Below, piece after piece: positions 1 through 64,000 of a stretch of 64,000 nt of DNA (positions are counted from its first letter, which is position 1; each line of letters begins with the position of its first letter). Origin of the DNA: Niveispirillum cyanobacteriorum. Its GTDB lineage: Bacteria > Pseudomonadota > Alphaproteobacteria > Azospirillales > Azospirillaceae. The notes below the pieces were generated by a model. That model saw nothing but the letters and a program-made list of their open reading frames with translations, did not search any database and was not told the origin of the DNA. Location: positions 1,358,501 through 1,422,500 of the forward strand of contig NZ_CP025611.1 in assembly GCF_002868735.1 (NCBI RefSeq). The letters are read 5' to 3'. The translations under genes were made by a program, and so were the position numbers.

Positions 1-1098
1 TGGATCGCCCCAGGCCTTCACGCCCATCGCCACGGAGCCATTGACCATGCGCGCCAGATACAGTTGATCCAGGGTCGTGTTCAGACCAACCGCATCCACG
101 CCCGTCCCGCCATCCAGTAGGTCCGGGCCACCGCCACCGACCAACCGGTCATCACCGGCCCCGCCGCGTAGCGTGTCGCCATAGGCAGAGCCGACCAGCA
201 AGTCGTTGCCAGAGGTGCCCGCCGGAATGTCGGTGGTGCGATATCCGATACCCCAGCCCGTGGATATGAAACGGGACAGGTCATAGTTACCGGTCAGGGT
301 GACGGAAGCATCAAAGCCGGCCTTGCTGTCCAGCCCCACATAGACGCGCACGCCGCCGGCAACCGCCTGCACATGCACCTGACCATCCAGAAGACCAGTG
401 CCGTTGCCCTGCGCGATGGCGCCGATGGCTTTTACCGCCAGATACGGGCTGCCCGTGGGATAGGTCAGGAAGGTCAGCAGATCGCCCATGGCGAAATCGG
501 TGACCGTATCCACGGTGTCGAACTCCTGTGCATGGAATTCAAACACGTCCTGGCCAGCACCACCCGTCAGGATGTCGGCGCCCTTGCCCCCCATCAGGGT
601 GTCGTTGCCGCCGCCGCCGCTCAGCGTATCGGCGCCATCTCCCCCGAACATCACCTCCTGCCGCCAGGAGCCGGTGACATGGTCACCAAAGGCCGAACCC
701 TCAACCCAGGCCCGCTCGATCGAGCGCAGGATATCGGTTCCCTGATCGCTGGTCAGGGTCGTGTCACCGATGACCACCGGTGCGGCGGCAATCGTCGTCG
801 CCTGAATGCGGTGATAGAGGATGTCGTCGCCATCGCCGCCATCCAGCGTGTCGTCACCGGCACCGCCTTCCAGCACATCGTCGCCGATCCCGCCCGACAG
901 GAAGTCGGCACCCGGCCCGCCATGCAGTTCATCGATGCCGGCGCTGCCCAGCACACTGTCATCACCGGCATCGGCATTGATGATGTCATCGCCGGCCCCG
1001 CCGTCGATCGTGTCATTGCCGGTAGTGCCGTTCAGGTTGTCGTTGAAGTTGCCGCCATTGATGACGGAGCCGGCCGCAGCCGCCGCGAACACGCTCAT
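1..1098 (-). CDS. RTX-type calcium-binding protein, N-terminal 366 residues (gene runs off the window)
   Basis: The frame opens at an ATG (1098) and stays open to position 1, so the C-terminus lies outside the window. Glycine/aspartate nonapeptides of the GGxGxDxLx type (RTX beta-roll, binds Ca2+) fill roughly residues 15-95, 150-188 and 295-340. Between them, at about 190-275, is a non-repeat module containing GGVRVYVG that is also present in the neighbouring protein ending at 4053. There is no Sec signal peptide, which fits type I secretion with a C-terminal signal, but no type I secretion genes are in view. It is the third of three paralogous RTX genes reading away from dnaE. The substrate or partner cannot be read from the sequence; adhesion, matrix or S-layer-like roles are possible. 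The complementary strand is also open over much of this region because the repeats are low in complexity. Confidence 0.85.
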   Translation of the reverse strand, partial: MSVFAAAAAGSVINGGNFNDNLNGTTGNDTIDGGAGDDIINADAGDDSVLGSAGIDELHGGPGADFLSGGIGDDVLEGGAGDDTLDGGDGDDILYHRIQATTIAAAPVVIGDTTLTSDQGTDILRSIERAWVEGSAFGDHVTGSWRQEVMFGGDGADTLSGGGGNDTLMGGKGADILTGGAGQDVFEFHAQEFDTVDTVTDFAMGDLLTFLTYPTGSPYLAVKAIGAIAQGNGTGLLDGQVHVQAVAGGVRVYVGLDSKAGFDASVTLTGNYDLSRFISTGWGIGYRTTDIPAGTSGNDLLVGSAYGDTLRGGAGDDRLVGGGGPDLLDGGTGVDAVGLNTTLDQLYLARMVNGSVAMGVKAWGDP

Positions 1099-1113
1099 CG
1101 CAATCCACCCGTG

Positions 1114-1137
1114 CCCGGAACGGTGAGACGTCCCGGG
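1114..1137 (-). terminator. Imperfect hairpin between two RTX genes
   Basis: CCCGGAACG and CGTCCCGGG flank a 6-nt loop, with one mismatched pair in a 9-bp stem. It lies between the stop of the upstream RTX gene (1192) and the start of the next (1098). No T-run follows on the minus strand, so this may be an attenuator or a processing hairpin rather than a full terminator. Confidence 0.3.
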
Positions 1138-1191
1138 TATTGCACCCCTGCGCGGGCACCGTAGGAAACACGGGATGGAATGGCAAGCTCG

Positions 1192-3918
1192 TTAACCGAG
1201 CAGTGAAAGATCGGCGACTGTAGCGATCCGCCCCTCCGCCTGTCCCCAGCCAAGGAAATGCAGCAACGGGTTCATACCTGCCGCCGCGACATCAGTGTTG
1301 CGGTCCAGATAGGCGCTGGTATCGAAATAGGCGGACGGGTCCCGCCCTTCCCGCCAGCCGTAGAGCATGTAATGATCGACGGCGCTGGCCACCTTGCCCT
1401 GGGCAATGCCCGCAGCGACGTCGGAATTGCGGGCCAGATACCAGGTGGCATCGAAGAAGGCGTTTGGGTTGCGCCCTTCCGCAGCACCGAAGCGGGCATA
1501 ATGCTCATAGCCATTGGCATATTCGCCGCGTGACACCGAAAGCGCGATATCGGGATTGGCGGCAAGATAGGCCGCCTCATCGAACCCAAGGCGCAGCAGC
1601 GACTGGCTGGGATAGGCCGCACGCCCCTCCGCCCTTCCATAGGCGAGGTAATGGTCGTAACCGCTGTCGAACCAGCCCTTGGCAACCGCGTCGCGAATGT
1701 CGGGGTTGGCGGCAAGATAGGCGGATTCGCTATAGGCCTTGCCCTGATTGTCCGACAGGAGATTGGGCTGACGCCCCTCTGCCTGACCATATCGGGCGTA
1801 ATGATCGGCACCGCTGCTGATCCAGCCGGCGGCCACAGCCTCTGCAATGTCAGGATTGTTGGACAGGTACCAGGCCTCATCCACACGGGTCGAACCAACA
1901 GACGAAAGTAATTGCGGTTCGGCCAGTTGCACCACCCGGTCGGACAGGATCAGAAGTTCGACATCGTAAAGCGTGTCCACACCCCCGCCAGTTGCGCGGC
2001 TGTCGACGATCTGGAAGGCGCCGTTGCCATGGTTCTGGATGGAAATATCGGCAAAGCTGGCCCCCATCACAACGGCCTGGACACCGGCGCTCCCCTGGTA
2101 AAGATCATTGCCGGCCCCACCGCCCCGCATCACGGTGGTGCCGGTAAAATAATCCGCATTGGCGGTACCGCTGTTGGTGGAATAGCCGCTGAGTTGCAGG
2201 ATGTGCGGCATCTGAAAGTCGGTCCGCGCCAACCGGGCGCCGGTGCCCAAGCCCGCAAGGTCGACTGTGTAATCGGCGCCGGCGATATTATCCGCGCCGA
2301 CATGCAGCCGCACCAGACCATTGCCCAGGTCCTGGTAACGCACGGCACCCAGGCCAAGCCCGTCTCCGCTGCCCGCGGCGTAGGAGGTAACGGCCAGGGT
2401 CCCGGCTCCGTCGGCACGCAGCAGCGACAGACGGTCATTCACCGTGAAATCCATGACCAGATTGGTAGAGCCCATCCCCCCTACCATGAACTGATCACTT
2501 CCGACCCCACCCCAGAGGGTGTTGCTGCCGGTACCGCCCGCGATGACGTCATCGCCGCCGCCCCCACGGATGACATCGTCCCCTGCCCCACCCGACAGGG
2601 TTTCGCGCCGGCTGCTGCCGGTGATGGTATCGTTGAAGGCACTGCCGGTGATGTTGATCCGGTCGATGGAGATCAGCCAATCGACTTCCTGCGTGCCGGC
2701 CCGGACATTCAGGGTATCAACCGCGATGGAGAGACCCGCCGTGGCATCGGCATAACTGAAAACCGCCAGATCGTCGCCGGCACCGCCATTCAGCAGATCA
2801 TTGCCCTTGCCCCCCGTCAGCGTGTCCTCGCCAGCACCGCCATAAAGGCTGTCGGCACCATCACCGCCATAGAGTTCGTCAGCCAGATTACCGCCCGTCA
2901 GGTGATCGGCCCCCGGACCGCCCCAAAGGCGGTTAACGGCCCCCGCCTCCCCCCCGATCCGGTCATTACCGGTGGTGGCATAGGCATAGCGGTAGATGGC
3001 ATCGCCGATGACAATCCGCTCAACGCCTGTGGTGGTGATCAACCGGTCGGGCTGGCCGAAAACCTGGATATCGACACCAAGCAGAAGGCCCGACGCATCG
3101 ACATGCGCATTCAGGGCAAAGCCGCTGGCTGGCAGTTCCAGCGTGTCTAGTCCCGTCCCACCATCCACGGTGTCGTTGCCATGATCGCCGGGGCGCAGCA
3201 CATCATCGCCGGCCCCGCCTTGCAACAGGTCATCGCCCTGCAACCCGATCAGCGTGTCATTGCCGTCCGATCCGAACAGCGTGTCCCGGTTGCCGGTTCC
3301 CGTCAGGACATCATTTCCAGCACCACCCTGCTGATTAGTCCCCGGCAGATAGACCAGCCTGCCCGTCTGTGCCGACACGGCAAAGGCGTAGGGCTCGTAA
3401 TCGCCCTGAAGGCTGACGCTATATTCAGCGCCATTGATGTTGTCGGCACCCAGGAACAGACGCGTCAGGCTGCTGCTGACCCGATCAACCTGTAACTCCC
3501 CATCTGCAATGCGGAACCCGCCCCCGCTCTGGCTGACCAGACGGATAGGGTATGGGAAAGCCAGACTGTCGTCATAGCCGAAATCAGTGATGAGATTGGT
3601 GGCGCCAGGACTGGACCGGGCCGCCAGAAAAATATCGGCACCAGCACCGCCGGTCACGGTGCCGTCGCCTGTGGCAAAGGTCAGGTAGGAGTCAGCACCA
3701 TCGGCCACTGCCGTCAGCGTCACACCGGATACAGCCGTCGCGTCGTAACCGGAGACGAGAAGCCCGGCAGGCGTCGCCTGCACAACCCCATCCAGCGTCA
3801 CCTGCGGAACACCCGCGTTCATGGTGATGCGCAACTGGCCCGTAGCGCTACCGGTCAGGACCAGAATGGGCGCCTGCCCCGGATTACCGCTGTCCCGGGT
3901 GGTAAAGTTGATGGCCAC
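1192..3918 (-). CDS. Large RTX calcium-binding protein with C-terminal YLxxNPD/HYxxYGxxEGR repeats (908 aa)
   Basis: The start codon is GTG (3918), with a GGGAG purine stretch just upstream and no better ATG. RTX nonapeptides occur near residues 195-250, 310-385 and 430-475, alternating with beta-rich linkers. From about residue 677 to the end there are five tandem repeats of 35-45 residues built on YLxxNPDIxxAV...G...HYxxYGxxEGR. This repeat type is also known from surface and carbohydrate-active proteins of Proteobacteria. The last 44 residues are 32/44 identical to the tail of the adjacent 486-aa paralogue, so the tail may be an export or anchoring signal. There is no signal peptide. The predicted location is extracellular or cell surface after type I secretion (inferred). 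The function is unknown; an adhesin or surface-layer protein is most likely. Confidence 0.88.
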   Translation of the reverse strand: MAINFTTRDSGNPGQAPILVLTGSATGQLRITMNAGVPQVTLDGVVQATPAGLLVSGYDATAVSGVTLTAVADGADSYLTFATGDGTVTGGAGADIFLAARSSPGATNLITDFGYDDSLAFPYPIRLVSQSGGGFRIADGELQVDRVSSSLTRLFLGADNINGAEYSVSLQGDYEPYAFAVSAQTGRLVYLPGTNQQGGAGNDVLTGTGNRDTLFGSDGNDTLIGLQGDDLLQGGAGDDVLRPGDHGNDTVDGGTGLDTLELPASGFALNAHVDASGLLLGVDIQVFGQPDRLITTTGVERIVIGDAIYRYAYATTGNDRIGGEAGAVNRLWGGPGADHLTGGNLADELYGGDGADSLYGGAGEDTLTGGKGNDLLNGGAGDDLAVFSYADATAGLSIAVDTLNVRAGTQEVDWLISIDRINITGSAFNDTITGSSRRETLSGGAGDDVIRGGGGDDVIAGGTGSNTLWGGVGSDQFMVGGMGSTNLVMDFTVNDRLSLLRADGAGTLAVTSYAAGSGDGLGLGAVRYQDLGNGLVRLHVGADNIAGADYTVDLAGLGTGARLARTDFQMPHILQLSGYSTNSGTANADYFTGTTVMRGGGAGNDLYQGSAGVQAVVMGASFADISIQNHGNGAFQIVDSRATGGGVDTLYDVELLILSDRVVQLAEPQLLSSVGSTRVDEAWYLSNNPDIAEAVAAGWISSGADHYARYGQAEGRQPNLLSDNQGKAYSESAYLAANPDIRDAVAKGWFDSGYDHYLAYGRAEGRAAYPSQSLLRLGFDEAAYLAANPDIALSVSRGEYANGYEHYARFGAAEGRNPNAFFDATWYLARNSDVAAGIAQGKVASAVDHYMLYGWREGRDPSAYFDTSAYLDRNTDVAAAGMNPLLHFLGWGQAEGRIATVADLSLLG

Positions 3919-4022
3919 GGTCCCGCTCCCTGCGCTGACGGATGTTCACCAACTTTATAACTATCAACAAACTGAATTCCTATCACGACATAGGAGGTAC
4001 GACCTTTGGCCGCCCAGCGTGC

Positions 4023-4069
4023 AAAAAACAGGGTGGCTGCGCCGTTTCGCACCTATCCAAGCCACCCTG
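4023..4069 (-). terminator. Rho-independent terminator of the dnaE-proximal RTX gene
   Basis: CAGGGTGGCT and AGCCACCCTG form a perfect 10-bp stem with a 21-nt loop. On the minus strand the stem is followed at once by TTTTTT. The upstream arm lies inside the last codons of the RTX gene ending at 4053, so the stop codon sits in the loop. This should end transcription arriving from dnaE and the 486-aa RTX gene. Confidence 0.8.
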
Positions 4070-5513
4070 CATCGGCCGCAGTGATGATCCGCCCCTCTGC
4101 CTGACCCCAGGCGATGTAATGAACCAGCGGGTTCATGCCAGCGGCCTTTACATCGCTGTAACGATCCAGATAGGCGCTGGTATCGAAGGCCGAGGACGGA
4201 TCGCGCCCTTCCCGCCAGCCATAGGCCATGAAATGGCTCAGCGCTGTCATCGTCCCTTGCGAAACCGCTGCCGCGACATCGGGGTTGCGCGCCAGATACC
4301 AGTCGATATCGAACAGGCTGCTGGTGGTCCGCACCTCGGCATAGCCGTAGCCCTGGAAATGAGCCCAACCTGTCGCGAAACGGCCATCGGCAACGGCGGC
4401 GGCAACGTCGGGATTGGCGGCCAGATACTGCGCTTCGTTGAAGCCCAGGGGCAGGCTGGGGCTGGGGGCCTCCCCGCCCGTCGGGGTCAGCAGGACCACG
4501 CGGTCCGACAGGTACAGCAGTTCGACATTGGTCAGCCGGTCGGTGACGGTCAGACCATTCTCTTGGGTGCTGACCAGGGTGCTGCCATCCGCCTGCCGCG
4601 TGATGGTGACATTGGCGAAGCTGGCCTTCAGCCCTGCCGCATCCACGCCGGTGCCGCCGTCCAGGCGGTCTGACCCGGCACCGCCCACCAGACTATCCTC
4701 CCCGGCACCGCCGGACAGGGTATCGTCGAAAAGACCGCCGCGCAGCACGTCATCATTGGCCGTGCCATTCACGGTCCGCGCAGTGATCAGTCGCATCTGG
4801 CCGCTAGCCGATGCTTCAAAGTCAGCAAGGGTGAAGGTACCAGACAGATCGACCGCCATGTCGAAACCCGCCGTGGCATCCTGGCCGACATACACGCGGA
4901 CCCCGCCCGTGATGGCTTGTACATGTGCCTGCCCCGCCAGAAGCCCCGACCCGCTGCCGACCGCAACACTGGTGATGGGCATCATAACGGTCTGGCCGCC
5001 GACGTTGTTGTGGAAGACCAGGACATCATCGGTACCGAAATCGGTGATCAGGTCGTACCCACCTGTGTCCGGTCCATAGAACCAGAACTGGTCCTGCCCC
5101 GCTCCCCCGGTCAACCGGTCCAGATTGCCGCCACCGATAATGGTATCGTTGCCGCCGCCGCCATTGATCGTATCAGCCCCGGTGGACCCGTCCAGACGCT
5201 CGGGACGGTCGCTGCCGGTGATGACATCGCTGAACCGGGTGCCGGTCAGGTTCACCTGCTCAATGCTGGTCAGGGTATCGACCTCTCCACCCGTGACCGT
5301 GATCCGGTCGGTGGTGACGGTAATGGTCAGACCGTTATTGACGGTCGAAAGGTGGTCGAAAACCACCACATCGTTACCCGCCCCGCCATCCAGTGTATCA
5401 TTGCCGGCCCCACCATTCAGCGTATCGTCATCCGCCGTACCGGTCAGACGGTCGGCATTGGCAGTACCCGTGAAGGTCCGGCCCGGTGCCGCCTGGGGAT
5501 TGAGGGTCGTCAT
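4053..5513 (-). CDS. RTX calcium-binding protein directly downstream of dnaE (486 aa)
   Basis: The ATG at 5513 is preferred over the TTG at 5519 because AGGAG lies 8 nt upstream of the ATG; the start is 2 nt after the dnaE TGA. RTX nonapeptides lie near residues 15-55, 95-145 and 248-295. A non-repeat module at about 145-240 carries GGVRVYVG, as in the RTX protein ending off-window at position 1. Three YLxxNPDV...EGR repeats fill about 360-486 and end in the tail shared with the 908-aa neighbour. No signal peptide is seen; type I export is presumed. The close spacing implies co-transcription with the replicative polymerase gene, an unusual partnership with no obvious functional reason. The terminator at 4023-4069 closes the unit. 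Confidence 0.88.
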   Translation of the reverse strand: MTTLNPQAAPGRTFTGTANADRLTGTADDDTLNGGAGNDTLDGGAGNDVVVFDHLSTVNNGLTITVTTDRITVTGGEVDTLTSIEQVNLTGTRFSDVITGSDRPERLDGSTGADTINGGGGNDTIIGGGNLDRLTGGAGQDQFWFYGPDTGGYDLITDFGTDDVLVFHNNVGGQTVMMPITSVAVGSGSGLLAGQAHVQAITGGVRVYVGQDATAGFDMAVDLSGTFTLADFEASASGQMRLITARTVNGTANDDVLRGGLFDDTLSGGAGEDSLVGGAGSDRLDGGTGVDAAGLKASFANVTITRQADGSTLVSTQENGLTVTDRLTNVELLYLSDRVVLLTPTGGEAPSPSLPLGFNEAQYLAANPDVAAAVADGRFATGWAHFQGYGYAEVRTTSSLFDIDWYLARNPDVAAAVSQGTMTALSHFMAYGWREGRDPSSAFDTSAYLDRYSDVKAAGMNPLVHYIAWGQAEGRIITAADAGWLG

Positions 5514-5515
5514 GA

Positions 5516-9007
<3,492 letters not shown>

Positions 9008-9074
9008 GGGGTGGCAGGCTTCCGGCGGCGGGACAGGTGCTCGACCTTAGCGCGGATGGGTCGCGAATGGCGAG

Positions 9075-9111
9075 CCTGTCGGCGTTCATTACCTGTGATG
9101 TAATCGACAGG
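9075..9111. promoter_or_regulatory. Nested inverted repeat in the dnaE / XRE divergent region
   Basis: CCTGTCG (9075-9081) pairs with CGACAGG (9105-9111), and inside it ATTAC (9088-9092) pairs with GTAAT (9100-9104), with a 6-nt asymmetry on one side. TGTGATGTAATCGACA (9094-9109) also resembles a CRP half-site pair with two mismatches. It lies in the 153-bp gap between the two divergent starts, so it is a candidate operator, perhaps for the adjacent XRE regulator. Confidence 0.4.
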
Positions 9112-9160
9112 CCCCATAGCGCATGGGAAAAGGGCGTTGTCACGACCGCACAGGTGCCCC

Positions 9161-9994
9161 ATGTCCAGCCCCGCCCGCCAGCCCGCACCCCGTCGCCGTA
9201 TCAACAATGCCGAGGCTTTCGGCCCGCTGCTGAAGCGCTGGCGCGCCTCGCGGGGGTTGAGCCAACTGGATCTGGCGCTGAGTTGTAATACCAGCCAGCG
9301 GCATCTGTCCTTCCTGGAATCGGGGCGGTCGCGACCCTCACGCGGGATGGTGCTGCAACTGGCCACAGCCCTGTCCGTGCCGCTGCGTCACCAGAACGCG
9401 TTGATGCTGGCCGCCGGCTTCGCTCCCGCCTGGGACAGTTCACCCCTGGACGCCCCGGAAATGGCCCCGGTGAAGGCCGCCATCACCCATATGCTGGAAA
9501 CGCAGTCACCCTTTCCTGCCGTCGTCGTGGACCGGCACTATAACCTGATCCAGGCCAATGCCGGGGCACAGCGCCTTCTGGGCTTCCTGGCCGGTCCCGC
9601 CATCGCCCAGATGCCCAACCCCAATCTTGTCCGCCTGCTGCTGTCGCCGGACATGCGGGGCATGGTGGAAAACTGGGCGGAGGTCGCGGCCTGGATGGTC
9701 CGCCGCATCAAGGCAGAAGCCCTGCTTGAGGATCCGGTGCAGGCCGTAGGCGCAGACCCGTTCGCCGATCTGCTGGCCGACCCCGACCTGGCCGCGCTGG
9801 GCGCGCCATTTGGGGACGGGCTGCCGGATGCGCCGACCCTTTACACCCGCTTCCACAAGGATGGGGTGCGCCTGTCGCTGTTCTCCATCATCGCCATGGT
9901 GGGCACGCCGCTGGATGCGGGGCTGCAGAACCTTCGGGTGGAGCTGTTCTATCCGGCGGATGCGGCAACCCGAGAATGGTTCTCCCGCCCCTGA
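9161..9994 (+). CDS. XRE-family regulator with MmyB-like ligand-binding domain (277 aa)
   Basis: A DNA-binding transcription factor. The ATG at 9161 is chosen over the in-frame TTG at 9137 because AGGTG lies just upstream. Residues of about 15-80 form an XRE helix-turn-helix (FGPLLKRWRASRGLSQLDLA, then SQRHLSFLESGRSRPSR). The rest (about 100-275) matches the MmyB-like ligand-binding domain, a PAS-like fold with the VVDRHYNLIQAN signature. Family members usually act as repressors next to small dehydrogenase or reductase genes; here the divergent neighbour is dnaE, so the target is unclear. The inverted repeat at 9075-9111 is a candidate site. The ligand is unknown. Confidence 0.88.
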   Translation: MSSPARQPAPRRRINNAEAFGPLLKRWRASRGLSQLDLALSCNTSQRHLSFLESGRSRPSRGMVLQLATALSVPLRHQNALMLAAGFAPAWDSSPLDAPEMAPVKAAITHMLETQSPFPAVVVDRHYNLIQANAGAQRLLGFLAGPAIAQMPNPNLVRLLLSPDMRGMVENWAEVAAWMVRRIKAEALLEDPVQAVGADPFADLLADPDLAALGAPFGDGLPDAPTLYTRFHKDGVRLSLFSIIAMVGTPLDAGLQNLRVELFYPADAATREWFSRP

Positions 9995-10006
9995 AACACC
10001 TACTTC

Positions 10007-10022
10007 TGGCACCGCCCTTGCT
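10007..10022 (+). promoter_or_regulatory. Sigma-54 (-24/-12) promoter of the flagellar operon
   Basis: TGGCACCGCCCTTGCT has the GG and GC doublets separated by exactly 10 nt and closely matches the sigma-54 consensus TGGCAC-N5-TTGCW. It lies about 240 bp upstream of fliF, with no gene between. The operon itself encodes the sigma-54 activator FlbD, as in Caulobacter-type flagellar hierarchies, which supports the call. FlbD binding sites were not identified. Confidence 0.75.
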
Positions 10023-10139
10023 TCTTCTCCGTTGAACCGGGATGGGGCCGGGGCTTTTTGCATTCCGCAAAGCCACCTGCATCTATCCCTCTTGTACATT
10101 GCATGAGGCGTGCTTTTCATGTCACAGTGCCAGCGAATC

Positions 10140-10154
10140 GGGCAAAAATTGCCC
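10140..10154. promoter_or_regulatory. Short palindrome upstream of fliF
   Basis: GGGCAA-AAA-TTGCCC, a perfect 6-bp inverted repeat, lies between the sigma-54 promoter and fliF. TTGACA follows at 10157-10162, but no convincing -10 element is seen. It may be a regulator site for the flagellar operon; nothing in the sequence identifies the protein. Confidence 0.3.
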
Positions 10155-10263
10155 AGTTGACACCGCCAAACTTCACGATCCGGATGCAAAGCACCTCGTA
10201 AAGGCGGGAAAACGCTAGTATTTTGTGCCTCAAAGTGCCCTCGCCTGACAGGAGATGATCCAC

Positions 10264-11919
10264 GTGGAGTCGTTTCTGCAAACCTTGCGGAATCTCGGCA
10301 CCCTGCGCCTGGCGGGGATCGGGGCTGCCGTGTTCGTCACCATCGGCGCCATCGTCTTCTTCGCAGGGCAGTGGTCGACACCCAACATGGCGCTGTTGTA
10401 CAGCGACCTGTCGCCCGCCGATGGCGGCGCCATCGTGCAGCAGCTAGAAGCACAGCAGATCCCGTTCAAAGCGTCGCCCGACGGTACGCGGATCGAGGTG
10501 CCGGCCGAACAGGTAGGTCGCCTGCGCATGATGATGGCGCAGCAGGGCATCCCCAGCGGCGGCAATGTCGGCAACGAGATTTTCAATCAGCCAGAAGGCC
10601 TGGGCACCACCGCCTTCCAGCAGCAGATGCAGCAGCTGCGCGCGAAGGAAGGGGAGCTTGTCCGTTCCATCCAAACCTTGCAGCAGGTGCAGAATGCGCG
10701 CGTTCATCTGGTTCTGCCCAAGCGTGAACTGTTCGCGCGACAGGCCCAGACGGCCACGGCCTCTGTCCTGCTGAAACTGCGCCCCGGCAAGCCGCTGTCC
10801 AAGGAACAGGTCGCGGCCATCCAGCAGTTGGTGGCAACCGCTGTACCGCAGATGGAGCCGGCGAACGTCTCCATCCTGGATGACAAGGGCAATCTGCTGT
10901 CGCGCGGCCTGCGCCCCAACACGCCGGAGGCTATTGCCGCCAGCGCGGAGGAGCGTCGTCTGGCGCGCGAACGCGAACTGACCCAGACTATCGAGGAACT
11001 GCTGGGCCGCTCTGTCGGCCAGGGCCGCGTGCAGGCGCAGGTTTCTGTCGAAATGGATTTCGACCGCATCACCACCAACAGCGAGATCTATGATCCCGAA
11101 GGTCAGGTGGTGCGCGGCACGCAGTCGGTGACCGAGAATAGTGAAAGCACCAACCGCGACGGCGTCGATCCCGTCACGGTGGCCAACAACCTGCCCAACG
11201 CGGACGCCGCCAACAGCATTGCCGGCGCCAATTCAGAAAAGAAGAACCGCTCCGAAGAGACGGTGAATTACGAGATTTCCAAGACCACCAAGGTCCATGA
11301 GCGGGAGACGGGTCAGGTTCGCCGCATGTCGGTCGCCGTGCTGGTGGATGGAAACTATACCACTGCCGAGGATGGCACCCGCACATACACCCCGCGCAGC
11401 GACGCCGAACTGGCGCAATTGCAAAGGCTGGTGCAGTCGGCGGTCGGCGTCGATCCGTCACGCGGCGACAATGTTGAAGTGATCTCCATGCAGTTCTCGC
11501 GGCCGGAGGATGAACTGGCCGCCATGGAGGACACGATCTTCGGCATGCCGAAGGCTGACGTGATCCGCATTGCGGAAACTCTGATCCTGGCCATCGTCGC
11601 CATCCTCGTGATCCTGCTGGTGATCAAGCCGTTGGTCACACGCGCCCTGGACCGTTCGCCGCAGCTGGATGAAGAGCCCGATCTTCTGTCCGATGGCAGT
11701 GGCGTGCCCCAGCTTGCCGGCCCCGGCGGCGGCGCACTCGCCAGAGAGCTAGCTATGGAGGCGGCACAGGCGAACGAGGAACTGGAGCAGATGATCGACA
11801 TCAACCGTGTCGATGGTCGGGTCCGCGCCTCATCCCTGCGCAAGGTGGGCGAGATCGTGGAAAAACACCCCGAAGAGGCCGTGTCGATCATCCGCAACTG
11901 GCTCTATACGGAAAATTGA
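10264..11919 (+). CDS. fliF: Flagellar MS-ring protein FliF (551 aa)
   Basis: Forms the inner-membrane MS ring on which the flagellar motor and export gate assemble. The GTG at 10264 is favoured because AGGAG lies 9 nt upstream; the ATG at 10255 touches that Shine-Dalgarno. The protein then begins MESFLQTLRNLG, typical for FliF. The first membrane helix spans about residues 12-35, followed by the periplasmic ring-building region and a second helix at about 434-456. The C-terminal tail (SLRKVGEIVEKHPEEAVSII) is the FliG-binding segment. It is the first gene of the sigma-54-driven flagellar operon. fliG does not follow, so its partner must be encoded elsewhere. Confidence 0.96.
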   Translation: MESFLQTLRNLGTLRLAGIGAAVFVTIGAIVFFAGQWSTPNMALLYSDLSPADGGAIVQQLEAQQIPFKASPDGTRIEVPAEQVGRLRMMMAQQGIPSGGNVGNEIFNQPEGLGTTAFQQQMQQLRAKEGELVRSIQTLQQVQNARVHLVLPKRELFARQAQTATASVLLKLRPGKPLSKEQVAAIQQLVATAVPQMEPANVSILDDKGNLLSRGLRPNTPEAIAASAEERRLARERELTQTIEELLGRSVGQGRVQAQVSVEMDFDRITTNSEIYDPEGQVVRGTQSVTENSESTNRDGVDPVTVANNLPNADAANSIAGANSEKKNRSEETVNYEISKTTKVHERETGQVRRMSVAVLVDGNYTTAEDGTRTYTPRSDAELAQLQRLVQSAVGVDPSRGDNVEVISMQFSRPEDELAAMEDTIFGMPKADVIRIAETLILAIVAILVILLVIKPLVTRALDRSPQLDEEPDLLSDGSGVPQLAGPGGGALARELAMEAAQANEELEQMIDINRVDGRVRASSLRKVGEIVEKHPEEAVSIIRNWLYTEN

Positions 11920-11931
11920 GGCTTCTGAGGC

Positions 11932-12675
11932 ATGGCAACCATTCAGAAGTTTCTGTTCGAAAAGGATTTCGAGGACGGGTTCGGGGGCGCGGCAAAGGCC
12001 GTCGCCCCGCCGCCCGAACCTGAGCCCGAATTGCCGCCTGCCCCACCGCCACCGCCGCCACCGCCCACCTTCAGCGTGGAGCAGTTGCAGCAGCAGGTGA
12101 AGATGGCCAAGGATCAGGCGCGCACTGCCGCCCTGGCCGAAGGTATCCAGCAGGGCCGGCAGCAGGCAGAGGTCGAGGCGCAGCAGGAACTGTCCAATGC
12201 GCTCCGCAGCGTGGAGAACTGCCTGAAACAGTTGGTGACAGTGCAGAACGCGCAGGCGCAGATGCGGCAGGAGAACACCGCCCGCATCGCACTGGCCATC
12301 ATGCGCAAGCTGTGGCCCGGTCTGGTGGAGCGGCAGGGTCTGGCGGAGATCGAAGTTGTGATCGCCGCGTTTATGGAAGAACTGGTGGAAGAACCGAAGC
12401 TGGTCTTCCGCGTCAATGAACGCTGGTTCGATGAATTGCGCGGACGTATCGACGACATGGCTCTACGCCATGGCTTCGCTGGACAGGTGACCGTCCTGGC
12501 CGACCCGAAGCTGAGCCAGATGGATGTGAAGGTGGATTGGGCCGCCGGCGGCGCGGAGCGAGAGGTCGGTCGGCTGTGGACGGAGATCGAGCGTATTGCC
12601 GGCGACGTCCTAGCCGATTTCCCTGGCGGTCCGAAGGATGCGATCCTCTCGCCCAAACGTGAGGTGACGTTGTGA
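11932..12675 (+). CDS. fliH: Flagellar export regulator FliH / FlbE-like protein (247 aa)
   Basis: Predicted cytoplasmic regulator of the flagellar export ATPase FliI, linking it to the C-ring. It begins MATIQKFLFEKDFEDGFGG, followed by a proline-rich linker (about residues 24-45), a long charged coiled-coil region rich in Gln, Ala and Glu (about 45-120) and a compact C-terminal domain. This is the FliH/FlbE layout and it occupies the flbE position of Caulobacter-type operons. It starts 12 nt after fliF and precedes fliN. Overall sequence conservation in this family is low, so the name rests on position and architecture. Confidence 0.85.
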   Translation: MATIQKFLFEKDFEDGFGGAAKAVAPPPEPEPELPPAPPPPPPPPTFSVEQLQQQVKMAKDQARTAALAEGIQQGRQQAEVEAQQELSNALRSVENCLKQLVTVQNAQAQMRQENTARIALAIMRKLWPGLVERQGLAEIEVVIAAFMEELVEEPKLVFRVNERWFDELRGRIDDMALRHGFAGQVTVLADPKLSQMDVKVDWAAGGAEREVGRLWTEIERIAGDVLADFPGGPKDAILSPKREVTL

Positions 12676-12714
12676 GCATACTGAACATCATAAACCGCGC
12701 GGATAGGGACTGAC

Positions 12715-13044
12715 ATGGCCGCCAAAGACGACATGTCGCTGAACGAATTCGACAATAGCCGGGGCGGTGGCGGCGGGGAGCTGGAAGCGCTGCCCGTCGT
12801 CAAAGACCTGGAGTCCGTCTACGACATCCCTGTGCAGATTTCCGCCGTGCTGGGCAAGACCAACATGCAGGTCAGCACCCTGATGCGCCTGAACAAGGGT
12901 GCCGTGGTGGAACTTGACCGCAAGGTGGGTGAAGCCATCGACATCTATGTGAACAACCGGCTGGTGGCACGCGGAGAAGTGGTGGTCGTGGAGGACCGGC
13001 TGGGCGTGACCATGACCGAAATCATCAAGACGGAGCGGGCGTAA
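12715..13044 (+). CDS. fliN: Flagellar motor switch protein FliN (109 aa)
   Basis: A C-ring component that with FliM and FliG sets rotation direction and helps dock export cargo. The short N-terminus is followed by a SpoA/FliN domain (about residues 35-105) with the typical VYDIPVQISAVLGKT, LNKGAVVELDRKVGEAIDIYVNNRLVARGEVVVVEDRLGVTMTEI-type core. Length is normal for FliN. It lies between fliH and a motA-like gene, with 3 nt before the latter. Confidence 0.95.
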   Translation: MAAKDDMSLNEFDNSRGGGGGELEALPVVKDLESVYDIPVQISAVLGKTNMQVSTLMRLNKGAVVELDRKVGEAIDIYVNNRLVARGEVVVVEDRLGVTMTEIIKTERA

Positions 13045-13047
13045 GGC

Positions 13048-13953
13048 ATGAGCGACCGCATCCCGAGCCGCAGCCGCACAACACCGTCTGCACCGCCGCC
13101 GCAACCGGCAGCGGCGACGGCACCCGCATCGGCCCCCATACCGGCGGCTAAGGTGCCGCCGCTGCCCCGCATGCGTCGGCGGTTAGACCTCGCGACCATC
13201 GTGGGCCTATCGTCGGGCCTGTTGCTTGTGACGGGCGCCCTGTTGATGGGCGGCGGCGGAGTGGGATCCTTTGTCGACGTCCCGTCGATCCTGATTGTGC
13301 TGGGCGGTACGGCCGCCATCACCACCATTTCCTTCTCCCTGCCCGATGTAAAGGCGGCGTTGAAGGCGCTGTCCTCCACCATGGTCGCCAATACGCCTGA
13401 CCCGCGCGCAGCCGCGCAGACGGCCCTGTCATTGGCGGAATTCGCGCGGCGCAGCGGTCCGCTGGCGCTGCAACCGCTGGCAAAGAGCACCAAGGCTTGG
13501 CCGGTTCTGTCGAAGGCGGTGGAATTGATTGCCGACGGCCTGCCCGCCGACGACGCTGAGCGCATCCTGCGCACGGAGATCGAGGCCAACATGTCGCGCG
13601 CCCGCACCGCATCCGCCGTTATGCGCCGCGCCGCAGAGGTCGCACCCGCTATGGGGTTGATCGGCACGCTGGTCGGTCTGGTGCAGATGCTGGGCAACCT
13701 TTCGGATCCGTCGACCGTTGGCCCCGCCATGGCTGTGGCGCTGATCACGACTTTTTACGGAGCCATCCTGGGCTCCATGGTTTTCTCGCCGCTTGCCGCC
13801 AAGATCGACCGCAATGCGGAACGTGAGGCGCTGGTCGATGGGCTTTACCTGCTGGCCGCTGGTTCGGTGGCGCGGCAGGAAAATCCCCGCCGGCTGGAGG
13901 TGATGATCAATACCGTGCTGCCGCCCGAACTGCGGCTGACCAATTATGAATGA
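13048..13953 (+). CDS. motA: MotA/PomA-family flagellar stator channel subunit (301 aa)
   Basis: Membrane subunit of the stator that couples ion flow to torque. The N-terminal 45 residues are Pro/Ala-rich and probably disordered. Four hydrophobic segments lie near residues 48-70, 75-97, 190-215 and 222-248; the last two include the MGLIGTLVGLVQML and ALITTFYGAILGSM signatures of the MotA/TolQ/ExbB fold. The pattern is closer to PomA-type subunits than to enterobacterial MotA. It sits inside the switch/regulator operon between fliN and flbD; no motB-like gene is in the window. Which ion is used cannot be told. Confidence 0.9.
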   Translation: MSDRIPSRSRTTPSAPPPQPAAATAPASAPIPAAKVPPLPRMRRRLDLATIVGLSSGLLLVTGALLMGGGGVGSFVDVPSILIVLGGTAAITTISFSLPDVKAALKALSSTMVANTPDPRAAAQTALSLAEFARRSGPLALQPLAKSTKAWPVLSKAVELIADGLPADDAERILRTEIEANMSRARTASAVMRRAAEVAPAMGLIGTLVGLVQMLGNLSDPSTVGPAMAVALITTFYGAILGSMVFSPLAAKIDRNAEREALVDGLYLLAAGSVARQENPRRLEVMINTVLPPELRLTNYE

Positions 13954-13996
13954 CTTCCGTTTGAACGACCGGACCGGTGAGTGAAAGGGTAGGACG

Positions 13997-15535
13997 ATGC
14001 GTCTTCTGATCGTGGGAACACTCGAAGGCTATATCAGCGCCGCCGGCAAGATCGCCCTGCAGAAGGGTGCGAAGGTCGCGCATACCGATAGTATCGAGGG
14101 GGCGCTGAATGCCTTGCGCACCGGCCAAGGCGCCGATCTGGTGATGATCGACGTCAAACTGGACGTGCGCATCCTGGTTGATGCCTTGAAGAATGAACGG
14201 TTCGCCGTTCCCGTCGTCGCCTGTGGCGTAGGGACCGATGCGCAGGCCGCCGTAAAGGCCATCCGGGCGGGTGCCAAGGAGTATATCCCCCTGCCTCCCG
14301 ACGCGAACCTGATCGCCGCCGTGCTGGAGGCGGTGGCGGAGGAAAGCCACGCCATCGTCAGCCGCGACCCCACCATGGCCGCCACCCTGTCGCTCGCCGA
14401 TCAGATCGCGCCAAGCGATGCCTCGGTCCTGATCACGGGCGAAAGCGGGACGGGTAAGGAGCTGATGGCCCGTTACCTGCATCGCAAAAGCCGGCGGTCG
14501 GGCGCGCCTTTCGTGTCCGTCAACTGTGCCGCCATTCCGGAAAACCTGTTGGAAAGCGAGCTGTTCGGGCATGAGAAAGGCGCCTTCACGGGTGCGGTGG
14601 CCCGGCGTATCGGTAAGTTTGAAGAGGCCAATGGCGGCACCCTGCTGCTGGACGAAATTTCGGAAATGGACCTGCGGTTGCAGGCCAAGCTGCTGCGCGC
14701 CATTCAGGAACGAGTGATCGACCGTGTGGGCGGCAATACCCCCGTGAAGGTCGATATCCGCATTCTGGCCACCTCAAACCGTGACATGCTGTCGGAAGCC
14801 AAGGCCGGGCGGTTCCGTGAGGATTTGTATTTCCGCCTGAACGTGGTGGCCTTGCATCTGCCGCCATTGCGCGACCGTCCGCACGATATCGCGCTGTTGT
14901 GCCAGCATTTCGCGACGAAATATTCCGAGGCCAACGGCCTGCCCGAACGCACTGTCGGCCCGGCGGCCATGGCTCTGCTCCAGTCGCATCACTGGCGCGG
15001 AAATGTACGTGAGTTGGAAAACACCATGCATCGCGCCGTCCTGCTGTCACGCGGGACGGAGATCGGGACCGACGCCATCCTGCTGACGGGTGCCGATCCG
15101 ACCTATGCGCCCACGCCCACCCCTGCGCCGCAGCCTGCCGCCTATCAGCCGGCACCCCCACCGCAGCCGGTGATGCCCGCCGCTGCCCGCGCGGCCAACA
15201 GCTATGGCAACGCGTCCATCTATTCGCCGCAGCCTTATGCGCCACAACCCTATCCGCCGCCGCCGGCCCCGGTCATTCCCGTGGCTGATGCCGGCAACAG
15301 CTTCCTGACCGGCGGGTCGGCGACGCAGGCGCTGGTGGGGCGTACCGTGGCCGATGTCGAACGGGACCTGATCATCGATACGCTAAAACACACGCTGGGC
15401 AACCGCACCCATGCCGCCAATATCCTTGGTATCTCCATCCGCACGCTGCGCAACAAGCTGAAGGAGTATAGTGAGGGGGGAGTGGCAGTGCCGCCGCCGG
15501 CAGGCGGAGTGGAGGATGACCGGGCGGTGGGATGA
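13997..15535 (+). CDS. flbD: Sigma-54-dependent flagellar activator FlbD (512 aa)
   Basis: An enhancer-binding protein that activates late flagellar promoters. The receiver-like N-terminus (about 1-115) keeps a possible phospho-acceptor aspartate in DLVMID, but the opening LLIVGTLEG lacks the acidic pair of true receivers, as in Caulobacter FlbD. The AAA+ domain carries Walker A GESGTGKE (148-155) and the sigma-54 contact loop GAFTGA (195-200). A long Pro/Tyr/Ala-rich linker leads to a Fis-type helix-turn-helix (NRTHAANILGISIRTLRNKL). The sigma-54 promoter at 10007-10022 is a probable target, so the operon may be autoregulated. Confidence 0.95.
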   Translation: MRLLIVGTLEGYISAAGKIALQKGAKVAHTDSIEGALNALRTGQGADLVMIDVKLDVRILVDALKNERFAVPVVACGVGTDAQAAVKAIRAGAKEYIPLPPDANLIAAVLEAVAEESHAIVSRDPTMAATLSLADQIAPSDASVLITGESGTGKELMARYLHRKSRRSGAPFVSVNCAAIPENLLESELFGHEKGAFTGAVARRIGKFEEANGGTLLLDEISEMDLRLQAKLLRAIQERVIDRVGGNTPVKVDIRILATSNRDMLSEAKAGRFREDLYFRLNVVALHLPPLRDRPHDIALLCQHFATKYSEANGLPERTVGPAAMALLQSHHWRGNVRELENTMHRAVLLSRGTEIGTDAILLTGADPTYAPTPTPAPQPAAYQPAPPPQPVMPAAARAANSYGNASIYSPQPYAPQPYPPPPAPVIPVADAGNSFLTGGSATQALVGRTVADVERDLIIDTLKHTLGNRTHAANILGISIRTLRNKLKEYSEGGVAVPPPAGGVEDDRAVG

Positions 15536-15590
15536 CCGCCCACACCCTGATCCCAACCGTCCCTGACACAGAGATTTAAGACCACCGCCC

Positions 15591-17708
15591 ATGACCGACC
15601 AACCGCAGACGAATGTAGGCTCCGCCCAGGATGCTCTGCGCCTTATCGGCCAGTCGCTGAAACGCGGCGAGGTTGGGTTCGCGATTGCCATTCTGGCTAT
15701 CGTGGTGGTTCTGATCATCCCCTTGCCCACCTTCCTTCTGGACGTGGGTCTGACCATTTCCTTTGCCTTCTCCGTCCTGATCCTGATGACGGTGCTGTCG
15801 ATCCAGAAGCCGCTGGAATTCAGCAGTTTTCCCACCATCCTGCTAGTCAGCACCATGTTGCGACTAGCCCTCAACCTAGCATCGACCCGTCTGATCCTGG
15901 GGCATGGGCATGAGGGGGTGGACGCCGCCGGCCACGTGATCGCGACGTTCGGTCAGTTTATCATGGGCGGCAATTTCATCATCGGCGTGACGGTGTTCGG
16001 TATCCTGATGCTGGTGAATTTCAGCGTCATCACCAAAGGTTCTGGCCGTATCGCCGAAGTGGCTGCCCGCTTCACCCTGGACGCCATGCCCGGCAAGCAG
16101 ATGGCTATCGACGCCGATCTGTCCGCTGGCCTGATCGAAGAGGCAGAAGCCCGCAAGCGCCGTAAGGAACTGGAAGATGAAAGCCAGTTCTTCGGCGCCA
16201 TGGACGGTGCGTCGAAGTTCGTGCGCGGCGACGCGGTGGCCGGTCTGGTCATCACCTTCCTGAATATTATCGTCGGCATGATCATCGGCATCGCCCAGAA
16301 GGATATGGAGTTCCTGGAGGCGGGCCAGACCTACACGCTGCTGACGGTCGGTGATGGTCTGGTGTCGCAGATCCCGGCCCTGCTGGTCTCGCTGGCCGCC
16401 GGTCTTATGGTGTCGAAGTCGGGTTCCACCGGCTCCACCGACAAGGCCGTGTTCGGGCAGCTGACCTTCTATCCCACCGCCCTGGGCCTGACCTCGGCGG
16501 TGGTGCTGGCCATCGGCCTGCTGCCCGGCATGCCGAAGATCCCGTTCGGCCTGCTGGCGATCGGTCTGGCCGCCGCCGCCTATTACTTGCCCAAAACCAA
16601 ACTGATGCGGCAGGCATTGGAGGCGGAACAGGAAACACAGGCCGCGGCCGCCGCCGCCCCTGCCCCTGTCGCCGACGAACCCATTTCCACAGCTCTGGCC
16701 ATCGACCTTGTCCGTCTGGAACTGGGTTATGGCCTGCTTTCCCTGATCAATTCGGAGGTCGGCCACCGCCTGACGGATCAGATCAAAGGCCTTCGCCGGC
16801 AGTTGGCGGGTGAAATCGGCATCATCATGCCCGCCGTCCGAATCCAGGATAATCTACAGCTGCCCCCCAATACCTACCTGATCCGCATCAAGGAGATTGA
16901 GGCAGGCCGGGGTGATGTGCGGCCCAACATGCTGCTCTGCATGGACCCGCGTGGTGACCGTATCGGTCTGCCGGGTGAGGCGACGACGGAACCCACCTTT
17001 GGCTTGCCCGCCATGTGGATCGACGGGGCTTACCGTGAAGAGGCGCTCTTCAAGGGCTATACGGTTGTCGACCCGCCCACCGTCGTCACCACGCATTTGA
17101 CCGAGATCATCAAGGACAATATGGCGGACCTGCTCTCCTACGCGGAGACGCAGAAGCTGTTGGACGAGATGGGCAAGGAGCACCAGAAGCTGGTGGGCGA
17201 TGTGGTTCCGACACAGATCACCATCGGCGGCCTGCAGCGCGTGTTGCAGAACCTGCTGGGCGAGCGTGTGTCGGTGCGCGACCTGCCCACGATTTTGGAG
17301 GGTGTAGCGGAGGCAACGGCCTATACCCGCAACATGACCCAGATCACCGAACATGTACGCGCCCGTCTGGCCCGCCAGATTTCGGACAGCAATACCAACG
17401 ATCTGGGCTTCATCCCCCTGGTGACCCTGTCGCCGGAATGGGAGCAGGCCTTTGCGGAAAGCATTGTGGGCGACGGCGACGAGCGGCAATTGTCCATGGC
17501 ACCGTCGCGCCTGCAGCAATTCATCACCGCCGTACGCCAGTCTTTCGAACGCTTCGCGATGCAGGGTGAGGCTCCGGTGCTGCTGACCTCCCCGCTGATC
17601 CGGCCCTTCGTGCGTTCCATCATCGAACGCTTCCGTCCGGCCACGGTGGTGATGTCACAGAACGAAATCCATCCCAAGGCCAAGATCAAGACGTTGGGGC
17701 AGATATGA
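15591..17708 (+). CDS. flhA: Flagellar export gate protein FlhA (705 aa)
   Basis: The major export-gate component of the flagellar type III secretion system. The N-terminal half holds about eight membrane helices (residues of about 30-330) with the conserved cytoplasmic FHIPEP-type loop region (GSGRIAEVAARFTLDAMPGK). A linker rich in Ala and Pro leads to the C-terminal cytoplasmic nonameric ring domain that binds chaperone-cargo complexes. Length is usual for the family. It begins 55 nt after flbD and is followed by flhF after a 112-nt gap. Confidence 0.97.
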   Translation: MTDQPQTNVGSAQDALRLIGQSLKRGEVGFAIAILAIVVVLIIPLPTFLLDVGLTISFAFSVLILMTVLSIQKPLEFSSFPTILLVSTMLRLALNLASTRLILGHGHEGVDAAGHVIATFGQFIMGGNFIIGVTVFGILMLVNFSVITKGSGRIAEVAARFTLDAMPGKQMAIDADLSAGLIEEAEARKRRKELEDESQFFGAMDGASKFVRGDAVAGLVITFLNIIVGMIIGIAQKDMEFLEAGQTYTLLTVGDGLVSQIPALLVSLAAGLMVSKSGSTGSTDKAVFGQLTFYPTALGLTSAVVLAIGLLPGMPKIPFGLLAIGLAAAAYYLPKTKLMRQALEAEQETQAAAAAAPAPVADEPISTALAIDLVRLELGYGLLSLINSEVGHRLTDQIKGLRRQLAGEIGIIMPAVRIQDNLQLPPNTYLIRIKEIEAGRGDVRPNMLLCMDPRGDRIGLPGEATTEPTFGLPAMWIDGAYREEALFKGYTVVDPPTVVTTHLTEIIKDNMADLLSYAETQKLLDEMGKEHQKLVGDVVPTQITIGGLQRVLQNLLGERVSVRDLPTILEGVAEATAYTRNMTQITEHVRARLARQISDSNTNDLGFIPLVTLSPEWEQAFAESIVGDGDERQLSMAPSRLQQFITAVRQSFERFAMQGEAPVLLTSPLIRPFVRSIIERFRPATVVMSQNEIHPKAKIKTLGQI

Positions 17709-17820
17709 TGGCGCGGACGAGACATATCCTCCACCGCCATAGGGTTTTCGCCGGAAAGGCTGCTATAGTGGCGTTTCATCGGATCAACAATGGCTGGAGG
17801 GCCGGGAAGGCGGGGTCGGC

Positions 17821-18828
17821 ATGCGTCTGAAATCGTTCCATGCGCCATCCATGCAGGAAGCCATGCGGCTTGTCCGCGAGGTGCTGGGCGACGACGCCAT
17901 CATCGTGGCCACCCGCGAGGAGGAAGGCGTCGGCGTCCGCGTAACCGCCGCCATCGAGGAAGATGAGGGCATGCTGGCGACCCACGCCCCGGTCGCCGCC
18001 CCCAATCCCCTGCGCTTTCTGGAACCGGAAGGCCCGGAACCCATTGATGTCGTCGCCGATGCCCTGCTGCGCCATGGTGTGCCCGCGGAGCTGAACCAGC
18101 GGCTGGTCGATAGTCTGGAAGATTTCGATACACGCGACCCGATGATGGCCATGGCCGCCGCGCTTGACGCCGTTTTCAGCTTTCAGCCCCTGCCCGATGG
18201 CAAGGCCCCCCGCCCCTTCATGCTGGTCGGTCCGCCGGGCGGTGGGAAAACTTTGACCGTCGCCAAGCTGTGCGCGCGATGTGCGCTGCAGAAACGTCCC
18301 GTCGGGGTCATTTCGACCGATACGATCCGCGCCGGCGGCATTGAACAGCTGCAGGCCTTCACCCGCGTACTGAAACTGCGCCTGATCACCGTGGAGGATC
18401 CGACGGCCCTGTCGGACGCGGTGGAAGTGTCGCGCGGGATGGAACAGGTGCTGGTCGACAGCGCTGGCCGCAACCCCTACAACGCGCAGGATATGAAGGA
18501 TCTGCGGGAATTCGTCACCGCCACCGATATAGAGCCTGTGCTGGTCATGCCCGCCGGGCTGGACCCGGTTGAGGCGGTGGAGATCGCCAAGGCCTTCCGT
18601 GCTGTGGGTGCCCGGCGCCTGCTAGCCACCCGCATGGACATGGCCCGGCGATATGGAAGCCTGCTGGCCGCCGCGCACGAGGCTGGCCTGGCTTTTGCAG
18701 ATGTAAGTGCGACGACAAAAGTTGCCGACGGGCTGACGGCCCTGACGCCGACAATTTTGGCTAAGATGATGATGCCGGAACTGCAAGCCGAACAGCGGCG
18801 AGCCAAGCAAACGGGGACCCACGCATGA
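17821..18828 (+). CDS. flhF: Flagellar positioning GTPase FlhF (335 aa)
   Basis: An SRP-type GTPase that places flagella at the pole and helps recruit FliF. It begins MRLKSFHAPSMQEAMRLVREVLGDDAIIVATR, the FlhF B-domain hallmark. The P-loop GPPGGGKT lies at 137-144, followed by DTIRAGGIEQL and DSAGRNPYN guanine-nucleotide motifs. The N-terminal B domain is short compared with gammaproteobacterial FlhF. Its TGA overlaps the ATG of fleN (ATGA), so the positive and negative number/placement regulators are translationally coupled. Confidence 0.95.
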   Translation: MRLKSFHAPSMQEAMRLVREVLGDDAIIVATREEEGVGVRVTAAIEEDEGMLATHAPVAAPNPLRFLEPEGPEPIDVVADALLRHGVPAELNQRLVDSLEDFDTRDPMMAMAAALDAVFSFQPLPDGKAPRPFMLVGPPGGGKTLTVAKLCARCALQKRPVGVISTDTIRAGGIEQLQAFTRVLKLRLITVEDPTALSDAVEVSRGMEQVLVDSAGRNPYNAQDMKDLREFVTATDIEPVLVMPAGLDPVEAVEIAKAFRAVGARRLLATRMDMARRYGSLLAAAHEAGLAFADVSATTKVADGLTALTPTILAKMMMPELQAEQRRAKQTGTHA

Positions 18829-19619
18829 ACGACCTGTCCGCGATGATGGCCGCCTCCGCCAATGTCACCCCGCTGCGCCAGCGCAACATCCTGGCCGTCG
18901 CCAGCGGCAAGGGCGGGGTGGGCAAGACCTTCTTCTCCATCAGCCTGACGCACGCGCTGAGCAAGCTGGGCCGCAAGACCTTGCTGTTCGACGGCGATCT
19001 GGGCCTTGCCAACGTCGATATCCAATTGGGCCTGATGCCCAAGCGCGACCTGGGTCAGGTCATCGACGGCATGGTGACGCTGGCCGGTTCCACCACCCGC
19101 TATAATGAAGGCGGGTTCGACATCATCGCTGGCCGTTCCGGGTCCGGCAGTCTGGCCAATCTGCCCCCGGCAAAATTGACCCAGTTGCGCAACGACCTGA
19201 CCGATCTTGCCCGGTCCTACGACAATATCGTCATCGACCTGGGCGCCGGTGTGGACCGCAATGTCCGAACCTTCACCGCTCCCGCCGGCATCTCGCTGGT
19301 GGTGACGACGGACGAACCGACCAGCATCACCGACGCCTATGCCTTCCTGAAACTCTCCTACCAGGCCAACCCGATGGCCGACCTGCGCATCGTCGTGAAC
19401 ATGGCGCAGACGCGGGCCGAGGGCGACAAGACCTATGAGACGCTGCTGGCTGCGTGCCGCAAGTTCCTTGGCAAGTCGCCGCAGCTGGCCGGCATCATCC
19501 GCCGCGACATGAAGGTTCGCGAAAGCATCAAGACGCAGACGCCGCTGCTGGTCCGTTCTCCCACCTCTGACGCGGCGCATGACATCATGGCGCTGGCGCA
19601 GAAGCTGACGGCGGGTTGA
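18825..19619 (+). CDS. fleN: MinD-like ATPase FleN/FlhG, flagellar number regulator (264 aa)
   Basis: A ParA/MinD-superfamily ATPase that antagonises FlhF to limit flagellar number. The deviant Walker A ASGKGGVGKT lies at about 26-35, followed by LLFDGDLGLANVDIQLGL (switch I) and VIDLGAGVD (Walker B). Its start overlaps the flhF stop. Length and order fit FlhG/FleN/YlxH proteins. Confidence 0.94.
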   Translation: MNDLSAMMAASANVTPLRQRNILAVASGKGGVGKTFFSISLTHALSKLGRKTLLFDGDLGLANVDIQLGLMPKRDLGQVIDGMVTLAGSTTRYNEGGFDIIAGRSGSGSLANLPPAKLTQLRNDLTDLARSYDNIVIDLGAGVDRNVRTFTAPAGISLVVTTDEPTSITDAYAFLKLSYQANPMADLRIVVNMAQTRAEGDKTYETLLAACRKFLGKSPQLAGIIRRDMKVRESIKTQTPLLVRSPTSDAAHDIMALAQKLTAG

Positions 19620-19641
19620 TCCATCGGGCGGGCCGGACACG

Positions 19642-22600
19642 ATGTCCGCCCCCCTTCCTCCCGCCCTGACGGGGGCAGGGACCACGACCGGTCCGGCACC
19701 ATCCGGCGCCAGTCTGGTGCCGCTGGCCGATGTCATGATCCGTGCCCTGCCGGACAAGCTGGCGGGGCTTGACCGCGCGCTGGTCGTATCCGGTCAGGTG
19801 GTGACGCAGGAGGATGGCAAGGCCACCATCCGCACCGCCGCCGGTGATGTGTCGGTTGAAACGCCAACCCCGCTGCCCACCGACCGCCCCGTCACCCTGC
19901 GCATCCCGCCGCAGGTGGCGGGAAGCCCGCCCCGCGCCGCCGCCCTGGCCCCACCGCAGACACAGCCGCCGCCCCCGGCGGTGAACAATCCTGCCACCGA
20001 CAAGGCCGCCACGCCGCAGACCACGGCCCCCACCCCGGCGGCCCAGCCCCTGCCGCAGATTCAACCTGGGGCCACCATCGCCGCCATCGTCGTGGCCGCC
20101 ACGCCACGCGCACCATCACCGCCGCCCCCCGTCAGCACCAGCAACGCCGCCAGCGGTGCCAACACCGCCACGCCATCGGGACAGGCGCCAGCGCCCGGTG
20201 GCGGTGCGGCTACAGCGGAAACGGCAAGCCCACCGGCGTCTGTGCCCACACCCCAGACGCCTACTCCCAACACAGGCAGCACGCCCAGCCCCGCGCCGTC
20301 TCAGGTGAAGGTGCCGCTCCCCGGCTCGGCCTCCTTGCCGCCTCTGACCGCCCTGCTGGGCGATACGCCAGCGGTGGTGGCCAAGCCCGGTGTTGCCGCC
20401 CCGCCATCGCGGGAACCAGCACTGCCCCCGACCGACACACCAGACCAGCCCCCGGCACCCGCAGCGGAACGGCCAACAACGCCACCCGCCCCGGATGCCG
20501 CGCGTCTGGCCCGGCTGGCACGGTACAATATCCCCACCACCCCCTCATCCGGCTTATTCTCCTTCCAGGACCTGGACAGCCCTTCATCGAAGCCGCCGCC
20601 GGTAACGGAAGCGCGGCTGCGGTCGGCGGCACCGTCAGCCCCAGCGACCGCCCCATCGACACAACCGGCGGCGGGCACACCGGTTCCAACGCCCAGTCCC
20701 GCACCAACGGGTGGCGGAAGGCCCGCTGAGCCTACGGCGGCCCCATCCCGCCCGACCGCACCCGCCACACCTGGCGCTCCCATGCCCGACCTGCCCGCCG
20801 CTGCGGGAGGGCAGGAATTGGCACGGGCGCGGCAGCCATCACCGCCTCAGCCGCCCACAGCCCCTCCGACCAGCACCTCACCAGCAGGACCATCCCTCCC
20901 GCCGCTGCCCGGTTTAAAGGTGCCTGTTCCAGAGGCGGCAAAGCCCGCCGATGGTCAGGCCCCCGCAACTCCCGCCCCAACGAATGGCCCGGCTCCCGAC
21001 AGTCCGCTCCCGGGCAAAGCCTCTTTGTCGCCGCCGATGACGCCGCAGCCGCCCGGAGTGGAACCGGAGACCGGTGAAATACCCCTGGCCCGCATCCGGG
21101 GCGGACAGCCGCCATCCCCCCCCACGGCCCCACCGACGGGGGAACAGACACGACCACAGCCAACACCCGCCCAACCCGGCGCGCCGCAACCACAGGCGAT
21201 CCAGGCGGCACGGCTGCGCGATCCGCAAACACCCGCCCTACCAACAGCGCCGTCGACAGTACCCACACCCAACGCGCCACCGGCACCAGCGCCCAGCGTC
21301 CCGGCACAACCAACAGCACCCGCCGTACCCCCGGCCGGCAATGACAGCCGCCCCCTCCCGCTGCCGATCCCTGGTCAGGCGGAGTATGCCCCCGCCCCGC
21401 CGGTGCAGGTGGCGCGGGCGCGTGACGCCCTGCCCCCATCGCCCCAGACTGCACCCGCGACGACGCCGGCTGGCACACAGCCAGACGCGAAGCCGGCACA
21501 GCCTCCGACAAGCCCACCGGCCATGCCCGATAGGCCGGATCGCACCGGCCCGCCCGCGCCCGCCGCCCTGTCTCCCGGCAACAACGCTTCGCGCCCACCT
21601 GCCCCCACAATGCCCCAGACCGGGAGCGAGCCCGCCCGGCCGACACCGACCTCCGTCCCTGCGCCAGCACCGGAGACTGAACCCGTGGTCCAGACTGCCC
21701 GTCTGCGCGGCGACGCACCGGCCCCGGCGACCGCGGCCCCCACCGTACCGTCAGCGCCACCGCAGCCCCCCCGTCCGGCCCCCCTGCCCAATGGGCAGCC
21801 GGTGCAACTGCGTATCCTGTCGGTGGAGATGGCGGGGGCAACCCCGGCAAGTCTGGACGACGCGCCGGCCAACTCTGTCACCGGCACCCTGGTTGGCAAT
21901 ACCAGCCAGGGGCAGCCCGTGGTGACGACACCGGCGGGAACCCTGGTTCTGCGGGCGCGCACCGATCTGCCACCCGGCACCAACCTGACGCTGGCCCTGG
22001 AAATCCCGCAAAACCGGGATATGGCCAGCATGCTGCCCCCGCTTGACCCTGGCCAGGGCAGCGACTGGCCCGCCATGCGGGAGGTGATGTCGGCCCTGAT
22101 GGCCGCCGATCCCGCCATGGCGCGCACCATCGCCGCCAATATCCTACCGCAGCCCAGCAAACGCCTGACCACCAACCTGACCTTTTTCCTGTCGGCCCTG
22201 CGCGGTGGTGATGCCTCGGGCTGGCTGGGCGGGGAAGCGACCGAGATTCTGAAGGGCCGGGGTGGTGCCCGCCTGCTGGCCCAGTTGCGGGAGGATTTCC
22301 AGGCGGCGGCGCGGCAGGCGGCGGAACCAACGCCCGACGGCTGGCGCGGCATGCCCATCCCGTTCGGCGTGCCGGAACAGGTGATGCGCGCCCAGCTGCA
22401 TGTGCGCAGCGCGACGGACCAGGAGGGAGAGGAGAAGCGTGCCGACGGCCGTGGCCCTGCCAAGCGCTTCCTTCTGGACCTGAATTTCAGCCGTCTTGGC
22501 CCCATGCAGCTGGATGGGCTGGTCTGGCCCGGCCGCTTCGACCTGATGATCCGCACCCAGACGCTGCTGTCGGCGGAGCTGCGCCAATCCATCGGCACCA

Positions 22601-22716
22601 TCTTCCGCGACAGTCTTGAAACGGTCGGATACGCCGGCACCATCGGGTTTCAGACCGGCGCACATTTCTGGGCGCGTGTCCAATCGGCATCACGCGGTTC
22701 CGGGGTGCGGGCGTAA
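19642..22716 (+). CDS. Very proline-rich FliK-like flagellar protein (1024 aa)
   Basis: Last gene of the flagellar operon, 22 nt after fleN. Residues of about 1-95 form a small folded region (VPLADVMIRALPDKLAGLDRA). Residues of about 95-710 are an extreme Pro/Ala/Thr linker in which an AR(L/I/A)R motif followed by P-rich text ending TAPxT recurs at six spaced sites (codons starting 20611, 20821, 21088, 21208, 21412, 21697). The C-terminal 300 residues are folded and contain RFLLDLNFSRLGPMQLDGL, resembling the C-terminal domain of hook-length control protein FliK. Role is inferred: hook-length ruler or similar export-regulating protein. Composition and linker length are unusual, and the linker will align poorly. 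The name is left blank for that reason. Confidence 0.7.
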   Translation: MSAPLPPALTGAGTTTGPAPSGASLVPLADVMIRALPDKLAGLDRALVVSGQVVTQEDGKATIRTAAGDVSVETPTPLPTDRPVTLRIPPQVAGSPPRAAALAPPQTQPPPPAVNNPATDKAATPQTTAPTPAAQPLPQIQPGATIAAIVVAATPRAPSPPPPVSTSNAASGANTATPSGQAPAPGGGAATAETASPPASVPTPQTPTPNTGSTPSPAPSQVKVPLPGSASLPPLTALLGDTPAVVAKPGVAAPPSREPALPPTDTPDQPPAPAAERPTTPPAPDAARLARLARYNIPTTPSSGLFSFQDLDSPSSKPPPVTEARLRSAAPSAPATAPSTQPAAGTPVPTPSPAPTGGGRPAEPTAAPSRPTAPATPGAPMPDLPAAAGGQELARARQPSPPQPPTAPPTSTSPAGPSLPPLPGLKVPVPEAAKPADGQAPATPAPTNGPAPDSPLPGKASLSPPMTPQPPGVEPETGEIPLARIRGGQPPSPPTAPPTGEQTRPQPTPAQPGAPQPQAIQAARLRDPQTPALPTAPSTVPTPNAPPAPAPSVPAQPTAPAVPPAGNDSRPLPLPIPGQAEYAPAPPVQVARARDALPPSPQTAPATTPAGTQPDAKPAQPPTSPPAMPDRPDRTGPPAPAALSPGNNASRPPAPTMPQTGSEPARPTPTSVPAPAPETEPVVQTARLRGDAPAPATAAPTVPSAPPQPPRPAPLPNGQPVQLRILSVEMAGATPASLDDAPANSVTGTLVGNTSQGQPVVTTPAGTLVLRARTDLPPGTNLTLALEIPQNRDMASMLPPLDPGQGSDWPAMREVMSALMAADPAMARTIAANILPQPSKRLTTNLTFFLSALRGGDASGWLGGEATEILKGRGGARLLAQLREDFQAAARQAAEPTPDGWRGMPIPFGVPEQVMRAQLHVRSATDQEGEEKRADGRGPAKRFLLDLNFSRLGPMQLDGLVWPGRFDLMIRTQTLLSAELRQSIGTIFRDSLETVGYAGTIGFQTGAHFWARVQSASRGSGVRA

Positions 22717-22804
22717 AGGGCATCTTGCCAACATGTCTCATGGCGCATCATCACCACCCACGTCATAGTTAACCATAATCAAAATAATGAACCGGGGGAA
22801 CTTC

Positions 22805-24097
22805 ATGGCGATGGCACCGGACGGGCGCGACGGAAGGGATCATCCCCAACGCACGCAGTTGAATGACGAGTTGCACGCGCGTCCGCACATGCGGATCACG
22901 ACCCCGGCGCGCATCACCCATCTGGCCCATCTGACGGGGGAACTGGGGGCTGATCACGCCCACCTGCTGGCGCTGTGCCGCGATGTCGGCCTGCCCCTTC
23001 CAGGGTTGGAACTGCGGCAGGTGCAGCTGCTGGTCGATGGCCGCACTGTAAAATGGGAACGCCATACCGAATTCACCGCCGTCACTATTGCCGACATGGC
23101 GCCGGGTGAGGCGGGGGACTGGTCGGCCCTGTCCCCGCGTCTGGCTGACTGGACCTCGCGGCTGCCGGGACCGCGTCTGGTCGCCTGCCATCTGCGACTG
23201 GAGCCGGATGGAGACCCGCACCACACGCCCGACAGCCTGTCCGCCATCTTCCCACGCGGTGAACTGCTGGGCAGCGAGGTGGCGGGCGGTGAAGCGCTGG
23301 TCTGGACCGACTTTCACCTGGGCAGTGACGGCCATACCCGTATCCTGGTCCGGGATAAGGCCCTGTCGGCCAGCCATGCCGGCCGCGTGATCCAGCGCCT
23401 GCTGGAGATTGAGACCTACCGCATGACAGCACTGCTGGGCCTGCCCCTGGCGCGGGAGGCGGGGCCGGAACTGGCCAGCCTGGAACAGCGGCTGGAAGGC
23501 ATCGTGGCCCGTACCGCCCTGGGCGGCAATCTGGCGGAGGAACATGGGCTTCTGGATGCGCTGACCCGGTTGGCCGCCGAAGCAGAAGCCCTGTCGGTGC
23601 GCTGCCGTTACCGGTTCGGAGCCACGACCGCCTATGCCGAACTGGTCGAACGTCGGGTGGAGGAATTAAGGGAAGAACGGATACCCGGCCTGCAGCGCCT
23701 GGGCGTCTTCCTGGAACGCCGCTTCCGCCCCGCTGTCCGCACCTGTGAGGCGGTGGCCCGGCGTCAGGGAGAGCTGGCAGCCGGGATCAGCCGCGCCAGT
23801 TCGCTGTTGCGCACGCGCGTGGATGTGCAGCGGGCGGAACAGAACGCCGAAATCCTGAAAAGCCTGGAACACCGCGCCCGCACTCAGTTGCGTATTCAGG
23901 AAGCGGTCGAAGGCCTGTCGGTCTTCGCCATATCCTACTATCTGCTGGGGCTGGTGAAATATGTGGTGGATGGATTGCCCACCATTGGCGGCCTGCCGCC
24001 CAAGGCGCTGATGACCGGCATTGCCGTGCCGACCATCGTCGCCGCCGTCTGGGTGGGGATCAGGCGCCTTCGCCGGGCGGTGTCGTCTGGGAAATGA
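22805..24097 (+). CDS. DUF3422 family membrane protein (430 aa)
   Basis: The ATG at 22805 has GGGGGA about 6 nt upstream; the earlier in-frame ATG at 22787 has no Shine-Dalgarno. The start of the domain (QRTQLNDELHARPHMRI) is the DUF3422 hallmark. The body is largely helical with a predicted coiled coil (about 280-370) and two C-terminal membrane helices (about 375-395 and 400-420), so it is probably anchored in the inner membrane with the bulk in the cytoplasm. Biochemical role unknown. It follows the flagellar operon by 88 bp but may be independent. Its 3' end overlaps the convergent flavoprotein gene by 38 bp. Confidence 0.85.
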   Translation: MAMAPDGRDGRDHPQRTQLNDELHARPHMRITTPARITHLAHLTGELGADHAHLLALCRDVGLPLPGLELRQVQLLVDGRTVKWERHTEFTAVTIADMAPGEAGDWSALSPRLADWTSRLPGPRLVACHLRLEPDGDPHHTPDSLSAIFPRGELLGSEVAGGEALVWTDFHLGSDGHTRILVRDKALSASHAGRVIQRLLEIETYRMTALLGLPLAREAGPELASLEQRLEGIVARTALGGNLAEEHGLLDALTRLAAEAEALSVRCRYRFGATTAYAELVERRVEELREERIPGLQRLGVFLERRFRPAVRTCEAVARRQGELAAGISRASSLLRTRVDVQRAEQNAEILKSLEHRARTQLRIQEAVEGLSVFAISYYLLGLVKYVVDGLPTIGGLPPKALMTGIAVPTIVAAVWVGIRRLRRAVSSGK

Positions 24098-25298
24098 GGT
24101 ACCGCTCCACCCCCCTGGCCGCCGCCACCGCCGTCGCGTAGCAACCCTGGAGCAGGTATCCGCCCGTCGGTGCCTCCCAATCCAGCATCTCGCCACAGGC
24201 AAAGACGCCCGGCAGCGCGGTCAGCATCAGGTTGCCGTCCAGTGCCGACAGCTTGATGCCGCCCGCACTGGAGATAGCACGGTCCAACCCCCGCTGTCCG
24301 GAGAGGGTCACCGGCAGGGCCTTGACCAGCGCCGCCAGATTGGCGGTTCGGCCCAGATCGGCATCGCCCGCGAATTCCCGGATCAGGGCACCGGTGGGCG
24401 GCCCCAGGGTCAGACCCTTGCGCAGCTTGTTGGCCAGACTGTCGGCGGGCGGGGTACGCGCCAGCTTATTCTGCACCTGCGGCCCCGTCAGGTCGGGCTT
24501 CAGGTCTAGATGCACCACCGCTTTGCCGTCCCGCTCGATCACGTCGCGCAGCGGCGCCGACAGGGCATAAAGCGCCCCACCCTCAAGCCCCGTGCGCGTG
24601 ACGACCAATTCACCGGGAACGGTTCGGTCCTTGAAGGTCAGGGCGATGCGCTTCAGCGGCTCCCCTTCTGCCCGCTCCAGGAACCCGGCACTCCAGGCGA
24701 CATCAAAGCCACTGTTGGACGGGCGGAACGGGGCGAGCGGCACACCGCGCGCCGCCAGCAGCGTACTCCACCCGCCATCCGACCCCAACCGCGGCCAGCT
24801 GGCCCCACCCAGTGCCAGGATGGTGGCGGTGGCCTGGACCGTCTGCGGACCCGTTGGGGTATCAAACGAAACGGCCCCGGCATCGGCCCAACCCGTCCAG
24901 CGATGACGCGTGAACAGCTTCACCCCCAAGCCGTTCAGCCGTTGCAGCCAGGCGCGCAGCAGGATGGACGCCTTGAAGCTTTTCGGGAAAACCCGGCCGG
25001 AGGAGCCGACAAATGTCTCCACCCCCAACCCATGGCACCAGTCGCGCAGGTCGGTGGGCGTGAAAGCCCGGATCAGCGGGTCCATGAAGGGCCGGGCAAC
25101 GCCATAACGGGTGATGAACCGATCCAGCGGTTCGGAATGGGTGATGTTCAGCCCGCCGCGTCCGGCCATCAGGAACTTGCGCGCTGGGCTGGGCATGGCG
25201 TCGTGGATTTCCACGCGATGGCCCGCACCGGCCAGGATTTCTGCCGCCATCAGACCCGCAGGGCCAGCGCCGATGATCAGGATGGGGCGGTTCAACAT
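24060..25298 (-). CDS. YhiN/HI0933-type FAD-dependent oxidoreductase (412 aa)
   Basis: A predicted cytoplasmic flavoprotein. The N-terminal Rossmann motif (ILIIGAGPAGLMAAEIL, about 5-21) binds FAD, followed by the family signature PARKFLMAGRGGLNITHSE and a C-terminal TGGYLLQGC-type FAD contact. The ATG at 25298 is preferred over TTG at 25301; AGGA lies 8 nt upstream. Substrate unknown for this subfamily. It is convergent with and overlaps DUF3422. A hairpin at 25343-25374 separates it from the upstream mini-chemoreceptor. Confidence 0.88.
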   Translation of the reverse strand: MLNRPILIIGAGPAGLMAAEILAGAGHRVEIHDAMPSPARKFLMAGRGGLNITHSEPLDRFITRYGVARPFMDPLIRAFTPTDLRDWCHGLGVETFVGSSGRVFPKSFKASILLRAWLQRLNGLGVKLFTRHRWTGWADAGAVSFDTPTGPQTVQATATILALGGASWPRLGSDGGWSTLLAARGVPLAPFRPSNSGFDVAWSAGFLERAEGEPLKRIALTFKDRTVPGELVVTRTGLEGGALYALSAPLRDVIERDGKAVVHLDLKPDLTGPQVQNKLARTPPADSLANKLRKGLTLGPPTGALIREFAGDADLGRTANLAALVKALPVTLSGQRGLDRAISSAGGIKLSALDGNLMLTALPGVFACGEMLDWEAPTGGYLLQGCYATAVAAARGVERYLISQTTPPGEGA

Positions 25299-25342
25299 CA
25301 ATACGATCCTGAAACTTTACCTTGGAACATCATTCAAAACGC

Positions 25343-25374
25343 AAAGGGCGGCGCCGTCACCGGCACCGCCCTTT
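25343..25374 (-). terminator. Hairpin terminator after the mini-chemoreceptor gene
   Basis: AAAGGGCGGYGCC pairs over 13 bp (one G-U wobble) around a 6-nt loop, just downstream of the gene ending at 25394. On the minus strand GCGTTTTG follows. It probably ends that transcript before the flavoprotein gene. Confidence 0.65.
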
Positions 25375-25393
25375 CCACTGTCACAACACGCGA

Positions 25394-25756
25394 TCAGGCG
25401 TGGGTGATGGCGCGCTCAACCAGCTGGCCCAGATGCTGGGTACGCTTGGTCAGGCTCTGCAGCACGGCAGAGATTTCAGCCGTCGCGGCAGCGGTCTGGC
25501 CCGACAGGTTCTTCACTTCACCGGCCACGACCGCGAAGCCCTTGCCGGCTTCGCCCGCGCGGGCGGCTTCGATGGTGGCGTTCAGGGCCAGCAGATTGGT
25601 CTGCTTGGCAATGGCGTCAATCTGCTGCGCCACCGTGCCGACCTTCTCAATTTCGGTCCGCAGGCCTTCCAACTCACGGCTGATTTCCTGCAAGGCGGAG
25701 GACACCTCGCTCTTGCCAGCGCCGGAGAGATTGCTCGATTCGCTGCCGTACTTCAT
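25394..25756 (-). CDS. Miniature methyl-accepting chemotaxis signalling domain (120 aa)
   Basis: A short stand-alone protein containing only the hairpin tip of a chemoreceptor signalling domain. The conserved core ([19 protein letters not shown] then [19 protein letters not shown]) occupies about residues 50-100; this segment binds CheA/CheW in full receptors. There is no sensor, HAMP or membrane segment. ATG 25756 is chosen over TTG 25762; ribosome-binding context is weak either way. It has its own stop and terminator, so it looks like an intact small gene rather than a decayed end, but a remnant of a larger receptor cannot be excluded. It may be a cytoplasmic signalling adaptor (inference). 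Confidence 0.75.
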
Positions 25757-25973
25757 CTGCAAAGGCCTTGCGTCTCAGGGGTTGTCCGATCAAGGGCCCG
25801 GGTCCACCGGGTCCGACAGACTACATAGCACAAACTGTCGAACACCATGGTTACGATTTTCCACCGAACACATCACTTTCGGATAGGAAGAGGGATGCCG
25901 GCATCGACGGGATGGCGTGCCCCCCGTCCATGGGCGCTACAGTCCGGGAACGATCAACCGGACGAGGGATGAA

Positions 25974-26537
25974 ATGTCGTTGCATGAGCTTCTGGTGCCG
26001 ACCTTCACGCAGATGCTGCGCGCCATGGGCGGCTGGCTGGACAAGGCGCAGGCCCATCAGGGGGCAGATACCGATGCACTGCTGTCGAATCGGCTGGCAC
26101 CTGACATGTATCCTCTGGCAGCGCAAATCCGCTTTGCCTGCTTTCAGGCGCAGGAACCGTTCTACCGTCTTCAGGACGTCGCCCTGCCCGATACGCTGCT
26201 GGCCATCCGTCAGCAGGGATGGAACGCCAATGCCAATCCCGGCAGCTGGGTCCAGGCGCGGGAATGCCTGTCGGCGGCGATCGGTTTCCTGACAGCACTA
26301 GAGCCAAGCGCGTTGGACCGGCATGACAGGCGCACCATCGGCCTGGCCCTGCCAAACGGCATGGTCTTTGACATGTCACCTGAACAATATGCCCGGGACT
26401 GGTGCCTGCCGCAGTTCTATTTCCACCTGACAACGGTCTACACGATCCTGCGCCATCACGGCATTCCGCTGGGCAAAGCCGATTATGTCGCGCACATGCT
26501 GGCCTATCTGCGCCCGCCAGGGGCGACGCCGGCCTGA
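25974..26537 (+). CDS. DUF1993 family protein (187 aa)
   Basis: ATG 25974 is selected because GAGGGAT lies about 5 nt upstream and the protein then begins MSLHELLVPTFTQMLRAMGGWLDKA, the conserved start of DUF1993. LAPDMYPLAAQIRFAC and FYFHLTTVYTILRHHGIPLGKADY are further family blocks. The fold is predicted to be a helical bundle related to DinB-like proteins. Function unknown; no metal-site assignment is attempted. It stands alone, convergent with serA. Confidence 0.88.
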   Translation: MSLHELLVPTFTQMLRAMGGWLDKAQAHQGADTDALLSNRLAPDMYPLAAQIRFACFQAQEPFYRLQDVALPDTLLAIRQQGWNANANPGSWVQARECLSAAIGFLTALEPSALDRHDRRTIGLALPNGMVFDMSPEQYARDWCLPQFYFHLTTVYTILRHHGIPLGKADYVAHMLAYLRPPGATPA

Positions 26538-26548
26538 CCCTCGCGCAC

Positions 26549-26577
26549 AAAGAAAAAGGGAGGGCCAATGCCCTCCC
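26549..26577 (-). terminator. Rho-independent terminator of serA
   Basis: GGGAGGGC and GCCCTCCC form a perfect 8-bp stem around a 4-nt loop, followed on the minus strand by TTTTTCTTT. It lies 29 bp beyond the serA stop. Confidence 0.88.
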
Positions 26578-26605
26578 CTCTCCCCTTAGCCGATCCCGGT
26601 CAGGA

Positions 26606-28186
26606 TCAGGCGAAGGTCAGTTCCGTCGCACGCACAACGCTGGGCAGGGCACGGATGGTGGCCAGCAGGGCGTCATCCACCTTCTGATCGACCGACACCA
26701 GACAGATGGCGTTGGCGCCCGGTGCCGTGCGACCCAGGTGGAAGGTGGCGATATTGACGCTGGCATTGCCCAGCGTCGTGCCCAGCTTGCCGATAAAGCC
26801 CGGCTTGTCCTCGTTGCGAACGAACAGCATGAAGGGCGTCACTTCGGCTTCGATCGGCACTTCGTCGATTTCGACCAGACGGGGCTTGTCGCCACCGAAC
26901 AGGGTACCGGTGACGCTGTTGGTGCCCTTGTCGGTGGTAACGATGATGCGGACCAGCGTCTGATAATCGCCGTCATTGGTACGCTTGGTTTCGGCCACCT
27001 TGATGTCACGCTCCTTAGCGATGACGGGGGCGTTGACCATGTTCACCGATTCCATCAGCGGACCCAGCAGGCCCTTCAGCACGATGGCGGTCAGCGGCTT
27101 GGTGTTCAGCGTCGCGGCCTGGCCTTCATACTCAATGGCGACACCCTTCAGGCTGCCATCGATCAACTGACCCACGAAACCGCCCAGTTGTTCGGCCAAC
27201 TTCATATAGGGGCGCAGACGCGGGGCTTCCTCGGCAGTGACCGACGGCATGTTCAGCGCGTTGACGACCGCACCATTGACCAGATAGTCGGCCAACTGCT
27301 CGGCCACCTGCAGGGCAACGTTTTCCTGTGCTTCCGTCGTGGAGGCGCCCAGGTGCGGGGTGGCCACAACCTTTTCATTGCCGAACAGCGGGTGGGCCTT
27401 GGCCGGCTCCTCCGCGAACACGTCCAAGGCGGCACCGGCAACGTGACCAGCCTCAATGGCGGCCTGCAGTGCCTCTTCCACGATCAGACCGCCACGGGCG
27501 CAATTGATGATGCGCACGCCCTTCTTGGTCTTGGCCAGGGCCTTGGCGTCCAGCACACCCTTTGTCGCTTCGGTCAGCGGGGTGTGCAGGGTGATGAAGT
27601 CAGCGCGCTTCAGCAGGTCTTCCAGTTCCACCTTCTCCACGCCGATTTCCGTGGCGCGTTCCGGCGACAGGAACGGGTCGAAGGCGATGACCTTCATCTT
27701 CAGGCCGATGGCGCGATCAGCGACGATGCCGCCGATATTGCCGCAGCCGATAACGCCCAGTACCTTGCCGAACAACTCCACGCCCATGAAGCGGTTCTTT
27801 TCCCATTTACCGGCATGGGTGGATGCATTGGCTGCCGGGATTTCACGGGCCAGCGCGAACATCATGGCGATGGCGTGTTCGGCCGTCGTGATGGAATTGC
27901 CGAACGGCGTATTCATAACGACGACGCCACGGGCCGTGGCGGCCGGGATGTCCACGTTATCAACACCGATACCAGCGCGACCGACAACCTTCAGATTGGT
28001 GGCGGCGGCCAGGATATCCTTGGTCACCTTGGTGTTGGAACGGATGGCCAGACCATCATACTCGCCGATGATGGCCTTCAACTCGTCGGGCTTCAGGCCG
28101 ACCTTCACATCGACCTCGACGCCGCGCTCCTTGAAAATCTCAACGGCGCGGGGGCTCAGGCTGTCGGAAATCAGAACCTTGGGCAT
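26606..28186 (-). CDS. serA: D-3-phosphoglycerate dehydrogenase
   Basis: Catalyses the first step of serine synthesis: 3-phosphoglycerate to 3-phosphohydroxypyruvate with NAD. At 526 residues it is the long type with catalytic, NAD-binding, intervening (ASB) and C-terminal ACT domains. NAD motif VIGCGNIGG is near residues 145-153, and the ACT domain ends the protein (about 450-526), consistent with allosteric control by serine. ATG 28186 has AAGGA 7 nt upstream and is preferred over GTG 28201. It follows serC on the same strand with a 124-bp gap containing a hairpin. Serine made here could also feed the serine palmitoyltransferase at 55298, though that link is only metabolic. Confidence 0.97.
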   Translation of the reverse strand: MPKVLISDSLSPRAVEIFKERGVEVDVKVGLKPDELKAIIGEYDGLAIRSNTKVTKDILAAATNLKVVGRAGIGVDNVDIPAATARGVVVMNTPFGNSITTAEHAIAMMFALAREIPAANASTHAGKWEKNRFMGVELFGKVLGVIGCGNIGGIVADRAIGLKMKVIAFDPFLSPERATEIGVEKVELEDLLKRADFITLHTPLTEATKGVLDAKALAKTKKGVRIINCARGGLIVEEALQAAIEAGHVAGAALDVFAEEPAKAHPLFGNEKVVATPHLGASTTEAQENVALQVAEQLADYLVNGAVVNALNMPSVTAEEAPRLRPYMKLAEQLGGFVGQLIDGSLKGVAIEYEGQAATLNTKPLTAIVLKGLLGPLMESVNMVNAPVIAKERDIKVAETKRTNDGDYQTLVRIIVTTDKGTNSVTGTLFGGDKPRLVEIDEVPIEAEVTPFMLFVRNEDKPGFIGKLGTTLGNASVNIATFHLGRTAPGANAICLVSVDQKVDDALLATIRALPSVVRATELTFA

Positions 28187-28275
28187 GTGACTATCCTTCA
28201 CGGGATATGGCGCCGCGCGTCAGGGGGGGGCATGAACCCCGGCAGACGGGCGCTCAGGAATTTAATGTGGGGGTA

Positions 28276-28302
28276 CGGGAACGGGCCATTTGCCCGTTCC
28301 CG
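28276..28302 (-). terminator. Strong hairpin between serC and serA
   Basis: CGGGAACGGGC and GCCCGTTCCCG form a perfect 11-bp stem with a 5-nt loop, a few bases after the serC stop. No T-run follows on the minus strand. It is more likely an mRNA-stabilising or attenuating structure than a complete terminator. Confidence 0.5.
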
Positions 28303-28310
28303 GCAATCAA

Positions 28311-29468
28311 TCAGCCGGCCTTGACCGTTGCATAGGCCCAGTCCAGCCAGGGCAGCAGGGCCACGATGTCGGCGTTCTCGACGGTGGCGCCGCCCCAGAT
28401 GCGGATGCCCGGCGGGGCATCGCGGTAGGAGCCGGCGTCCAGTGCCACGCCTTCTTTCTCCAGAAGGCTGGTCAGCTTCTTGGCGATCTCGGCCTGGGCT
28501 TCCGCCGGCTGTTCCGTCGCCCAGGGGTCAACGATCTTCAGGCAGATGGAGGTGCAGGAACGGCTTTCCACGGTGTCGGCCAGGAAATCGACCCAGTCGG
28601 TCTTAGCGACCCAGTCGGCAACCGCCTTCAGGTTGCCTTCCGAACGGCCGATCAGCCCCTCCAGACCGCCCACCGACTTGGCCCAGTTCAAGCCGTCCAG
28701 CGCGTCTTCAACGGCGATCATCGACGGGGTATTGATGGTTTCGCCCTTGAAGATGCCTTCCGACAGCTTGCCATTGCTGGCCATGCGGAAAATCTTCGGC
28801 AGCGGCCAGGACGGCTTATAGTTCAGCAGCCGGTCAACGGCACGGGGGCTGAGCGCGATCATGCCGTGTGCGGCTTCACCGCCCAGCACCTTCTGCCAGG
28901 ACCAGGTGACGACATCCAGCTTGTCCCAGGGCAGGTCCATGGCAAACGCGGCCGAGGTCGCATCGCAGATGGTCAGGCCTTCACGATCAGCGGCGATCCA
29001 GTCGCCATTGGCGACGCGCACACCCGACGTGGTGCCGTTCCAGGTGAAGACCACATCGCGGGAGAAATCAACGGCGGTGAGGTCGGGCAGCGCGCCATAA
29101 CCGGCGACCATCTGACGGACATCGGTCAGCTTCAGCTGCTTGACGACGTCGGTGACCCAATCCTTGCCGAAGCTCTCCCAGGCCAGCATGTCGACGCCAC
29201 GGGCACCCAGCAGCGACCACAGCGCCATTTCAACAGCGCCCGTGTCGGAAGCGGGAACAATGCCCAGCCGGTAATCGGCGGGGATGCCCAGAATGTCTTT
29301 GGAGAGGGTAATCACCTGCTCCAGCTTGGCCTTGCCAGGCTTGGAGCGGTGCGAGCGGCCCGTCAGGGCGCCCTTGAGGGCTTCGATCGTCCAGCCGGGG
29401 CGCTTGGCGCAGGGACCCGACGAGAATTGCGGATTAGCGGGGCGATTGCCCGGCTTCGGCGCAGCCAT
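28311..29468 (-). CDS. serC: Phosphoserine aminotransferase
   Basis: Transaminates 3-phosphohydroxypyruvate to phosphoserine with PLP, the second step of serine synthesis. At 385 residues it is of the alphaproteobacterial SerC type. The PLP lysine is K193 in [13 protein letters not shown], and the N-terminal [15 protein letters not shown] block is typical. AGGA lies 9 nt before the ATG. Reads toward serA; serB is not in the window. Confidence 0.96.
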
Positions 29469-29494
29469 TATGGCTATTCCTTCCAGAATAGTAG

Positions 29495-29512
29495 CACCCC
29501 GTTGGGGGGGTG
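29495..29512 (-). other. Short inverted repeat in the serC leader
   Basis: CACCCC (29495-29500) and GGGGTG (29507-29512) form a 6-bp stem in the 5' leader of serC, inside the 215-bp gap to the upstream gene. No known riboswitch pattern was recognised, and no clear promoter boxes. Confidence 0.25.
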
Positions 29513-29643
29513 TGACCCGCCGCCGAAGCTATGGATTTGAAAGGTGCCCGTCAATGGGGCATCGCTGCGCGTGGATCAGATTTCTGCTCTGCGGGGCACG
29601 CAGAGGAAAGAAAATTACTTCTAGTTTGTTCCCTCAGGCGCCG

Positions 29644-29661
29644 GGCCGGCGGTCGCCGGCC
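29644..29661 (-). terminator. GC-rich hairpin after the 582-aa orphan gene
   Basis: GGCCGGC and GCCGGCC pair around GGTC about 25 bp beyond the stop at 29684. There is no adjacent T-run, so termination strength is uncertain. Confidence 0.4.
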
Positions 29662-29683
29662 AGCAATGGTACGGCGACCATCA

Positions 29684-31432
29684 CTACCCCATGGGCAGCA
29701 GCGACTTGTCCACCAGACCGGATTCCAGCATGGCATTGCACAGCTTGAAATAGGCGTCGCGGCGTTCGGTGGCGCCGGGGAAACGTTCCAGATAGTTCAG
29801 GATGAATTCCGGTCGCTTCAGCGCCTGGGTCAGCTGATCCGCAGCCAGTTGCCGCGCTCGCCCTTCCGGCAGGCCACCGCACAGTCGCACGATGGTCAGG
29901 ATACGGTCGGCGAACGGCATGGCCTGATTAGCCAGGATTTCCGTGCGGATACTGTCGAAGATGGCGCTGTCCAGGATTTCGGCCATTTCCCGCTTGGGTG
30001 CCGCCGGCATGCCGGACATCACGATGCGTCGGGCCATGGTGCCCAGCGTCTTGATCGCCTCCATCCGGTTGCCGACCTCGCGGATGAAATCCTCCGGCAC
30101 GATCAGGCTGCGCAGGTACGTTGCGATCTTCGCCTTCGGCGCATCGCCCGGCGCGGTTTCGGCCAGGGACAGAACCGTTTCCGCCTTGGTCACTGCCCCC
30201 CTAATGGGGCCGATCAGTTCGGACATCGCCTCCGGCTGGATCAAACGGTCGGCGCGCTGCGCCAGCGCCTCCAGCACCTCCTCATCCCGGGCCAGGGTCG
30301 GCGCGTGCTGGCGCAGATAGGTGATGACCTCGACCGTGGCCTCCATCTCATCCCGGATGCCCCGGTCGCTGCGCAGCGGCAGCCGGGAATGGAGATGACG
30401 CAACAGGCCCAGGCGCAGTTCGGCCAGGGTGCGGGGCAGCACCCCTTCGGACAGCAGCATGGACAGGGCCTTCACGCCCGCCGGCTGTTCCCCCTGCCCC
30501 GACCCCAGATTGCCGACATAAAGATCAACCGCGTTCAGCACCAGTTCCAGGCGCGTCTTCTCCTGTCCCGCCAGTTCCTTCAGCGCCAGGGGAGAGGCCA
30601 GGATTTCGGCGGCCAAGCTGTCCAGGACGCGCATCTCACGCAAGGACAGGTCCGGCGTGAACAGCTGAAACAGCCGATCCAGCTTCTCCACCCAGCTTTT
30701 GGCATCGGCGAGATGCGCAGCCACAGCGCGGTAAAGCGCCCGCGACAGCCCTTCCGGCAGGCCCTTATAGGCGGAAACGACTTCCAGCAGCCCGCCAGGA
30801 CCGATCTTGATGGGCGGGTTGCCCTTGGATTCCTTGACCAACGTCGCCAGACCATTGTCGGCGATGTTCATCAATTCCTTCATGCGCGACACGGCGGTCT
30901 GCTTGGTGCCCCGCACCTGTACAGAGGCGAGACGCTGCAAGGCACCCTGCACCGTCGTACCTGCCTGATCCAACACCCGGGCATGCACCTCGTAATTCAG
31001 GATTTCCAGCGGGGTCAGCCGTTTCTCATCCAGGAACTTTATGAAGAAGGTACGGAACATCTGGCGCTGGATATCGCCCATCAGGTCTTCAGGCTTATCG
31101 CACCACGACGCGTCCCGTCCCGGATTGGCCCGGGCCAGCGGGTCGACTTCCTGCACGCCATTGCGCAGGCGTTTCACCATGGTCACGGTGGTAACGAACT
31201 CATGGTCCTTATAGTCGGAACGGCGGACAAGGCGGATACCATCCACCTCATTGCGTTGAACCAGCATGGCAGCCGACGGTTCCAGCTGACGCAGGTCGGG
31301 CGACTCCCGCACCACCAGCCACAGGTCCGTGTGGAAACTGTGCAGTTCATAGACCGTCTGGACGGTACCGATGAGTTTCTGTTTGTCCACAGGCCAGGGC
31401 TCGATAAAACCATCTCGAACGCCGACCGTCAA
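29684..31432 (-). CDS. Unrecognised 582-residue helical protein
   Basis: I do not recognise a family. The protein is soluble-looking (no signal peptide or membrane helix) and mostly alpha-helical, with an N-terminal part rich in beta-like segments (about 1-95, TDLWLVVRES, DGIRLVRRS) and a long C-terminal array of amphipathic helices. The only in-frame start near the beginning is TTG 31432, which lacks a clear Shine-Dalgarno and overlaps the TGA of a 38-codon ORF in another frame (31429-31545). Either that ORF is a translationally coupled leader or the true N-terminus is frameshifted. Codon composition matches neighbouring genes. It lies downstream of a GNAT acetyltransferase gene. Confidence 0.75.
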   Translation of the reverse strand: MTVGVRDGFIEPWPVDKQKLIGTVQTVYELHSFHTDLWLVVRESPDLRQLEPSAAMLVQRNEVDGIRLVRRSDYKDHEFVTTVTMVKRLRNGVQEVDPLARANPGRDASWCDKPEDLMGDIQRQMFRTFFIKFLDEKRLTPLEILNYEVHARVLDQAGTTVQGALQRLASVQVRGTKQTAVSRMKELMNIADNGLATLVKESKGNPPIKIGPGGLLEVVSAYKGLPEGLSRALYRAVAAHLADAKSWVEKLDRLFQLFTPDLSLREMRVLDSLAAEILASPLALKELAGQEKTRLELVLNAVDLYVGNLGSGQGEQPAGVKALSMLLSEGVLPRTLAELRLGLLRHLHSRLPLRSDRGIRDEMEATVEVITYLRQHAPTLARDEEVLEALAQRADRLIQPEAMSELIGPIRGAVTKAETVLSLAETAPGDAPKAKIATYLRSLIVPEDFIREVGNRMEAIKTLGTMARRIVMSGMPAAPKREMAEILDSAIFDSIRTEILANQAMPFADRILTIVRLCGGLPEGRARQLAADQLTQALKRPEFILNYLERFPGATERRDAYFKLCNAMLESGLVDKSLLPMG

Positions 31433-31545
31433 ACCAACGGGGCGGCGCCAGCGGACGGCAAGTCTGAAAGCCGGGCTATCTTGCTCAATTCTCCATCCGG
31501 GGTAAACAGAGGAATAACGGACGGGTTGGATAGACCGAAAGGCAT
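31429..31545 (-). CDS. Possible 38-residue upstream ORF or frameshifted N-terminus of the 582-aa protein
   Basis: Begins MPFGLSNPSVIPLF and ends PSAGAAPLV with TGA inside TTGA, which also contains the TTG start of the next frame. A TATAAAT box lies only 5 nt before the ATG, which would suit a leaderless transcript. The peptide composition reads like ordinary protein, so it could be the missing N-terminus separated by a -1 shift. No second line of evidence is available. Confidence 0.4.
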   Translation of the reverse strand: MPFGLSNPSVIPLFTPDGELSKIARLSDLPSAGAAPLV

Positions 31546-31576
31546 AGGCGATTTATACCACCTATGCGCGTACCCA

Positions 31577-32014
31577 TCAGGCCTTTGCGGGCCGCCACAT
31601 GGCCCTTTCCGGCTTATCCAGTGCTGCAAAACCGAACTTTGCGTACAACCCGTGCGCGTCCGCCGTGAAAAGCAGGAATCGGCGCAAATCCGCCCATTCA
31701 GGACGGTTGACCACACTGTCCACCAGGAAGGTTCCAAGCCCCGCACCGCGCCGTTCCGGGTTTACCCAGACATCCGCCAGATAGGCGAAACTGGTGTGGT
31801 CCGTGATGACGCGGCAATAGCCGATTTGGAAACAATTGAAATCATAGAGGCCAACTGCCACCGAATGGCGTGCAGCCTGCTCGACTTTCGCGCGACTGAT
31901 TCCCGGTGACCAATAGCTGGATGCCAGGGCCGGATGGATAATATCGAAGTTCAGACGGGCCGGATCATTGCTGATGACATGCCCATCATCGCGGCGGATT
32001 TCCCAGATATCCAT
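31577..32014 (-). CDS. GNAT-family N-acetyltransferase (145 aa)
   Basis: A predicted acetyl-CoA-dependent acyltransferase of the cytoplasm. The acetyl-CoA loop is VNPERRGAGLG (motif A, about residues 87-97), followed by the HGLYAKFGF motif near 120. AGGAAGG precedes the ATG by about 5 nt. It is the last member of the decarboxylase/PhzF/LysE operon, 12 nt after the LysE gene, so it may acetylate the same small amine or amino acid. Substrate unknown. Confidence 0.88.
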   Translation of the reverse strand: MDIWEIRRDDGHVISNDPARLNFDIIHPALASSYWSPGISRAKVEQAARHSVAVGLYDFNCFQIGYCRVITDHTSFAYLADVWVNPERRGAGLGTFLVDSVVNRPEWADLRRFLLFTADAHGLYAKFGFAALDKPERAMWRPAKA

Positions 32015-32026
32015 GGCGCCCTTCCT

Positions 32027-32686
32027 TTATCGATTGATCGCCATATGAGCGGCAAGCCCGGCCAGGACTGATCCCATGACCATGCGCTGCACGCGCGCCC
32101 AAACCGGTTGCCCTGCCAGGAAGCAGGCGATGCCACCACCGATCAGGATGAAAATGGCATTCACCGACAGGCTGATACTGATCTGCACAGCGCCCAGTTC
32201 CAGACCCTGCGCCAGGACAGGCCCGCGCGCCGGATCAATGAATTGCGGCAAGAGCGACAGGTACAGCATCGCCGCCTTGGGGTTCAGCAGGTTGGTCACC
32301 AGTCCCATTGTGTAAAGGCGACGAGGGCTGTCGGGCGGCAGATCGCGAACTTGAAACGGGGAATGTCCGCCGGGACGCAGCGCGTTCCAGGCTAGCCACG
32401 CCAGATAGGCGGCGCCGGCCCAGCGGATGAGGTCGAAAGCCAGAGGTACGGCAGACAGCACCGCGGTCAGGCCCAAAACCGTCGCCGTCAGGAAGATGAC
32501 AAAGCCGGTCCCTACCCCCATCAGCGAGATCAGGCCGGCGCCGCGTCCCTGACAGATGGACCGGGAGACGAGATAGGCCATGTTGGGACCCGGCGTCAGC
32601 ACCATGCCAAGGCTCAGTGCCGCAAAGCCGCCTAGAACGGGCAGTGGCACCGGCAGAAGATTGCCAACCAAGCTGATGTCAAACAT
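32027..32686 (-). CDS. LysE-family amino-acid exporter (219 aa)
   Basis: Six-helix inner-membrane exporter of the LysE/RhtB family, with the signature SLGMVLTPGPNMAYLVSRS near residues 20-45 and NLLNPKAAMLYLSLLPQF near 140. ATG 32686 lies inside the end of the phzF-like gene (8-bp overlap) with GGAAGG upstream, so it is translationally coupled. Upstream in-frame codons read a neighbour in the wrong frame. Probably exports the product or substrate of the operon's decarboxylase/isomerase enzymes (inference). Confidence 0.92.
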   Translation of the reverse strand: MFDISLVGNLLPVPLPVLGGFAALSLGMVLTPGPNMAYLVSRSICQGRGAGLISLMGVGTGFVIFLTATVLGLTAVLSAVPLAFDLIRWAGAAYLAWLAWNALRPGGHSPFQVRDLPPDSPRRLYTMGLVTNLLNPKAAMLYLSLLPQFIDPARGPVLAQGLELGAVQISISLSVNAIFILIGGGIACFLAGQPVWARVQRMVMGSVLAGLAAHMAINR

Positions 32687-33467
32687 GGATCGTGCCTTCC
32701 AGATAAAGGACGGCGCGGCCCGCGATATGGACGCGGTCACCCAGCAGGCGGCAATGCAGCGTGCCGCCGCGCGCCGAAACCTGCCGCGCCTCCAGCACAT
32801 CCTTGTCTAGCCGTTCCGCCCAGTAGGGGATCAGGGTGCAATGGGCGGACCCGGTCACGGGGTCCTCCGGAATGCCATCCATGGGGGCGAAGAAGCGGGA
32901 CACGAGATCCACCCCCGGCTCATCCCCTGGCGCGGTCACGATGACCATGCGCCCCACCCCATTCAACAGGGTAAAATCGGGCGACAGGGCGCGAACTGTG
33001 GCCGCGTCCTTATAGACAACGAACCAGTCGCGGGCTGCCTGCACCAGTTCCGGTACCGGCCCACCAAGTCCCCTGACAAGGTCGGGGTGGATGTCGATAT
33101 CCTTCGGCGCGCGGTTCGGGAAATCCAGGGTGTAAAGCCCATCGGCAATGATCACGCGCAGGTCCCCCGCCACCTTGGTGCGGAACCGGATCTCGCTGAC
33201 ATCGGGATTGATGAAATTCTTGATGACGAACGCCGAGGCCAGGGTGGCATGGCCGCAAAGGTCAATCTCGTTGGCCGGCGTGAACCAGCGCACGAACCAC
33301 CCCTGGCCATCGCGCAGGATGAAGGCGGTTTCCGCCAGATTGTTCTCCACCGCGATGGATTGCATGACGGCGTCAGGCAGCCAGCTTTCCAGCGGGACCA
33401 CGGCGGCGGGATTACCCCCGAACAGAGTGTCGGTAAAGGCATCGACCTGATAGAGCGGCAGACGCAT
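32679..33467 (-). CDS. PhzF-family isomerase/epimerase-like protein (262 aa)
   Basis: A diaminopimelate-epimerase-fold enzyme of the PhzF family; characterised members isomerise trans-2,3-dihydro-3-hydroxyanthranilate, but most have unknown substrates. It begins MRLPLYQVDAFTDTLFGGNPAAVV, the family's opening, with the conserved glutamate in NNLAETAFI (about residue 45) and DPVTGSAHC near 210. ATG 33467 has AGGA 7 nt upstream. It lies 22 nt after the PLP decarboxylase gene and overlaps the LysE gene. No other phenazine genes are present, so phenazine synthesis is not suggested. Confidence 0.9.
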   Translation of the reverse strand: MRLPLYQVDAFTDTLFGGNPAAVVPLESWLPDAVMQSIAVENNLAETAFILRDGQGWFVRWFTPANEIDLCGHATLASAFVIKNFINPDVSEIRFRTKVAGDLRVIIADGLYTLDFPNRAPKDIDIHPDLVRGLGGPVPELVQAARDWFVVYKDAATVRALSPDFTLLNGVGRMVIVTAPGDEPGVDLVSRFFAPMDGIPEDPVTGSAHCTLIPYWAERLDKDVLEARQVSARGGTLHCRLLGDRVHIAGRAVLYLEGTIHV

Positions 33468-33489
33468 GATGGGTTCCTCGAAGATGGCT

Positions 33490-34851
33490 TCAGACAGTTT
33501 CGCGTAAATGCGCCAGAACGGCGATGGCGTGATCAATCTCCGCCTCCCCCGTGCGCCAGCTGGAGACGGACAGGCGGGCGGCGGGACGCCCACGCCAGAC
33601 GGTGGGACCGAACCAGATCTCGCCCGATGCCTCCGCCGCCTTGCGGATGCGGGCCAGATGAGTGCCATCATCGGTGTCGCCCGCCACCCGGATCAGCACC
33701 TGGTTCAGGACGACACGGTTCAGCACCTCGAACCCCGTGGCGCGCAGCCCGTCGGCCAGGCGGCGGGCCAGGGCGCGGTGGCGGTCCACCATCGCCGATA
33801 TACCCTCCACGCCCAGGGTACGCAGGGCCGCCCAGATGGGAATGCCCCTCGCCCGGCGGGAGAATTCCAAGGTCAGGTTCTTCTGCGCAAACGGATCGGC
33901 GGTGGCATAGGCCGCGTCGCTGTTCATGGCGGCGGCCAGGGCGTGGCCATCGCGGCAGATGGCGATGGCACCGTCATAGGGGGTATTCAGCCATTTATGG
34001 CCATCGGTGGTCCAACTGTCCGCACCCTCCACCCCGGCAGTGAGGCGCATGGCATCCGATGACAGCCGTGCCCACAGGCCGAAGGCGCCATCAACATGTA
34101 CCCAGGCACCAGCGACCCGCGCGGCCCGGATCAGGGGGATGAAGGGATCGAATTCGCCCATATTCACCTCTCCCGCCTGCAAACACAGGATCGTGCTGTC
34201 ATCCAGGGGCGGCAGACGGTCAGGATCGATCCGGCCAAATTCATCGGTGGGCGCGATGATCAGGTTATCCAGGCCGAAACCAAGCACCCGCAAAGCCTTG
34301 CGCACCGTGATATGCACCGTCTCCGACACTACCACCCGGATGGGCGGCGCGCCGGCGAGCCCCTGACGATCAAAATCCCAGCCCTTGCGTGCCAGCAGCG
34401 ACCGGCGCGCCGCCGCTAGACAGGCCAGACCACAGGCGGTTGCCGACGTGCCGAACCCCACCGCCGCCTCACGCGGCAGGTCCAGCGCCTCCAGCAGCCA
34501 GTCACCCGCCTGCCGTTCCAGCACAGCCGCCACCGGTGAATTGTCATAGGAAGAGGCGCATTGATCCCAGGCCAGCATCAGCCGTTCCGCTGCCGCCGCT
34601 ACCGGCAGTGCCGCCCCGATGACAAAGCCGAAATAGCGCGGACCATTGCTGGTCACGGTCGCAGGACCGCCGACACCATCGAGCATGGCCAGCGTTTCCT
34701 CGGCTGGACGACCCCGATAGGGCAACGGCTCCGCGAATGCTGACAAGCCGTCCAACGCCGATTGATCTGGAAAGACCCGGCGACCGGCCACGCCGCCGAG
34801 ATAAGCGGCGGCGCGGCTATCGGCATCGCGGATCAACGAAAGTTCGTCCAT
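33490..34851 (-). CDS. Group II PLP-dependent decarboxylase (453 aa)
   Basis: A fold-type I PLP enzyme of the DOPA/tryptophan/glutamate decarboxylase group. The PLP lysine is in TTDGHKWLN, with VHVDGAFGLWA upstream (the Asp that contacts the pyridine nitrogen) and GFGTSATACGLACLAAAR near residue 130. ATG 34851 has AGGGA 5 nt upstream. Substrate cannot be assigned: aromatic or acidic amino acids, or a non-decarboxylating lyase role, all fit. It leads the operon with phzF-like, lysE and GNAT genes. ACAAT repeats upstream match those beside the MocR regulator at 35837, suggesting shared control. Confidence 0.9.
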   Translation of the reverse strand: MDELSLIRDADSRAAAYLGGVAGRRVFPDQSALDGLSAFAEPLPYRGRPAEETLAMLDGVGGPATVTSNGPRYFGFVIGAALPVAAAAERLMLAWDQCASSYDNSPVAAVLERQAGDWLLEALDLPREAAVGFGTSATACGLACLAAARRSLLARKGWDFDRQGLAGAPPIRVVVSETVHITVRKALRVLGFGLDNLIIAPTDEFGRIDPDRLPPLDDSTILCLQAGEVNMGEFDPFIPLIRAARVAGAWVHVDGAFGLWARLSSDAMRLTAGVEGADSWTTDGHKWLNTPYDGAIAICRDGHALAAAMNSDAAYATADPFAQKNLTLEFSRRARGIPIWAALRTLGVEGISAMVDRHRALARRLADGLRATGFEVLNRVVLNQVLIRVAGDTDDGTHLARIRKAAEASGEIWFGPTVWRGRPAARLSVSSWRTGEAEIDHAIAVLAHLRETV

Positions 34852-34872
34852 GATTGTCCCTGTCGCAGGGGG

Positions 34873-34918
34873 AACGTCACCCGTAGGCGACACAATCAAC
34901 AGGTACAATCAGGACAAT
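34873..34918. promoter_or_regulatory. Candidate MocR operator upstream of the decarboxylase operon
   Basis: AACGTCACCC (34873-34882) matches 8 of 10 positions of the ATTGTCACCC element beside the regulator gene. CACAATCA, TACAATCA and GGACAAT follow at 34891, 34904 and 34912, giving a 13-bp direct repeat. The sites lie 22-67 bp upstream of the decarboxylase ATG. Confidence 0.5.
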
Positions 34919-34956
34919 GGACACTCAATGACGATATTGTATCCATAACAAGATCG

Positions 34957-35559
34957 TCATATCAGCAGCAGCAAAGCACTAGCTGCAGTGGCGAGGCCCA
35001 GGGCACCGTTAAACAGGCGCAGACGGCGGTCATCCCGCAACCAGCGGCCCATGGCTTGGCCAAACAGGACCCAGACAAGGGTCCAGGGCATGCCCACCAC
35101 CAGGAACATGCCGGTGACGGTTACGATGCTTCCCACCTCCCCTAGTGCCGGCATGCGGTAAATGGCATGGACGGACAGGGCCATGGCCAGACCCTTGGGA
35201 TTGATGAACTGGAATGCCGCGGCCTGCAGGAAGGTCAGGGGTGCGGCGCGTGATCCCGCCTCCGGACGGCCCGCCGTTCCGATCCTCCAGGACAGGTAAA
35301 GCATATAGGCCACGCCGGCATATTTCAGGATTGGCTCCAAGATCGGCACGGCGCGCATCAATGCCTCCCCGCCAATACCGGCCAAAAGCAGCAGGGAACC
35401 GAAGCCGACGACAATGCCCAGAATATTCGGCACCGTACGGCGTACGCCAAAGGTGGCGCCACTGGCGGCCAGGATCATGTTGTTGGGGCCCGGTGTGACG
35501 GAAGTGGCGACGCAATAGGCCGCCAGGGCCAGCAGGGTTCCGTTCAGGCTGTTTTCCAT
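34957..35559 (-). CDS. Second LysE-family exporter (200 aa)
   Basis: Inner-membrane amino-acid exporter with six predicted helices. Family signature ATSVTPGPNNMILAASGATFG lies near residues 17-37 and FQFINPKGLAMALSVHA near 115. ATG 35559 is chosen because GGAGGG lies about 6 nt upstream. It is divergent from the MocR regulator; the strong inverted repeat at 35578-35601 sits 19 nt upstream of its start, so it is the most direct candidate target of that regulator. Different subgroup from the LysE protein at 32027. Confidence 0.92.
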   Translation of the reverse strand: MENSLNGTLLALAAYCVATSVTPGPNNMILAASGATFGVRRTVPNILGIVVGFGSLLLLAGIGGEALMRAVPILEPILKYAGVAYMLYLSWRIGTAGRPEAGSRAAPLTFLQAAAFQFINPKGLAMALSVHAIYRMPALGEVGSIVTVTGMFLVVGMPWTLVWVLFGQAMGRWLRDDRRLRLFNGALGLATAASALLLLI

Positions 35560-35577
35560 CACGCACCCTCCATGTAT

Positions 35578-35624
35578 GGGTGACAATCACCATTGTCACC
35601 CTTGCCTTGCGTGAATTGTCACCC
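35578..35624. promoter_or_regulatory. Operator-like palindrome plus third half-site (GGGTGACAAT / ATTGTCACCC)
   Basis: GGGTGACAAT (35578-35587) and ATTGTCACCC (35592-35601) form a perfect 10-bp inverted repeat with a 4-bp spacer. An identical ATTGTCACCC recurs at 35615-35624, 23 bp from the second arm (about two helical turns). It lies in the divergent region between a LysE gene and a MocR-type regulator, as expected for the operator of such a regulator. Confidence 0.75.
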
Positions 35625-35675
35625 TGTATCGCAGAATTGCCGGGTTGATCACGCCGTCTCTTCTGGATATTTTGA

Positions 35676-35735
35676 GGACAATCAGGCGTCAATGTGCGGA
35701 TTGTTCCTGGCACCCATGCGACAAAGGGGGACAAT
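35676..35735. promoter_or_regulatory. Additional GGACAAT half-sites near the MocR start
   Basis: GGACAAT occurs at 35676-35682 and GGGACAAT at 35728-35735, with GGGGACAAA close behind. They repeat the core of the 35578-35624 sites in the same intergenic region, on the regulator-proximal side, and may mediate autoregulation. Confidence 0.45.
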
Positions 35736-35836
35736 TTCCGCCATGACGGGGACAAACCCGGTTACGCCGGGTGCTTTCGACACCTAAATCCGATGATCGT
35801 CCGTGGTCACCGGGATCTGGATTGAGGATGCGCGCC

Positions 35837-37258
35837 ATGAATCAGCCCGCCACCGTCCGCTGGCAGCCCGCCATCGCCCACCGTCCGGGCCCACTTTATC
35901 GCGCCATCGCGGCAGCCCTGGCGGAGGATATCGCCAACGGGACCCTGCCGCCCGGCACCCGCCTGCCCACCCACCGTGATCTGGCCTGGGACCTGAAGGT
36001 TACTGTCGGCACTATCACGCGGGCCTACCAGGAGGCTGAACGTCAGGGCTTGATCGGTGGCGAAGTCGGGCGCGGCACCTTTGTGCGTGACCCCCGCCGC
36101 CTGACAGAGCCGGTGGCGGACACAGGCGGCACCCTGATGGAGATGAATGTTGGCCTGATCGACCTGTCGGTAAATGCCACAGCCCTGTGGCCCGACGCGG
36201 GTGCCCTGACGGCAGCAACGCAGGCCGTGGCGCAACGGCCCGATCTGGTGGCCCTTATGTCCTATCAGACCCCGCTGGGCCATCCGCGCCTGCGCGCCGC
36301 CATTGCCGACTGGCTGGCCGACAGCGCCAACATGCATGTGGCCCCCGAACAGGTGCTGCTGGCCGTCGGCGGCCAGGGGGCCATGCTGACGGCCCTGTCC
36401 GCCGTTACGCGGCCGGGCGATACGCTGCTGGTGGAACAGTTGACCTATACCGGATTGCGGGCGGTGGCGCTGCATCTGGGGCTGCGGCTGGTGCCAGTGG
36501 CCATGGACGCCCACGGCCTGCTGCCCGACGCCGTGGAACAGGCGGCCCGCGCCCATGGCGCCCACGCGCTCTACTGCATGCCGACATTGCAGAACCCGAC
36601 GACGGCCACCCTGTCCCTGGACCGCCGTCGCGCGCTGGTCGATGTGGCGCGGCGCATCGGGTTGATGATCATCGAGGATGATGTCTATGGCTTCCTGAAG
36701 CAGCCGGCACCGCCGACCCTGTACAGCCTGGGGCCAGATGTGACGCTGTATATCAGCAGCCTGTCCAAGTCGTTGTTCCCCGGCCTGCGCACGGGCTATG
36801 TGGTGGGGCCGCGCCCGCTGTTTGACCGGCTGGCCACGATCCTGCGCGCCACCGTCCTGGCCCCGGCGCATCTGGGCGTCGTGGTTGCAGCCGAACTGAT
36901 CGACAGTGGGGAGGCGGTGCGCATCGCCCAGCGTCGGCGCGCCCTGGTGGCCGAACGTCAGGCCCTGGCCCGGTCGGTCCTGTCAGGCCTGGATCTAACT
37001 GGTTCAGACCACGCCGTAACCCATCTCTGGCTGCCCCTTCCGGAAAACGTGCGGCGGGAGGAGCTGGTGCGCGGCGCCCTGGAACGCGGGGTGAAGATTA
37101 CGTCTGCCGACGGTTTCAGCCCCGGCAAGGGCGAGGTGCAGAATGCGGTGCGCATCTGCCTGTTGGGCGTGGACCATGCCAGCCAGTTGGAAAAGGGCCT
37201 GTCCGTGGTGGAAAGCCTGATCAGCAACCCGGTCGCCACCAGTGCAGCCTGGGTTTAA
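35837..37258 (+). CDS. MocR/PdxR-family transcription regulator (GntR HTH + aminotransferase fold, 473 aa)
   Basis: An N-terminal GntR winged helix (about residues 15-85, with TRLPTHRDLAWDLKVTVGTITRAYQEAERQGLI) is fused to a class I aminotransferase-like domain that binds PLP. The Schiff-base lysine is K311 in SSLSKSLFPGLRTGY. ATG 35837 is chosen because GAGG lies 9 nt upstream; ATG 35828 touches it. MocR proteins sense PLP-amine adducts and control PLP, GABA, taurine or amino-acid export genes. Here the likely targets are the divergent LysE gene and the decarboxylase operon. Its TAA and the stop of the convergent gene lie in one GGTTTAAACC palindrome. Confidence 0.93.
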   Translation: MNQPATVRWQPAIAHRPGPLYRAIAAALAEDIANGTLPPGTRLPTHRDLAWDLKVTVGTITRAYQEAERQGLIGGEVGRGTFVRDPRRLTEPVADTGGTLMEMNVGLIDLSVNATALWPDAGALTAATQAVAQRPDLVALMSYQTPLGHPRLRAAIADWLADSANMHVAPEQVLLAVGGQGAMLTALSAVTRPGDTLLVEQLTYTGLRAVALHLGLRLVPVAMDAHGLLPDAVEQAARAHGAHALYCMPTLQNPTTATLSLDRRRALVDVARRIGLMIIEDDVYGFLKQPAPPTLYSLGPDVTLYISSLSKSLFPGLRTGYVVGPRPLFDRLATILRATVLAPAHLGVVVAAELIDSGEAVRIAQRRRALVAERQALARSVLSGLDLTGSDHAVTHLWLPLPENVRREELVRGALERGVKITSADGFSPGKGEVQNAVRICLLGVDHASQLEKGLSVVESLISNPVATSAAWV

Positions 37259-38028
37259 ACCGACAGCAGCCGTTCCGCCAGTTCCACATCCGCCGCCTTG
37301 TCCACATCGACGGCCGCCAGACCGAAGGGCATTTCCACAACCCCTGCCCTGGCCCCCGTGATGCGACCCAAGCGCGCCAGGGCGGCGGTCAGGGTCAGGC
37401 GGCCCAGCATGAACCGCAGGATCGACAGCGGGCCCAGCAGGCGGATCATGCGCAGCGGGTGTTTGCGCTGGGCCTCCACCTGCCGCCAGATTTGCGCCAC
37501 ACCAGCGGCAGCGGGGGTGCGGAAGGCGAACATATTGCAGCCGGAGAAGGCCCCGTCGGCAAAGCGCAGATAGGTGCGCTTCGTCTCCGGCACCGCCGAC
37601 TGGATCACGCTGTCACGCGCCAAACCGACGCAGACATCGCTGCCGTCCGGCAGATGCGTCAGGAAATGATCCACCCATTCCGGGCGCAGCAGCGCATGGT
37701 CTGCCGTGGTCACGAACAGCGGCGTGCCCAGCGCCTCCAGTGCTGCCGACACGCTGCGGCTGGGGCTGCCTTCTGCCGGCAGCAAGGCGATGCGCCCACC
37801 AGCTAGCAGCAGGCCCAATTCCGGGTGCTGTTCCACCAGTTCAGGCCGCTCGATGGCGATATGGATCATACCGACGCTGGGCGACGCGATCAGCGCCCGC
37901 ACCACACGCACCAGCATGGGCACGCCTGCAATGGGGGCGAAGGCCTTGTGGCTGACGCCCATCAGCTTGGCCACCGGGTCCTCCGGCCCGCGCGATCCCG
38001 CCAGGACCAGCGTGTCCATCGGCGTCAC
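37255..38028 (-). CDS. MobA-like nucleotidyltransferase (257 aa)
   Basis: A Rossmann-type NTP transferase. The N-terminal LVLAGSRGPEDPVAKLMGVSHKAFAPIAGVPMLV replaces the usual LAGGxSxRMGxxK loop, and TTADHALLRPEW supplies the metal-binding aspartate region (about 100). It is coupled to the acyltransferase gene upstream: GTG 38028 overlaps its TGA (GTGA); ATG 38019 is the alternative start. Last gene of the minus-strand sphingolipid operon. It probably activates a headgroup precursor with CTP or GTP (inference). Substrate unproven. Confidence 0.82.
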   Translation of the reverse strand: MTPMDTLVLAGSRGPEDPVAKLMGVSHKAFAPIAGVPMLVRVVRALIASPSVGMIHIAIERPELVEQHPELGLLLAGGRIALLPAEGSPSRSVSAALEALGTPLFVTTADHALLRPEWVDHFLTHLPDGSDVCVGLARDSVIQSAVPETKRTYLRFADGAFSGCNMFAFRTPAAAGVAQIWRQVEAQRKHPLRMIRLLGPLSILRFMLGRLTLTAALARLGRITGARAGVVEMPFGLAAVDVDKAADVELAERLLSV

Positions 38029-39179
38029 AGCGCACGCTCATAAAGGCGATAGGTCTTGTACCGTTCGGAGCCGATAGCCTCGATCATGCGGCGCATGGGC
38101 CGGTTGTCTTCCAGGATCCAGGACAGCTCAATCCATTCATAACCCAGCTTGCGCGCTTCAAGGCGCATCCGGTCGACCACCAGAAAGGGCAGAATGGCCT
38201 GCAACCAGCCGCCCACGTCACGCCGCACCCCCATCAGGGGAACACGCGCCGTCTTCACGCCCGCCACCTTCAACCGCCACAGCAACTTGATGATGCCGAA
38301 TGGGAACAGTTTGCCGCCCAGGTCCGCAATCGCTTCGTTCAGGTTGGGCAAGCAGACGCCGAAAGCCACGGGCTTGTCGTCAACCTCGGCGATCCAGGCC
38401 AGCTTGGGGTTGATCAGCAGCTTCAGCGATTTCGCCATCTGCTTGGTCTCGGCCTCTGACAGCGGCACAAAGCCCCAGTTGCCGGACCAGGCATTGTTGA
38501 AGATGCTGGTGACATGGCCCAGATCCTCCTCATACCGCTTCATGTCCAACATCCGCAGACGCAGATTGGCCGGAAGGGGGCGGTCGATCATCTGCCGCAC
38601 ACCAGCCGGCAAATCCTGCTCAATGTCATAAAGATAGGCGTAGACATCCTTGGCCTTGACCAGGCCCGCCGCCTCGATCCGCGGTCCCAGATATGCCAGG
38701 TCATGGCCCATCATCAGCATGGGCGGACGGTCCCAACCATCGACCAGCAAACCAGTCTCCTCATTGATCGACAGGTTGAAGGGGCCGACCATGTGGACCA
38801 TGCCCTTTGCGCGCAGCCAATCGGCGGCGGCTTCAAACAAGGCGTCAACAACCGCCTGATCATCCTCCGCCGCCAGCAGGCCGAAATGGCCGGTGGCGTC
38901 CTTGCGGATGTCGAGGCCAGATCGGTCAATCTGGGCAGAGATGCGACCAACCACCCGAGCCCCGCGCAACGCCAGGAAATACATGACGTCGGCATGCAGG
39001 AAATAGGGGTTGGTCTTGGGCGACAGGGTTTCCTGCCGCTCCATGAACAAGGGAGGAACCCAATTAGGGTCGCCCTGATGCAGCCGGTATGGCAGGGCGA
39101 TGAAGCGGTCAACGCCCTTGGAACCGGGTTCGACCTGTTCGATACGGATGCCGGCGTCCCCGCCCTGGCCGCCGCTCAA
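38025..39179 (-). CDS. YghO-like GNAT-superfamily acyltransferase, candidate bacterial ceramide synthase (384 aa)
   Basis: Resembles the YghO family; the Caulobacter bacterial ceramide synthase (bCerS) is, to my knowledge, a GNAT-superfamily protein of this kind, which N-acylates 3-oxo-sphinganine. Seen here: FIALPYRLHQGDPNWVPPLF near residue 27, a first acyltransferase-like half with GPFNLSINEETGLLVDGWD near 135, and a second half ending with WIELSWILEDNRPMRRMIEAIG near 350. The start is TTG 39179, overlapping the hydroxylase stop (TTGA); no ATG or GTG exists upstream of the conserved region. Neighbours include all other core ceramide genes, which supports the assignment. Confidence 0.75.
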   Translation of the reverse strand: MSGGQGGDAGIRIEQVEPGSKGVDRFIALPYRLHQGDPNWVPPLFMERQETLSPKTNPYFLHADVMYFLALRGARVVGRISAQIDRSGLDIRKDATGHFGLLAAEDDQAVVDALFEAAADWLRAKGMVHMVGPFNLSINEETGLLVDGWDRPPMLMMGHDLAYLGPRIEAAGLVKAKDVYAYLYDIEQDLPAGVRQMIDRPLPANLRLRMLDMKRYEEDLGHVTSIFNNAWSGNWGFVPLSEAETKQMAKSLKLLINPKLAWIAEVDDKPVAFGVCLPNLNEAIADLGGKLFPFGIIKLLWRLKVAGVKTARVPLMGVRRDVGGWLQAILPFLVVDRMRLEARKLGYEWIELSWILEDNRPMRRMIEAIGSERYKTYRLYERAL

Positions 39180-39958
39180 GATGCAGCCTTCACACCGTCG
39201 CTATTGCCCGATGCGGGCGGGCGCGGCGGCCGATCACGCGGCGGCGATCCGGTCAGTTCCATCACCCAGGGATAACGCGCCGCCTCTTCCACATCATAGC
39301 CCAGGTTGAACACTGTCGGGCTGCGCGGCTTCTGCTTGGCTTCGCGGTAGAAGGTACCCAGCAGCATGTCGGGACCATAGGAGATGATCCCGAAATTGCC
39401 GTCCTCGTTGTGGAAGTGGTGATAGAGGTGCAGCTGCTTGATCCGCGCCACCCAGTTCCAGGTCGGCTTGTAGTTTAGGTGCTGGATGCAGTGGAAGAAT
39501 TCATAGATGCAGGTGGTGAACAGGCCGGTAGCCAGCGCCGTCGCCGCCGCCGCCTTACCATCGATCAGGTAGCCGACAGGCACCGTCACCAAGGCGATGG
39601 TGGGCAGGGTGTTGGCCAAGCTGCCGAACAGCACCTCCAGCTTATGCGGATCCTGGTGATGGTCGAAATGGATACGCTTCCACAGGGCGGCGGACCATTT
39701 CATCCGGTACAGCCAGCGGCCATGCAGGATGAATCGGTGGATCAGGTACCAGGCCATCGGATAGATGAATGTCGCGACCAGCACGGTCAGGGCCATCAGC
39801 CCCCAATTCTCCGTCCAGATCACCGCTAGCACGGCAGAGGCAAGCGCCAGCGCCGCGTAGGCCTGGATGGCCGGATATGTGGAATAGGCAAAAGCCAATT
39901 CCCGCAGGTTCATCTTGCCGAGGTCATAGCTGCGGCCGCGCCAGGCATCGCCCCACAT
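39176..39958 (-). CDS. Sterol-desaturase-family fatty-acid/sphingolipid hydroxylase (260 aa)
   Basis: An integral membrane di-iron oxygenase. Four or so hydrophobic segments lie between residues 25 and 150. Three histidine clusters form the metal site: HRFILHGR (about 75), HFDHHQDPH (about 95) and HLYHHFHNEDGN (about 180). It is likely to hydroxylate the acyl or long-chain base part of a ceramide because it is coupled by a 4-bp overlap to the ceramide-synthase-like gene (inference). ATG 39958 has AAAGGG 7 nt upstream. Confidence 0.88.
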   Translation of the reverse strand: MWGDAWRGRSYDLGKMNLRELAFAYSTYPAIQAYAALALASAVLAVIWTENWGLMALTVLVATFIYPMAWYLIHRFILHGRWLYRMKWSAALWKRIHFDHHQDPHKLEVLFGSLANTLPTIALVTVPVGYLIDGKAAAATALATGLFTTCIYEFFHCIQHLNYKPTWNWVARIKQLHLYHHFHNEDGNFGIISYGPDMLLGTFYREAKQKPRSPTVFNLGYDVEEAARYPWVMELTGSPPRDRPPRPPASGNSDGVKAAS

Positions 39959-39983
39959 GCCCCTACCCTTTCCTAAATCATCA

Positions 39984-40003
39984 AACGGGCCATCCAGCCC
40001 GTT
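39984..40003 (-). terminator. Hairpin between lptG and the hydroxylase gene
   Basis: AACGGGC and GCCCGTT pair over 7 bp around a 6-nt loop, followed on the minus strand by TGATGATTT. It is weak and may only reduce read-through. Confidence 0.35.
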
Positions 40004-40043
40004 AACCGTGGCGTCAAATTAGGCCCCAAAGGACCGGTCTTCA

Positions 40044-40077
40044 AGGGCGATGCCGCAATGCGACACCGTATCGCCCT
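40044..40077 (-). terminator. Hairpin overlapping the lptG stop codon
   Basis: AGGGCGAT and ATCGCCCT pair perfectly (8 bp) around an 18-nt loop; the stem includes the end of the lptG stop. No T-run follows. Confidence 0.4.
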
Positions 40078-41155
40078 ATCCTTCCACATAGACCATGATG
40101 GCCCCGCCGATCGCAGCGAACAGGATCAGCGGGGACCAAACCGCCATCACCGGCGGCAAGGCACCCGCCTGCCCCATGGAGCTGAGAATGCCCGAGGATA
40201 GCAGGAAAATCAGGCCGATGACGGTGCCCAGCGCCAGACTGCCCATGGCCCCACCGCGCCGGCGCATGCCATGGGCGACGGGTGCGGCAAGCAACAGCAT
40301 GACCAGCGATGCCAGCGGGGCCGCATAGGTGGAATGCAGCCGGGTGGCATAGTAGGTGGGGCTTTCGCCGCCAGCCCAGTTCCCCCGCACGATGCGCAGC
40401 AGCCGGTTGAAGGGAATGTTCTCCGGCGGCTTGCGCAGGTCGATCATATTGTTGGGTGAAAGATCCACGTCCCAGCGCGCCTTATCACTCTGCGTCACGC
40501 GCAGCGGCTCCCCGATCTCGGTCTGGACCACGCCCGACAGCTGCCAGCCATCGGGGCCATGATCGCCGCTGACCGCCGACATCAGGCCCGTCGCCTTGCC
40601 GTCCGCGTCGCGGGTGACCATCTCCACGCCCTCGATATGCTTGCCATCGTCGGAAATACTGGCGATGCGCACGACATGATCGCCCAGCCGGAACCAGACC
40701 GGCTTCACTGGATCATCATCCTTCTTTTCCGAGGGCAGTTCCGTCGCGGTCCACCAGCTGACGAACGCGCGTTCGCAGCGCGGGGCCACCTGATCGGCCA
40801 TGATGAAATGGGCGATGGAGATGACCAATGCCGCCGGCAGCAGCGCGCCCATGATCTGGTATGGCGTCATGCCGACCGACCGCATGGCCACGATCTCATT
40901 CGTTGACGCAAAGGTCCAAAGCGTGGACAGCGAGCCGATCAGCACCGCCAGTGGCACCACCCTTTCCATCACCATCGGCAGGCGGATCATCGTGTAATAG
41001 ACGAGGCCCCCGCCGCCCAGCCCACGCTCCAGAACCGTAGACGCGGCGTCCAATAGGTCGAGCAGTTGCAACAGTGCCGACAGCGCGAACAGAACCGACA
41101 GGACGCGAACCAGGAAGGTGCGGGTCAGATAACGGGTGATGGTGCTGCGGTTCAT
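40076..41155 (-). CDS. lptG: LptG-family lipid export permease (359 aa)
   Basis: Inner-membrane permease of the YjgP/YjgQ family that with LptF and LptB extracts lipopolysaccharide for transport to the outer membrane. It begins MNRSTITRYLTRTFLVRVLSVLFALSALLQLLDLL, with two helices before a periplasmic jellyroll (about 130-265) and more helices at the C-terminus, the normal plan. ATG 41155 overlaps the lptF stop (ATGA). Its place between HIT/LptF and ceramide genes leaves open whether it serves LPS, sphingolipid, or both. Confidence 0.92.
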   Translation of the reverse strand: MNRSTITRYLTRTFLVRVLSVLFALSALLQLLDLLDAASTVLERGLGGGGLVYYTMIRLPMVMERVVPLAVLIGSLSTLWTFASTNEIVAMRSVGMTPYQIMGALLPAALVISIAHFIMADQVAPRCERAFVSWWTATELPSEKKDDDPVKPVWFRLGDHVVRIASISDDGKHIEGVEMVTRDADGKATGLMSAVSGDHGPDGWQLSGVVQTEIGEPLRVTQSDKARWDVDLSPNNMIDLRKPPENIPFNRLLRIVRGNWAGGESPTYYATRLHSTYAAPLASLVMLLLAAPVAHGMRRRGGAMGSLALGTVIGLIFLLSSGILSSMGQAGALPPVMAVWSPLILFAAIGGAIMVYVEG

Positions 41156-42402
41156 GGCTTGGCCCCCACCGCCTTCTTTTTCCGGCGCTTGAACAGACGG
41201 CCAACGAAGCTTGTCGCGGTGTCGATGGTATCGAACATGGCCGCGAACGGATTTTCTCCCGGCCGCACATCGGCGCGGTGGAACAACCAGCCGCACAGCA
41301 GGCAAAACAGGCCGAACGGCACCCAGATGCCGATGCTGGGCGGCAGGCGTCCAACATCACCCAGGCTTTCACCCAGCTGGATCAGATGATGGTAGATGAT
41401 CAGGATCAGGGTCGCCAACGCGATCCCCTGCCCGCGCCGCGCCCGCTTCGCCGCCATACCCATCGGCACGGCCAGCAGGGGCAGCAGCGGCAATGACAGT
41501 GACCGGGCCAGCCGCGCATGCAGTTCCGACCGCACCTTGTTGAAAGGCAGGATCGACTGCGGGTCGTGCATTTCCGACCATAGCTCATGCAAGGTCAGTT
41601 CACGCTCGCTGCCGCCACGTTCGCGAAACGGTTCGGTGACCAGCCGGAATGGCTTATCCAGTGTCATTTCCCCGAACTCCATCACCTGCCGGCGGCCATC
41701 CGGAAGCACGCGCACCTGCACCCCGTCATGCAGGGTAACCAGCACACGCTGCCGGTCGGGTGTGGCGGCCAGGGCGCCGGTGACGGCTGTGGTCACCCAC
41801 TTCTCGCCATTGTCGCGGTCCTGCTGCACAAACACCTTTTCCAGACGGCGCCCCGTCGGGTCCACCATATCGGCGGAGATGGTGACGCCTTCGCCGGCAT
41901 CGACAAAAGTGGCTTGCGGCACCGTCGCGTCCCAGGCCGCATTGACTACCATGTGATAAATGGCGCTGTAGCCATAACGACCATAGGGCTGGAGATAGCC
42001 GAACAGGATGATGGAAAACACCATCAGGGCCACACCCAGACCCAGGAAGGACCGGGCGATGCGCGGCACGGACAGGCCGGCCGACTGCAACGCGTCCAGT
42101 TCATTATCCTCCCCCATCCGGGCGACGATGATGAACATGGAGATAAAGAACGCCGCCGGCAGGGCCAGACCCAGATAATGCGGCACCAGATTGGCGACCA
42201 GCCGGATGACCATGTCGAACGGCCCGCCATGATTGGCCAGCAGGTCGAACAGCCGCAGCAGCCGTTCCATCAGCAGCGCCACCAGCACGACCAGGAGCGA
42301 CGCGAACAACGGCTTCAGCGTCTCGGTCAGGATATAGCGGTCGATCAGCCGCGTGGAGTGAAGCTGATATTGCCGTTCTGACGGCAGCGGCGAACCGTTC
42401 AC
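41152..42402 (-). CDS. lptF: LptF-family lipid export permease (416 aa)
   Basis: Partner of LptG in the LptBFG transporter. Early membrane helices (about 30-110), a periplasmic beta-jellyroll (about 140-265) and C-terminal helices are visible, with a basic C-terminal tail (RLFKRRKKKAVGAK) beyond the usual end. The GTG at 42402 overlaps the HIT gene stop (GTGA) and is preferred over GTG 42417. It lies in an operon with ceramide genes, unlike the common neighbourhood with pepA or lptD. Confidence 0.92.
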   Translation of the reverse strand: MNGSPLPSERQYQLHSTRLIDRYILTETLKPLFASLLVVLVALLMERLLRLFDLLANHGGPFDMVIRLVANLVPHYLGLALPAAFFISMFIIVARMGEDNELDALQSAGLSVPRIARSFLGLGVALMVFSIILFGYLQPYGRYGYSAIYHMVVNAAWDATVPQATFVDAGEGVTISADMVDPTGRRLEKVFVQQDRDNGEKWVTTAVTGALAATPDRQRVLVTLHDGVQVRVLPDGRRQVMEFGEMTLDKPFRLVTEPFRERGGSERELTLHELWSEMHDPQSILPFNKVRSELHARLARSLSLPLLPLLAVPMGMAAKRARRGQGIALATLILIIYHHLIQLGESLGDVGRLPPSIGIWVPFGLFCLLCGWLFHRADVRPGENPFAAMFDTIDTATSFVGRLFKRRKKKAVGAKP

Positions 42403-42845
42403 GTCACATCCACCCACAATGCCTTCAGATCGGCGGTCAGCGCCGCCAGCATATCGGCATCCAGCGCCACCGCCTGGCCCAGCGCCGGCGGGCCGGGCCA
42501 GCCGGCATCGGGGAAGCTGACGCCGAGATAGTCCCGCGCGCCTTCATAGCGGGGGATGACATGGAAATGCACGTCGGGGTCCACCATCATCAGCATCAGG
42601 TAGTTGATCTTCTGATAGGCGGTGAACCGGGTCAGCACACTCTCCACCCGCGCCACCACCTCCTGCAGCCCTGCGAACGCCGCCGGCGTCAACTGCCCAA
42701 AGGCGGTCGCCGGCTCCTTGCAGACCAGAACAAGGGAGCCCAGGGCCGGTTGCTGCGGCCGTACCTGTACCGACCACAGGGCCGTATCCGCCACAACGCT
42801 GGCCGGATGGCCGAATTTCAGCATGGTGGCATTGGGCTGTGTCAT
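42399..42845 (-). CDS. HIT-family protein with altered histidine triad (148 aa)
   Basis: A small nucleotide hydrolase/transferase-fold protein. The triad region reads DVHFHVIPRY: the first histidine of HxHxHxx is replaced by aspartate, while the central nucleophile and the third histidine remain. An upstream N-terminal domain (about 10-60) matches the family. ATG 42845 is preferred over GTG 42857. Coupled to lptF by a 4-bp overlap. Might hydrolyse or transfer a nucleotidyl group in headgroup metabolism (inference only). Confidence 0.83.
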   Translation of the reverse strand: MTQPNATMLKFGHPASVVADTALWSVQVRPQQPALGSLVLVCKEPATAFGQLTPAAFAGLQEVVARVESVLTRFTAYQKINYLMLMMVDPDVHFHVIPRYEGARDYLGVSFPDAGWPGPPALGQAVALDADMLAALTADLKALWVDVT

Positions 42846-42949
42846 GGGGCGCGGCACTCTGGAGAACGAAAGAGACAGGCACTTTAGTGCGGAACAGAGG
42901 GGACCGGAACCACCATTATCCGGTGACGTGCCCGTATCCGCCCCAAGGC

Positions 42950-43861
42950 CTATAACGCGGCAGGCAGCCGAAGCGTCCAGCCGCCCAAGGCCGTGACCGG
43001 CCCATCGCGGCGTTCCACGCCCCGCACTTCCACCTGCACCCGCCAGTCGGGGCCGTCTGTGTCCACCGTCACAAGGTGCCAGCGGCCAGGCATGTCATGG
43101 CGATAACCAATGGCCGACGCCGACGGCACCGTCAGACTGGGGATCGGGCCCTTGGGCCCCTTGATCATCGACAGGTTGGCAACATGGGCATGACCGTGCA
43201 GCAGCATTTCCGCCCCTGTCCGCGACAGGAGGTCACGCAACTCCCGCCGGTCGGTCAACCCCTTGCGTCCCGACACCACACCATCGGCCACGGGATGATG
43301 TACCATCAGCACCCGGAACAGCCCGCGCCGCCCGGCATCGGCAAGCAGATCACCCAGCCGTTCCATCTGTTCGCGGCCCAGCGCCCCCTGCGCCAGCAGC
43401 GGCTTGGTCGGCACACCGGAATTGGCACCGATGAAGGCCACGGACCCACGCTGCCGCAAATAGGGGAATGCCACTCCCCCTTGCCCATCGCCTGTCATGT
43501 AGTCGGCCCAAAGGCCCAGGCCATCGGCGAATGGCACATGCACCATGGCGTCATGATTGCCGGGCACGTAGGACACATCCTGCCCCGCACCCAACCCGTG
43601 CAGCCAGACAGCACCGCGCTGAAATTCGCCGGCCAAGGAGATGTTAGCGATGTCGCCCGTCACGACCCAATGGTCCACGCCCTGCGCCCGGATGTCGCCA
43701 ACAATAGCGGCCAGCATGGTGGGCGTGTGGGCATGGCGGCGTTTACGCTGCCATGACTGATAGGACAATGTACGCTTGGACAGCCACTCCAACCCTTTCG
43801 GACGGTCAGGTTCCAGCGGCAGATGCGGGTCGGATAGGTGGGCAAAGCGGAAGGGCTGCAT
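42950..43861 (-). CDS. Calcineurin-like metallophosphoesterase (303 aa)
   Basis: A binuclear-metal phosphohydrolase. Motifs in order: SDPHLP (about 10), VTGDIAN (about 65), PGNHD (about 100), MVHHPVADG (about 185) and LLHGHAH (about 220). No signal peptide, so probably cytoplasmic or peripheral to the inner membrane. Could remove a phosphate from a lipid or headgroup precursor, or act as a cyclic-nucleotide phosphodiesterase. ATG 43861 is listed; TTG 43870 with AAGG 9 nt upstream is a serious alternative. It is the first gene of the minus-strand operon and is divergent from the CDP-alcohol phosphotransferase gene. Confidence 0.85.
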   Translation of the reverse strand: MQPFRFAHLSDPHLPLEPDRPKGLEWLSKRTLSYQSWQRKRRHAHTPTMLAAIVGDIRAQGVDHWVVTGDIANISLAGEFQRGAVWLHGLGAGQDVSYVPGNHDAMVHVPFADGLGLWADYMTGDGQGGVAFPYLRQRGSVAFIGANSGVPTKPLLAQGALGREQMERLGDLLADAGRRGLFRVLMVHHPVADGVVSGRKGLTDRRELRDLLSRTGAEMLLHGHAHVANLSMIKGPKGPIPSLTVPSASAIGYRHDMPGRWHLVTVDTDGPDWRVQVEVRGVERRDGPVTALGGWTLRLPAAL

Positions 43862-43944
43862 GAAAGCCAAGCTACAATGCCTTACAGGCGATAGGCAAAG
43901 CCCGCGTCAGGGAGTATGTAGACCATCAACAAATCCATCTGATC

Positions 43945-45117
43945 ATGGTTCACGCCTTGTCCGCCGACAATCACGCCGCTGAAACCGCCCCGCCCATGGC
44001 CGCCACCATCGGCGACAATCCTGTCCGCCTGTGGGGCATGAGTTCCGCCGAACGCCTGCGCCGCCAATGCGTGCGCAGTGGTGTGACGGAGGTCCGGGCT
44101 TGGGACGGGCTGGATCAAGGCCGTTCACAACTGCTGTTGCGCACGGACTGGGTGTTTGACGAGGTGCTGGTCCGTGATCTGGCCAAGCGGCCCGGCACCA
44201 TCCTGGTCGACAGCCGCAATCAGGAGCCTGTGGCGGCACATGTATCCGCCGAGGATGCCGCCGAGGTGGCGGAGATGCTGAACAGCAGCCGAATCGTGCC
44301 TGCCGATCTGGCGGCCCGGCTGCGCGTCCTGGTGCCGGACGATCTCTCTTCCTCCTATAATCACGCCCTGCGCAAGCGCGAAACCCCGTTCCTGCTGCGC
44401 CTGACGCCAGAGGCACTGCCCAAGATCGAACAGCGCATGTTCGCGGGCAGCTATAAGGGCGTTACCGACGTCATCACCAAATATGTCTGGCCGCTGCCGG
44501 CCCGGCACGTGACCAAGCTCTGCGCCGTGCTGGGTATGACACCCAACATGGTCACCGGTATCGGCGCCGTGCTGATGCTGCTGGCGCTCTGGCTGTTTGC
44601 GGAAGGCCATTACCTGCCGGGCCTTGCCGCCGGCTGGGTCATGACCTTCCTGGACACGGTCGATGGCAAGCTGGCGCGCGTGACACTGACCAGCAGCAAA
44701 TGGGGCAATATCTTCGACCACGGCATCGATCTGGTCCACCCGCCCTTCTGGTGGTGGGCCTGGGTCGCGGGCCTGTCAGCAGCGGGTTTCACCATGCCGG
44801 GTGGGGAAATCTTCGCCCTGGTCGTCATCTGGGCCGGTTACGTGTCGCAGCGTTTGCAGGAAGGCTACTTCATCAAGCGTTTCAAGATCGACATGCACAC
44901 CTGGCGGCCGTTCGATAGCTTCTTCCGACTGATCACGGCGCGGCGTAACCCCAATCTGGTGATCCTGACGCTGGCCACGCTGCTGGGCCGCCCGGATATC
45001 GGTATGGCACTGGTGATCTTCTGGATCGTCGCCTGCTTCGGCGTGCATATGGCGCAGATCGTTCAGGCCGAGCAAGCGTCCAAGAAGGGCCCCATCACTT
45101 CCTATCTGTCCGCCTGA
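43945..45117 (+). CDS. CDP-alcohol phosphotransferase with N-terminal NTase-like extension (390 aa)
   Basis: A membrane enzyme transferring a phospho-alcohol from a CDP-linked donor. The signature DTVDGKLAR...G...D...D lies at about 237-262 with all the acidic residues present, amid six or so helices (about 195-375). The first 150 residues (NPVRLWGMSSAERLRRQCVRSGV) look like part of a nucleotidyltransferase lacking the N-terminal nucleotide loop, resembling fused inositol-phosphate cytidylyltransferase/phosphotransferase enzymes (inference). Start 43945 has no clear Shine-Dalgarno; ATG 43996 is possible. First of a tight operon with lipid kinase, NTase-like and methyltransferase genes. Likely builds a sphingolipid or phospholipid headgroup. 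Confidence 0.85.
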   Translation: MVHALSADNHAAETAPPMAATIGDNPVRLWGMSSAERLRRQCVRSGVTEVRAWDGLDQGRSQLLLRTDWVFDEVLVRDLAKRPGTILVDSRNQEPVAAHVSAEDAAEVAEMLNSSRIVPADLAARLRVLVPDDLSSSYNHALRKRETPFLLRLTPEALPKIEQRMFAGSYKGVTDVITKYVWPLPARHVTKLCAVLGMTPNMVTGIGAVLMLLALWLFAEGHYLPGLAAGWVMTFLDTVDGKLARVTLTSSKWGNIFDHGIDLVHPPFWWWAWVAGLSAAGFTMPGGEIFALVVIWAGYVSQRLQEGYFIKRFKIDMHTWRPFDSFFRLITARRNPNLVILTLATLLGRPDIGMALVIFWIVACFGVHMAQIVQAEQASKKGPITSYLSA

Positions 45118-45123
45118 TCCATC

Positions 45124-46077
45124 ATGGCGCGTCCCGGTATTATCCGTAATCCGTTCAGCCACCGGAACAAGGCGGGCGGCAGCGGCCTGCCCGCCGATGC
45201 TGCGCGCCTGTTCGGGGGCCATGTAGCCTCCCCCGATACGCCGGAAAAGCTGGTGCAATCCCTGCGCGGCTTCGCCCAGGCTGGCGTGGATATAATCGCC
45301 GTCGATGGCGGCGACGGGACCGTGCGGGAGGTGCTGACCGCCCTTCCCTATGCCTATAGCGACGCAAGCCCCGCGCTGGCCATCCTGGCGGCGGGCAAGA
45401 CCAACCTGATCGCCGCCGATGTCGGCACCACCGGTTATGGCCCGCGGGGGCTGGCCGGACTGGTGCGTGCCGCACACGAGGGGACGCTGGGCACCCGCAC
45501 CACGCAGCGGCCGATCCTTTCGTTGCACTGGCCTGACGGGGAACATGGGCCGGTGCGGGGCATGTTTATGGGGGCCGGCGCCTTCACGCGCGGCACCGAC
45601 CTTGCCAATGCCGCCATTCATAAGGCTGGCTTCACGCAGGAGATCGCCGTGGTATTGACCATGGCAGGCGTGCTGGGCCGGGCGCTGATCGGCAATGATA
45701 GCCATGGCTGGCTGGCGGGGGAGGATTTCGGCGCAACGGTGGATGACGATCCGGCGCTGGACGGCAACCGCTTCCTGTTCCTGGCAACGACGCTCGACAA
45801 ATTGATCATGGGCCTGTGGCCCTTCTGGGATCATGGCCCGCGTCCCCTGCGCTATCTGGATGTGGCGGCCAACCCGCCTGGCCTGCTGGGTGCCCTGCCC
45901 CGCCTGATGACGGGACGGCCCAGCGCGAGCATGCGCCAGGCCGGTGCGTACCGTTCCGGCGGGGCGGAACGTATTGAGCTGCGCCTGACCCGTCCCCTGA
46001 TCATGGATGGGGAGACTTACCCGGCGGGCCGTGTCATCCTGTCGGCTACCGACAGCATCACCTTCATTCAGCCGTGA
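45124..46077 (+). CDS. Diacylglycerol/sphingolipid-kinase-fold lipid kinase (317 aa)
   Basis: The nucleotide-binding loop DGGDGTVREVL (61-71) is the GGDGT motif of DAG, sphingosine and ceramide kinases, followed by ILAAGKTNLIAADVG where others have the GTxND motif. The beta-sandwich C-terminal domain follows. Six nt after the CDP-alcohol gene and overlapping the next gene by 4 bp (GTGA). Substrate inferred from context: a ceramide or long-chain base, giving a phosphorylated anionic sphingolipid. Diacylglycerol remains possible. Confidence 0.85.
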   Translation: MARPGIIRNPFSHRNKAGGSGLPADAARLFGGHVASPDTPEKLVQSLRGFAQAGVDIIAVDGGDGTVREVLTALPYAYSDASPALAILAAGKTNLIAADVGTTGYGPRGLAGLVRAAHEGTLGTRTTQRPILSLHWPDGEHGPVRGMFMGAGAFTRGTDLANAAIHKAGFTQEIAVVLTMAGVLGRALIGNDSHGWLAGEDFGATVDDDPALDGNRFLFLATTLDKLIMGLWPFWDHGPRPLRYLDVAANPPGLLGALPRLMTGRPSASMRQAGAYRSGGAERIELRLTRPLIMDGETYPAGRVILSATDSITFIQP

Positions 46078-47009
46078 CCGACCCGCTTTCTACCCTGATT
46101 GATCAGGAATGGGACATGCCCCTGCCCGCCCCTGCCGCCGCCTTGGTGGCGGCGCTTGTGGCGCATGGGGGGGATAATGTCGCGACGGTTCTGTTCTATG
46201 GCTCCAACCTGCGCACGGGTGACGTGGAGGGGCTGCTGGATTTCTATGTGCTGGTCGACAGCTTGACCGGTTGGCGCGACAGCCGCCCTTTGGCCGCCGC
46301 TACCCGTCTGCTGCCGCCCAGCGTGGAATATTGGGAAGTGCCGTGGCAGGGCCACACCCTGCGCGCCAAGGTCGCCGTGATGGGTATAGACCAGTTCGCC
46401 CGCAGCACCCGGTTTGATGGCATCGACACCACCATCTGGGCCCGCTTCACCCAACCTGTGATGCTCGCCCATGCCCGCGACCCAGCCGCCCGACAGCAGG
46501 TTCGCGCCGCTGTGACACAGGCGGTCACGACCGCCACCCGCTGGGCGGCATTGCTGGGTCCCGCCGAGGGTACAGCACGCGATTACTGGGAGGCCCTGTT
46601 CAAGGCCACCTATAGTGCCGAACTGCGGGTGGAGAAGGCATCGCGCGGGGTCAGCATCGTGGACCACGCCGCCGACCGCTATGCCGCCATGCTGTCCCCC
46701 GCCTGGGCATCGGCACGGGTTCCGTTTGAGGAATGGCCCGATGGTCGCCTGCACCTGCTGCTTTCGCCGGCTGAACGGGCAAGGGCGGCCAGCGCCTGGG
46801 CCTGGCGCGGACGGTTCGGCAAGGTGCTGAACATCGCCCGGCTGGTGAAGGCCGCGTTCACCTTCACCGGCGGGGTCGATTACCTGCTGTGGAAGCTGCA
46901 CCGCCATTCCGGGGTGCGGCTGGAACTGACACCATGGCAGCGGCGCCATCCGATCCTGTCCGCGCCCGGCATCCTGTGGAAGCTGAAGCGGATGGGGGCG
47001 ATCCGGTGA
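46074..47009 (+). CDS. Nucleotidyltransferase-like protein, possibly Tam41-related (311 aa)
   Basis: GTG start within the kinase stop (GTGA). LFYGSNLRTGDVEGLLDFYVLVD near residues 40-62 resembles the GS...DxxVVVD nucleotidyltransferase site, and the gene neighbourhood suggests the Tam41-type CDP-diacylglycerol synthase group. The C-terminal half (about 150-311) is helical and ends in basic residues, so it may sit on the membrane. Similarity is motif-level only. If correct, it would make a CDP-activated lipid or headgroup for the phosphotransferase encoded two genes upstream. Confidence 0.55.
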   Translation: MTDPLSTLIDQEWDMPLPAPAAALVAALVAHGGDNVATVLFYGSNLRTGDVEGLLDFYVLVDSLTGWRDSRPLAAATRLLPPSVEYWEVPWQGHTLRAKVAVMGIDQFARSTRFDGIDTTIWARFTQPVMLAHARDPAARQQVRAAVTQAVTTATRWAALLGPAEGTARDYWEALFKATYSAELRVEKASRGVSIVDHAADRYAAMLSPAWASARVPFEEWPDGRLHLLLSPAERARAASAWAWRGRFGKVLNIARLVKAAFTFTGGVDYLLWKLHRHSGVRLELTPWQRRHPILSAPGILWKLKRMGAIR

Positions 47010-47623
47010 GCGGTCGGGCAGCGAACCCTACGCTTGCCCATTACAGCGCGCATGCTGCGCTTTATGCCGATCACTTGGCCGATCATGACAGCGTCGGTGC
47101 CCGGCACCGGTTCCTGTCGGCCATCGATAAGCAAGCGCCCGCCATTCTGGACCTGGGATGCGGTGCCGGGCGAGACCTTGCCGGCTTCCGGGATGCAGGT
47201 GCCATGGCAATCGGGGCTGACGGCAGCCCCGCCCTGGCCGCGATCGCCACACAGCAGACTGGGTGCGCGGTGCATGTGTTGGACCTTCTTTCCACCGATC
47301 CCGCCCCGTGGATGGATCATTCGTTTGACGGGATATGGGCCCATCATCTGTTCTTCCACCTGCCGGAATTCGCCCTTCCGCACATTCTGGGCCGGGTCGG
47401 GAACTGGCTGCGGTCCGGTGGTGTTTTCTATGCCTGCGATCCGACCGGCGATGGCATGGAAGGCATGGCCGCCGATGGCCGCTATCTTGCCTTTCGCCGC
47501 CCGCAAAGCTGGAAAGCCGCGGCGAAGCGGGCCGGGTTCACCCTGCTGGCCGATTGGCGCCGGCCCGAAGGACTACCCCGTCACCGGCAGGAATGGCTGG
47601 CCACTTTGTGGCGCCGGCTTTGA
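47006..47623 (+). CDS. SAM-dependent class I methyltransferase (205 aa)
   Basis: Motif I LDLGCGAGRD lies at 48-57, motif II-like GADGSPALAAIA near 71, and FDGIWAHHLFFHL near 102. GTG 47006 overlaps the previous stop (GTGA), so the start differs from upstream in-frame ATG codons that lie within that gene. The acceptor is unknown; operon membership suggests a lipid headgroup or its precursor. Confidence 0.88.
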   Translation: MSGRAANPTLAHYSAHAALYADHLADHDSVGARHRFLSAIDKQAPAILDLGCGAGRDLAGFRDAGAMAIGADGSPALAAIATQQTGCAVHVLDLLSTDPAPWMDHSFDGIWAHHLFFHLPEFALPHILGRVGNWLRSGGVFYACDPTGDGMEGMAADGRYLAFRRPQSWKAAAKRAGFTLLADWRRPEGLPRHRQEWLATLWRRL

Positions 47624-47680
47624 CCTGACCAGATTTTTCCCGCACAAAGGCAGCCCACGCCGCCCTTCGGAAGGACACCG

Positions 47681-48436
47681 ATGATCGAAGACATCCTGCT
47701 TTTCATCGCGGTCGGCTTTGCCGCCCAGATGGTGGATGGAGCCATCGGCATGGCCTATGGCGTGACGGCCAGCAGCGTCATGATGTCGATGGGCGTGCCC
47801 CCGGCCACGGCCAGCGCCAGTGTGCATGTGGCGGAAATGTTCACGACCGGTGCCTCCGGCTTTGCCCATTGGCGACGTAAGAATGTCCGCCTTGATCTTG
47901 TCTGGCGGCTGGCACTTCCCGGCATGCTGGGTGGTGCGCTGGGTGCCTATGTGCTGTCGGGGATCGATGGCGATGTCATCCGGCCCGTGGTGGCCGTCTA
48001 TCTTCTGGCCATGGGTGGCCTGATCCTGTGGAAGGCGCTGCACCCACCGCCGCCACATGAGCTATCAACGCGCAAGGTCGCGGGTCTGGGTCTGGGCGGC
48101 GGTTTCCTGGATGCGATTGGCGGTGGCGGCTGGGGCCCGATGGTGGCCAGCACCCTGATCGGCGGCGGCACGCAGCCGCGCTACGCCATCGGCTCGACCA
48201 ATCTGGCTGAATTCTTCGTGACGATGACGGTGTCCTTCACCTTCATCTTCACCATCGGGCTGGAGCTTTGGCCCGCCATCCTGGGCCTGATCATCGGTGG
48301 CGTCATCGCCGCACCGTTTGCGGCGATGGTGACGCAGAAGCTGCCCGACAAGCCCATGATGATCCTCGTTGCCGTGGTCATCATGCTGCTCAGCCTGCGC
48401 AATCTGGTCGATGTCGTACAGAAATGGCTGGCCTGA
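47681..48436 (+). CDS. TauE/SafE-family membrane transporter (251 aa)
   Basis: About eight hydrophobic segments. Conserved GFAAQMVDGAIGMAYGV near the N-terminus and GLGGGFLDAIGGGGWGPMVASTLI at mid-protein are the two family repeats. Known members export sulfite, sulfoacetate or related anions. Follows the methyltransferase gene by 57 bp; whether it belongs to the lipid pathway is unclear. Confidence 0.9.
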   Translation: MIEDILLFIAVGFAAQMVDGAIGMAYGVTASSVMMSMGVPPATASASVHVAEMFTTGASGFAHWRRKNVRLDLVWRLALPGMLGGALGAYVLSGIDGDVIRPVVAVYLLAMGGLILWKALHPPPPHELSTRKVAGLGLGGGFLDAIGGGGWGPMVASTLIGGGTQPRYAIGSTNLAEFFVTMTVSFTFIFTIGLELWPAILGLIIGGVIAAPFAAMVTQKLPDKPMMILVAVVIMLLSLRNLVDVVQKWLA

Positions 48437-48446
48437 CGGCCAGCCA
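48425..48446 (+). terminator. Hairpin overlapping the TauE-like stop codon
   Basis: TGGCTGGCC and GGCCAGCCA pair perfectly (9 bp) around TGAC, which contains the stop. GCAGACCTTT follows, a weak T-run. It may also end the convergent mlaA transcript. Confidence 0.5.
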
Positions 48447-48454
48447 GCAGACCT

Positions 48455-49276
48455 TTACTCGTAGTCGGGAATATCCGGCATCTGCTCCACATCGGGCTTG
48501 CCGTCGCGAATCCAGCCGTCGCGCCGCTGACGGTAAAGTGAACGCATGGAGGCGTAATAGTCGAAGCTGTTGCGCTTCACATCGTCCAGCGCCTCGATAT
48601 ATTCGGCCCGCGTATCCAGCGCCGTCAGGGTGCCACGGGTCAGGGTGATCCAGTCTTGATCGGTGTTGCTGGCATAGTTCGACACCGGATCGGCGAAATA
48701 CTCACCCACAAAGCCGGTGGCGTCGCGCACCGATGACGGGCCCAGCAGCGGCAGCACCAGATACGGCCCCTCCGGAATGCCCCAGACGGCCAGCGTCTGA
48801 TCCAGGCTTTCATATTCGTAAGGCATGCCATGGTCGGCAGCCACATCCATCAGACCACCAAGGCCGATGGTCGTGTTGATGGTGAAGCGCCGCAGGACAT
48901 CGCCCGCCCCATGCCAGTCGCCCTGCAAAAGCTGGTTCGTCAGATCCAGGGGGGAGCGCAGATTGCGCAGGACATTGCGCACGCCCTTCTGCACCGGCGT
49001 CGGCAGGACGGTGCGGTAGACCTTCGCCGCCGGGCGGATGATCACGACATCCAGCCCCTCATTGACCCAGAAGATGGCCCGGTTCACCGGCTCCAGCGGG
49101 TCATTCACATCCTCGGCGGGACCAGCGGCCACCAAGGCTGCGTTATCCACGTTCAAGGCGGGCGACGGTGCCGCTGCGTTATCCTGCGCCGCAACCGGCA
49201 CAGCCGTAACAGCAAGGGCCAGCGCGGTGGCCAGCGCGGTGCGGTGCAGCAGATGGGTGGCGGACAAACGCGACAT
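48455..49276 (-). CDS. mlaA: MlaA-family outer-membrane lipid transport protein (273 aa)
   Basis: MlaA removes misplaced phospholipids from the outer leaflet. NDPLEPVNRAIFWVNEGLD (about 58-77), the LRRFTINTTIGLGGLMDVA block (about 125) and IPEGPYLVLPLLGPSSVRDATG (about 165) are family hallmarks. The N-terminus has a signal peptide ending VPVAAQD but no lipobox cysteine, so it would not be lipidated, unlike E. coli MlaA. Located between two plus-strand sphingolipid gene blocks and divergent from a flippase, suggesting a role in lipid asymmetry or sphingolipid traffic. Confidence 0.92.
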   Translation of the reverse strand: MSRLSATHLLHRTALATALALAVTAVPVAAQDNAAAPSPALNVDNAALVAAGPAEDVNDPLEPVNRAIFWVNEGLDVVIIRPAAKVYRTVLPTPVQKGVRNVLRNLRSPLDLTNQLLQGDWHGAGDVLRRFTINTTIGLGGLMDVAADHGMPYEYESLDQTLAVWGIPEGPYLVLPLLGPSSVRDATGFVGEYFADPVSNYASNTDQDWITLTRGTLTALDTRAEYIEALDDVKRNSFDYYASMRSLYRQRRDGWIRDGKPDVEQMPDIPDYE

Positions 49277-49356
49277 GGGCAGGGCCTCAACAGCAACGGA
49301 TATTCGGCGGGCGGCACGCGAACCTTGTTCATGTAGGCCGCATCCGTCCCCCGTAA

Positions 49357-49372
49357 AGTGATCACAGTCACA
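49357..49372. promoter_or_regulatory. CRP-like palindrome between mlaA and the flippase gene
   Basis: On the minus strand TGTGA-CTGTGA-TCACT, one mismatch from the CRP/FNR-type TGTGA-N6-TCACA. It lies about 80 bp upstream of both divergent genes. Confidence 0.5.
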
Positions 49373-49451
49373 GGACAGGGCGCCATTGCCAACGCTGCAA
49401 TTCGTCTATCCCGTCATGCATGGCCTATGCGGATGAGCGGCCTGCTGCTAA

Positions 49452-50849
49452 ATGGGCAGGGCATACCCATTTCAGACAGCTCGACACGTGGCCCGTAAGA
49501 CGTTCCGTTCTCCCCTCACATCCTGGTTTGGCGATGACCGCCTGCGCCGTCTGTTTGCCAATGCCGGCATCCTGCTGGGCGGCAAGACGGTGAACGCTAT
49601 TGCCGGCTTGGCGGGACTGGCCATCGCCGCACGCGCGCTGGGGGTGGAACAGTTCGGCATCCTGGTCCTGATCCACACCTTCACCCAGACCATCGGTGAG
49701 ATCGCCAAATTCCAGAGCTGGCAGGCTGTCCTGCGTTACGGCACCCCCGCGCTGAACGATGGGCGGATCGGTGATTTCCAGCGTCTGCTGCGTTTCACAG
49801 CACACCTGGACGGGTGGAGTGCAATCGCCGGCACATTCCTGTCTGTGGCCGTTGCCTGGGCGTTGGGCCCGTCCTTCGACTGGCCGGCGGAACTGATGCC
49901 GGCGGCCCTGATCTATGTCACATCGGTCCTGTTTATGGTGCAGGCCACGCCCACGGGCATCCTGCGCCTGATCGACCGGTTCGACATCCTGTCGGTGCAA
50001 AGCACGCTGGGGGCCATCATCCGCATGGTGGGCGGCGGCATCGCTTGGGTGATGGGCGGCGGCATCGTGGCCTTCCTCGTGGCCTGGTACATCGCAACCG
50101 CCGTCGCCGGTATCTATCTCATCGCCAAGGGCTGGTCGGAACTGCGCAAGCGCGGTTTGCTGGACGGGTATAGCTGGCGTGGCGATGGCAAGCCGATGAG
50201 CCATGGATTCGACGGGGTGTGGAGCTTCGTCTGGTCCACCAACCTCTCCTCCACCCTGGAACTGGCCTATACCCATATCGGCACGCTGGCCGTCGGCTGG
50301 ATGCTGGGCCCACGCGACGCCGCCCTGTTCCGCATCGCCCGGCAATTAGGGGAAGCTCTGGCCAAGCCTGCCAAGCTGCTGATCCCCGCCATTTACCCCG
50401 AATTGTCGCGCATGATCGAGGCGCGGCAGTTCGGGGAGATGCGATCTCTGATCCAACGTTCGGCCCTGCTGGCCGGGGCCGGCGCCATGCTGGCGCTGGT
50501 CATCTGCTGGTTCATTGGGGAAATCGGCCTGCGGCTGATCGTGGGGGAGGAGTTCGTGCCCGCCTGGCCCGTCATGATGTGGCTGGTGGCCGCCGCCGTG
50601 GTCGGTATCTGGTCCTTCCCGCTGGAACCCGTCATGGTTTCGGCAGGTGAGGCGCACAAAGCACTGATGGTGCGCATCTGGACTACGGCGGTCTACATCC
50701 CGATCCTTCTGGCCTGCATCCACTGGTTTGGCTTGATTGGCGCCGGCTGGGCCCGCATGTTCTCCGCCATCCTGGTGCTTGTCGCGTTTCTGGTGCCCGT
50801 GGTGCGCTGGTTCCGACAGCGGATGGCGGAGGAGCGGAACAAGGCATGA
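49452..50849 (+). CDS. MOP-superfamily polysaccharide/lipid flippase (465 aa)
   Basis: A polytopic inner-membrane protein with about 12-14 helices and the Wzx/MurJ-like opening LFANAGILLGGKTVNAIAGLAGLAIAARALGVEQFG near residue 38. It may flip a glycolipid or lipid-linked headgroup. The ATG at 49452 has no clear Shine-Dalgarno; GTG 49488 is an alternative. Its stop overlaps the next gene (ATGA). Co-occurrence with YghO-like proteins parallels the yghO-yghQ neighbourhood in E. coli as I recall it. Confidence 0.85.
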   Translation: MGRAYPFQTARHVARKTFRSPLTSWFGDDRLRRLFANAGILLGGKTVNAIAGLAGLAIAARALGVEQFGILVLIHTFTQTIGEIAKFQSWQAVLRYGTPALNDGRIGDFQRLLRFTAHLDGWSAIAGTFLSVAVAWALGPSFDWPAELMPAALIYVTSVLFMVQATPTGILRLIDRFDILSVQSTLGAIIRMVGGGIAWVMGGGIVAFLVAWYIATAVAGIYLIAKGWSELRKRGLLDGYSWRGDGKPMSHGFDGVWSFVWSTNLSSTLELAYTHIGTLAVGWMLGPRDAALFRIARQLGEALAKPAKLLIPAIYPELSRMIEARQFGEMRSLIQRSALLAGAGAMLALVICWFIGEIGLRLIVGEEFVPAWPVMMWLVAAAVVGIWSFPLEPVMVSAGEAHKALMVRIWTTAVYIPILLACIHWFGLIGAGWARMFSAILVLVAFLVPVVRWFRQRMAEERNKA

Positions 50850-51973
50850 GGATCGGGTTTCTCTACAACAGTCAGAGTCACCAGATCCTGCATTCCCTGC
50901 CCATGGCGCTGGAACTGTCCATCCTACGCCCGGACTGGCAGGTGGACATCCTGGCCCCCAGCCACGACCACTTGGATTACATCCAGCAATTCATCCCGCT
51001 TTATCCCGGCGCCAGAGTCACTCTGTGCCTATTACCGCAGCCGCTGGGCATTCGTGTTTACCGTCGGTTCCGTGCTCTCCCAGTGCCCCCCAAGGCATGG
51101 TCGCTGTTCCATAACCGCCGGATGCTGAATAGCTATGACGCGCTGGTGTCGACGGACAAGACCAGCCTCTTGCTGCGCTGGTTCGGTGTCAGGCGGCCCA
51201 AATTCATCAACACCGAACATGGCGCCGGTGATCGGGACGTCACCTTTGACCCCCGCGTTGCCAAGTTCGACTTTAACCTGATCCCCAGCCCGAAAAGTGC
51301 GCAGCGCCTGGTGGAGGCGGGATATCTGACGGCGAACCGCTATGCGGTTTCAGCCTATGCGAAGTTCGACGCCGTCAACCGGCTGGCGGGCAAACGCCTC
51401 CCCCTGTTCGGCAATGGCCGGCCCACCATCCTCTACAACCCGCACTTCTCCGCAACACTGGGGTCGTGGCCACGCTTTGGCATGACGGTTCTGGAGATCA
51501 TGGCCCGTCAGGACCGGTACAACCTGATTTTCGCGCCACATATGCGGCTGTTCGACCCGGTGACGCCGGGCAAACTGGCGACCTTTCAGCGATTCCAGGG
51601 CCTTGATCATATTCATATTGACCTGGGCAGTGATGCCAGTTGCGATATGACCTACACAATGGCCGCAGACCTCTACCTCGGGGATGTCAGCAGTCAGGTC
51701 TATGAGTTCCTGTGCAAGCCACGTCCATGCGTGTTCCTGAACGCCCATGCCGTTGCTTGGCACGAAAACGCCAATTACCGATTCTGGACCTTCGGGCCTG
51801 TGCTGGACACGCTTGATGATCTGCTGATGCATCTGGACGATGCTTTCGCCAGGCATGAGCAATGGCGGGCAGTACAGGAACACGCTTTTGCCGCAAATTT
51901 CGACCTGTCGGTTAATAATCCAGGACGGCATAACGCCACGCTGCTGGCGGAATGGCTGTCCCGCTCCATTTGA
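50846..51973 (+). CDS. CDP-glycerol glycerophosphotransferase-like protein (375 aa)
   Basis: A GT-B-like transferase resembling the TagB/TagF family that moves glycerol phosphate from CDP-glycerol. Matching features: NTEHGAGDRD near residue 125, ILYNPHFSATLGSW near 195 and AADLYLGDVSSQVYEFL near 273 (family DxxSS...D site). It starts inside the flippase stop. In this context it is a candidate for adding a glycerophosphate-type group to ceramide or to a surface polymer. Product unproven. Confidence 0.78.
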   Translation: MRIGFLYNSQSHQILHSLPMALELSILRPDWQVDILAPSHDHLDYIQQFIPLYPGARVTLCLLPQPLGIRVYRRFRALPVPPKAWSLFHNRRMLNSYDALVSTDKTSLLLRWFGVRRPKFINTEHGAGDRDVTFDPRVAKFDFNLIPSPKSAQRLVEAGYLTANRYAVSAYAKFDAVNRLAGKRLPLFGNGRPTILYNPHFSATLGSWPRFGMTVLEIMARQDRYNLIFAPHMRLFDPVTPGKLATFQRFQGLDHIHIDLGSDASCDMTYTMAADLYLGDVSSQVYEFLCKPRPCVFLNAHAVAWHENANYRFWTFGPVLDTLDDLLMHLDDAFARHEQWRAVQEHAFAANFDLSVNNPGRHNATLLAEWLSRSI

Positions 51974-52148
51974 CAGGCGGAAAGGGTGCCCCTACATCCG
52001 CGCTGATTGCCCGAAACCTCCCGCTCTGGTATGAGCCGGCATGGACGGGCCTCCATATGTTGGGGGTACGCTTTTGCCGTTTCACGCTGTGAACGGAATT
52101 CAATCCTTCGCTTCGGGCCTCACGCCCCCTTGTTCGGAACAGTACGCC

Positions 52149-53882
52149 ATGGTCAGCCCCACTCCTTCCAAGCATGCGCTCGCCTCCCGCCTGGCTGATT
52201 TCGCCACGGTTCCGGAAGCGATTGAATACGCGTCGCGCGGGGAAACCGGCCTGAATTTCTATTCCGGCAAGGGTGAACTGACAGAGGCCCTACCCTATGC
52301 GCAGATGTATGAACAGGGCGTGGCGCTGGCCCGGAAGATGCTGGCCAAGGGGCTGACGAAGGGCGACCGCGTCGCCATCATCGCTGAGAGCGATGGCGAC
52401 TTCATGCGCGCCTTTACCGCATGCCAGTTCGCGGGCCTTGTTCCCGCCCCCCTGCCCCTGCCGGCAGCATTCGGTGGCAAGGATGCCTATATCGAACATA
52501 TCCGGCGCATGATGCAGGGGGCCGATGCCTCCGCCGTCCTGTCGCCCGCGTCGCTGGCCGACTGGGTGAAGGCCGCCGCCGATGGACTGGACATGAAGGC
52601 GGTGGGCACACTTTCCGTGTTCGACGATGTCGATGGGGCGGGGATCGAACTGCCGACCGTCGGGCCGGACGATCTCTGCTACCTGCAATTCTCGTCCGGC
52701 AGCACGCGCTTCCCCCTGGGCGTGGCCGTGACGCAGCGTGCCCTGATGGCCAATGCCTATGCCATCACCCATCATGGGCTGAAGATCACGGCGGCGGATC
52801 GCTGCGTTTCCTGGCTGCCGCTCTATCATGACATGGGGCTGGTCGGGTTCCTGCTGACCCCGCTGGTCTGTCAGGTTTCCATCGACTATCTGCCGACCCG
52901 CGAATTTGCCCGCCGTCCGCTCCTGTGGCTGAACCTGATCACCCGCAATGGTGGCACGCTCTCCTACAGCCCCAGCTTCGGGTATGAGCTGGCGGCCCGG
53001 CGCGCGGAGACGGCCTCGACCGAAGGGATCGACCTGTCCACCTGGCGCGGTGCCGGCATTGGCGGTGACATGGTGCGCCCGCGCGTGCTGCGCAAGTTCG
53101 CGGAAACCTTCGCCCCGCGCGGGTTCAGCGCCGGCGCCCTGGTCCCCTCCTACGGCATGGCAGAGGCGTCGCTGGCCCTGTCCTTCGCCCCGCTTGGCGT
53201 TGGGCTGGTCACTGATCGGGTCGATCTGGACCGGCTGGAGGGCGACGCGGTCGCCGTGCCGCCCGGCCCCCAGACGGAGCGTGAGCGTGAATTCGTGCTG
53301 AACGGCCCCGTCCTGCCGGGCCACCAGATCGAAGTGCGCGATCCCGATGGCAAGGTGCTGGGTGAAAAGCAGGTGGGCCGCCTGTTTGCCCGCGGCCCCT
53401 CGCTGATGCGCGATTATTTCAACCGGCCGGAGGAGACGGCGGCTGTCCTATCCGCCGATGGCTGGCTGGACACGGGCGACCTCGGTTACATCTGCGATGG
53501 TCAGATTGTCATCACGGGCCGGGCCAAGGACCTGATCCTGGTCAACGGCCGCAACATCTGGCCGCAGGACCTGGAATGGTCCGCCGAACATTCCATCGAC
53601 AGCCTGCGCAGCGGCGACGTCGTTGCCTTCTCGGTCGATGGTGACGGCGGGGAACAGGTGGTGGTGCTGGTCCAGTGCCGTCCGACCCAGGAAGAGGCCC
53701 GCGCCGCCCTGGCAGCGCAGGTGCAGGGCGTGCTGCGCGCCGCCCACGGGCTGGAGGTGAAGGTGGTGCTGGTGCCCACCCACTCCCTGCCCCAGACCTC
53801 GTCCGGCAAGCTGTCGCGCACCAAGGCACGGCAGATGCTGCTGGCTGGTGAGTTCGGCGCCAACGCCATGCTGTCCGCCTGA
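52149..53882 (+). CDS. aasR: Acyl-ACP synthetase / fatty acyl-AMP ligase of ceramide synthesis (577 aa)
   Basis: An ANL-superfamily enzyme that activates a fatty acid with ATP and loads it onto an acyl carrier. The AMP-binding P-loop is LQFSSGSTRFPLGV near 182, with WLPLYHDMGLVG near 223, PSYGMAEASLA near 336 and DTGDLGYI near 440, as in FAAL-type proteins. ATG 52149 follows a 175-nt gap; upstream in-frame ATG 52041 would add a non-conserved extension. Followed 2 nt later by the CerR gene, with the dedicated ACP and Spt beyond, matching the Caulobacter ceramide order (AasR, CerR, AcpR, Spt). Confidence 0.87.
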   Translation: MVSPTPSKHALASRLADFATVPEAIEYASRGETGLNFYSGKGELTEALPYAQMYEQGVALARKMLAKGLTKGDRVAIIAESDGDFMRAFTACQFAGLVPAPLPLPAAFGGKDAYIEHIRRMMQGADASAVLSPASLADWVKAAADGLDMKAVGTLSVFDDVDGAGIELPTVGPDDLCYLQFSSGSTRFPLGVAVTQRALMANAYAITHHGLKITAADRCVSWLPLYHDMGLVGFLLTPLVCQVSIDYLPTREFARRPLLWLNLITRNGGTLSYSPSFGYELAARRAETASTEGIDLSTWRGAGIGGDMVRPRVLRKFAETFAPRGFSAGALVPSYGMAEASLALSFAPLGVGLVTDRVDLDRLEGDAVAVPPGPQTEREREFVLNGPVLPGHQIEVRDPDGKVLGEKQVGRLFARGPSLMRDYFNRPEETAAVLSADGWLDTGDLGYICDGQIVITGRAKDLILVNGRNIWPQDLEWSAEHSIDSLRSGDVVAFSVDGDGGEQVVVLVQCRPTQEEARAALAAQVQGVLRAAHGLEVKVVLVPTHSLPQTSSGKLSRTKARQMLLAGEFGANAMLSA

Positions 53883-53884
53883 TT

Positions 53885-54829
53885 ATGAAGGTCGCCGCCA
53901 TCACGGGTGGCACGGGCTTTCTAGGCCGCTACATCGTGGCGGCCCTGCACCGCGCCGGTTTTGCCGTCCGCATGCTGGTGCGTCAGGACCCGGTGCATCC
54001 GCTGCTAGACGATGTCCGGCCCGAACTGGTACTCGGCGATCTGTGTGATGATGCAGCCCTGGCAAGGCTGGTCACCGGGGCCGATGTCGTCATCCATAGT
54101 GCGGGCCTGATCAAGGCCAGGGACCGGGCACAGTTCTTCGCCGTCAACGAGGGCGGGTCGGCCGCCATCGGCCGTGCCGTCGCCACCCACGCCCCCGGCG
54201 CCCGACTGCTGCTGATCTCCAGCCAGGCCGCGACGCAGCCGCACCTGTCCCACTATGCCGCCAGCAAGCGGGCGGGCGAGGTGGCCGCATTGGCAGCCTA
54301 TGGCGGAACTGATTGGTGCGTCATCCGGCCGCCCGCCATCTATGGCCCCTGGGACCGTGAAACCCTGTCGCTGTTCAAGGCGGCGGCGGGGCCTGTCGTG
54401 CCCGTTCTGGGCGGGGCCGATGCGCGGCTTGCCATGGTGCAGGTGGAAGATGCCGCCGACGCCATCGCCGCCCTAGCCATCCCTGGCGGGCCACAGGGGC
54501 AGGAATTTGCCCTGTGTGACGGGGTCGCCGCCGGCTATGACTGGACCACGCTGCTGGATTGCGCGGCGGATGCGGTTGGCCAACGCGCGGCCCGTGTCCG
54601 GGTCCCTGTCCCGATCCTGCGGGCCATCGGACTGGCCGGCAGCATTACCGCCGCCGTGACCGGCAAGGCGGTAATGCTGACCCTGCCGAAGACGCGGGAA
54701 ATCACCCATCCCGACTGGTCTGTCGCGTCGCAACAAATGCCGCCTGAATCGCTCTGGAAACCCCGGGTCGGGCTGCGCGAAGGGTTCGCGGGTGCGGCAA
54801 AATGGTATCGGGAGCATCGCTGGATCTAG
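53885..54829 (+). CDS. cerR: NAD(P)-dependent reductase CerR, 3-oxo-ceramide reductase (314 aa)
   Basis: An extended short-chain dehydrogenase/epimerase-fold protein. The nucleotide loop GGTGFLG is at about 8-14 and the catalytic YxxxK is Y124/K128 in HYAASKRAGEV. In Caulobacter the orthologous protein reduces the 3-keto group in bacterial ceramide synthesis, after N-acylation. Two nt behind aasR. The upstream/downstream order (aasR-cerR-acpR-spt) supports the assignment over a sugar epimerase role. Confidence 0.87.
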   Translation: MKVAAITGGTGFLGRYIVAALHRAGFAVRMLVRQDPVHPLLDDVRPELVLGDLCDDAALARLVTGADVVIHSAGLIKARDRAQFFAVNEGGSAAIGRAVATHAPGARLLLISSQAATQPHLSHYAASKRAGEVAALAAYGGTDWCVIRPPAIYGPWDRETLSLFKAAAGPVVPVLGGADARLAMVQVEDAADAIAALAIPGGPQGQEFALCDGVAAGYDWTTLLDCAADAVGQRAARVRVPVPILRAIGLAGSITAAVTGKAVMLTLPKTREITHPDWSVASQQMPPESLWKPRVGLREGFAGAAKWYREHRWI

Positions 54830-54876
54830 CGATTTGAACAAAGTTCGCTCCAAACTGTTGCGAATTTACCCTGCGC

Positions 54877-54892
54877 TGTGTCATCTGTCACA
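54877..54892. promoter_or_regulatory. CRP-like palindrome upstream of acpR-spt
   Basis: TGTGT-CATCTG-TCACA differs by one base from TGTGA-N6-TCACA. It lies about 150 bp before the ACP gene in a 213-bp gap; a reliable -35/-10 pair was not identified there. Confidence 0.5.
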
Positions 54893-55042
54893 GGTGATCC
54901 ATGCGTTTTGTGGTTTGCTCTTGCATCCTTCGGCGTTGCAATTACCTTACCGGAAAGTGACGCTTTTTAGGACAGAGGCCGGGGGGCACCGGTCTGTTAG
55001 CTACTGCAATAACCTATTCTGAAAGACTTCCGGGGCGCTTTA

Positions 55043-55294
55043 ATGACTACCGACGTCAACGACATCGTCGAAACCATCATCGCCGCCCTGGTCAAGACCT
55101 TGCCAACGCCGGTCACCGTCACGACGGAGACCAGCATCACGCGTGATCTCGGCCTGGATAGCCTGGCTGTCATGGATTTCGTGATGGTGCTCGAGGATAA
55201 GTTCGATGTCTCGATCCCGATGGAACGGATCGCGGAAGTCGAAACCATCGGCGACCTGGCCAGGACCATATCGGAACTCCGGGGGCACGCCTGA
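55043..55294 (+). CDS. acpR: Dedicated acyl carrier protein for ceramide synthesis (83 aa)
   Basis: Small acidic helical carrier with the phosphopantetheine serine S40 in LGLDSLAVMDF. Ends 3 nt before the spt gene. By analogy with Caulobacter it carries the acyl chain used by Spt or the ceramide synthase and is loaded by AasR. The N-terminus and acidic recognition helix (VMVLEDKF) are normal. Confidence 0.9.
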   Translation: MTTDVNDIVETIIAALVKTLPTPVTVTTETSITRDLGLDSLAVMDFVMVLEDKFDVSIPMERIAEVETIGDLARTISELRGHA

Positions 55295-55297
55295 GAA

Positions 55298-56515
55298 ATG
55301 ACGATCCTTGCCAAGTACACCAAGCTCCGCGAGCATTATCACCGCATTGCCGGCGCCGGCCGTGACCCGTTCACGGTAAAGTTCGACGCCATGCTCTCCC
55401 CCACAGAGGGCATGCTGAACGGTCGCCGCACGATCCTGCTCGGCACCAACAACTATCTGGGCCTGACCTTCGACCAGAGCTGCATCGACAAGGGCGTCGA
55501 AGCGCTGAAGTCGTTTGGTACTGGCACTACCGGCTCGCGCATCGCCAATGGCAGCTACGACGGGCATGCCGCGCTGGAGCGTGAACTGGCAAAGTTCTAT
55601 GGCCGTGAAAACTGCATGGTCTTCACGACCGGCTATCAGGCGAACCTGGGCATCATCTCCACCCTTGTGGGCAAGGATGATTTGCTGTTCCTGGATAGCG
55701 ACAGCCATGCCAGCATCTATGACGCGGCCAAGATGACCCCTGCCCAGGTCATCCGCTTCCGTCACAACGATCCGGAAGATCTGAACAAGCGTCTGCGCCG
55801 CGTCGCCGACCATCCTGGCAACAAGCTGGTGGTGGTCGAAGGCATCTATTCGATGCTGGGCGATGTCGCGCCGCTGAAGGAATTCGCTCAGGTTAAGCGC
55901 GAGAATGGCGTCTACCTGCTGGTGGATGAGGCCCATTCCATGGGCGTGCTGGGTGAGACCGGCCGTGGTCTGGCGCAGGAAGTGGGCGTTGAGGATGATG
56001 TCGACTTCATCGTCGGCACCTTCTCCAAGAGCCTGGGCGCCGTCGGCGGCTTCTGCGTCTCCGACCTGCCGGACTTTGACGTGCTGCGGGTCGCCTGCCG
56101 TCCCTACATGTTCACGGCCTCCCTGCCCCCGTCGGTCATCGCCACCTGCCTGCGCTCGCTGGAGCGGATGCAGGAAGAGCCGGGCCTGCGCACCAAGCTG
56201 ATGGCCAATTCCAAGCGCCTGTATGAGGGCCTGCGGAACAAGGGCTTCCAGGTCGGTCCCGATGTGAATCCGATCGTGGCGGTTTCCCTGCCTTCGATCG
56301 AGCTGGCGATCACCTTCTGGAACCGCCTGCTGGAGGAGGGTCTGTATCTGAACCTCGCCCTGCCGCCGGCCACCCCGAACAGCCAGTCCCTGCTGCGCAC
56401 CAGCGTGAGCGCCGCCCACACGACCAAGCAAATCGATACCGCGATCGAGCTGTTCGGCAAGGTGGCCCGTCAGCTGAACGTGCAGCCGGCCCTGGTTCAG
56501 ACCGCCGCTGAGTAA
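55298..56515 (+). CDS. spt: Serine palmitoyltransferase
   Basis: Condenses serine with an acyl thioester to 3-oxo-sphinganine, the first committed step of sphingolipid synthesis. A PLP-dependent alpha-oxoamine synthase of 405 residues. N-terminal LGTNNYLGLTF, GTGTTGSRIANGSYDGH near 75, VDEAHSMGVLGETGRG near 208 and the Schiff-base lysine K244 in GTFSKSLGAVGG are visible. Distinguished from KBL and 8-amino-7-oxononanoate synthase by context: dedicated ACP directly upstream and CerR/AasR before it, as in Caulobacter. A perfect terminator follows. Confidence 0.92.
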   Translation: MTILAKYTKLREHYHRIAGAGRDPFTVKFDAMLSPTEGMLNGRRTILLGTNNYLGLTFDQSCIDKGVEALKSFGTGTTGSRIANGSYDGHAALERELAKFYGRENCMVFTTGYQANLGIISTLVGKDDLLFLDSDSHASIYDAAKMTPAQVIRFRHNDPEDLNKRLRRVADHPGNKLVVVEGIYSMLGDVAPLKEFAQVKRENGVYLLVDEAHSMGVLGETGRGLAQEVGVEDDVDFIVGTFSKSLGAVGGFCVSDLPDFDVLRVACRPYMFTASLPPSVIATCLRSLERMQEEPGLRTKLMANSKRLYEGLRNKGFQVGPDVNPIVAVSLPSIELAITFWNRLLEEGLYLNLALPPATPNSQSLLRTSVSAAHTTKQIDTAIELFGKVARQLNVQPALVQTAAE

Positions 56516-56539
56516 GGCTCGGCCTCTGCCAATAATGAG

Positions 56540-56572
56540 AAGCCCCGCAGGATTATCCCTGCGGGGCTTTTT
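56540..56572 (+). terminator. Rho-independent terminator of acpR-spt
   Basis: AAGCCCCGCAGG and CCTGCGGGGCTT form a perfect 12-bp stem around a 6-nt loop and run into TTTTT. It ends at the stop codon of the convergent RluA-type gene and may serve both. Confidence 0.93.
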
Positions 56573-57253
56573 CTATGCCCATCCCATGGCGGCCAGAGTT
56601 TCGGCCATATGCGGCGGCGGCGGTGCAGTCGCAATGATCTCCCCCGCCCCGTCCAGTGACGGAAACCGGATGGACCGGGCCAGCAGGTGCAGCGGTACCG
56701 GCGGCGGCATCTCCGCGCCATAGATGCGGTCCCCCAGGATCGGCATGGCCATATAGGCGCAATGGGCGCGCAACTGATGCATGCGCCCCGTCCGGGGATA
56801 AAGCTCCATATGCGACAGGCCGTCAGACTGTCCCAGCCGTTTCCAGCGGGTCAGGGCGGGCTTGGCCGCCACATCCACCACCATCTTGGACGTGCCAGGC
56901 ACCCGGACTTTCCCGAGCGGCAGGTCGATCACCCCTTCCACCGCCTTCGGCCCACCCATCACGACCGCCCAATAGGTTTTCCGCACGCGCCCATCCAGGA
57001 ACATGGCGCCAAGCCGCGCCGCCGCCTCCACATCGCGGGCAAGGACCAGGCAACCCGCTGTCTCCTTGTCCAGCCGATGGGCAAGACGCGGCGGCTCCGG
57101 CCGGTCCCCCTGGATCAAGGGCAGGTATAGTTCCAGATGGTCGGTGCATTTGGTCCCGTAATGGACCTGCAAACCATAGGGTTTGTTCAGGATGATGACT
57201 CGGTCATCCTCGTACAAAACCCGATCGCGCATTTCCTGCGCTGTGTATGACAT
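56573..57253 (-). CDS. RluA-family pseudouridine synthase (226 aa)
   Basis: Isomerises uridine to pseudouridine in rRNA or tRNA. The catalytic aspartate is D62 in HRLDKETAG, with NKPYGLQVH near 23 and YPRTGRMHQLRAH near 163. It lacks an S4 RNA-binding domain, so it resembles RluA/TruC/RluF-like short forms. Target nucleotide not assignable. Convergent with spt. Confidence 0.92.
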   Translation of the reverse strand: MSYTAQEMRDRVLYEDDRVIILNKPYGLQVHYGTKCTDHLELYLPLIQGDRPEPPRLAHRLDKETAGCLVLARDVEAAARLGAMFLDGRVRKTYWAVVMGGPKAVEGVIDLPLGKVRVPGTSKMVVDVAAKPALTRWKRLGQSDGLSHMELYPRTGRMHQLRAHCAYMAMPILGDRIYGAEMPPPVPLHLLARSIRFPSLDGAGEIIATAPPPPHMAETLAAMGWA

Positions 57254-57350
57254 TCACCCGCTCCGTCCGTCGCCGCCCTGTCATAGCGTGCTGTCGCGTC
57301 GCAGGCCACATGCCTTGACAGAACGCCCGTCTGCGCGCATTTCAGCGCGC

Positions 57351-57788
57351 ATGTGGGGATGGGACTTACAATCAGCCATACAGAGCATCGGACGCACCGG
57401 GCGGGCATTGGCCGCCTGGACCCTGTTCTGCGCCCTACTGCTGCGGGCCATGCTGCCGCCGGGTTACATGCCCGACTTGTCGGCCTTGGGCGAGGGCGGC
57501 TTGCCGCTGATTATCTGTACCGGCGCTGCACAGGATGTGACGCTGCTGCTGGATGCTGATGGCAAGCCAGTGAAGACCAGCGATATGCCCGCCCCCAGCG
57601 ATGTGCCCTGTCTGTTCGCCCTGCTGGCGGCCCTACCGGTGCCGTTGCTGCTGGCCCTGTCGCTGCTGGTGCCGCTCTGGCCCCGGCAGGCCATCCTGTG
57701 GCGCCCCTCAACCGGCTGCACGCAGTGGCCGGCTTATCTGCGCCTTCCGGGCGACACCCCACCCCGCGCCCCACCTGCCTTCATCTGA
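57351..57788 (+). CDS. DUF2946-like small membrane protein (145 aa)
   Basis: Has LLRAMLPPGYMPDLSA near residue 26, the DUF2946 signature, then a short loop with ICTGAA, and a second hydrophobic segment (LLAALPVPLLLALSLLVPLW, about 85-105). ATG 57351 is the likely start but lacks a clear Shine-Dalgarno. Proteins of this group are often found beside TonB-dependent metal receptors, and one follows here after 100 bp. Role unknown; copper or iron handling is only suggested by association. Confidence 0.68.
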   Translation: MWGWDLQSAIQSIGRTGRALAAWTLFCALLLRAMLPPGYMPDLSALGEGGLPLIICTGAAQDVTLLLDADGKPVKTSDMPAPSDVPCLFALLAALPVPLLLALSLLVPLWPRQAILWRPSTGCTQWPAYLRLPGDTPPRAPPAFI

Positions 57789-57888
57789 TCACCAAATCCT
57801 GAACCGACCGCGCCTGTCGCGGTCCCAGAAGATTTGCGCCCGGCTACCCGCTGAATGGTGCCGGGCCGATGATGAAGGAAGTTTCCCT

Positions 57889-59955
57889 ATGTCGCGTTCA
57901 TTCCTGCTGGCCGGCGCCTGCCTGCCCGCCCTGTGCCTGTCCCTGCCCGCCGCCGCCGATATGGCCGCCGACCCCGCCAGTGTCGTGGAAGTGGTCGGCC
58001 AGCGCCAGGGCAGCCCCACCGCCCCGTCCGTCGACGATGCCCGCAAGCAGATCAACAAGGTCGCGGGCGGCGTCGATCTGGTCACGGCGGAGGAATTCCG
58101 GGACAAGTACGCCCTGAACCTGAAGGACATGCTGTCCGGCACGCCTGGCGTCTATGCGCAGCAGCGCTTTGCCGAGGAAGTCCGCATTTCCATTCGCGGG
58201 TCCGGATTGTCACGCAGTTTCCATATGCGTGGCCTGTCGCTGCTGATCGATGGCGTCCCCGTCAACCTTGCCGATGGCAGCACTGATTTCCAGGAAATCG
58301 ATCCGCGTCAGGCCCGCTATGTCGAGGTGTTCAAGGGCGGCAATGCCCTGCGCTATGGTGCCGCCAGCCTGGGCGGGGCCATCAATGTCGTCACGCCCAC
58401 GGGCCGCACGGCCAGCAGCGCCAACAGTATCGCCATTGATGGCGGCAGCTTCGGCACCATTCGTCTGGCCGGCACGGCTTCCGCCGCCGGTGAGACGCTG
58501 GACGGCTATGTCAGCGTCAACGGCATCCGGTCGGACGGCTATCGCCAGCAGACCGCGCAGCAGACCGCGCGTCTGGCCGGCAATGTCGGCATTAAGCTGA
58601 CCGACAGCGCCGAAACCCGCTTCTACCTGTCGGCCAACCATATCCAGCAGGAAGTGCCCGGTACCGTCAGCCGCGCCTCTGCCCTGGACACGCCGCGTCT
58701 GGCCCCGGCCATCAATAACCAGAATGACTATGCCCGCGACATCAACTCCGTCCGCCTGTCTAACCGGACCAGCATTCTGTTGGGTGATGAGGCGCAACTG
58801 GATGTCGGCGGCTTCCTGAATGTGAAGTCGCTGTTCCACCCGATCTTCCAGGTGGTGGATCAGGATAGCCAGGATGTCGGCAGCTTCATCCGCTATACCG
58901 ATGTCGGCCAGATCGGCGGTCTACGGCATGAACTGGTGGTGGGCCTGCAGGGCCGCTACGGCCATGTCGATGCCCTGCAATATGTGAATGTCCGCGGCAG
59001 CCGGGGGGCAAAGACCGCTGACGGCGACCAGTATGCCCAACAGGCCGAAGCCTATGCCGAAAGCCGCACCTCGCTGACACCGAACCTGACCCTGGTCGCC
59101 GGCTTACAATGGATGACGGCCAAGCGAGAGCTGGATAACAACCTGAACCCGGCACAGGACGCGGACAAGAGCTTCCATGCCCTGAACCCCAAGCTGGGCC
59201 TGCTTTATCAGCTGGATGGCGGCACCCAGCTTTACGCCAATGTCTCCCGCGCGGAGGAGGCGCCCACCTTCTCCGAGCTGGTGCAGGCCCCCGTGCCGCG
59301 CTTCGTGCCGCTGGCGTCGCAAAAGGCCTGGACGGCGGAAGTCGGAACGCGTGGGCAGTCGGGCGTCTTCACCTGGGATATCGGCCTGTACCGGTCCTGG
59401 CTGCGCGACGAGTATCTGCAATTCACCGTCAATCCCACCATCCCCGCCGGCACGTTCAATGCCGACAAGACCATCCATCAGGGGATTGAGGCCGGGCTGG
59501 ACTTGACCATCGCGAACAAGCTGTTCGCGTCAGGCACCGGCAGCCTGGTGTTCAGCCAGACCTATATGCTGAACGATTTCTACTTTGACGGCGACGCGCA
59601 GTTCGGTGGCAATGATCTGGCCGGTGCACCGCGTCATCTCTATCAGGGCGGCCTGATCCTGAAGGATGGCGACGCATGGCAGGTCGGGGCCTCTGTCGAA
59701 TGGGCAGCGGACGGAGCCTGGATCGACTATGCCAACAGCCTGAAGGCCCCCGGCTATGACGTCTGGTCCGTCAATGGCAGTGTGCAGCTGGCCAAGGGTC
59801 TGCGCGCCTATGCCGAGGCGCGGAACATCTTCAAGACCCGCTACATCTCGTCCATCAGCACCATCGCCAATGCACGGGCGACCGGTGCCAACCTCAATGT
59901 CTATTATCCCGGCGAAGGGCGCTCGCTCTATGCCGGCCTGAAGGCGGAGTTCTGA
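57889..59955 (+). CDS. TonB-dependent outer-membrane receptor (688 aa)
   Basis: Signal peptide (about 1-23, ending LPAAADM), plug domain with LKDMLSGTPGVYAQQ and RISIRGSGLSR near 75-105, then a 22-strand barrel ending LYAGLKAEF with a C-terminal Phe. ATG 57889 has AAGGA 9 nt upstream; upstream in-frame codons read a different protein. The pattern is that of FecA/siderophore-type receptors, but the ligand cannot be assigned. Upstream DUF2946 suggests metal uptake. No TonB box could be fixed with confidence. Confidence 0.9.
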   Translation: MSRSFLLAGACLPALCLSLPAAADMAADPASVVEVVGQRQGSPTAPSVDDARKQINKVAGGVDLVTAEEFRDKYALNLKDMLSGTPGVYAQQRFAEEVRISIRGSGLSRSFHMRGLSLLIDGVPVNLADGSTDFQEIDPRQARYVEVFKGGNALRYGAASLGGAINVVTPTGRTASSANSIAIDGGSFGTIRLAGTASAAGETLDGYVSVNGIRSDGYRQQTAQQTARLAGNVGIKLTDSAETRFYLSANHIQQEVPGTVSRASALDTPRLAPAINNQNDYARDINSVRLSNRTSILLGDEAQLDVGGFLNVKSLFHPIFQVVDQDSQDVGSFIRYTDVGQIGGLRHELVVGLQGRYGHVDALQYVNVRGSRGAKTADGDQYAQQAEAYAESRTSLTPNLTLVAGLQWMTAKRELDNNLNPAQDADKSFHALNPKLGLLYQLDGGTQLYANVSRAEEAPTFSELVQAPVPRFVPLASQKAWTAEVGTRGQSGVFTWDIGLYRSWLRDEYLQFTVNPTIPAGTFNADKTIHQGIEAGLDLTIANKLFASGTGSLVFSQTYMLNDFYFDGDAQFGGNDLAGAPRHLYQGGLILKDGDAWQVGASVEWAADGAWIDYANSLKAPGYDVWSVNGSVQLAKGLRAYAEARNIFKTRYISSISTIANARATGANLNVYYPGEGRSLYAGLKAEF

Positions 59956-60153
59956 GCGATCCGGTGGTAAAGGGGCGCCCTGATTTCAGAGATGAACAGG
60001 GGCGCTCCGAACCGCCTGACCCGCCCCCGTGCAACAGGATGAAACACAAAACACACCTGCGTTTCACCGGTGCCGCCTGTCAAAGGGCGACAGCCGGGTG
60101 CTCCGACCGTCGCAAGACATAGGTGTGGCATTGATGGAAAGACATTAGCAGAG

Positions 60154-60184
60154 CAGGGCCGGAAAGTCAGCAATGCCGGCCCTG
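60154..60184 (-). terminator. Hairpin after the folP-glmM-thiD-DUF3293 run
   Basis: CAGGGCCGG and CCGGCCCTG form a perfect 9-bp stem with a 13-nt loop, just beyond the stop at 60194. It lacks a strong T-run. The rest of the 238-bp gap to the receptor gene (from 59956) holds only a bulged hairpin at 59975-60005 and no recognised riboswitch. Confidence 0.5.
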
Positions 60185-60193
60185 TGCGCGCCA

Positions 60194-60628
60194 TTACCCC
60201 AGCGCCAGCCGGGTGAACAGCAACTGCGCCGGTTGCCCCTGCCCCTGCCAGACAATGGCATACTGACCCAGCATTTCGGCCAGTTGCAATGCGTCGAACG
60301 GGGGAAGATCAAAAATCGCCACGCCCTTTTCCACCGGCCATTCCTTGGACGCAGGCCGCATTTCGGCGGGCAGATAATCCAGATCCTCATCCTCCAGGAT
60401 GTCGATCAGGCGGGCATGGGCGGCGTCATTGGCGGCTTGGGCAGTCGGCTTGCTTTTCGGGTTCCAGGCGGTGACGAACACGATCTCCGCCGCGCCACGG
60501 TTTTCCAGCAGGCGGTCAACCTCCTGCGGATCGGCCATGATGCGGGCCGTGGCACTGCGCTTGCCGTCGAGCGCGACGTAGCTGGTCTGCTGATACGCGC
60601 TCAAGAGCTTGGGATCAAAGCCGGTCAT
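60194..60628 (-). CDS. DUF3293 family protein (144 aa)
   Basis: Small soluble protein of unknown function. IVFVTAWNPKSKPT near residue 50, EWPVEKGVAIFDLPP near 97 and the final GQYAIVWQGQGQPAQLLF are DUF3293 features. Its ATG overlaps the thiD stop (ATGA), so the two are translationally coupled. No enzymatic motif is visible. Confidence 0.8.
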   Translation of the reverse strand: MTGFDPKLLSAYQQTSYVALDGKRSATARIMADPQEVDRLLENRGAAEIVFVTAWNPKSKPTAQAANDAAHARLIDILEDEDLDYLPAEMRPASKEWPVEKGVAIFDLPPFDALQLAEMLGQYAIVWQGQGQPAQLLFTRLALG

Positions 60629-61425
60629 GCGAAATCCCCAACGGTATGGGCATGGTTCAGGGGACCGTGGCCATGGCCGAAGCCGGGCGCGGTACGGATG
60701 GCGATATCGACATAGCGGCGGGCGCGGGCCACCGCGTCCATCACCGACAGGCCCTGTGCCAGGCCCGTGGCAATGGCGGATGACAGGGTGCAGCCGGTGC
60801 CGTGCGTATGCCGCGTTTCCACGCGTTCACCGGTAAAGGCCTGCTCGCCATCACGGGTGACCAGAAGGTCGGTCAGGACCGGCCCGTCCATATGCCCGCC
60901 CTTCATCAGAACGGCCTTGGCGCCATAGTTCAGCAACGCATGCCCGGCACGGCGCATGTCATCGACGGTGCGGATATCGATACCGGTCATGGCCTCCGCC
61001 TCCGGCACATTGGGCGTGACGATGGCGGCCAGTGGCAACAGGCGGCGGATCAGGGCGCCGGTGGCGCTTTCATCAAGTAACCGGTGCCCGCCCTTGGCCA
61101 CCATCACCGGATCGGCCACGATGGCCACACCGGGGGCGGCATCGGCCAGCGTGTCGGCGACGGCATTGATGATATCGGATGTGGCCAGCATGCCGATTTT
61201 GACTGCGTCTGCCCCGATATCGGCCAGGACCAGACGCATTTGCTGCACCAGAAAATCGATGGGCACGGGCAGGACGCCGTGGACGCCATTGGTGTCCTGT
61301 GCCGTCAACGCCGTGATGGCCGTCATGGCATAGCCATTAAGGGCCGTCACCGCCTTGATATCGGCCTGGATACCGGCCCCGCCGCCGGAATCCGACCCGG
61401 CAATGATCAGAACGCGTCCCCGCAT
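60625..61425 (-). CDS. thiD: Hydroxymethylpyrimidine/phosphomethylpyrimidine kinase
   Basis: Phosphorylates HMP and HMP-P in thiamine synthesis. LIIAGSDSGGGAGIQADIKA near residue 6 and HTHGTGCTLSSAIA near 208 (ribokinase-family anion hole) are diagnostic. ATG 61425 is preferred because GGAG lies 8 nt upstream; the alternative GTG 61434 overlaps the glmM stop. 266 residues, normal length. Confidence 0.95.
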   Translation of the reverse strand: MRGRVLIIAGSDSGGGAGIQADIKAVTALNGYAMTAITALTAQDTNGVHGVLPVPIDFLVQQMRLVLADIGADAVKIGMLATSDIINAVADTLADAAPGVAIVADPVMVAKGGHRLLDESATGALIRRLLPLAAIVTPNVPEAEAMTGIDIRTVDDMRRAGHALLNYGAKAVLMKGGHMDGPVLTDLLVTRDGEQAFTGERVETRHTHGTGCTLSSAIATGLAQGLSVMDAVARARRYVDIAIRTAPGFGHGHGPLNHAHTVGDFA

Positions 61426-61430
61426 CGATT

Positions 61431-62801
61431 TCACTCCGCCGCCACGGCCTGGGTCACCTGTCGCACCGCGTCACAGATATCATCGACGACGCGGGTGACC
61501 AGGGCATCATCCTCGCCCTCTGCCATCACGCGGATCAGGGGCTCGGTACCCGATTTGCGGATCAGGACACGGCCCACGCCTGCCAGCTTTTCCTCACCCG
61601 CCTTGATCGCGGCCTGCACGCTGTCGGCATCCAGGGGGCGGATGCCCGTGCTGGCATCGTAGCGGACATTCTTCAGCAGCTGCGGCAGCGGCTGGAACAC
61701 GCGCAGCACGTCGGACGCAGGCCGCCCCGACTGCCGGATGCATGCCAGCACCTGCAACGCCGCCAGCAAGCCATCGCCCGTGGTGGCGAAGTCCGACAGG
61801 ACGACATGGCCCGACTGTTCACCACCGACATTAAAGCCATGCTCGCGCATATGTTCCACGACATAGCGATCGCCCACGGCTGTGCGCGCCAGGGTCAGGC
61901 CCAGCTTCTTCAGATGCAGTTCCATGCCCATGTTGGACATGACGGTGGCAACCACGCCACCGCCGCGCAACCGCCCACTCTCGGCCCAGCTCTGGCCGAT
62001 CAGGGCCATAATCTGATCGCCATCGATCTGCGTGCCGGTCTCGTCCGCCAGGATCAGGCGGTCGGCATCGCCATCAAGCGCGATGCCCAGATCGGCCTTG
62101 TGCTCCACCACGGCGGCGCGCATCGCCGCCGGACTGGTCGCCCCGCATTTGTCATTGATGTTGAAGCCATTGGGCTGATTGAACAGGGTCACGACTTCGG
62201 CCCCCAGTTCATACAGCACACGCGGTGCCACCTTATAGGCGGCACCATGGGCGCAATCGATGACGATCTTCATGCCATCCAGACGAAGACCACGCGGAAA
62301 GCTGCTCTTGACCACTTCTATATAGCGGCCAAAGGCGTCTTCCATGCGCTGTGCCCGGCCCAGGTCGCGCGGGCCGGCCAGATCAGGCGCGAAAGGCAGC
62401 GCCATGCGCGCCTCGATCTCCGCCTCGAACTCGTCCGACAATTTGTAGCCATCGGGGCCGAACAGCTTGATGCCATTATCCTGGAACGGATTATGGCTGG
62501 CCGAAAGCATGACGCCCAGGTCGGCGCGCATGGACCGGGTCAGCATGGCCACCGCTGGCGTGGGCAGCGGCCCCACCAGGATGACATCCATGCCCATAGA
62601 GATGAATCCCGCCGTCAGCGCCGGTTCCAGCATATAGCCCGACAGGCGCGTATCCTTGGCGATCACCACGGTATGGCGATGGTCCCCGCGCCGGAAATGC
62701 AATGCGGCGGCCATGGCGGCCTTCAGCGCCGTCTCTGCCGTCATCGGCTCGGTATTGGCGGTACCGCGGATACCGTCGGTGCCGAACAATTTACGCGACA
62801 T
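61431..62801 (-). CDS. glmM: Phosphoglucosamine mutase
   Basis: Interconverts glucosamine-6-phosphate and glucosamine-1-phosphate for peptidoglycan and LPS. The phosphoserine is S102 in [11 protein letters not shown], and the metal loop is ALDGDADR near 240. 456 residues, normal length. Downstream of folP, the usual folP-glmM order. Confidence 0.97.
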
Positions 62802-62861
62802 GTGTCTGTTCCCAGGAATGCCTGCATAGGGCCGGTGGATCGGAATGTTACGAAACCTATA

Positions 62862-63851
62862 TCACGCCGATTGCAGGGCCTGCCACACGGCGACCGCCTG
62901 CACCGTTGCGGCCACGTCATGCACGCGCAGGATATGCGCCCCCTGTCCCAGCGTATGCAGCGCCGTGGCGATGGAGCCTGCCACCCGGTCCTTCGGCGCC
63001 TCCCCTCTCGACAGGGCCGCGATGAAGCGCTTGCGGCTGACCCCGATCAGGAGAGGGCAGCCCAGCCCATGGAGGGCGGCGGTACGGGCCAGCAGGTCGA
63101 CATTATGGACCACGTCCTTGCCGAATCCGATGCCGGGATCAATGGCGATCCGGTCCCGCGCGATCCCCGCCGCCACCGCCGCGTCGATGCGGGCGGATAG
63201 CCAATCGAACACCTCTGCCGTGACATCACCATAGCGGGGGGCCACCTGCATGGTCTGCGGCTCTCCCTGAATATGCATCAGGACGAGCGGCAGGCCTGTC
63301 GCGGCGGCAACCGAAAGGCTGTCCGGGTCACCGGTCAGGGCCGTGACATCATTGATGATCCTGGCCCCCGCCTCTGCCGCCGCCTTCATCACCGCAGCAT
63401 GGCGGGTATCGATGGAGACGACCGCCCCGTCGTCCGCCAACGCCCGGATGACGGGCACGACCCGTGCGATTTCCACCTCAATCGGTACAGGTTCAGCACC
63501 CGGTCTGGTCGACTCGCCACCGACATCCAGGATGTCCGCCCCCTCCGCCAACAGACGGCAGCCATGGGCGATGGCGGCATCGGCATGGGCATGGTCACCA
63601 CCGTCGGAGAAGCTGTCAGGTGTGACATTCACAATGCCCATGATGACGGGTCGCGACAGATCAAACCCCGCCCAGGGGGCGCGGTCAGCGGTCAGCGGAT
63701 GGTCGGGGGCCAGTGCAGCGGCGGGGACGATGCCGGCTGGCGTCTCGACCAGCGTAAAGGCCAACGGGCCGCCAGCCAGCGGACGGGCCTGACCGGCAGC
63801 AACGGCAGTACGGGCGGCGGGGCCGGAGAGGATGGCGAGGGGGCGGTGCAT
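62862..63851 (-). CDS. folP: Dihydropteroate synthase
   Basis: Joins p-aminobenzoate to the pterin pyrophosphate in folate synthesis; the target of sulfonamides. GIVNVTPDSFSDGG near residue 70, DVGGESTRPGA near 108 and the C-terminal GVSRKRFIAAL block near 270 are typical. An extra N-terminal stretch of about 65 residues precedes the TIM barrel. Start ATG 63851 has a GGAA element 5 nt upstream. Confidence 0.95.
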   Translation of the reverse strand: MHRPLAILSGPAARTAVAAGQARPLAGGPLAFTLVETPAGIVPAAALAPDHPLTADRAPWAGFDLSRPVIMGIVNVTPDSFSDGGDHAHADAAIAHGCRLLAEGADILDVGGESTRPGAEPVPIEVEIARVVPVIRALADDGAVVSIDTRHAAVMKAAAEAGARIINDVTALTGDPDSLSVAAATGLPLVLMHIQGEPQTMQVAPRYGDVTAEVFDWLSARIDAAVAAGIARDRIAIDPGIGFGKDVVHNVDLLARTAALHGLGCPLLIGVSRKRFIAALSRGEAPKDRVAGSIATALHTLGQGAHILRVHDVAATVQAVAVWQALQSA

Positions 63852-63872
63852 GATGGTTCCGGCGAGGGCCGC

Positions 63873-63958
63873 AGGTCAGGTCGAGCCGAAGGCGAGCCCG
63901 GACAAGACACGTTGTGGTTTGGGAGACGTCAGGGCTCGGCTGCGCCTCGACCTGACCT
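63873..63958. repeat. Long imperfect palindrome upstream of folP
   Basis: A 27-bp arm (63873-63899, beginning AGGTCAGGTCGAG) pairs with its inverse (63932-63958) with four mismatches around a 32-nt loop. The CGAGCCGAAGGCGAGCCC-like text recalls dispersed intergenic palindromes of alphaproteobacteria. It could be a REP-like element or the terminator/attenuator of an off-window gene. The rest of the window from 63959 to 64000 shows nothing further. Confidence 0.65.
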
Positions 63959-64000
63959 ACGATATATGGGCAAACAACAAACCCCCGACGCTCATCACGC

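What the first reader, a model, noticed from the sequence alone, without database searches (positions are those of the whole stretch)
37255..56515. Sphingolipid locus with core enzymes, headgroup and transport candidates in one region
Within about 19 kb are the core ceramide genes (spt, acpR, cerR, aasR, YghO/bCerS-like acyltransferase), a lipid hydroxylase, a DAG-kinase-fold kinase, two nucleotidyltransferase-like proteins, a CDP-alcohol phosphotransferase, a CDP-glycerol-transferase-like protein, a phosphoesterase, a methyltransferase, LptF/LptG, a flippase and MlaA. This could be a self-contained route from serine to an exported anionic sphingolipid. The core pathway is known from Caulobacter; the combined headgroup and transport set is the less described part.
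Basis: partly seen in the sequence, partly recalled or inferred. Interest (0 to 1): 0.9.

Follow-up and report, generated by a model that had tools for sequence, protein, structure and literature searches.

The report
Caulobacter-type anionic sphingolipid gene cluster
This stretch of a bacterial chromosome carries nearly all the genes, already known from Caulobacter, for making ceramide and turning it into a negatively charged outer-membrane lipid; one needed enzyme lies elsewhere in the genome, and a few extra genes suggest a modified version of the lipid.

Summary
Window 37255-56515 matches the Caulobacter ceramide diphosphoglycerate (CPG2) cluster CC_1167-CC_1153 by 15 orthologues, so the combined headgroup and transport set is already described (PMC11324152, PMC12275187). 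Corrections: (1) it is not self-contained. The nucleotidyltransferase at 37255 is the CC_1153 orthologue, not the CDP-glycerate synthase CpgD; true CpgD lies about 112 kb beyond the window. (2) The "CDP-glycerol transferase" is the CC_1167 orthologue, set aside in print as "probably unrelated"; in 385 genomes of the class it is concentrated in those with CpgC (9 of 41, against 2 of 344). New: CpgA and CpgD occur in exactly the same 23 of those 385 genomes, all within the 41 that have CpgC. This supports a core module (CerK, CpgC) with an optional extension (CpgA, CpgD). A model of CpgC matches Tam41 CDP-diacylglycerol synthase best, favouring CDP-ceramide as an intermediate. Additions relative to the Caulobacter cluster: an FA2H/SCS7-like hydroxylase, a methyltransferase overlapping cpgC, and an adjacent MlaA. 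No lipid was measured; function is inferred from homology.

The parts
37255..38028 (-). NTP transferase, orthologue of CC_1153 (not CpgD)
   Evidence: PF12804 46.7 bits; C. vibrioides syntenic orthologue 44-46% identity; true CpgD located separately by primer EK1708; model pLDDT 95.5 with nucleotidyltransferase fold, best hit 2dpw
38025..39179 (-). bacterial ceramide synthase bCerS (CC_1154 orthologue)
   Evidence: 55% identity to the C. vibrioides syntenic orthologue; no Pfam or NCBIfam hit
39176..39958 (-). FA2H/SCS7-like fatty acid hydroxylase, candidate N-acyl hydroxylase
   Evidence: PF04116 62.9 bits; only PDB sequence hits at E up to 0.1 are yeast SCS7 4zr1/4zr0, E 8e-4 and 2e-3; invariant histidines in 19 aligned sequences; no match at E 1e-15 in C. 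vibrioides
40076..41155 (-). LptG2-type permease
   Evidence: TIGR04408 257.7 bits, cut-off 240; 33% to the C. vibrioides cluster gene; start at ATG 41155
41152..42417 (-). LptF2-type permease (true start may lie further in)
   Evidence: PF03739 252 bits, TIGR04407 229.9 bits, just under its cut-off 230; 41% to the C. vibrioides cluster gene
42399..42857 (-). HIT-domain protein, CC_1157 orthologue by position
   Evidence: PF01230 23.2 bits; 59% to C. vibrioides
42950..43870 (-). calcineurin-like phosphoesterase, CC_1158 orthologue
   Evidence: PF00149 46.9 bits; 42% to C. vibrioides
43945..45117 (+). CpgA, CDP-alcohol phosphotransferase (CC_1159 orthologue)
   Evidence: PF01066 36.8 bits; complete catalytic motif; 54% to C. 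vibrioides
45124..46077 (+). CerK/CpgB ceramide kinase (CC_1160 orthologue)
   Evidence: PF00781 37.4 bits; GGDG at residue 62; 35% to C. vibrioides
46074..47009 (+). CpgC, Tam41-like nucleotidyltransferase (CC_1161 orthologue)
   Evidence: 47.5% to C. vibrioides; model pLDDT 89.7, first five PDB fold hits all Tam41
47006..47623 (+). SAM methyltransferase whose GTG start overlaps the cpgC stop (GTGA)
   Evidence: PF13489 45.8 bits; overlap in the sequence; in 7 of 8 family relatives with the region fetched, in 0 of 39 fetched stretches of other families, some of them short
47681..48436 (+). TauE/SafE-family permease, link to the pathway uncertain
   Evidence: PF01925 144.6 bits; position varies between relatives
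48455..49276 (-). MlaA lipoprotein, divergent neighbour of the flippase
   Evidence: PF04333 230.7 bits; next to Flip in 7 of 8 family relatives
49452..50849 (+). Wzx-type flippase, CC_1166 orthologue
   Evidence: PF01943 54.4 bits; 40% to C. vibrioides
50846..51973 (+). TagF-like CDP-glycerol phosphotransferase relative, CC_1167 orthologue by position
   Evidence: PF04464 17.3 bits, below cut-off 22.1; 13 of 18 aligned members match at E up to 0.1; profile hits TagF-like Cps3D 8qoy E 6e-4; 43% to C. vibrioides
52041..53882 (+). AasR fatty acyl-AMP ligase / acyl-ACP synthetase
   Evidence: NF006624 874.4 bits; 57% to C. vibrioides
53885..54829 (+). CerR reductase
   Evidence: PF01370 77.6 bits; 44% to C. 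vibrioides
55043..55294 (+). AcpR acyl carrier protein
   Evidence: PF00550 50 bits; DSL site; 52% to C. vibrioides
55298..56515 (+). Spt serine palmitoyltransferase
   Evidence: NF047599 676.5 bits, cut-off 500; 66% to C. vibrioides

Best explanation
This is the organism's version of the Caulobacter CPG2 cluster. Acyl-AcpR, loaded by AasR, is joined to serine by Spt; [quoted passage not shown] CerK phosphorylates ceramide. CpgC, a Tam41-like nucleotidyltransferase, most likely activates ceramide-1-phosphate with CTP as CDP-ceramide, from which ceramide phosphoglycerate (CPG) is made by a step still unidentified. CpgD, encoded 112 kb away, makes CDP-glycerate, which CpgA uses to add the second phosphoglycerate (CPG2). 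The FA2H/SCS7-like enzyme probably hydroxylates the N-acyl chain, in place of Caulobacter's DesA-type enzyme. The flippase and LptF2/LptG2 probably carry the lipid outward. Shown here: homology, synteny, motifs, co-occurrence, and a predicted fold of CpgC. Shown in Caulobacter by others: the need for the five ceramide genes and for CC_1161-CC_1158, CC_1153 and CC_1152 (mutants), and the CerK and CpgD activities. Inferred: CDP-ceramide, the hydroxylation and its position, the transport.
For: Fifteen orthologues clustered as in C. vibrioides. SPT equivalog score. CerK GGDG and CpgA motif. CpgD in the own genome at 62% identity to the C. vibrioides enzyme, with R16, K26, D112 and W201 kept. CpgA and CpgD in identical sets, 23 of 385 genomes, nested in the 41 with CpgC; in 13 of the 23 they are not within 25 kb on one contig, so linkage alone does not explain it. 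CpgC model: the first five of 379 fold hits are Tam41. Hydroxylase: only SCS7 in the PDB by sequence, matched in 43 of 52 chosen genomes. Genetics and enzymology in PMC11324152, PMC12275187, PMC10331486.
Against: No lipid data from this organism. The LptC2 query, which carries the LptC domain, had no window hit better than E 0.014. The CC_1153-type NTP transferase is needed only for CPG2 in Caulobacter, yet is matched in 51 of 52 genomes, including those without CpgA/CpgD, so its step is not explained by this model. If CpgC makes CDP-ceramide, the enzyme consuming it is unknown: no second CDP-alcohol phosphotransferase motif was found in the window. The Tam41 match is of moderate quality (TM 0.51-0.56, about 12% identity), and Pfam's Tam41 model hits only 1 of 25 CpgC sequences. 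CpgD here has A for T88 and S for T93; both look tolerable, since T88 contacts CTP by its backbone and S keeps the hydroxyl.
Confidence: 0.82

Rival explanations
1. The cluster makes ceramide but ends in a different headgroup: the TagF-like enzyme and flippase (as in teichoic-acid or capsule systems) build a polymeric or glycosylated headgroup, with CPG or CPG2 only an intermediate.
For: TagF-like protein belongs remotely to CDP-glycerol phosphotransferases. Its gene overlaps the flippase gene by four bases. In G012 and G022 a GT4 glycosyltransferase lies between flippase and AasR instead, and in a Roseomonas plasmid a GT4 adjoins the flippase. CC_1167 mutants show cofitness 0.57 with spt.
Against: TagF-like is in only 9 of the 41 CpgC genomes, and 2 of those 9 lack CpgA/CpgD, so it is an optional addition with no fixed CDP-glycerate link. 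In the three sphingomonad plasmid stretches inspected it sits with glycosyltransferases and a flippase, with no CPG gene in those stretches. CpgA, CpgD and the other CPG2 genes are present in this genome.
Confidence: 0.15
2. TagF-like protein, flippase and MlaA belong to an unrelated surface glycan or asymmetry system that merely adjoins the sphingolipid genes.
For: TagF-like, flippase and GT4 occur together in sphingomonad plasmid stretches without sphingolipid genes in view; PMC11324152 calls CC_1167 probably unrelated.
Against: TagF-like and flippase lie together beside AasR both in the window genus and in C. vibrioides, though in swapped order; TagF-like lies on one contig within about 9 kb of CpgA and CpgD in G234; enrichment 9 of 41 against 2 of 344, nominal Fisher p 4e-8 without correction for phylogeny.
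Confidence: 0.3

Closest known systems
Caulobacter crescentus CPG2 cluster CC_1168-CC_1152 (CCNA_01226-01210)
   Same: Same five ceramide genes, CerK, CpgC, CpgA, CC_1153, phosphoesterase, HIT, LptF2/G2, flippase and CC_1167 orthologues in one cluster (on C. vibrioides DSM 9893).
   Different: Here cpgD is unlinked and no LptC2 was found; added FA2H/SCS7-like hydroxylase, methyltransferase, TauE and MlaA; flippase and TagF-like genes swapped; the MlaA-to-Spt block is turned round relative to 7 of 8 family relatives.
Yeast SCS7 / mammalian FA2H ceramide fatty acid 2-hydroxylase
   Same: PF04116, histidine pattern, only PDB sequence matches.
   Different: Weak similarity (22 bits); activity and position of hydroxylation untested. 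Sphingomonas uses a P450, and myxobacteria have an FA2H homologue (PMC10002949 passages).
Tam41 CDP-diacylglycerol synthase
   Same: Fold of the CpgC model.
   Different: About 12% identity; Pfam Tam41 hit in 1 of 25 relatives only; predicted substrate ceramide-1-phosphate.
TagF/TarL teichoic-acid polymerases
   Same: Part of the sequence matches PF04464 and 8qoy.
   Different: Shorter (375 aa), below the Pfam cut-off for the window protein.

Membership tests
Caulobacter-type CPG2 cluster | Five ceramide genes (aasR, cerR, acpR, spt, cerS) | tested here: met
Caulobacter-type CPG2 cluster | Ceramide kinase with GGDG motif | tested here: met
Caulobacter-type CPG2 cluster | CpgC and CpgA orthologues | tested here: met
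   47.5% and 54%; motif
Caulobacter-type CPG2 cluster | CpgD CDP-glycerate synthase in the genome | tested here: met
   present but 112 kb outside the window
Caulobacter-type CPG2 cluster | CpgD linked to the cluster | tested here: not met
   linkage is also not seen in 13 of 23 genomes with both CpgA and CpgD, so I do not take it as defining
Caulobacter-type CPG2 cluster | Second LptF/LptG pair | tested here: inconclusive
   Pair present at the matching place; a separate canonical pair elsewhere in the genome was not searched for
Caulobacter-type CPG2 cluster | LptC2 | tested here: inconclusive
   Best tblastn hit of the C. vibrioides LptC2 in the window E 0.014; rest of the genome not searched
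Caulobacter-type CPG2 cluster | CPG and CPG2 lipids made | not testable with these tools
   Needs lipidomics
FA2H/SCS7 ceramide hydroxylases | PF04116 domain with conserved histidines | tested here: met
   alignment with SCS7
FA2H/SCS7 ceramide hydroxylases | 2-hydroxylation of the N-acyl chain | not testable with these tools
   No enzyme assay possible
Tam41 | Tam41 fold | tested here: met
   on a predicted model; TM 0.51-0.56 by query for the first five hits, 0.30 or less for the next ten
Tam41 | Pfam PF09139 match | tested here: not met
   Window protein no hit; 1 of 25 relatives
PF04464 CDP-glycerol glycerophosphotransferases | Pfam score over gathering cut-off | tested here: not met
   17.3 against 22.1 bits; C. 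vibrioides orthologue 14.9

The most novel reading that the evidence does not exclude
The locus makes a modified CPG2 not yet described: its N-acyl chain is 2-hydroxylated by an FA2H/SCS7-type enzyme inside the cluster, its glycerate headgroup is methylated by the methyltransferase coupled to cpgC, and the gene beside the flippase (TagF-like here and in Caulobacter, a GT4 glycosyltransferase in sister genera) adds a swappable outer headgroup. Across the class the pathway is modular: a CPG core (CerK, CpgC, CC_1153-type NTP transferase) with an all-or-none CPG2 extension (CpgA, CpgD).
Probability: 0.2. Interest if true: 0.7.

Novelty: new variant of a known kind. Interest (0 to 1): 0.45.

Why it matters
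CPG2 helps Caulobacter survive without LPS and is linked to its polymyxin sensitivity. [quoted passage not shown] The exact matching of CpgA with CpgD across 385 genomes and the predicted Tam41 fold of CpgC give direct, testable assignments for both, and 18 genomes with CpgC but without detected CpgA/CpgD predict which bacteria should stop at CPG. The hydroxylase is a candidate FA2H-type route to hydroxylated sphingolipids, beside the Sphingomonas P450, the myxobacterial FA2H homologue and the Caulobacter DesA-type enzyme.

Tried and rejected
I first labelled 37255-38028 as CpgD; the primer position in C. vibrioides showed that true CpgD is the next, convergent gene, so the label was withdrawn (scripts before still carry the old label). 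ORF 47034-47684 was rejected as a gene: the methyltransferase lies in another frame. The G071 family was guessed to hold Caulobacter; a primer search with up to one mismatch found nothing in its 17 genomes, which settles little. CDP-glycerate as the TagF donor was considered; 2 of the 9 genomes with TagF-like and CpgC lack CpgD, so there is no support. The CofC resemblance of CC_1153 suggested in PMC11324152 was not supported by the fold search: no entry named CofC among the 50 listed of 1111 hits. That the window's class is Alphaproteobacteria is my inference from its nearest matches; no call names it.

Rows dropped or limited: one search aligns 19 of the 22 hydroxylases given to (L073 had a stop; L084 and L107 also left out). 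The TagF alignment holds 18 sequences, the window's and 17 of the 20 places found (two places repeat others, one is partial). One search covers 39 stretches; its HIT count uses the 28 that hold LptF2. The genome sets were copied by hand. The C. vibrioides row in the CpgA alignment is cut off by the end of its stretch. The value 1/C(41,23) and the Fisher p values are nominal and ignore phylogeny; at genus level 16 of 28 CpgC genera have both proteins and none is mixed, at family level one of 22 is mixed.
Full report
The region was read with ORF lists and Pfam/NCBIfam scans. Spt passes the serine palmitoyltransferase equivalog cut-off and falls below the BioF and Kbl cut-offs.

The literature holds the reference system. 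PMC11324152 (abstract, section 8 part 1 of 2, sections 9 and 13, passages) describes 17 Caulobacter genes, CC_1168-CC_1152: five for ceramide, six for CPG/CPG2, four proposed for transport, and CC_1167 and CC_1157 as probably unrelated. PMC12275187 (parts 1 and 2 of 4; [quoted passage not shown] PMC13228409 (part 1 of 5) gives CpgD structures. PMC10331486 (passages; [quoted passage not shown] PMC11087976 was seen as abstract and outline only, PMC13001222 and PMC10002949 as passages. Zik et al. 2022 is not held and is known to me here only through these papers. In this open-access library I saw no further paper on LptF2/G2 transport or on CC_1167 in searches.

To compare directly, a primer printed in PMC12275187 located Caulobacter vibrioides DSM 9893 and its region was fetched. 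Fifteen window proteins hit it. Order and direction agree, with two exceptions: TagF-like and flippase are swapped, and the flippase-to-Spt block is turned round. The primer marks the start of cpgD, which lies next to and convergent with the orthologue of the window's 37255 gene. So the window gene is CC_1153, and cpgD is absent from the window. The own genome holds cpgD at C1:1534966-1535718, about 112 kb beyond the window end, with R16, K26, D112 and W201 conserved and A and S in place of T88 and T93. The gene before TagF in C. vibrioides has the LptC domain (PF06835, 83 bits), fitting LptC2; its best hit in the window was only E 0.014.

Distribution: in 385 genomes of the window's class (taken to be Alphaproteobacteria) CpgC is in 41 (E at most 0.001), CpgD in 23 (E at most 1e-30) and CpgA in 23 (E at most 1e-20). 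The two sets of 23 are identical and lie inside the 41. In 10 of the 23 the two genes are within 25 kb on one contig, in one (the window's genome) far apart on one contig, and in 12 on different contigs (fragmented assemblies limit this). By genus, 16 of 28 CpgC genera carry both and none is mixed; one family of 22 is mixed. Related genomes are not independent, so the nominal probabilities overstate the evidence; one of the 18 genomes without the pair is only 82% complete. The reading is a core module (CerK, CpgC) and an all-or-none extension (CpgA, CpgD), which fits the Caulobacter mutants. PMC11324152 had noted one such case, Zymomonas mobilis without CC_1159. The CC_1153-type protein is matched in 51 of 52 genomes searched, including genomes without the extension, although in two families of these the match is weak (28-39% identity); since its Caulobacter mutant lacks only CPG2, its role stays unexplained. 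In fetched stretches holding LptF2, the HIT gene is present in 7 of 15 with the extension and 0 of 13 without (nominal p 0.007).

CpgC: the AlphaFold2 model (pLDDT 89.7) gives Tam41 structures as the first five of 379 fold hits, with moderate TM scores, while Pfam Tam41 matches only 1 of 25 relatives. This supports the authors' suggestion of an activated ceramide. CpgA carries the complete CDP-alcohol phosphotransferase motif and resembles phosphatidylinositol-phosphate synthases.

Differences from Caulobacter: the hydroxylase at 39176-39958 has SCS7 as its only PDB sequence relative (weak, E 8e-4). It is matched in 43 of 52 genomes searched, 33 of the 41 with CpgC, but not in C. vibrioides, where PMC11324152 cites a DesA-type hydroxylase instead. 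The methyltransferase overlaps the cpgC stop codon, occurs in 7 of 8 family relatives and was not found in 39 fetched stretches of other families. MlaA sits divergent to the flippase in 7 of 8 family relatives. The TagF-like protein is in 11 of 385 genomes, 9 of them with CpgC (one of the other two is a weak match). All 15 plasmid records with a match are Sphingobium, Novosphingobium, Croceicoccus or Rhizorhabdus; in the three inspected it lies with glycosyltransferases and a flippase. In G012 and G022 a GT4 gene, in opposite orientation to the flippase, lies between flippase and AasR; whether these genomes hold a TagF-like gene elsewhere was not tested.

Verdict: an orthologue of a known system with informative variation. 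The confirmed part is ordinary for this lineage; the co-occurrence of CpgA with CpgD and the predicted fold of CpgC are the most useful new evidence.

Noticed in passing
L173 (plasmid NZ_CP065408.1, 51844-72746): A conjugative IncP plasmid of the betaproteobacterium Diaphorobacter sp. JS3051 carries a set that by its annotation resembles this one (CpgC match, two CDP-alcohol phosphotransferases, a phosphocholine-cytidylyltransferase-family protein, LptF/LptG pair, HIT, phosphoesterase, lipid kinase, fatty acid desaturase), near mercury-resistance genes. No Spt gene is in the stretch shown.
   Followed up: partly
L174 (plasmid NZ_CP147881.1, 272182-290970): A Roseomonas mucosa plasmid (one inspected of 13 Roseomonas records with a CpgC match) carries the cluster with a sterol-desaturase-family protein and a GT4 glycosyltransferase next to the flippase.
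   Followed up: partly
window 48455-56515 compared with L026, L029, L038: The block from MlaA to Spt is turned round relative to CpgA-CpgC in the window and L024, compared with 7 of 8 family relatives and C. vibrioides.
   Followed up: no
L086-L089, L084: A second CpgA-like CDP-alcohol phosphotransferase (about 32-38% identity) lies between LptG2 and the hydroxylase in four genomes of one family and in one further genome; a candidate for the unassigned CPG step there.
   Followed up: no
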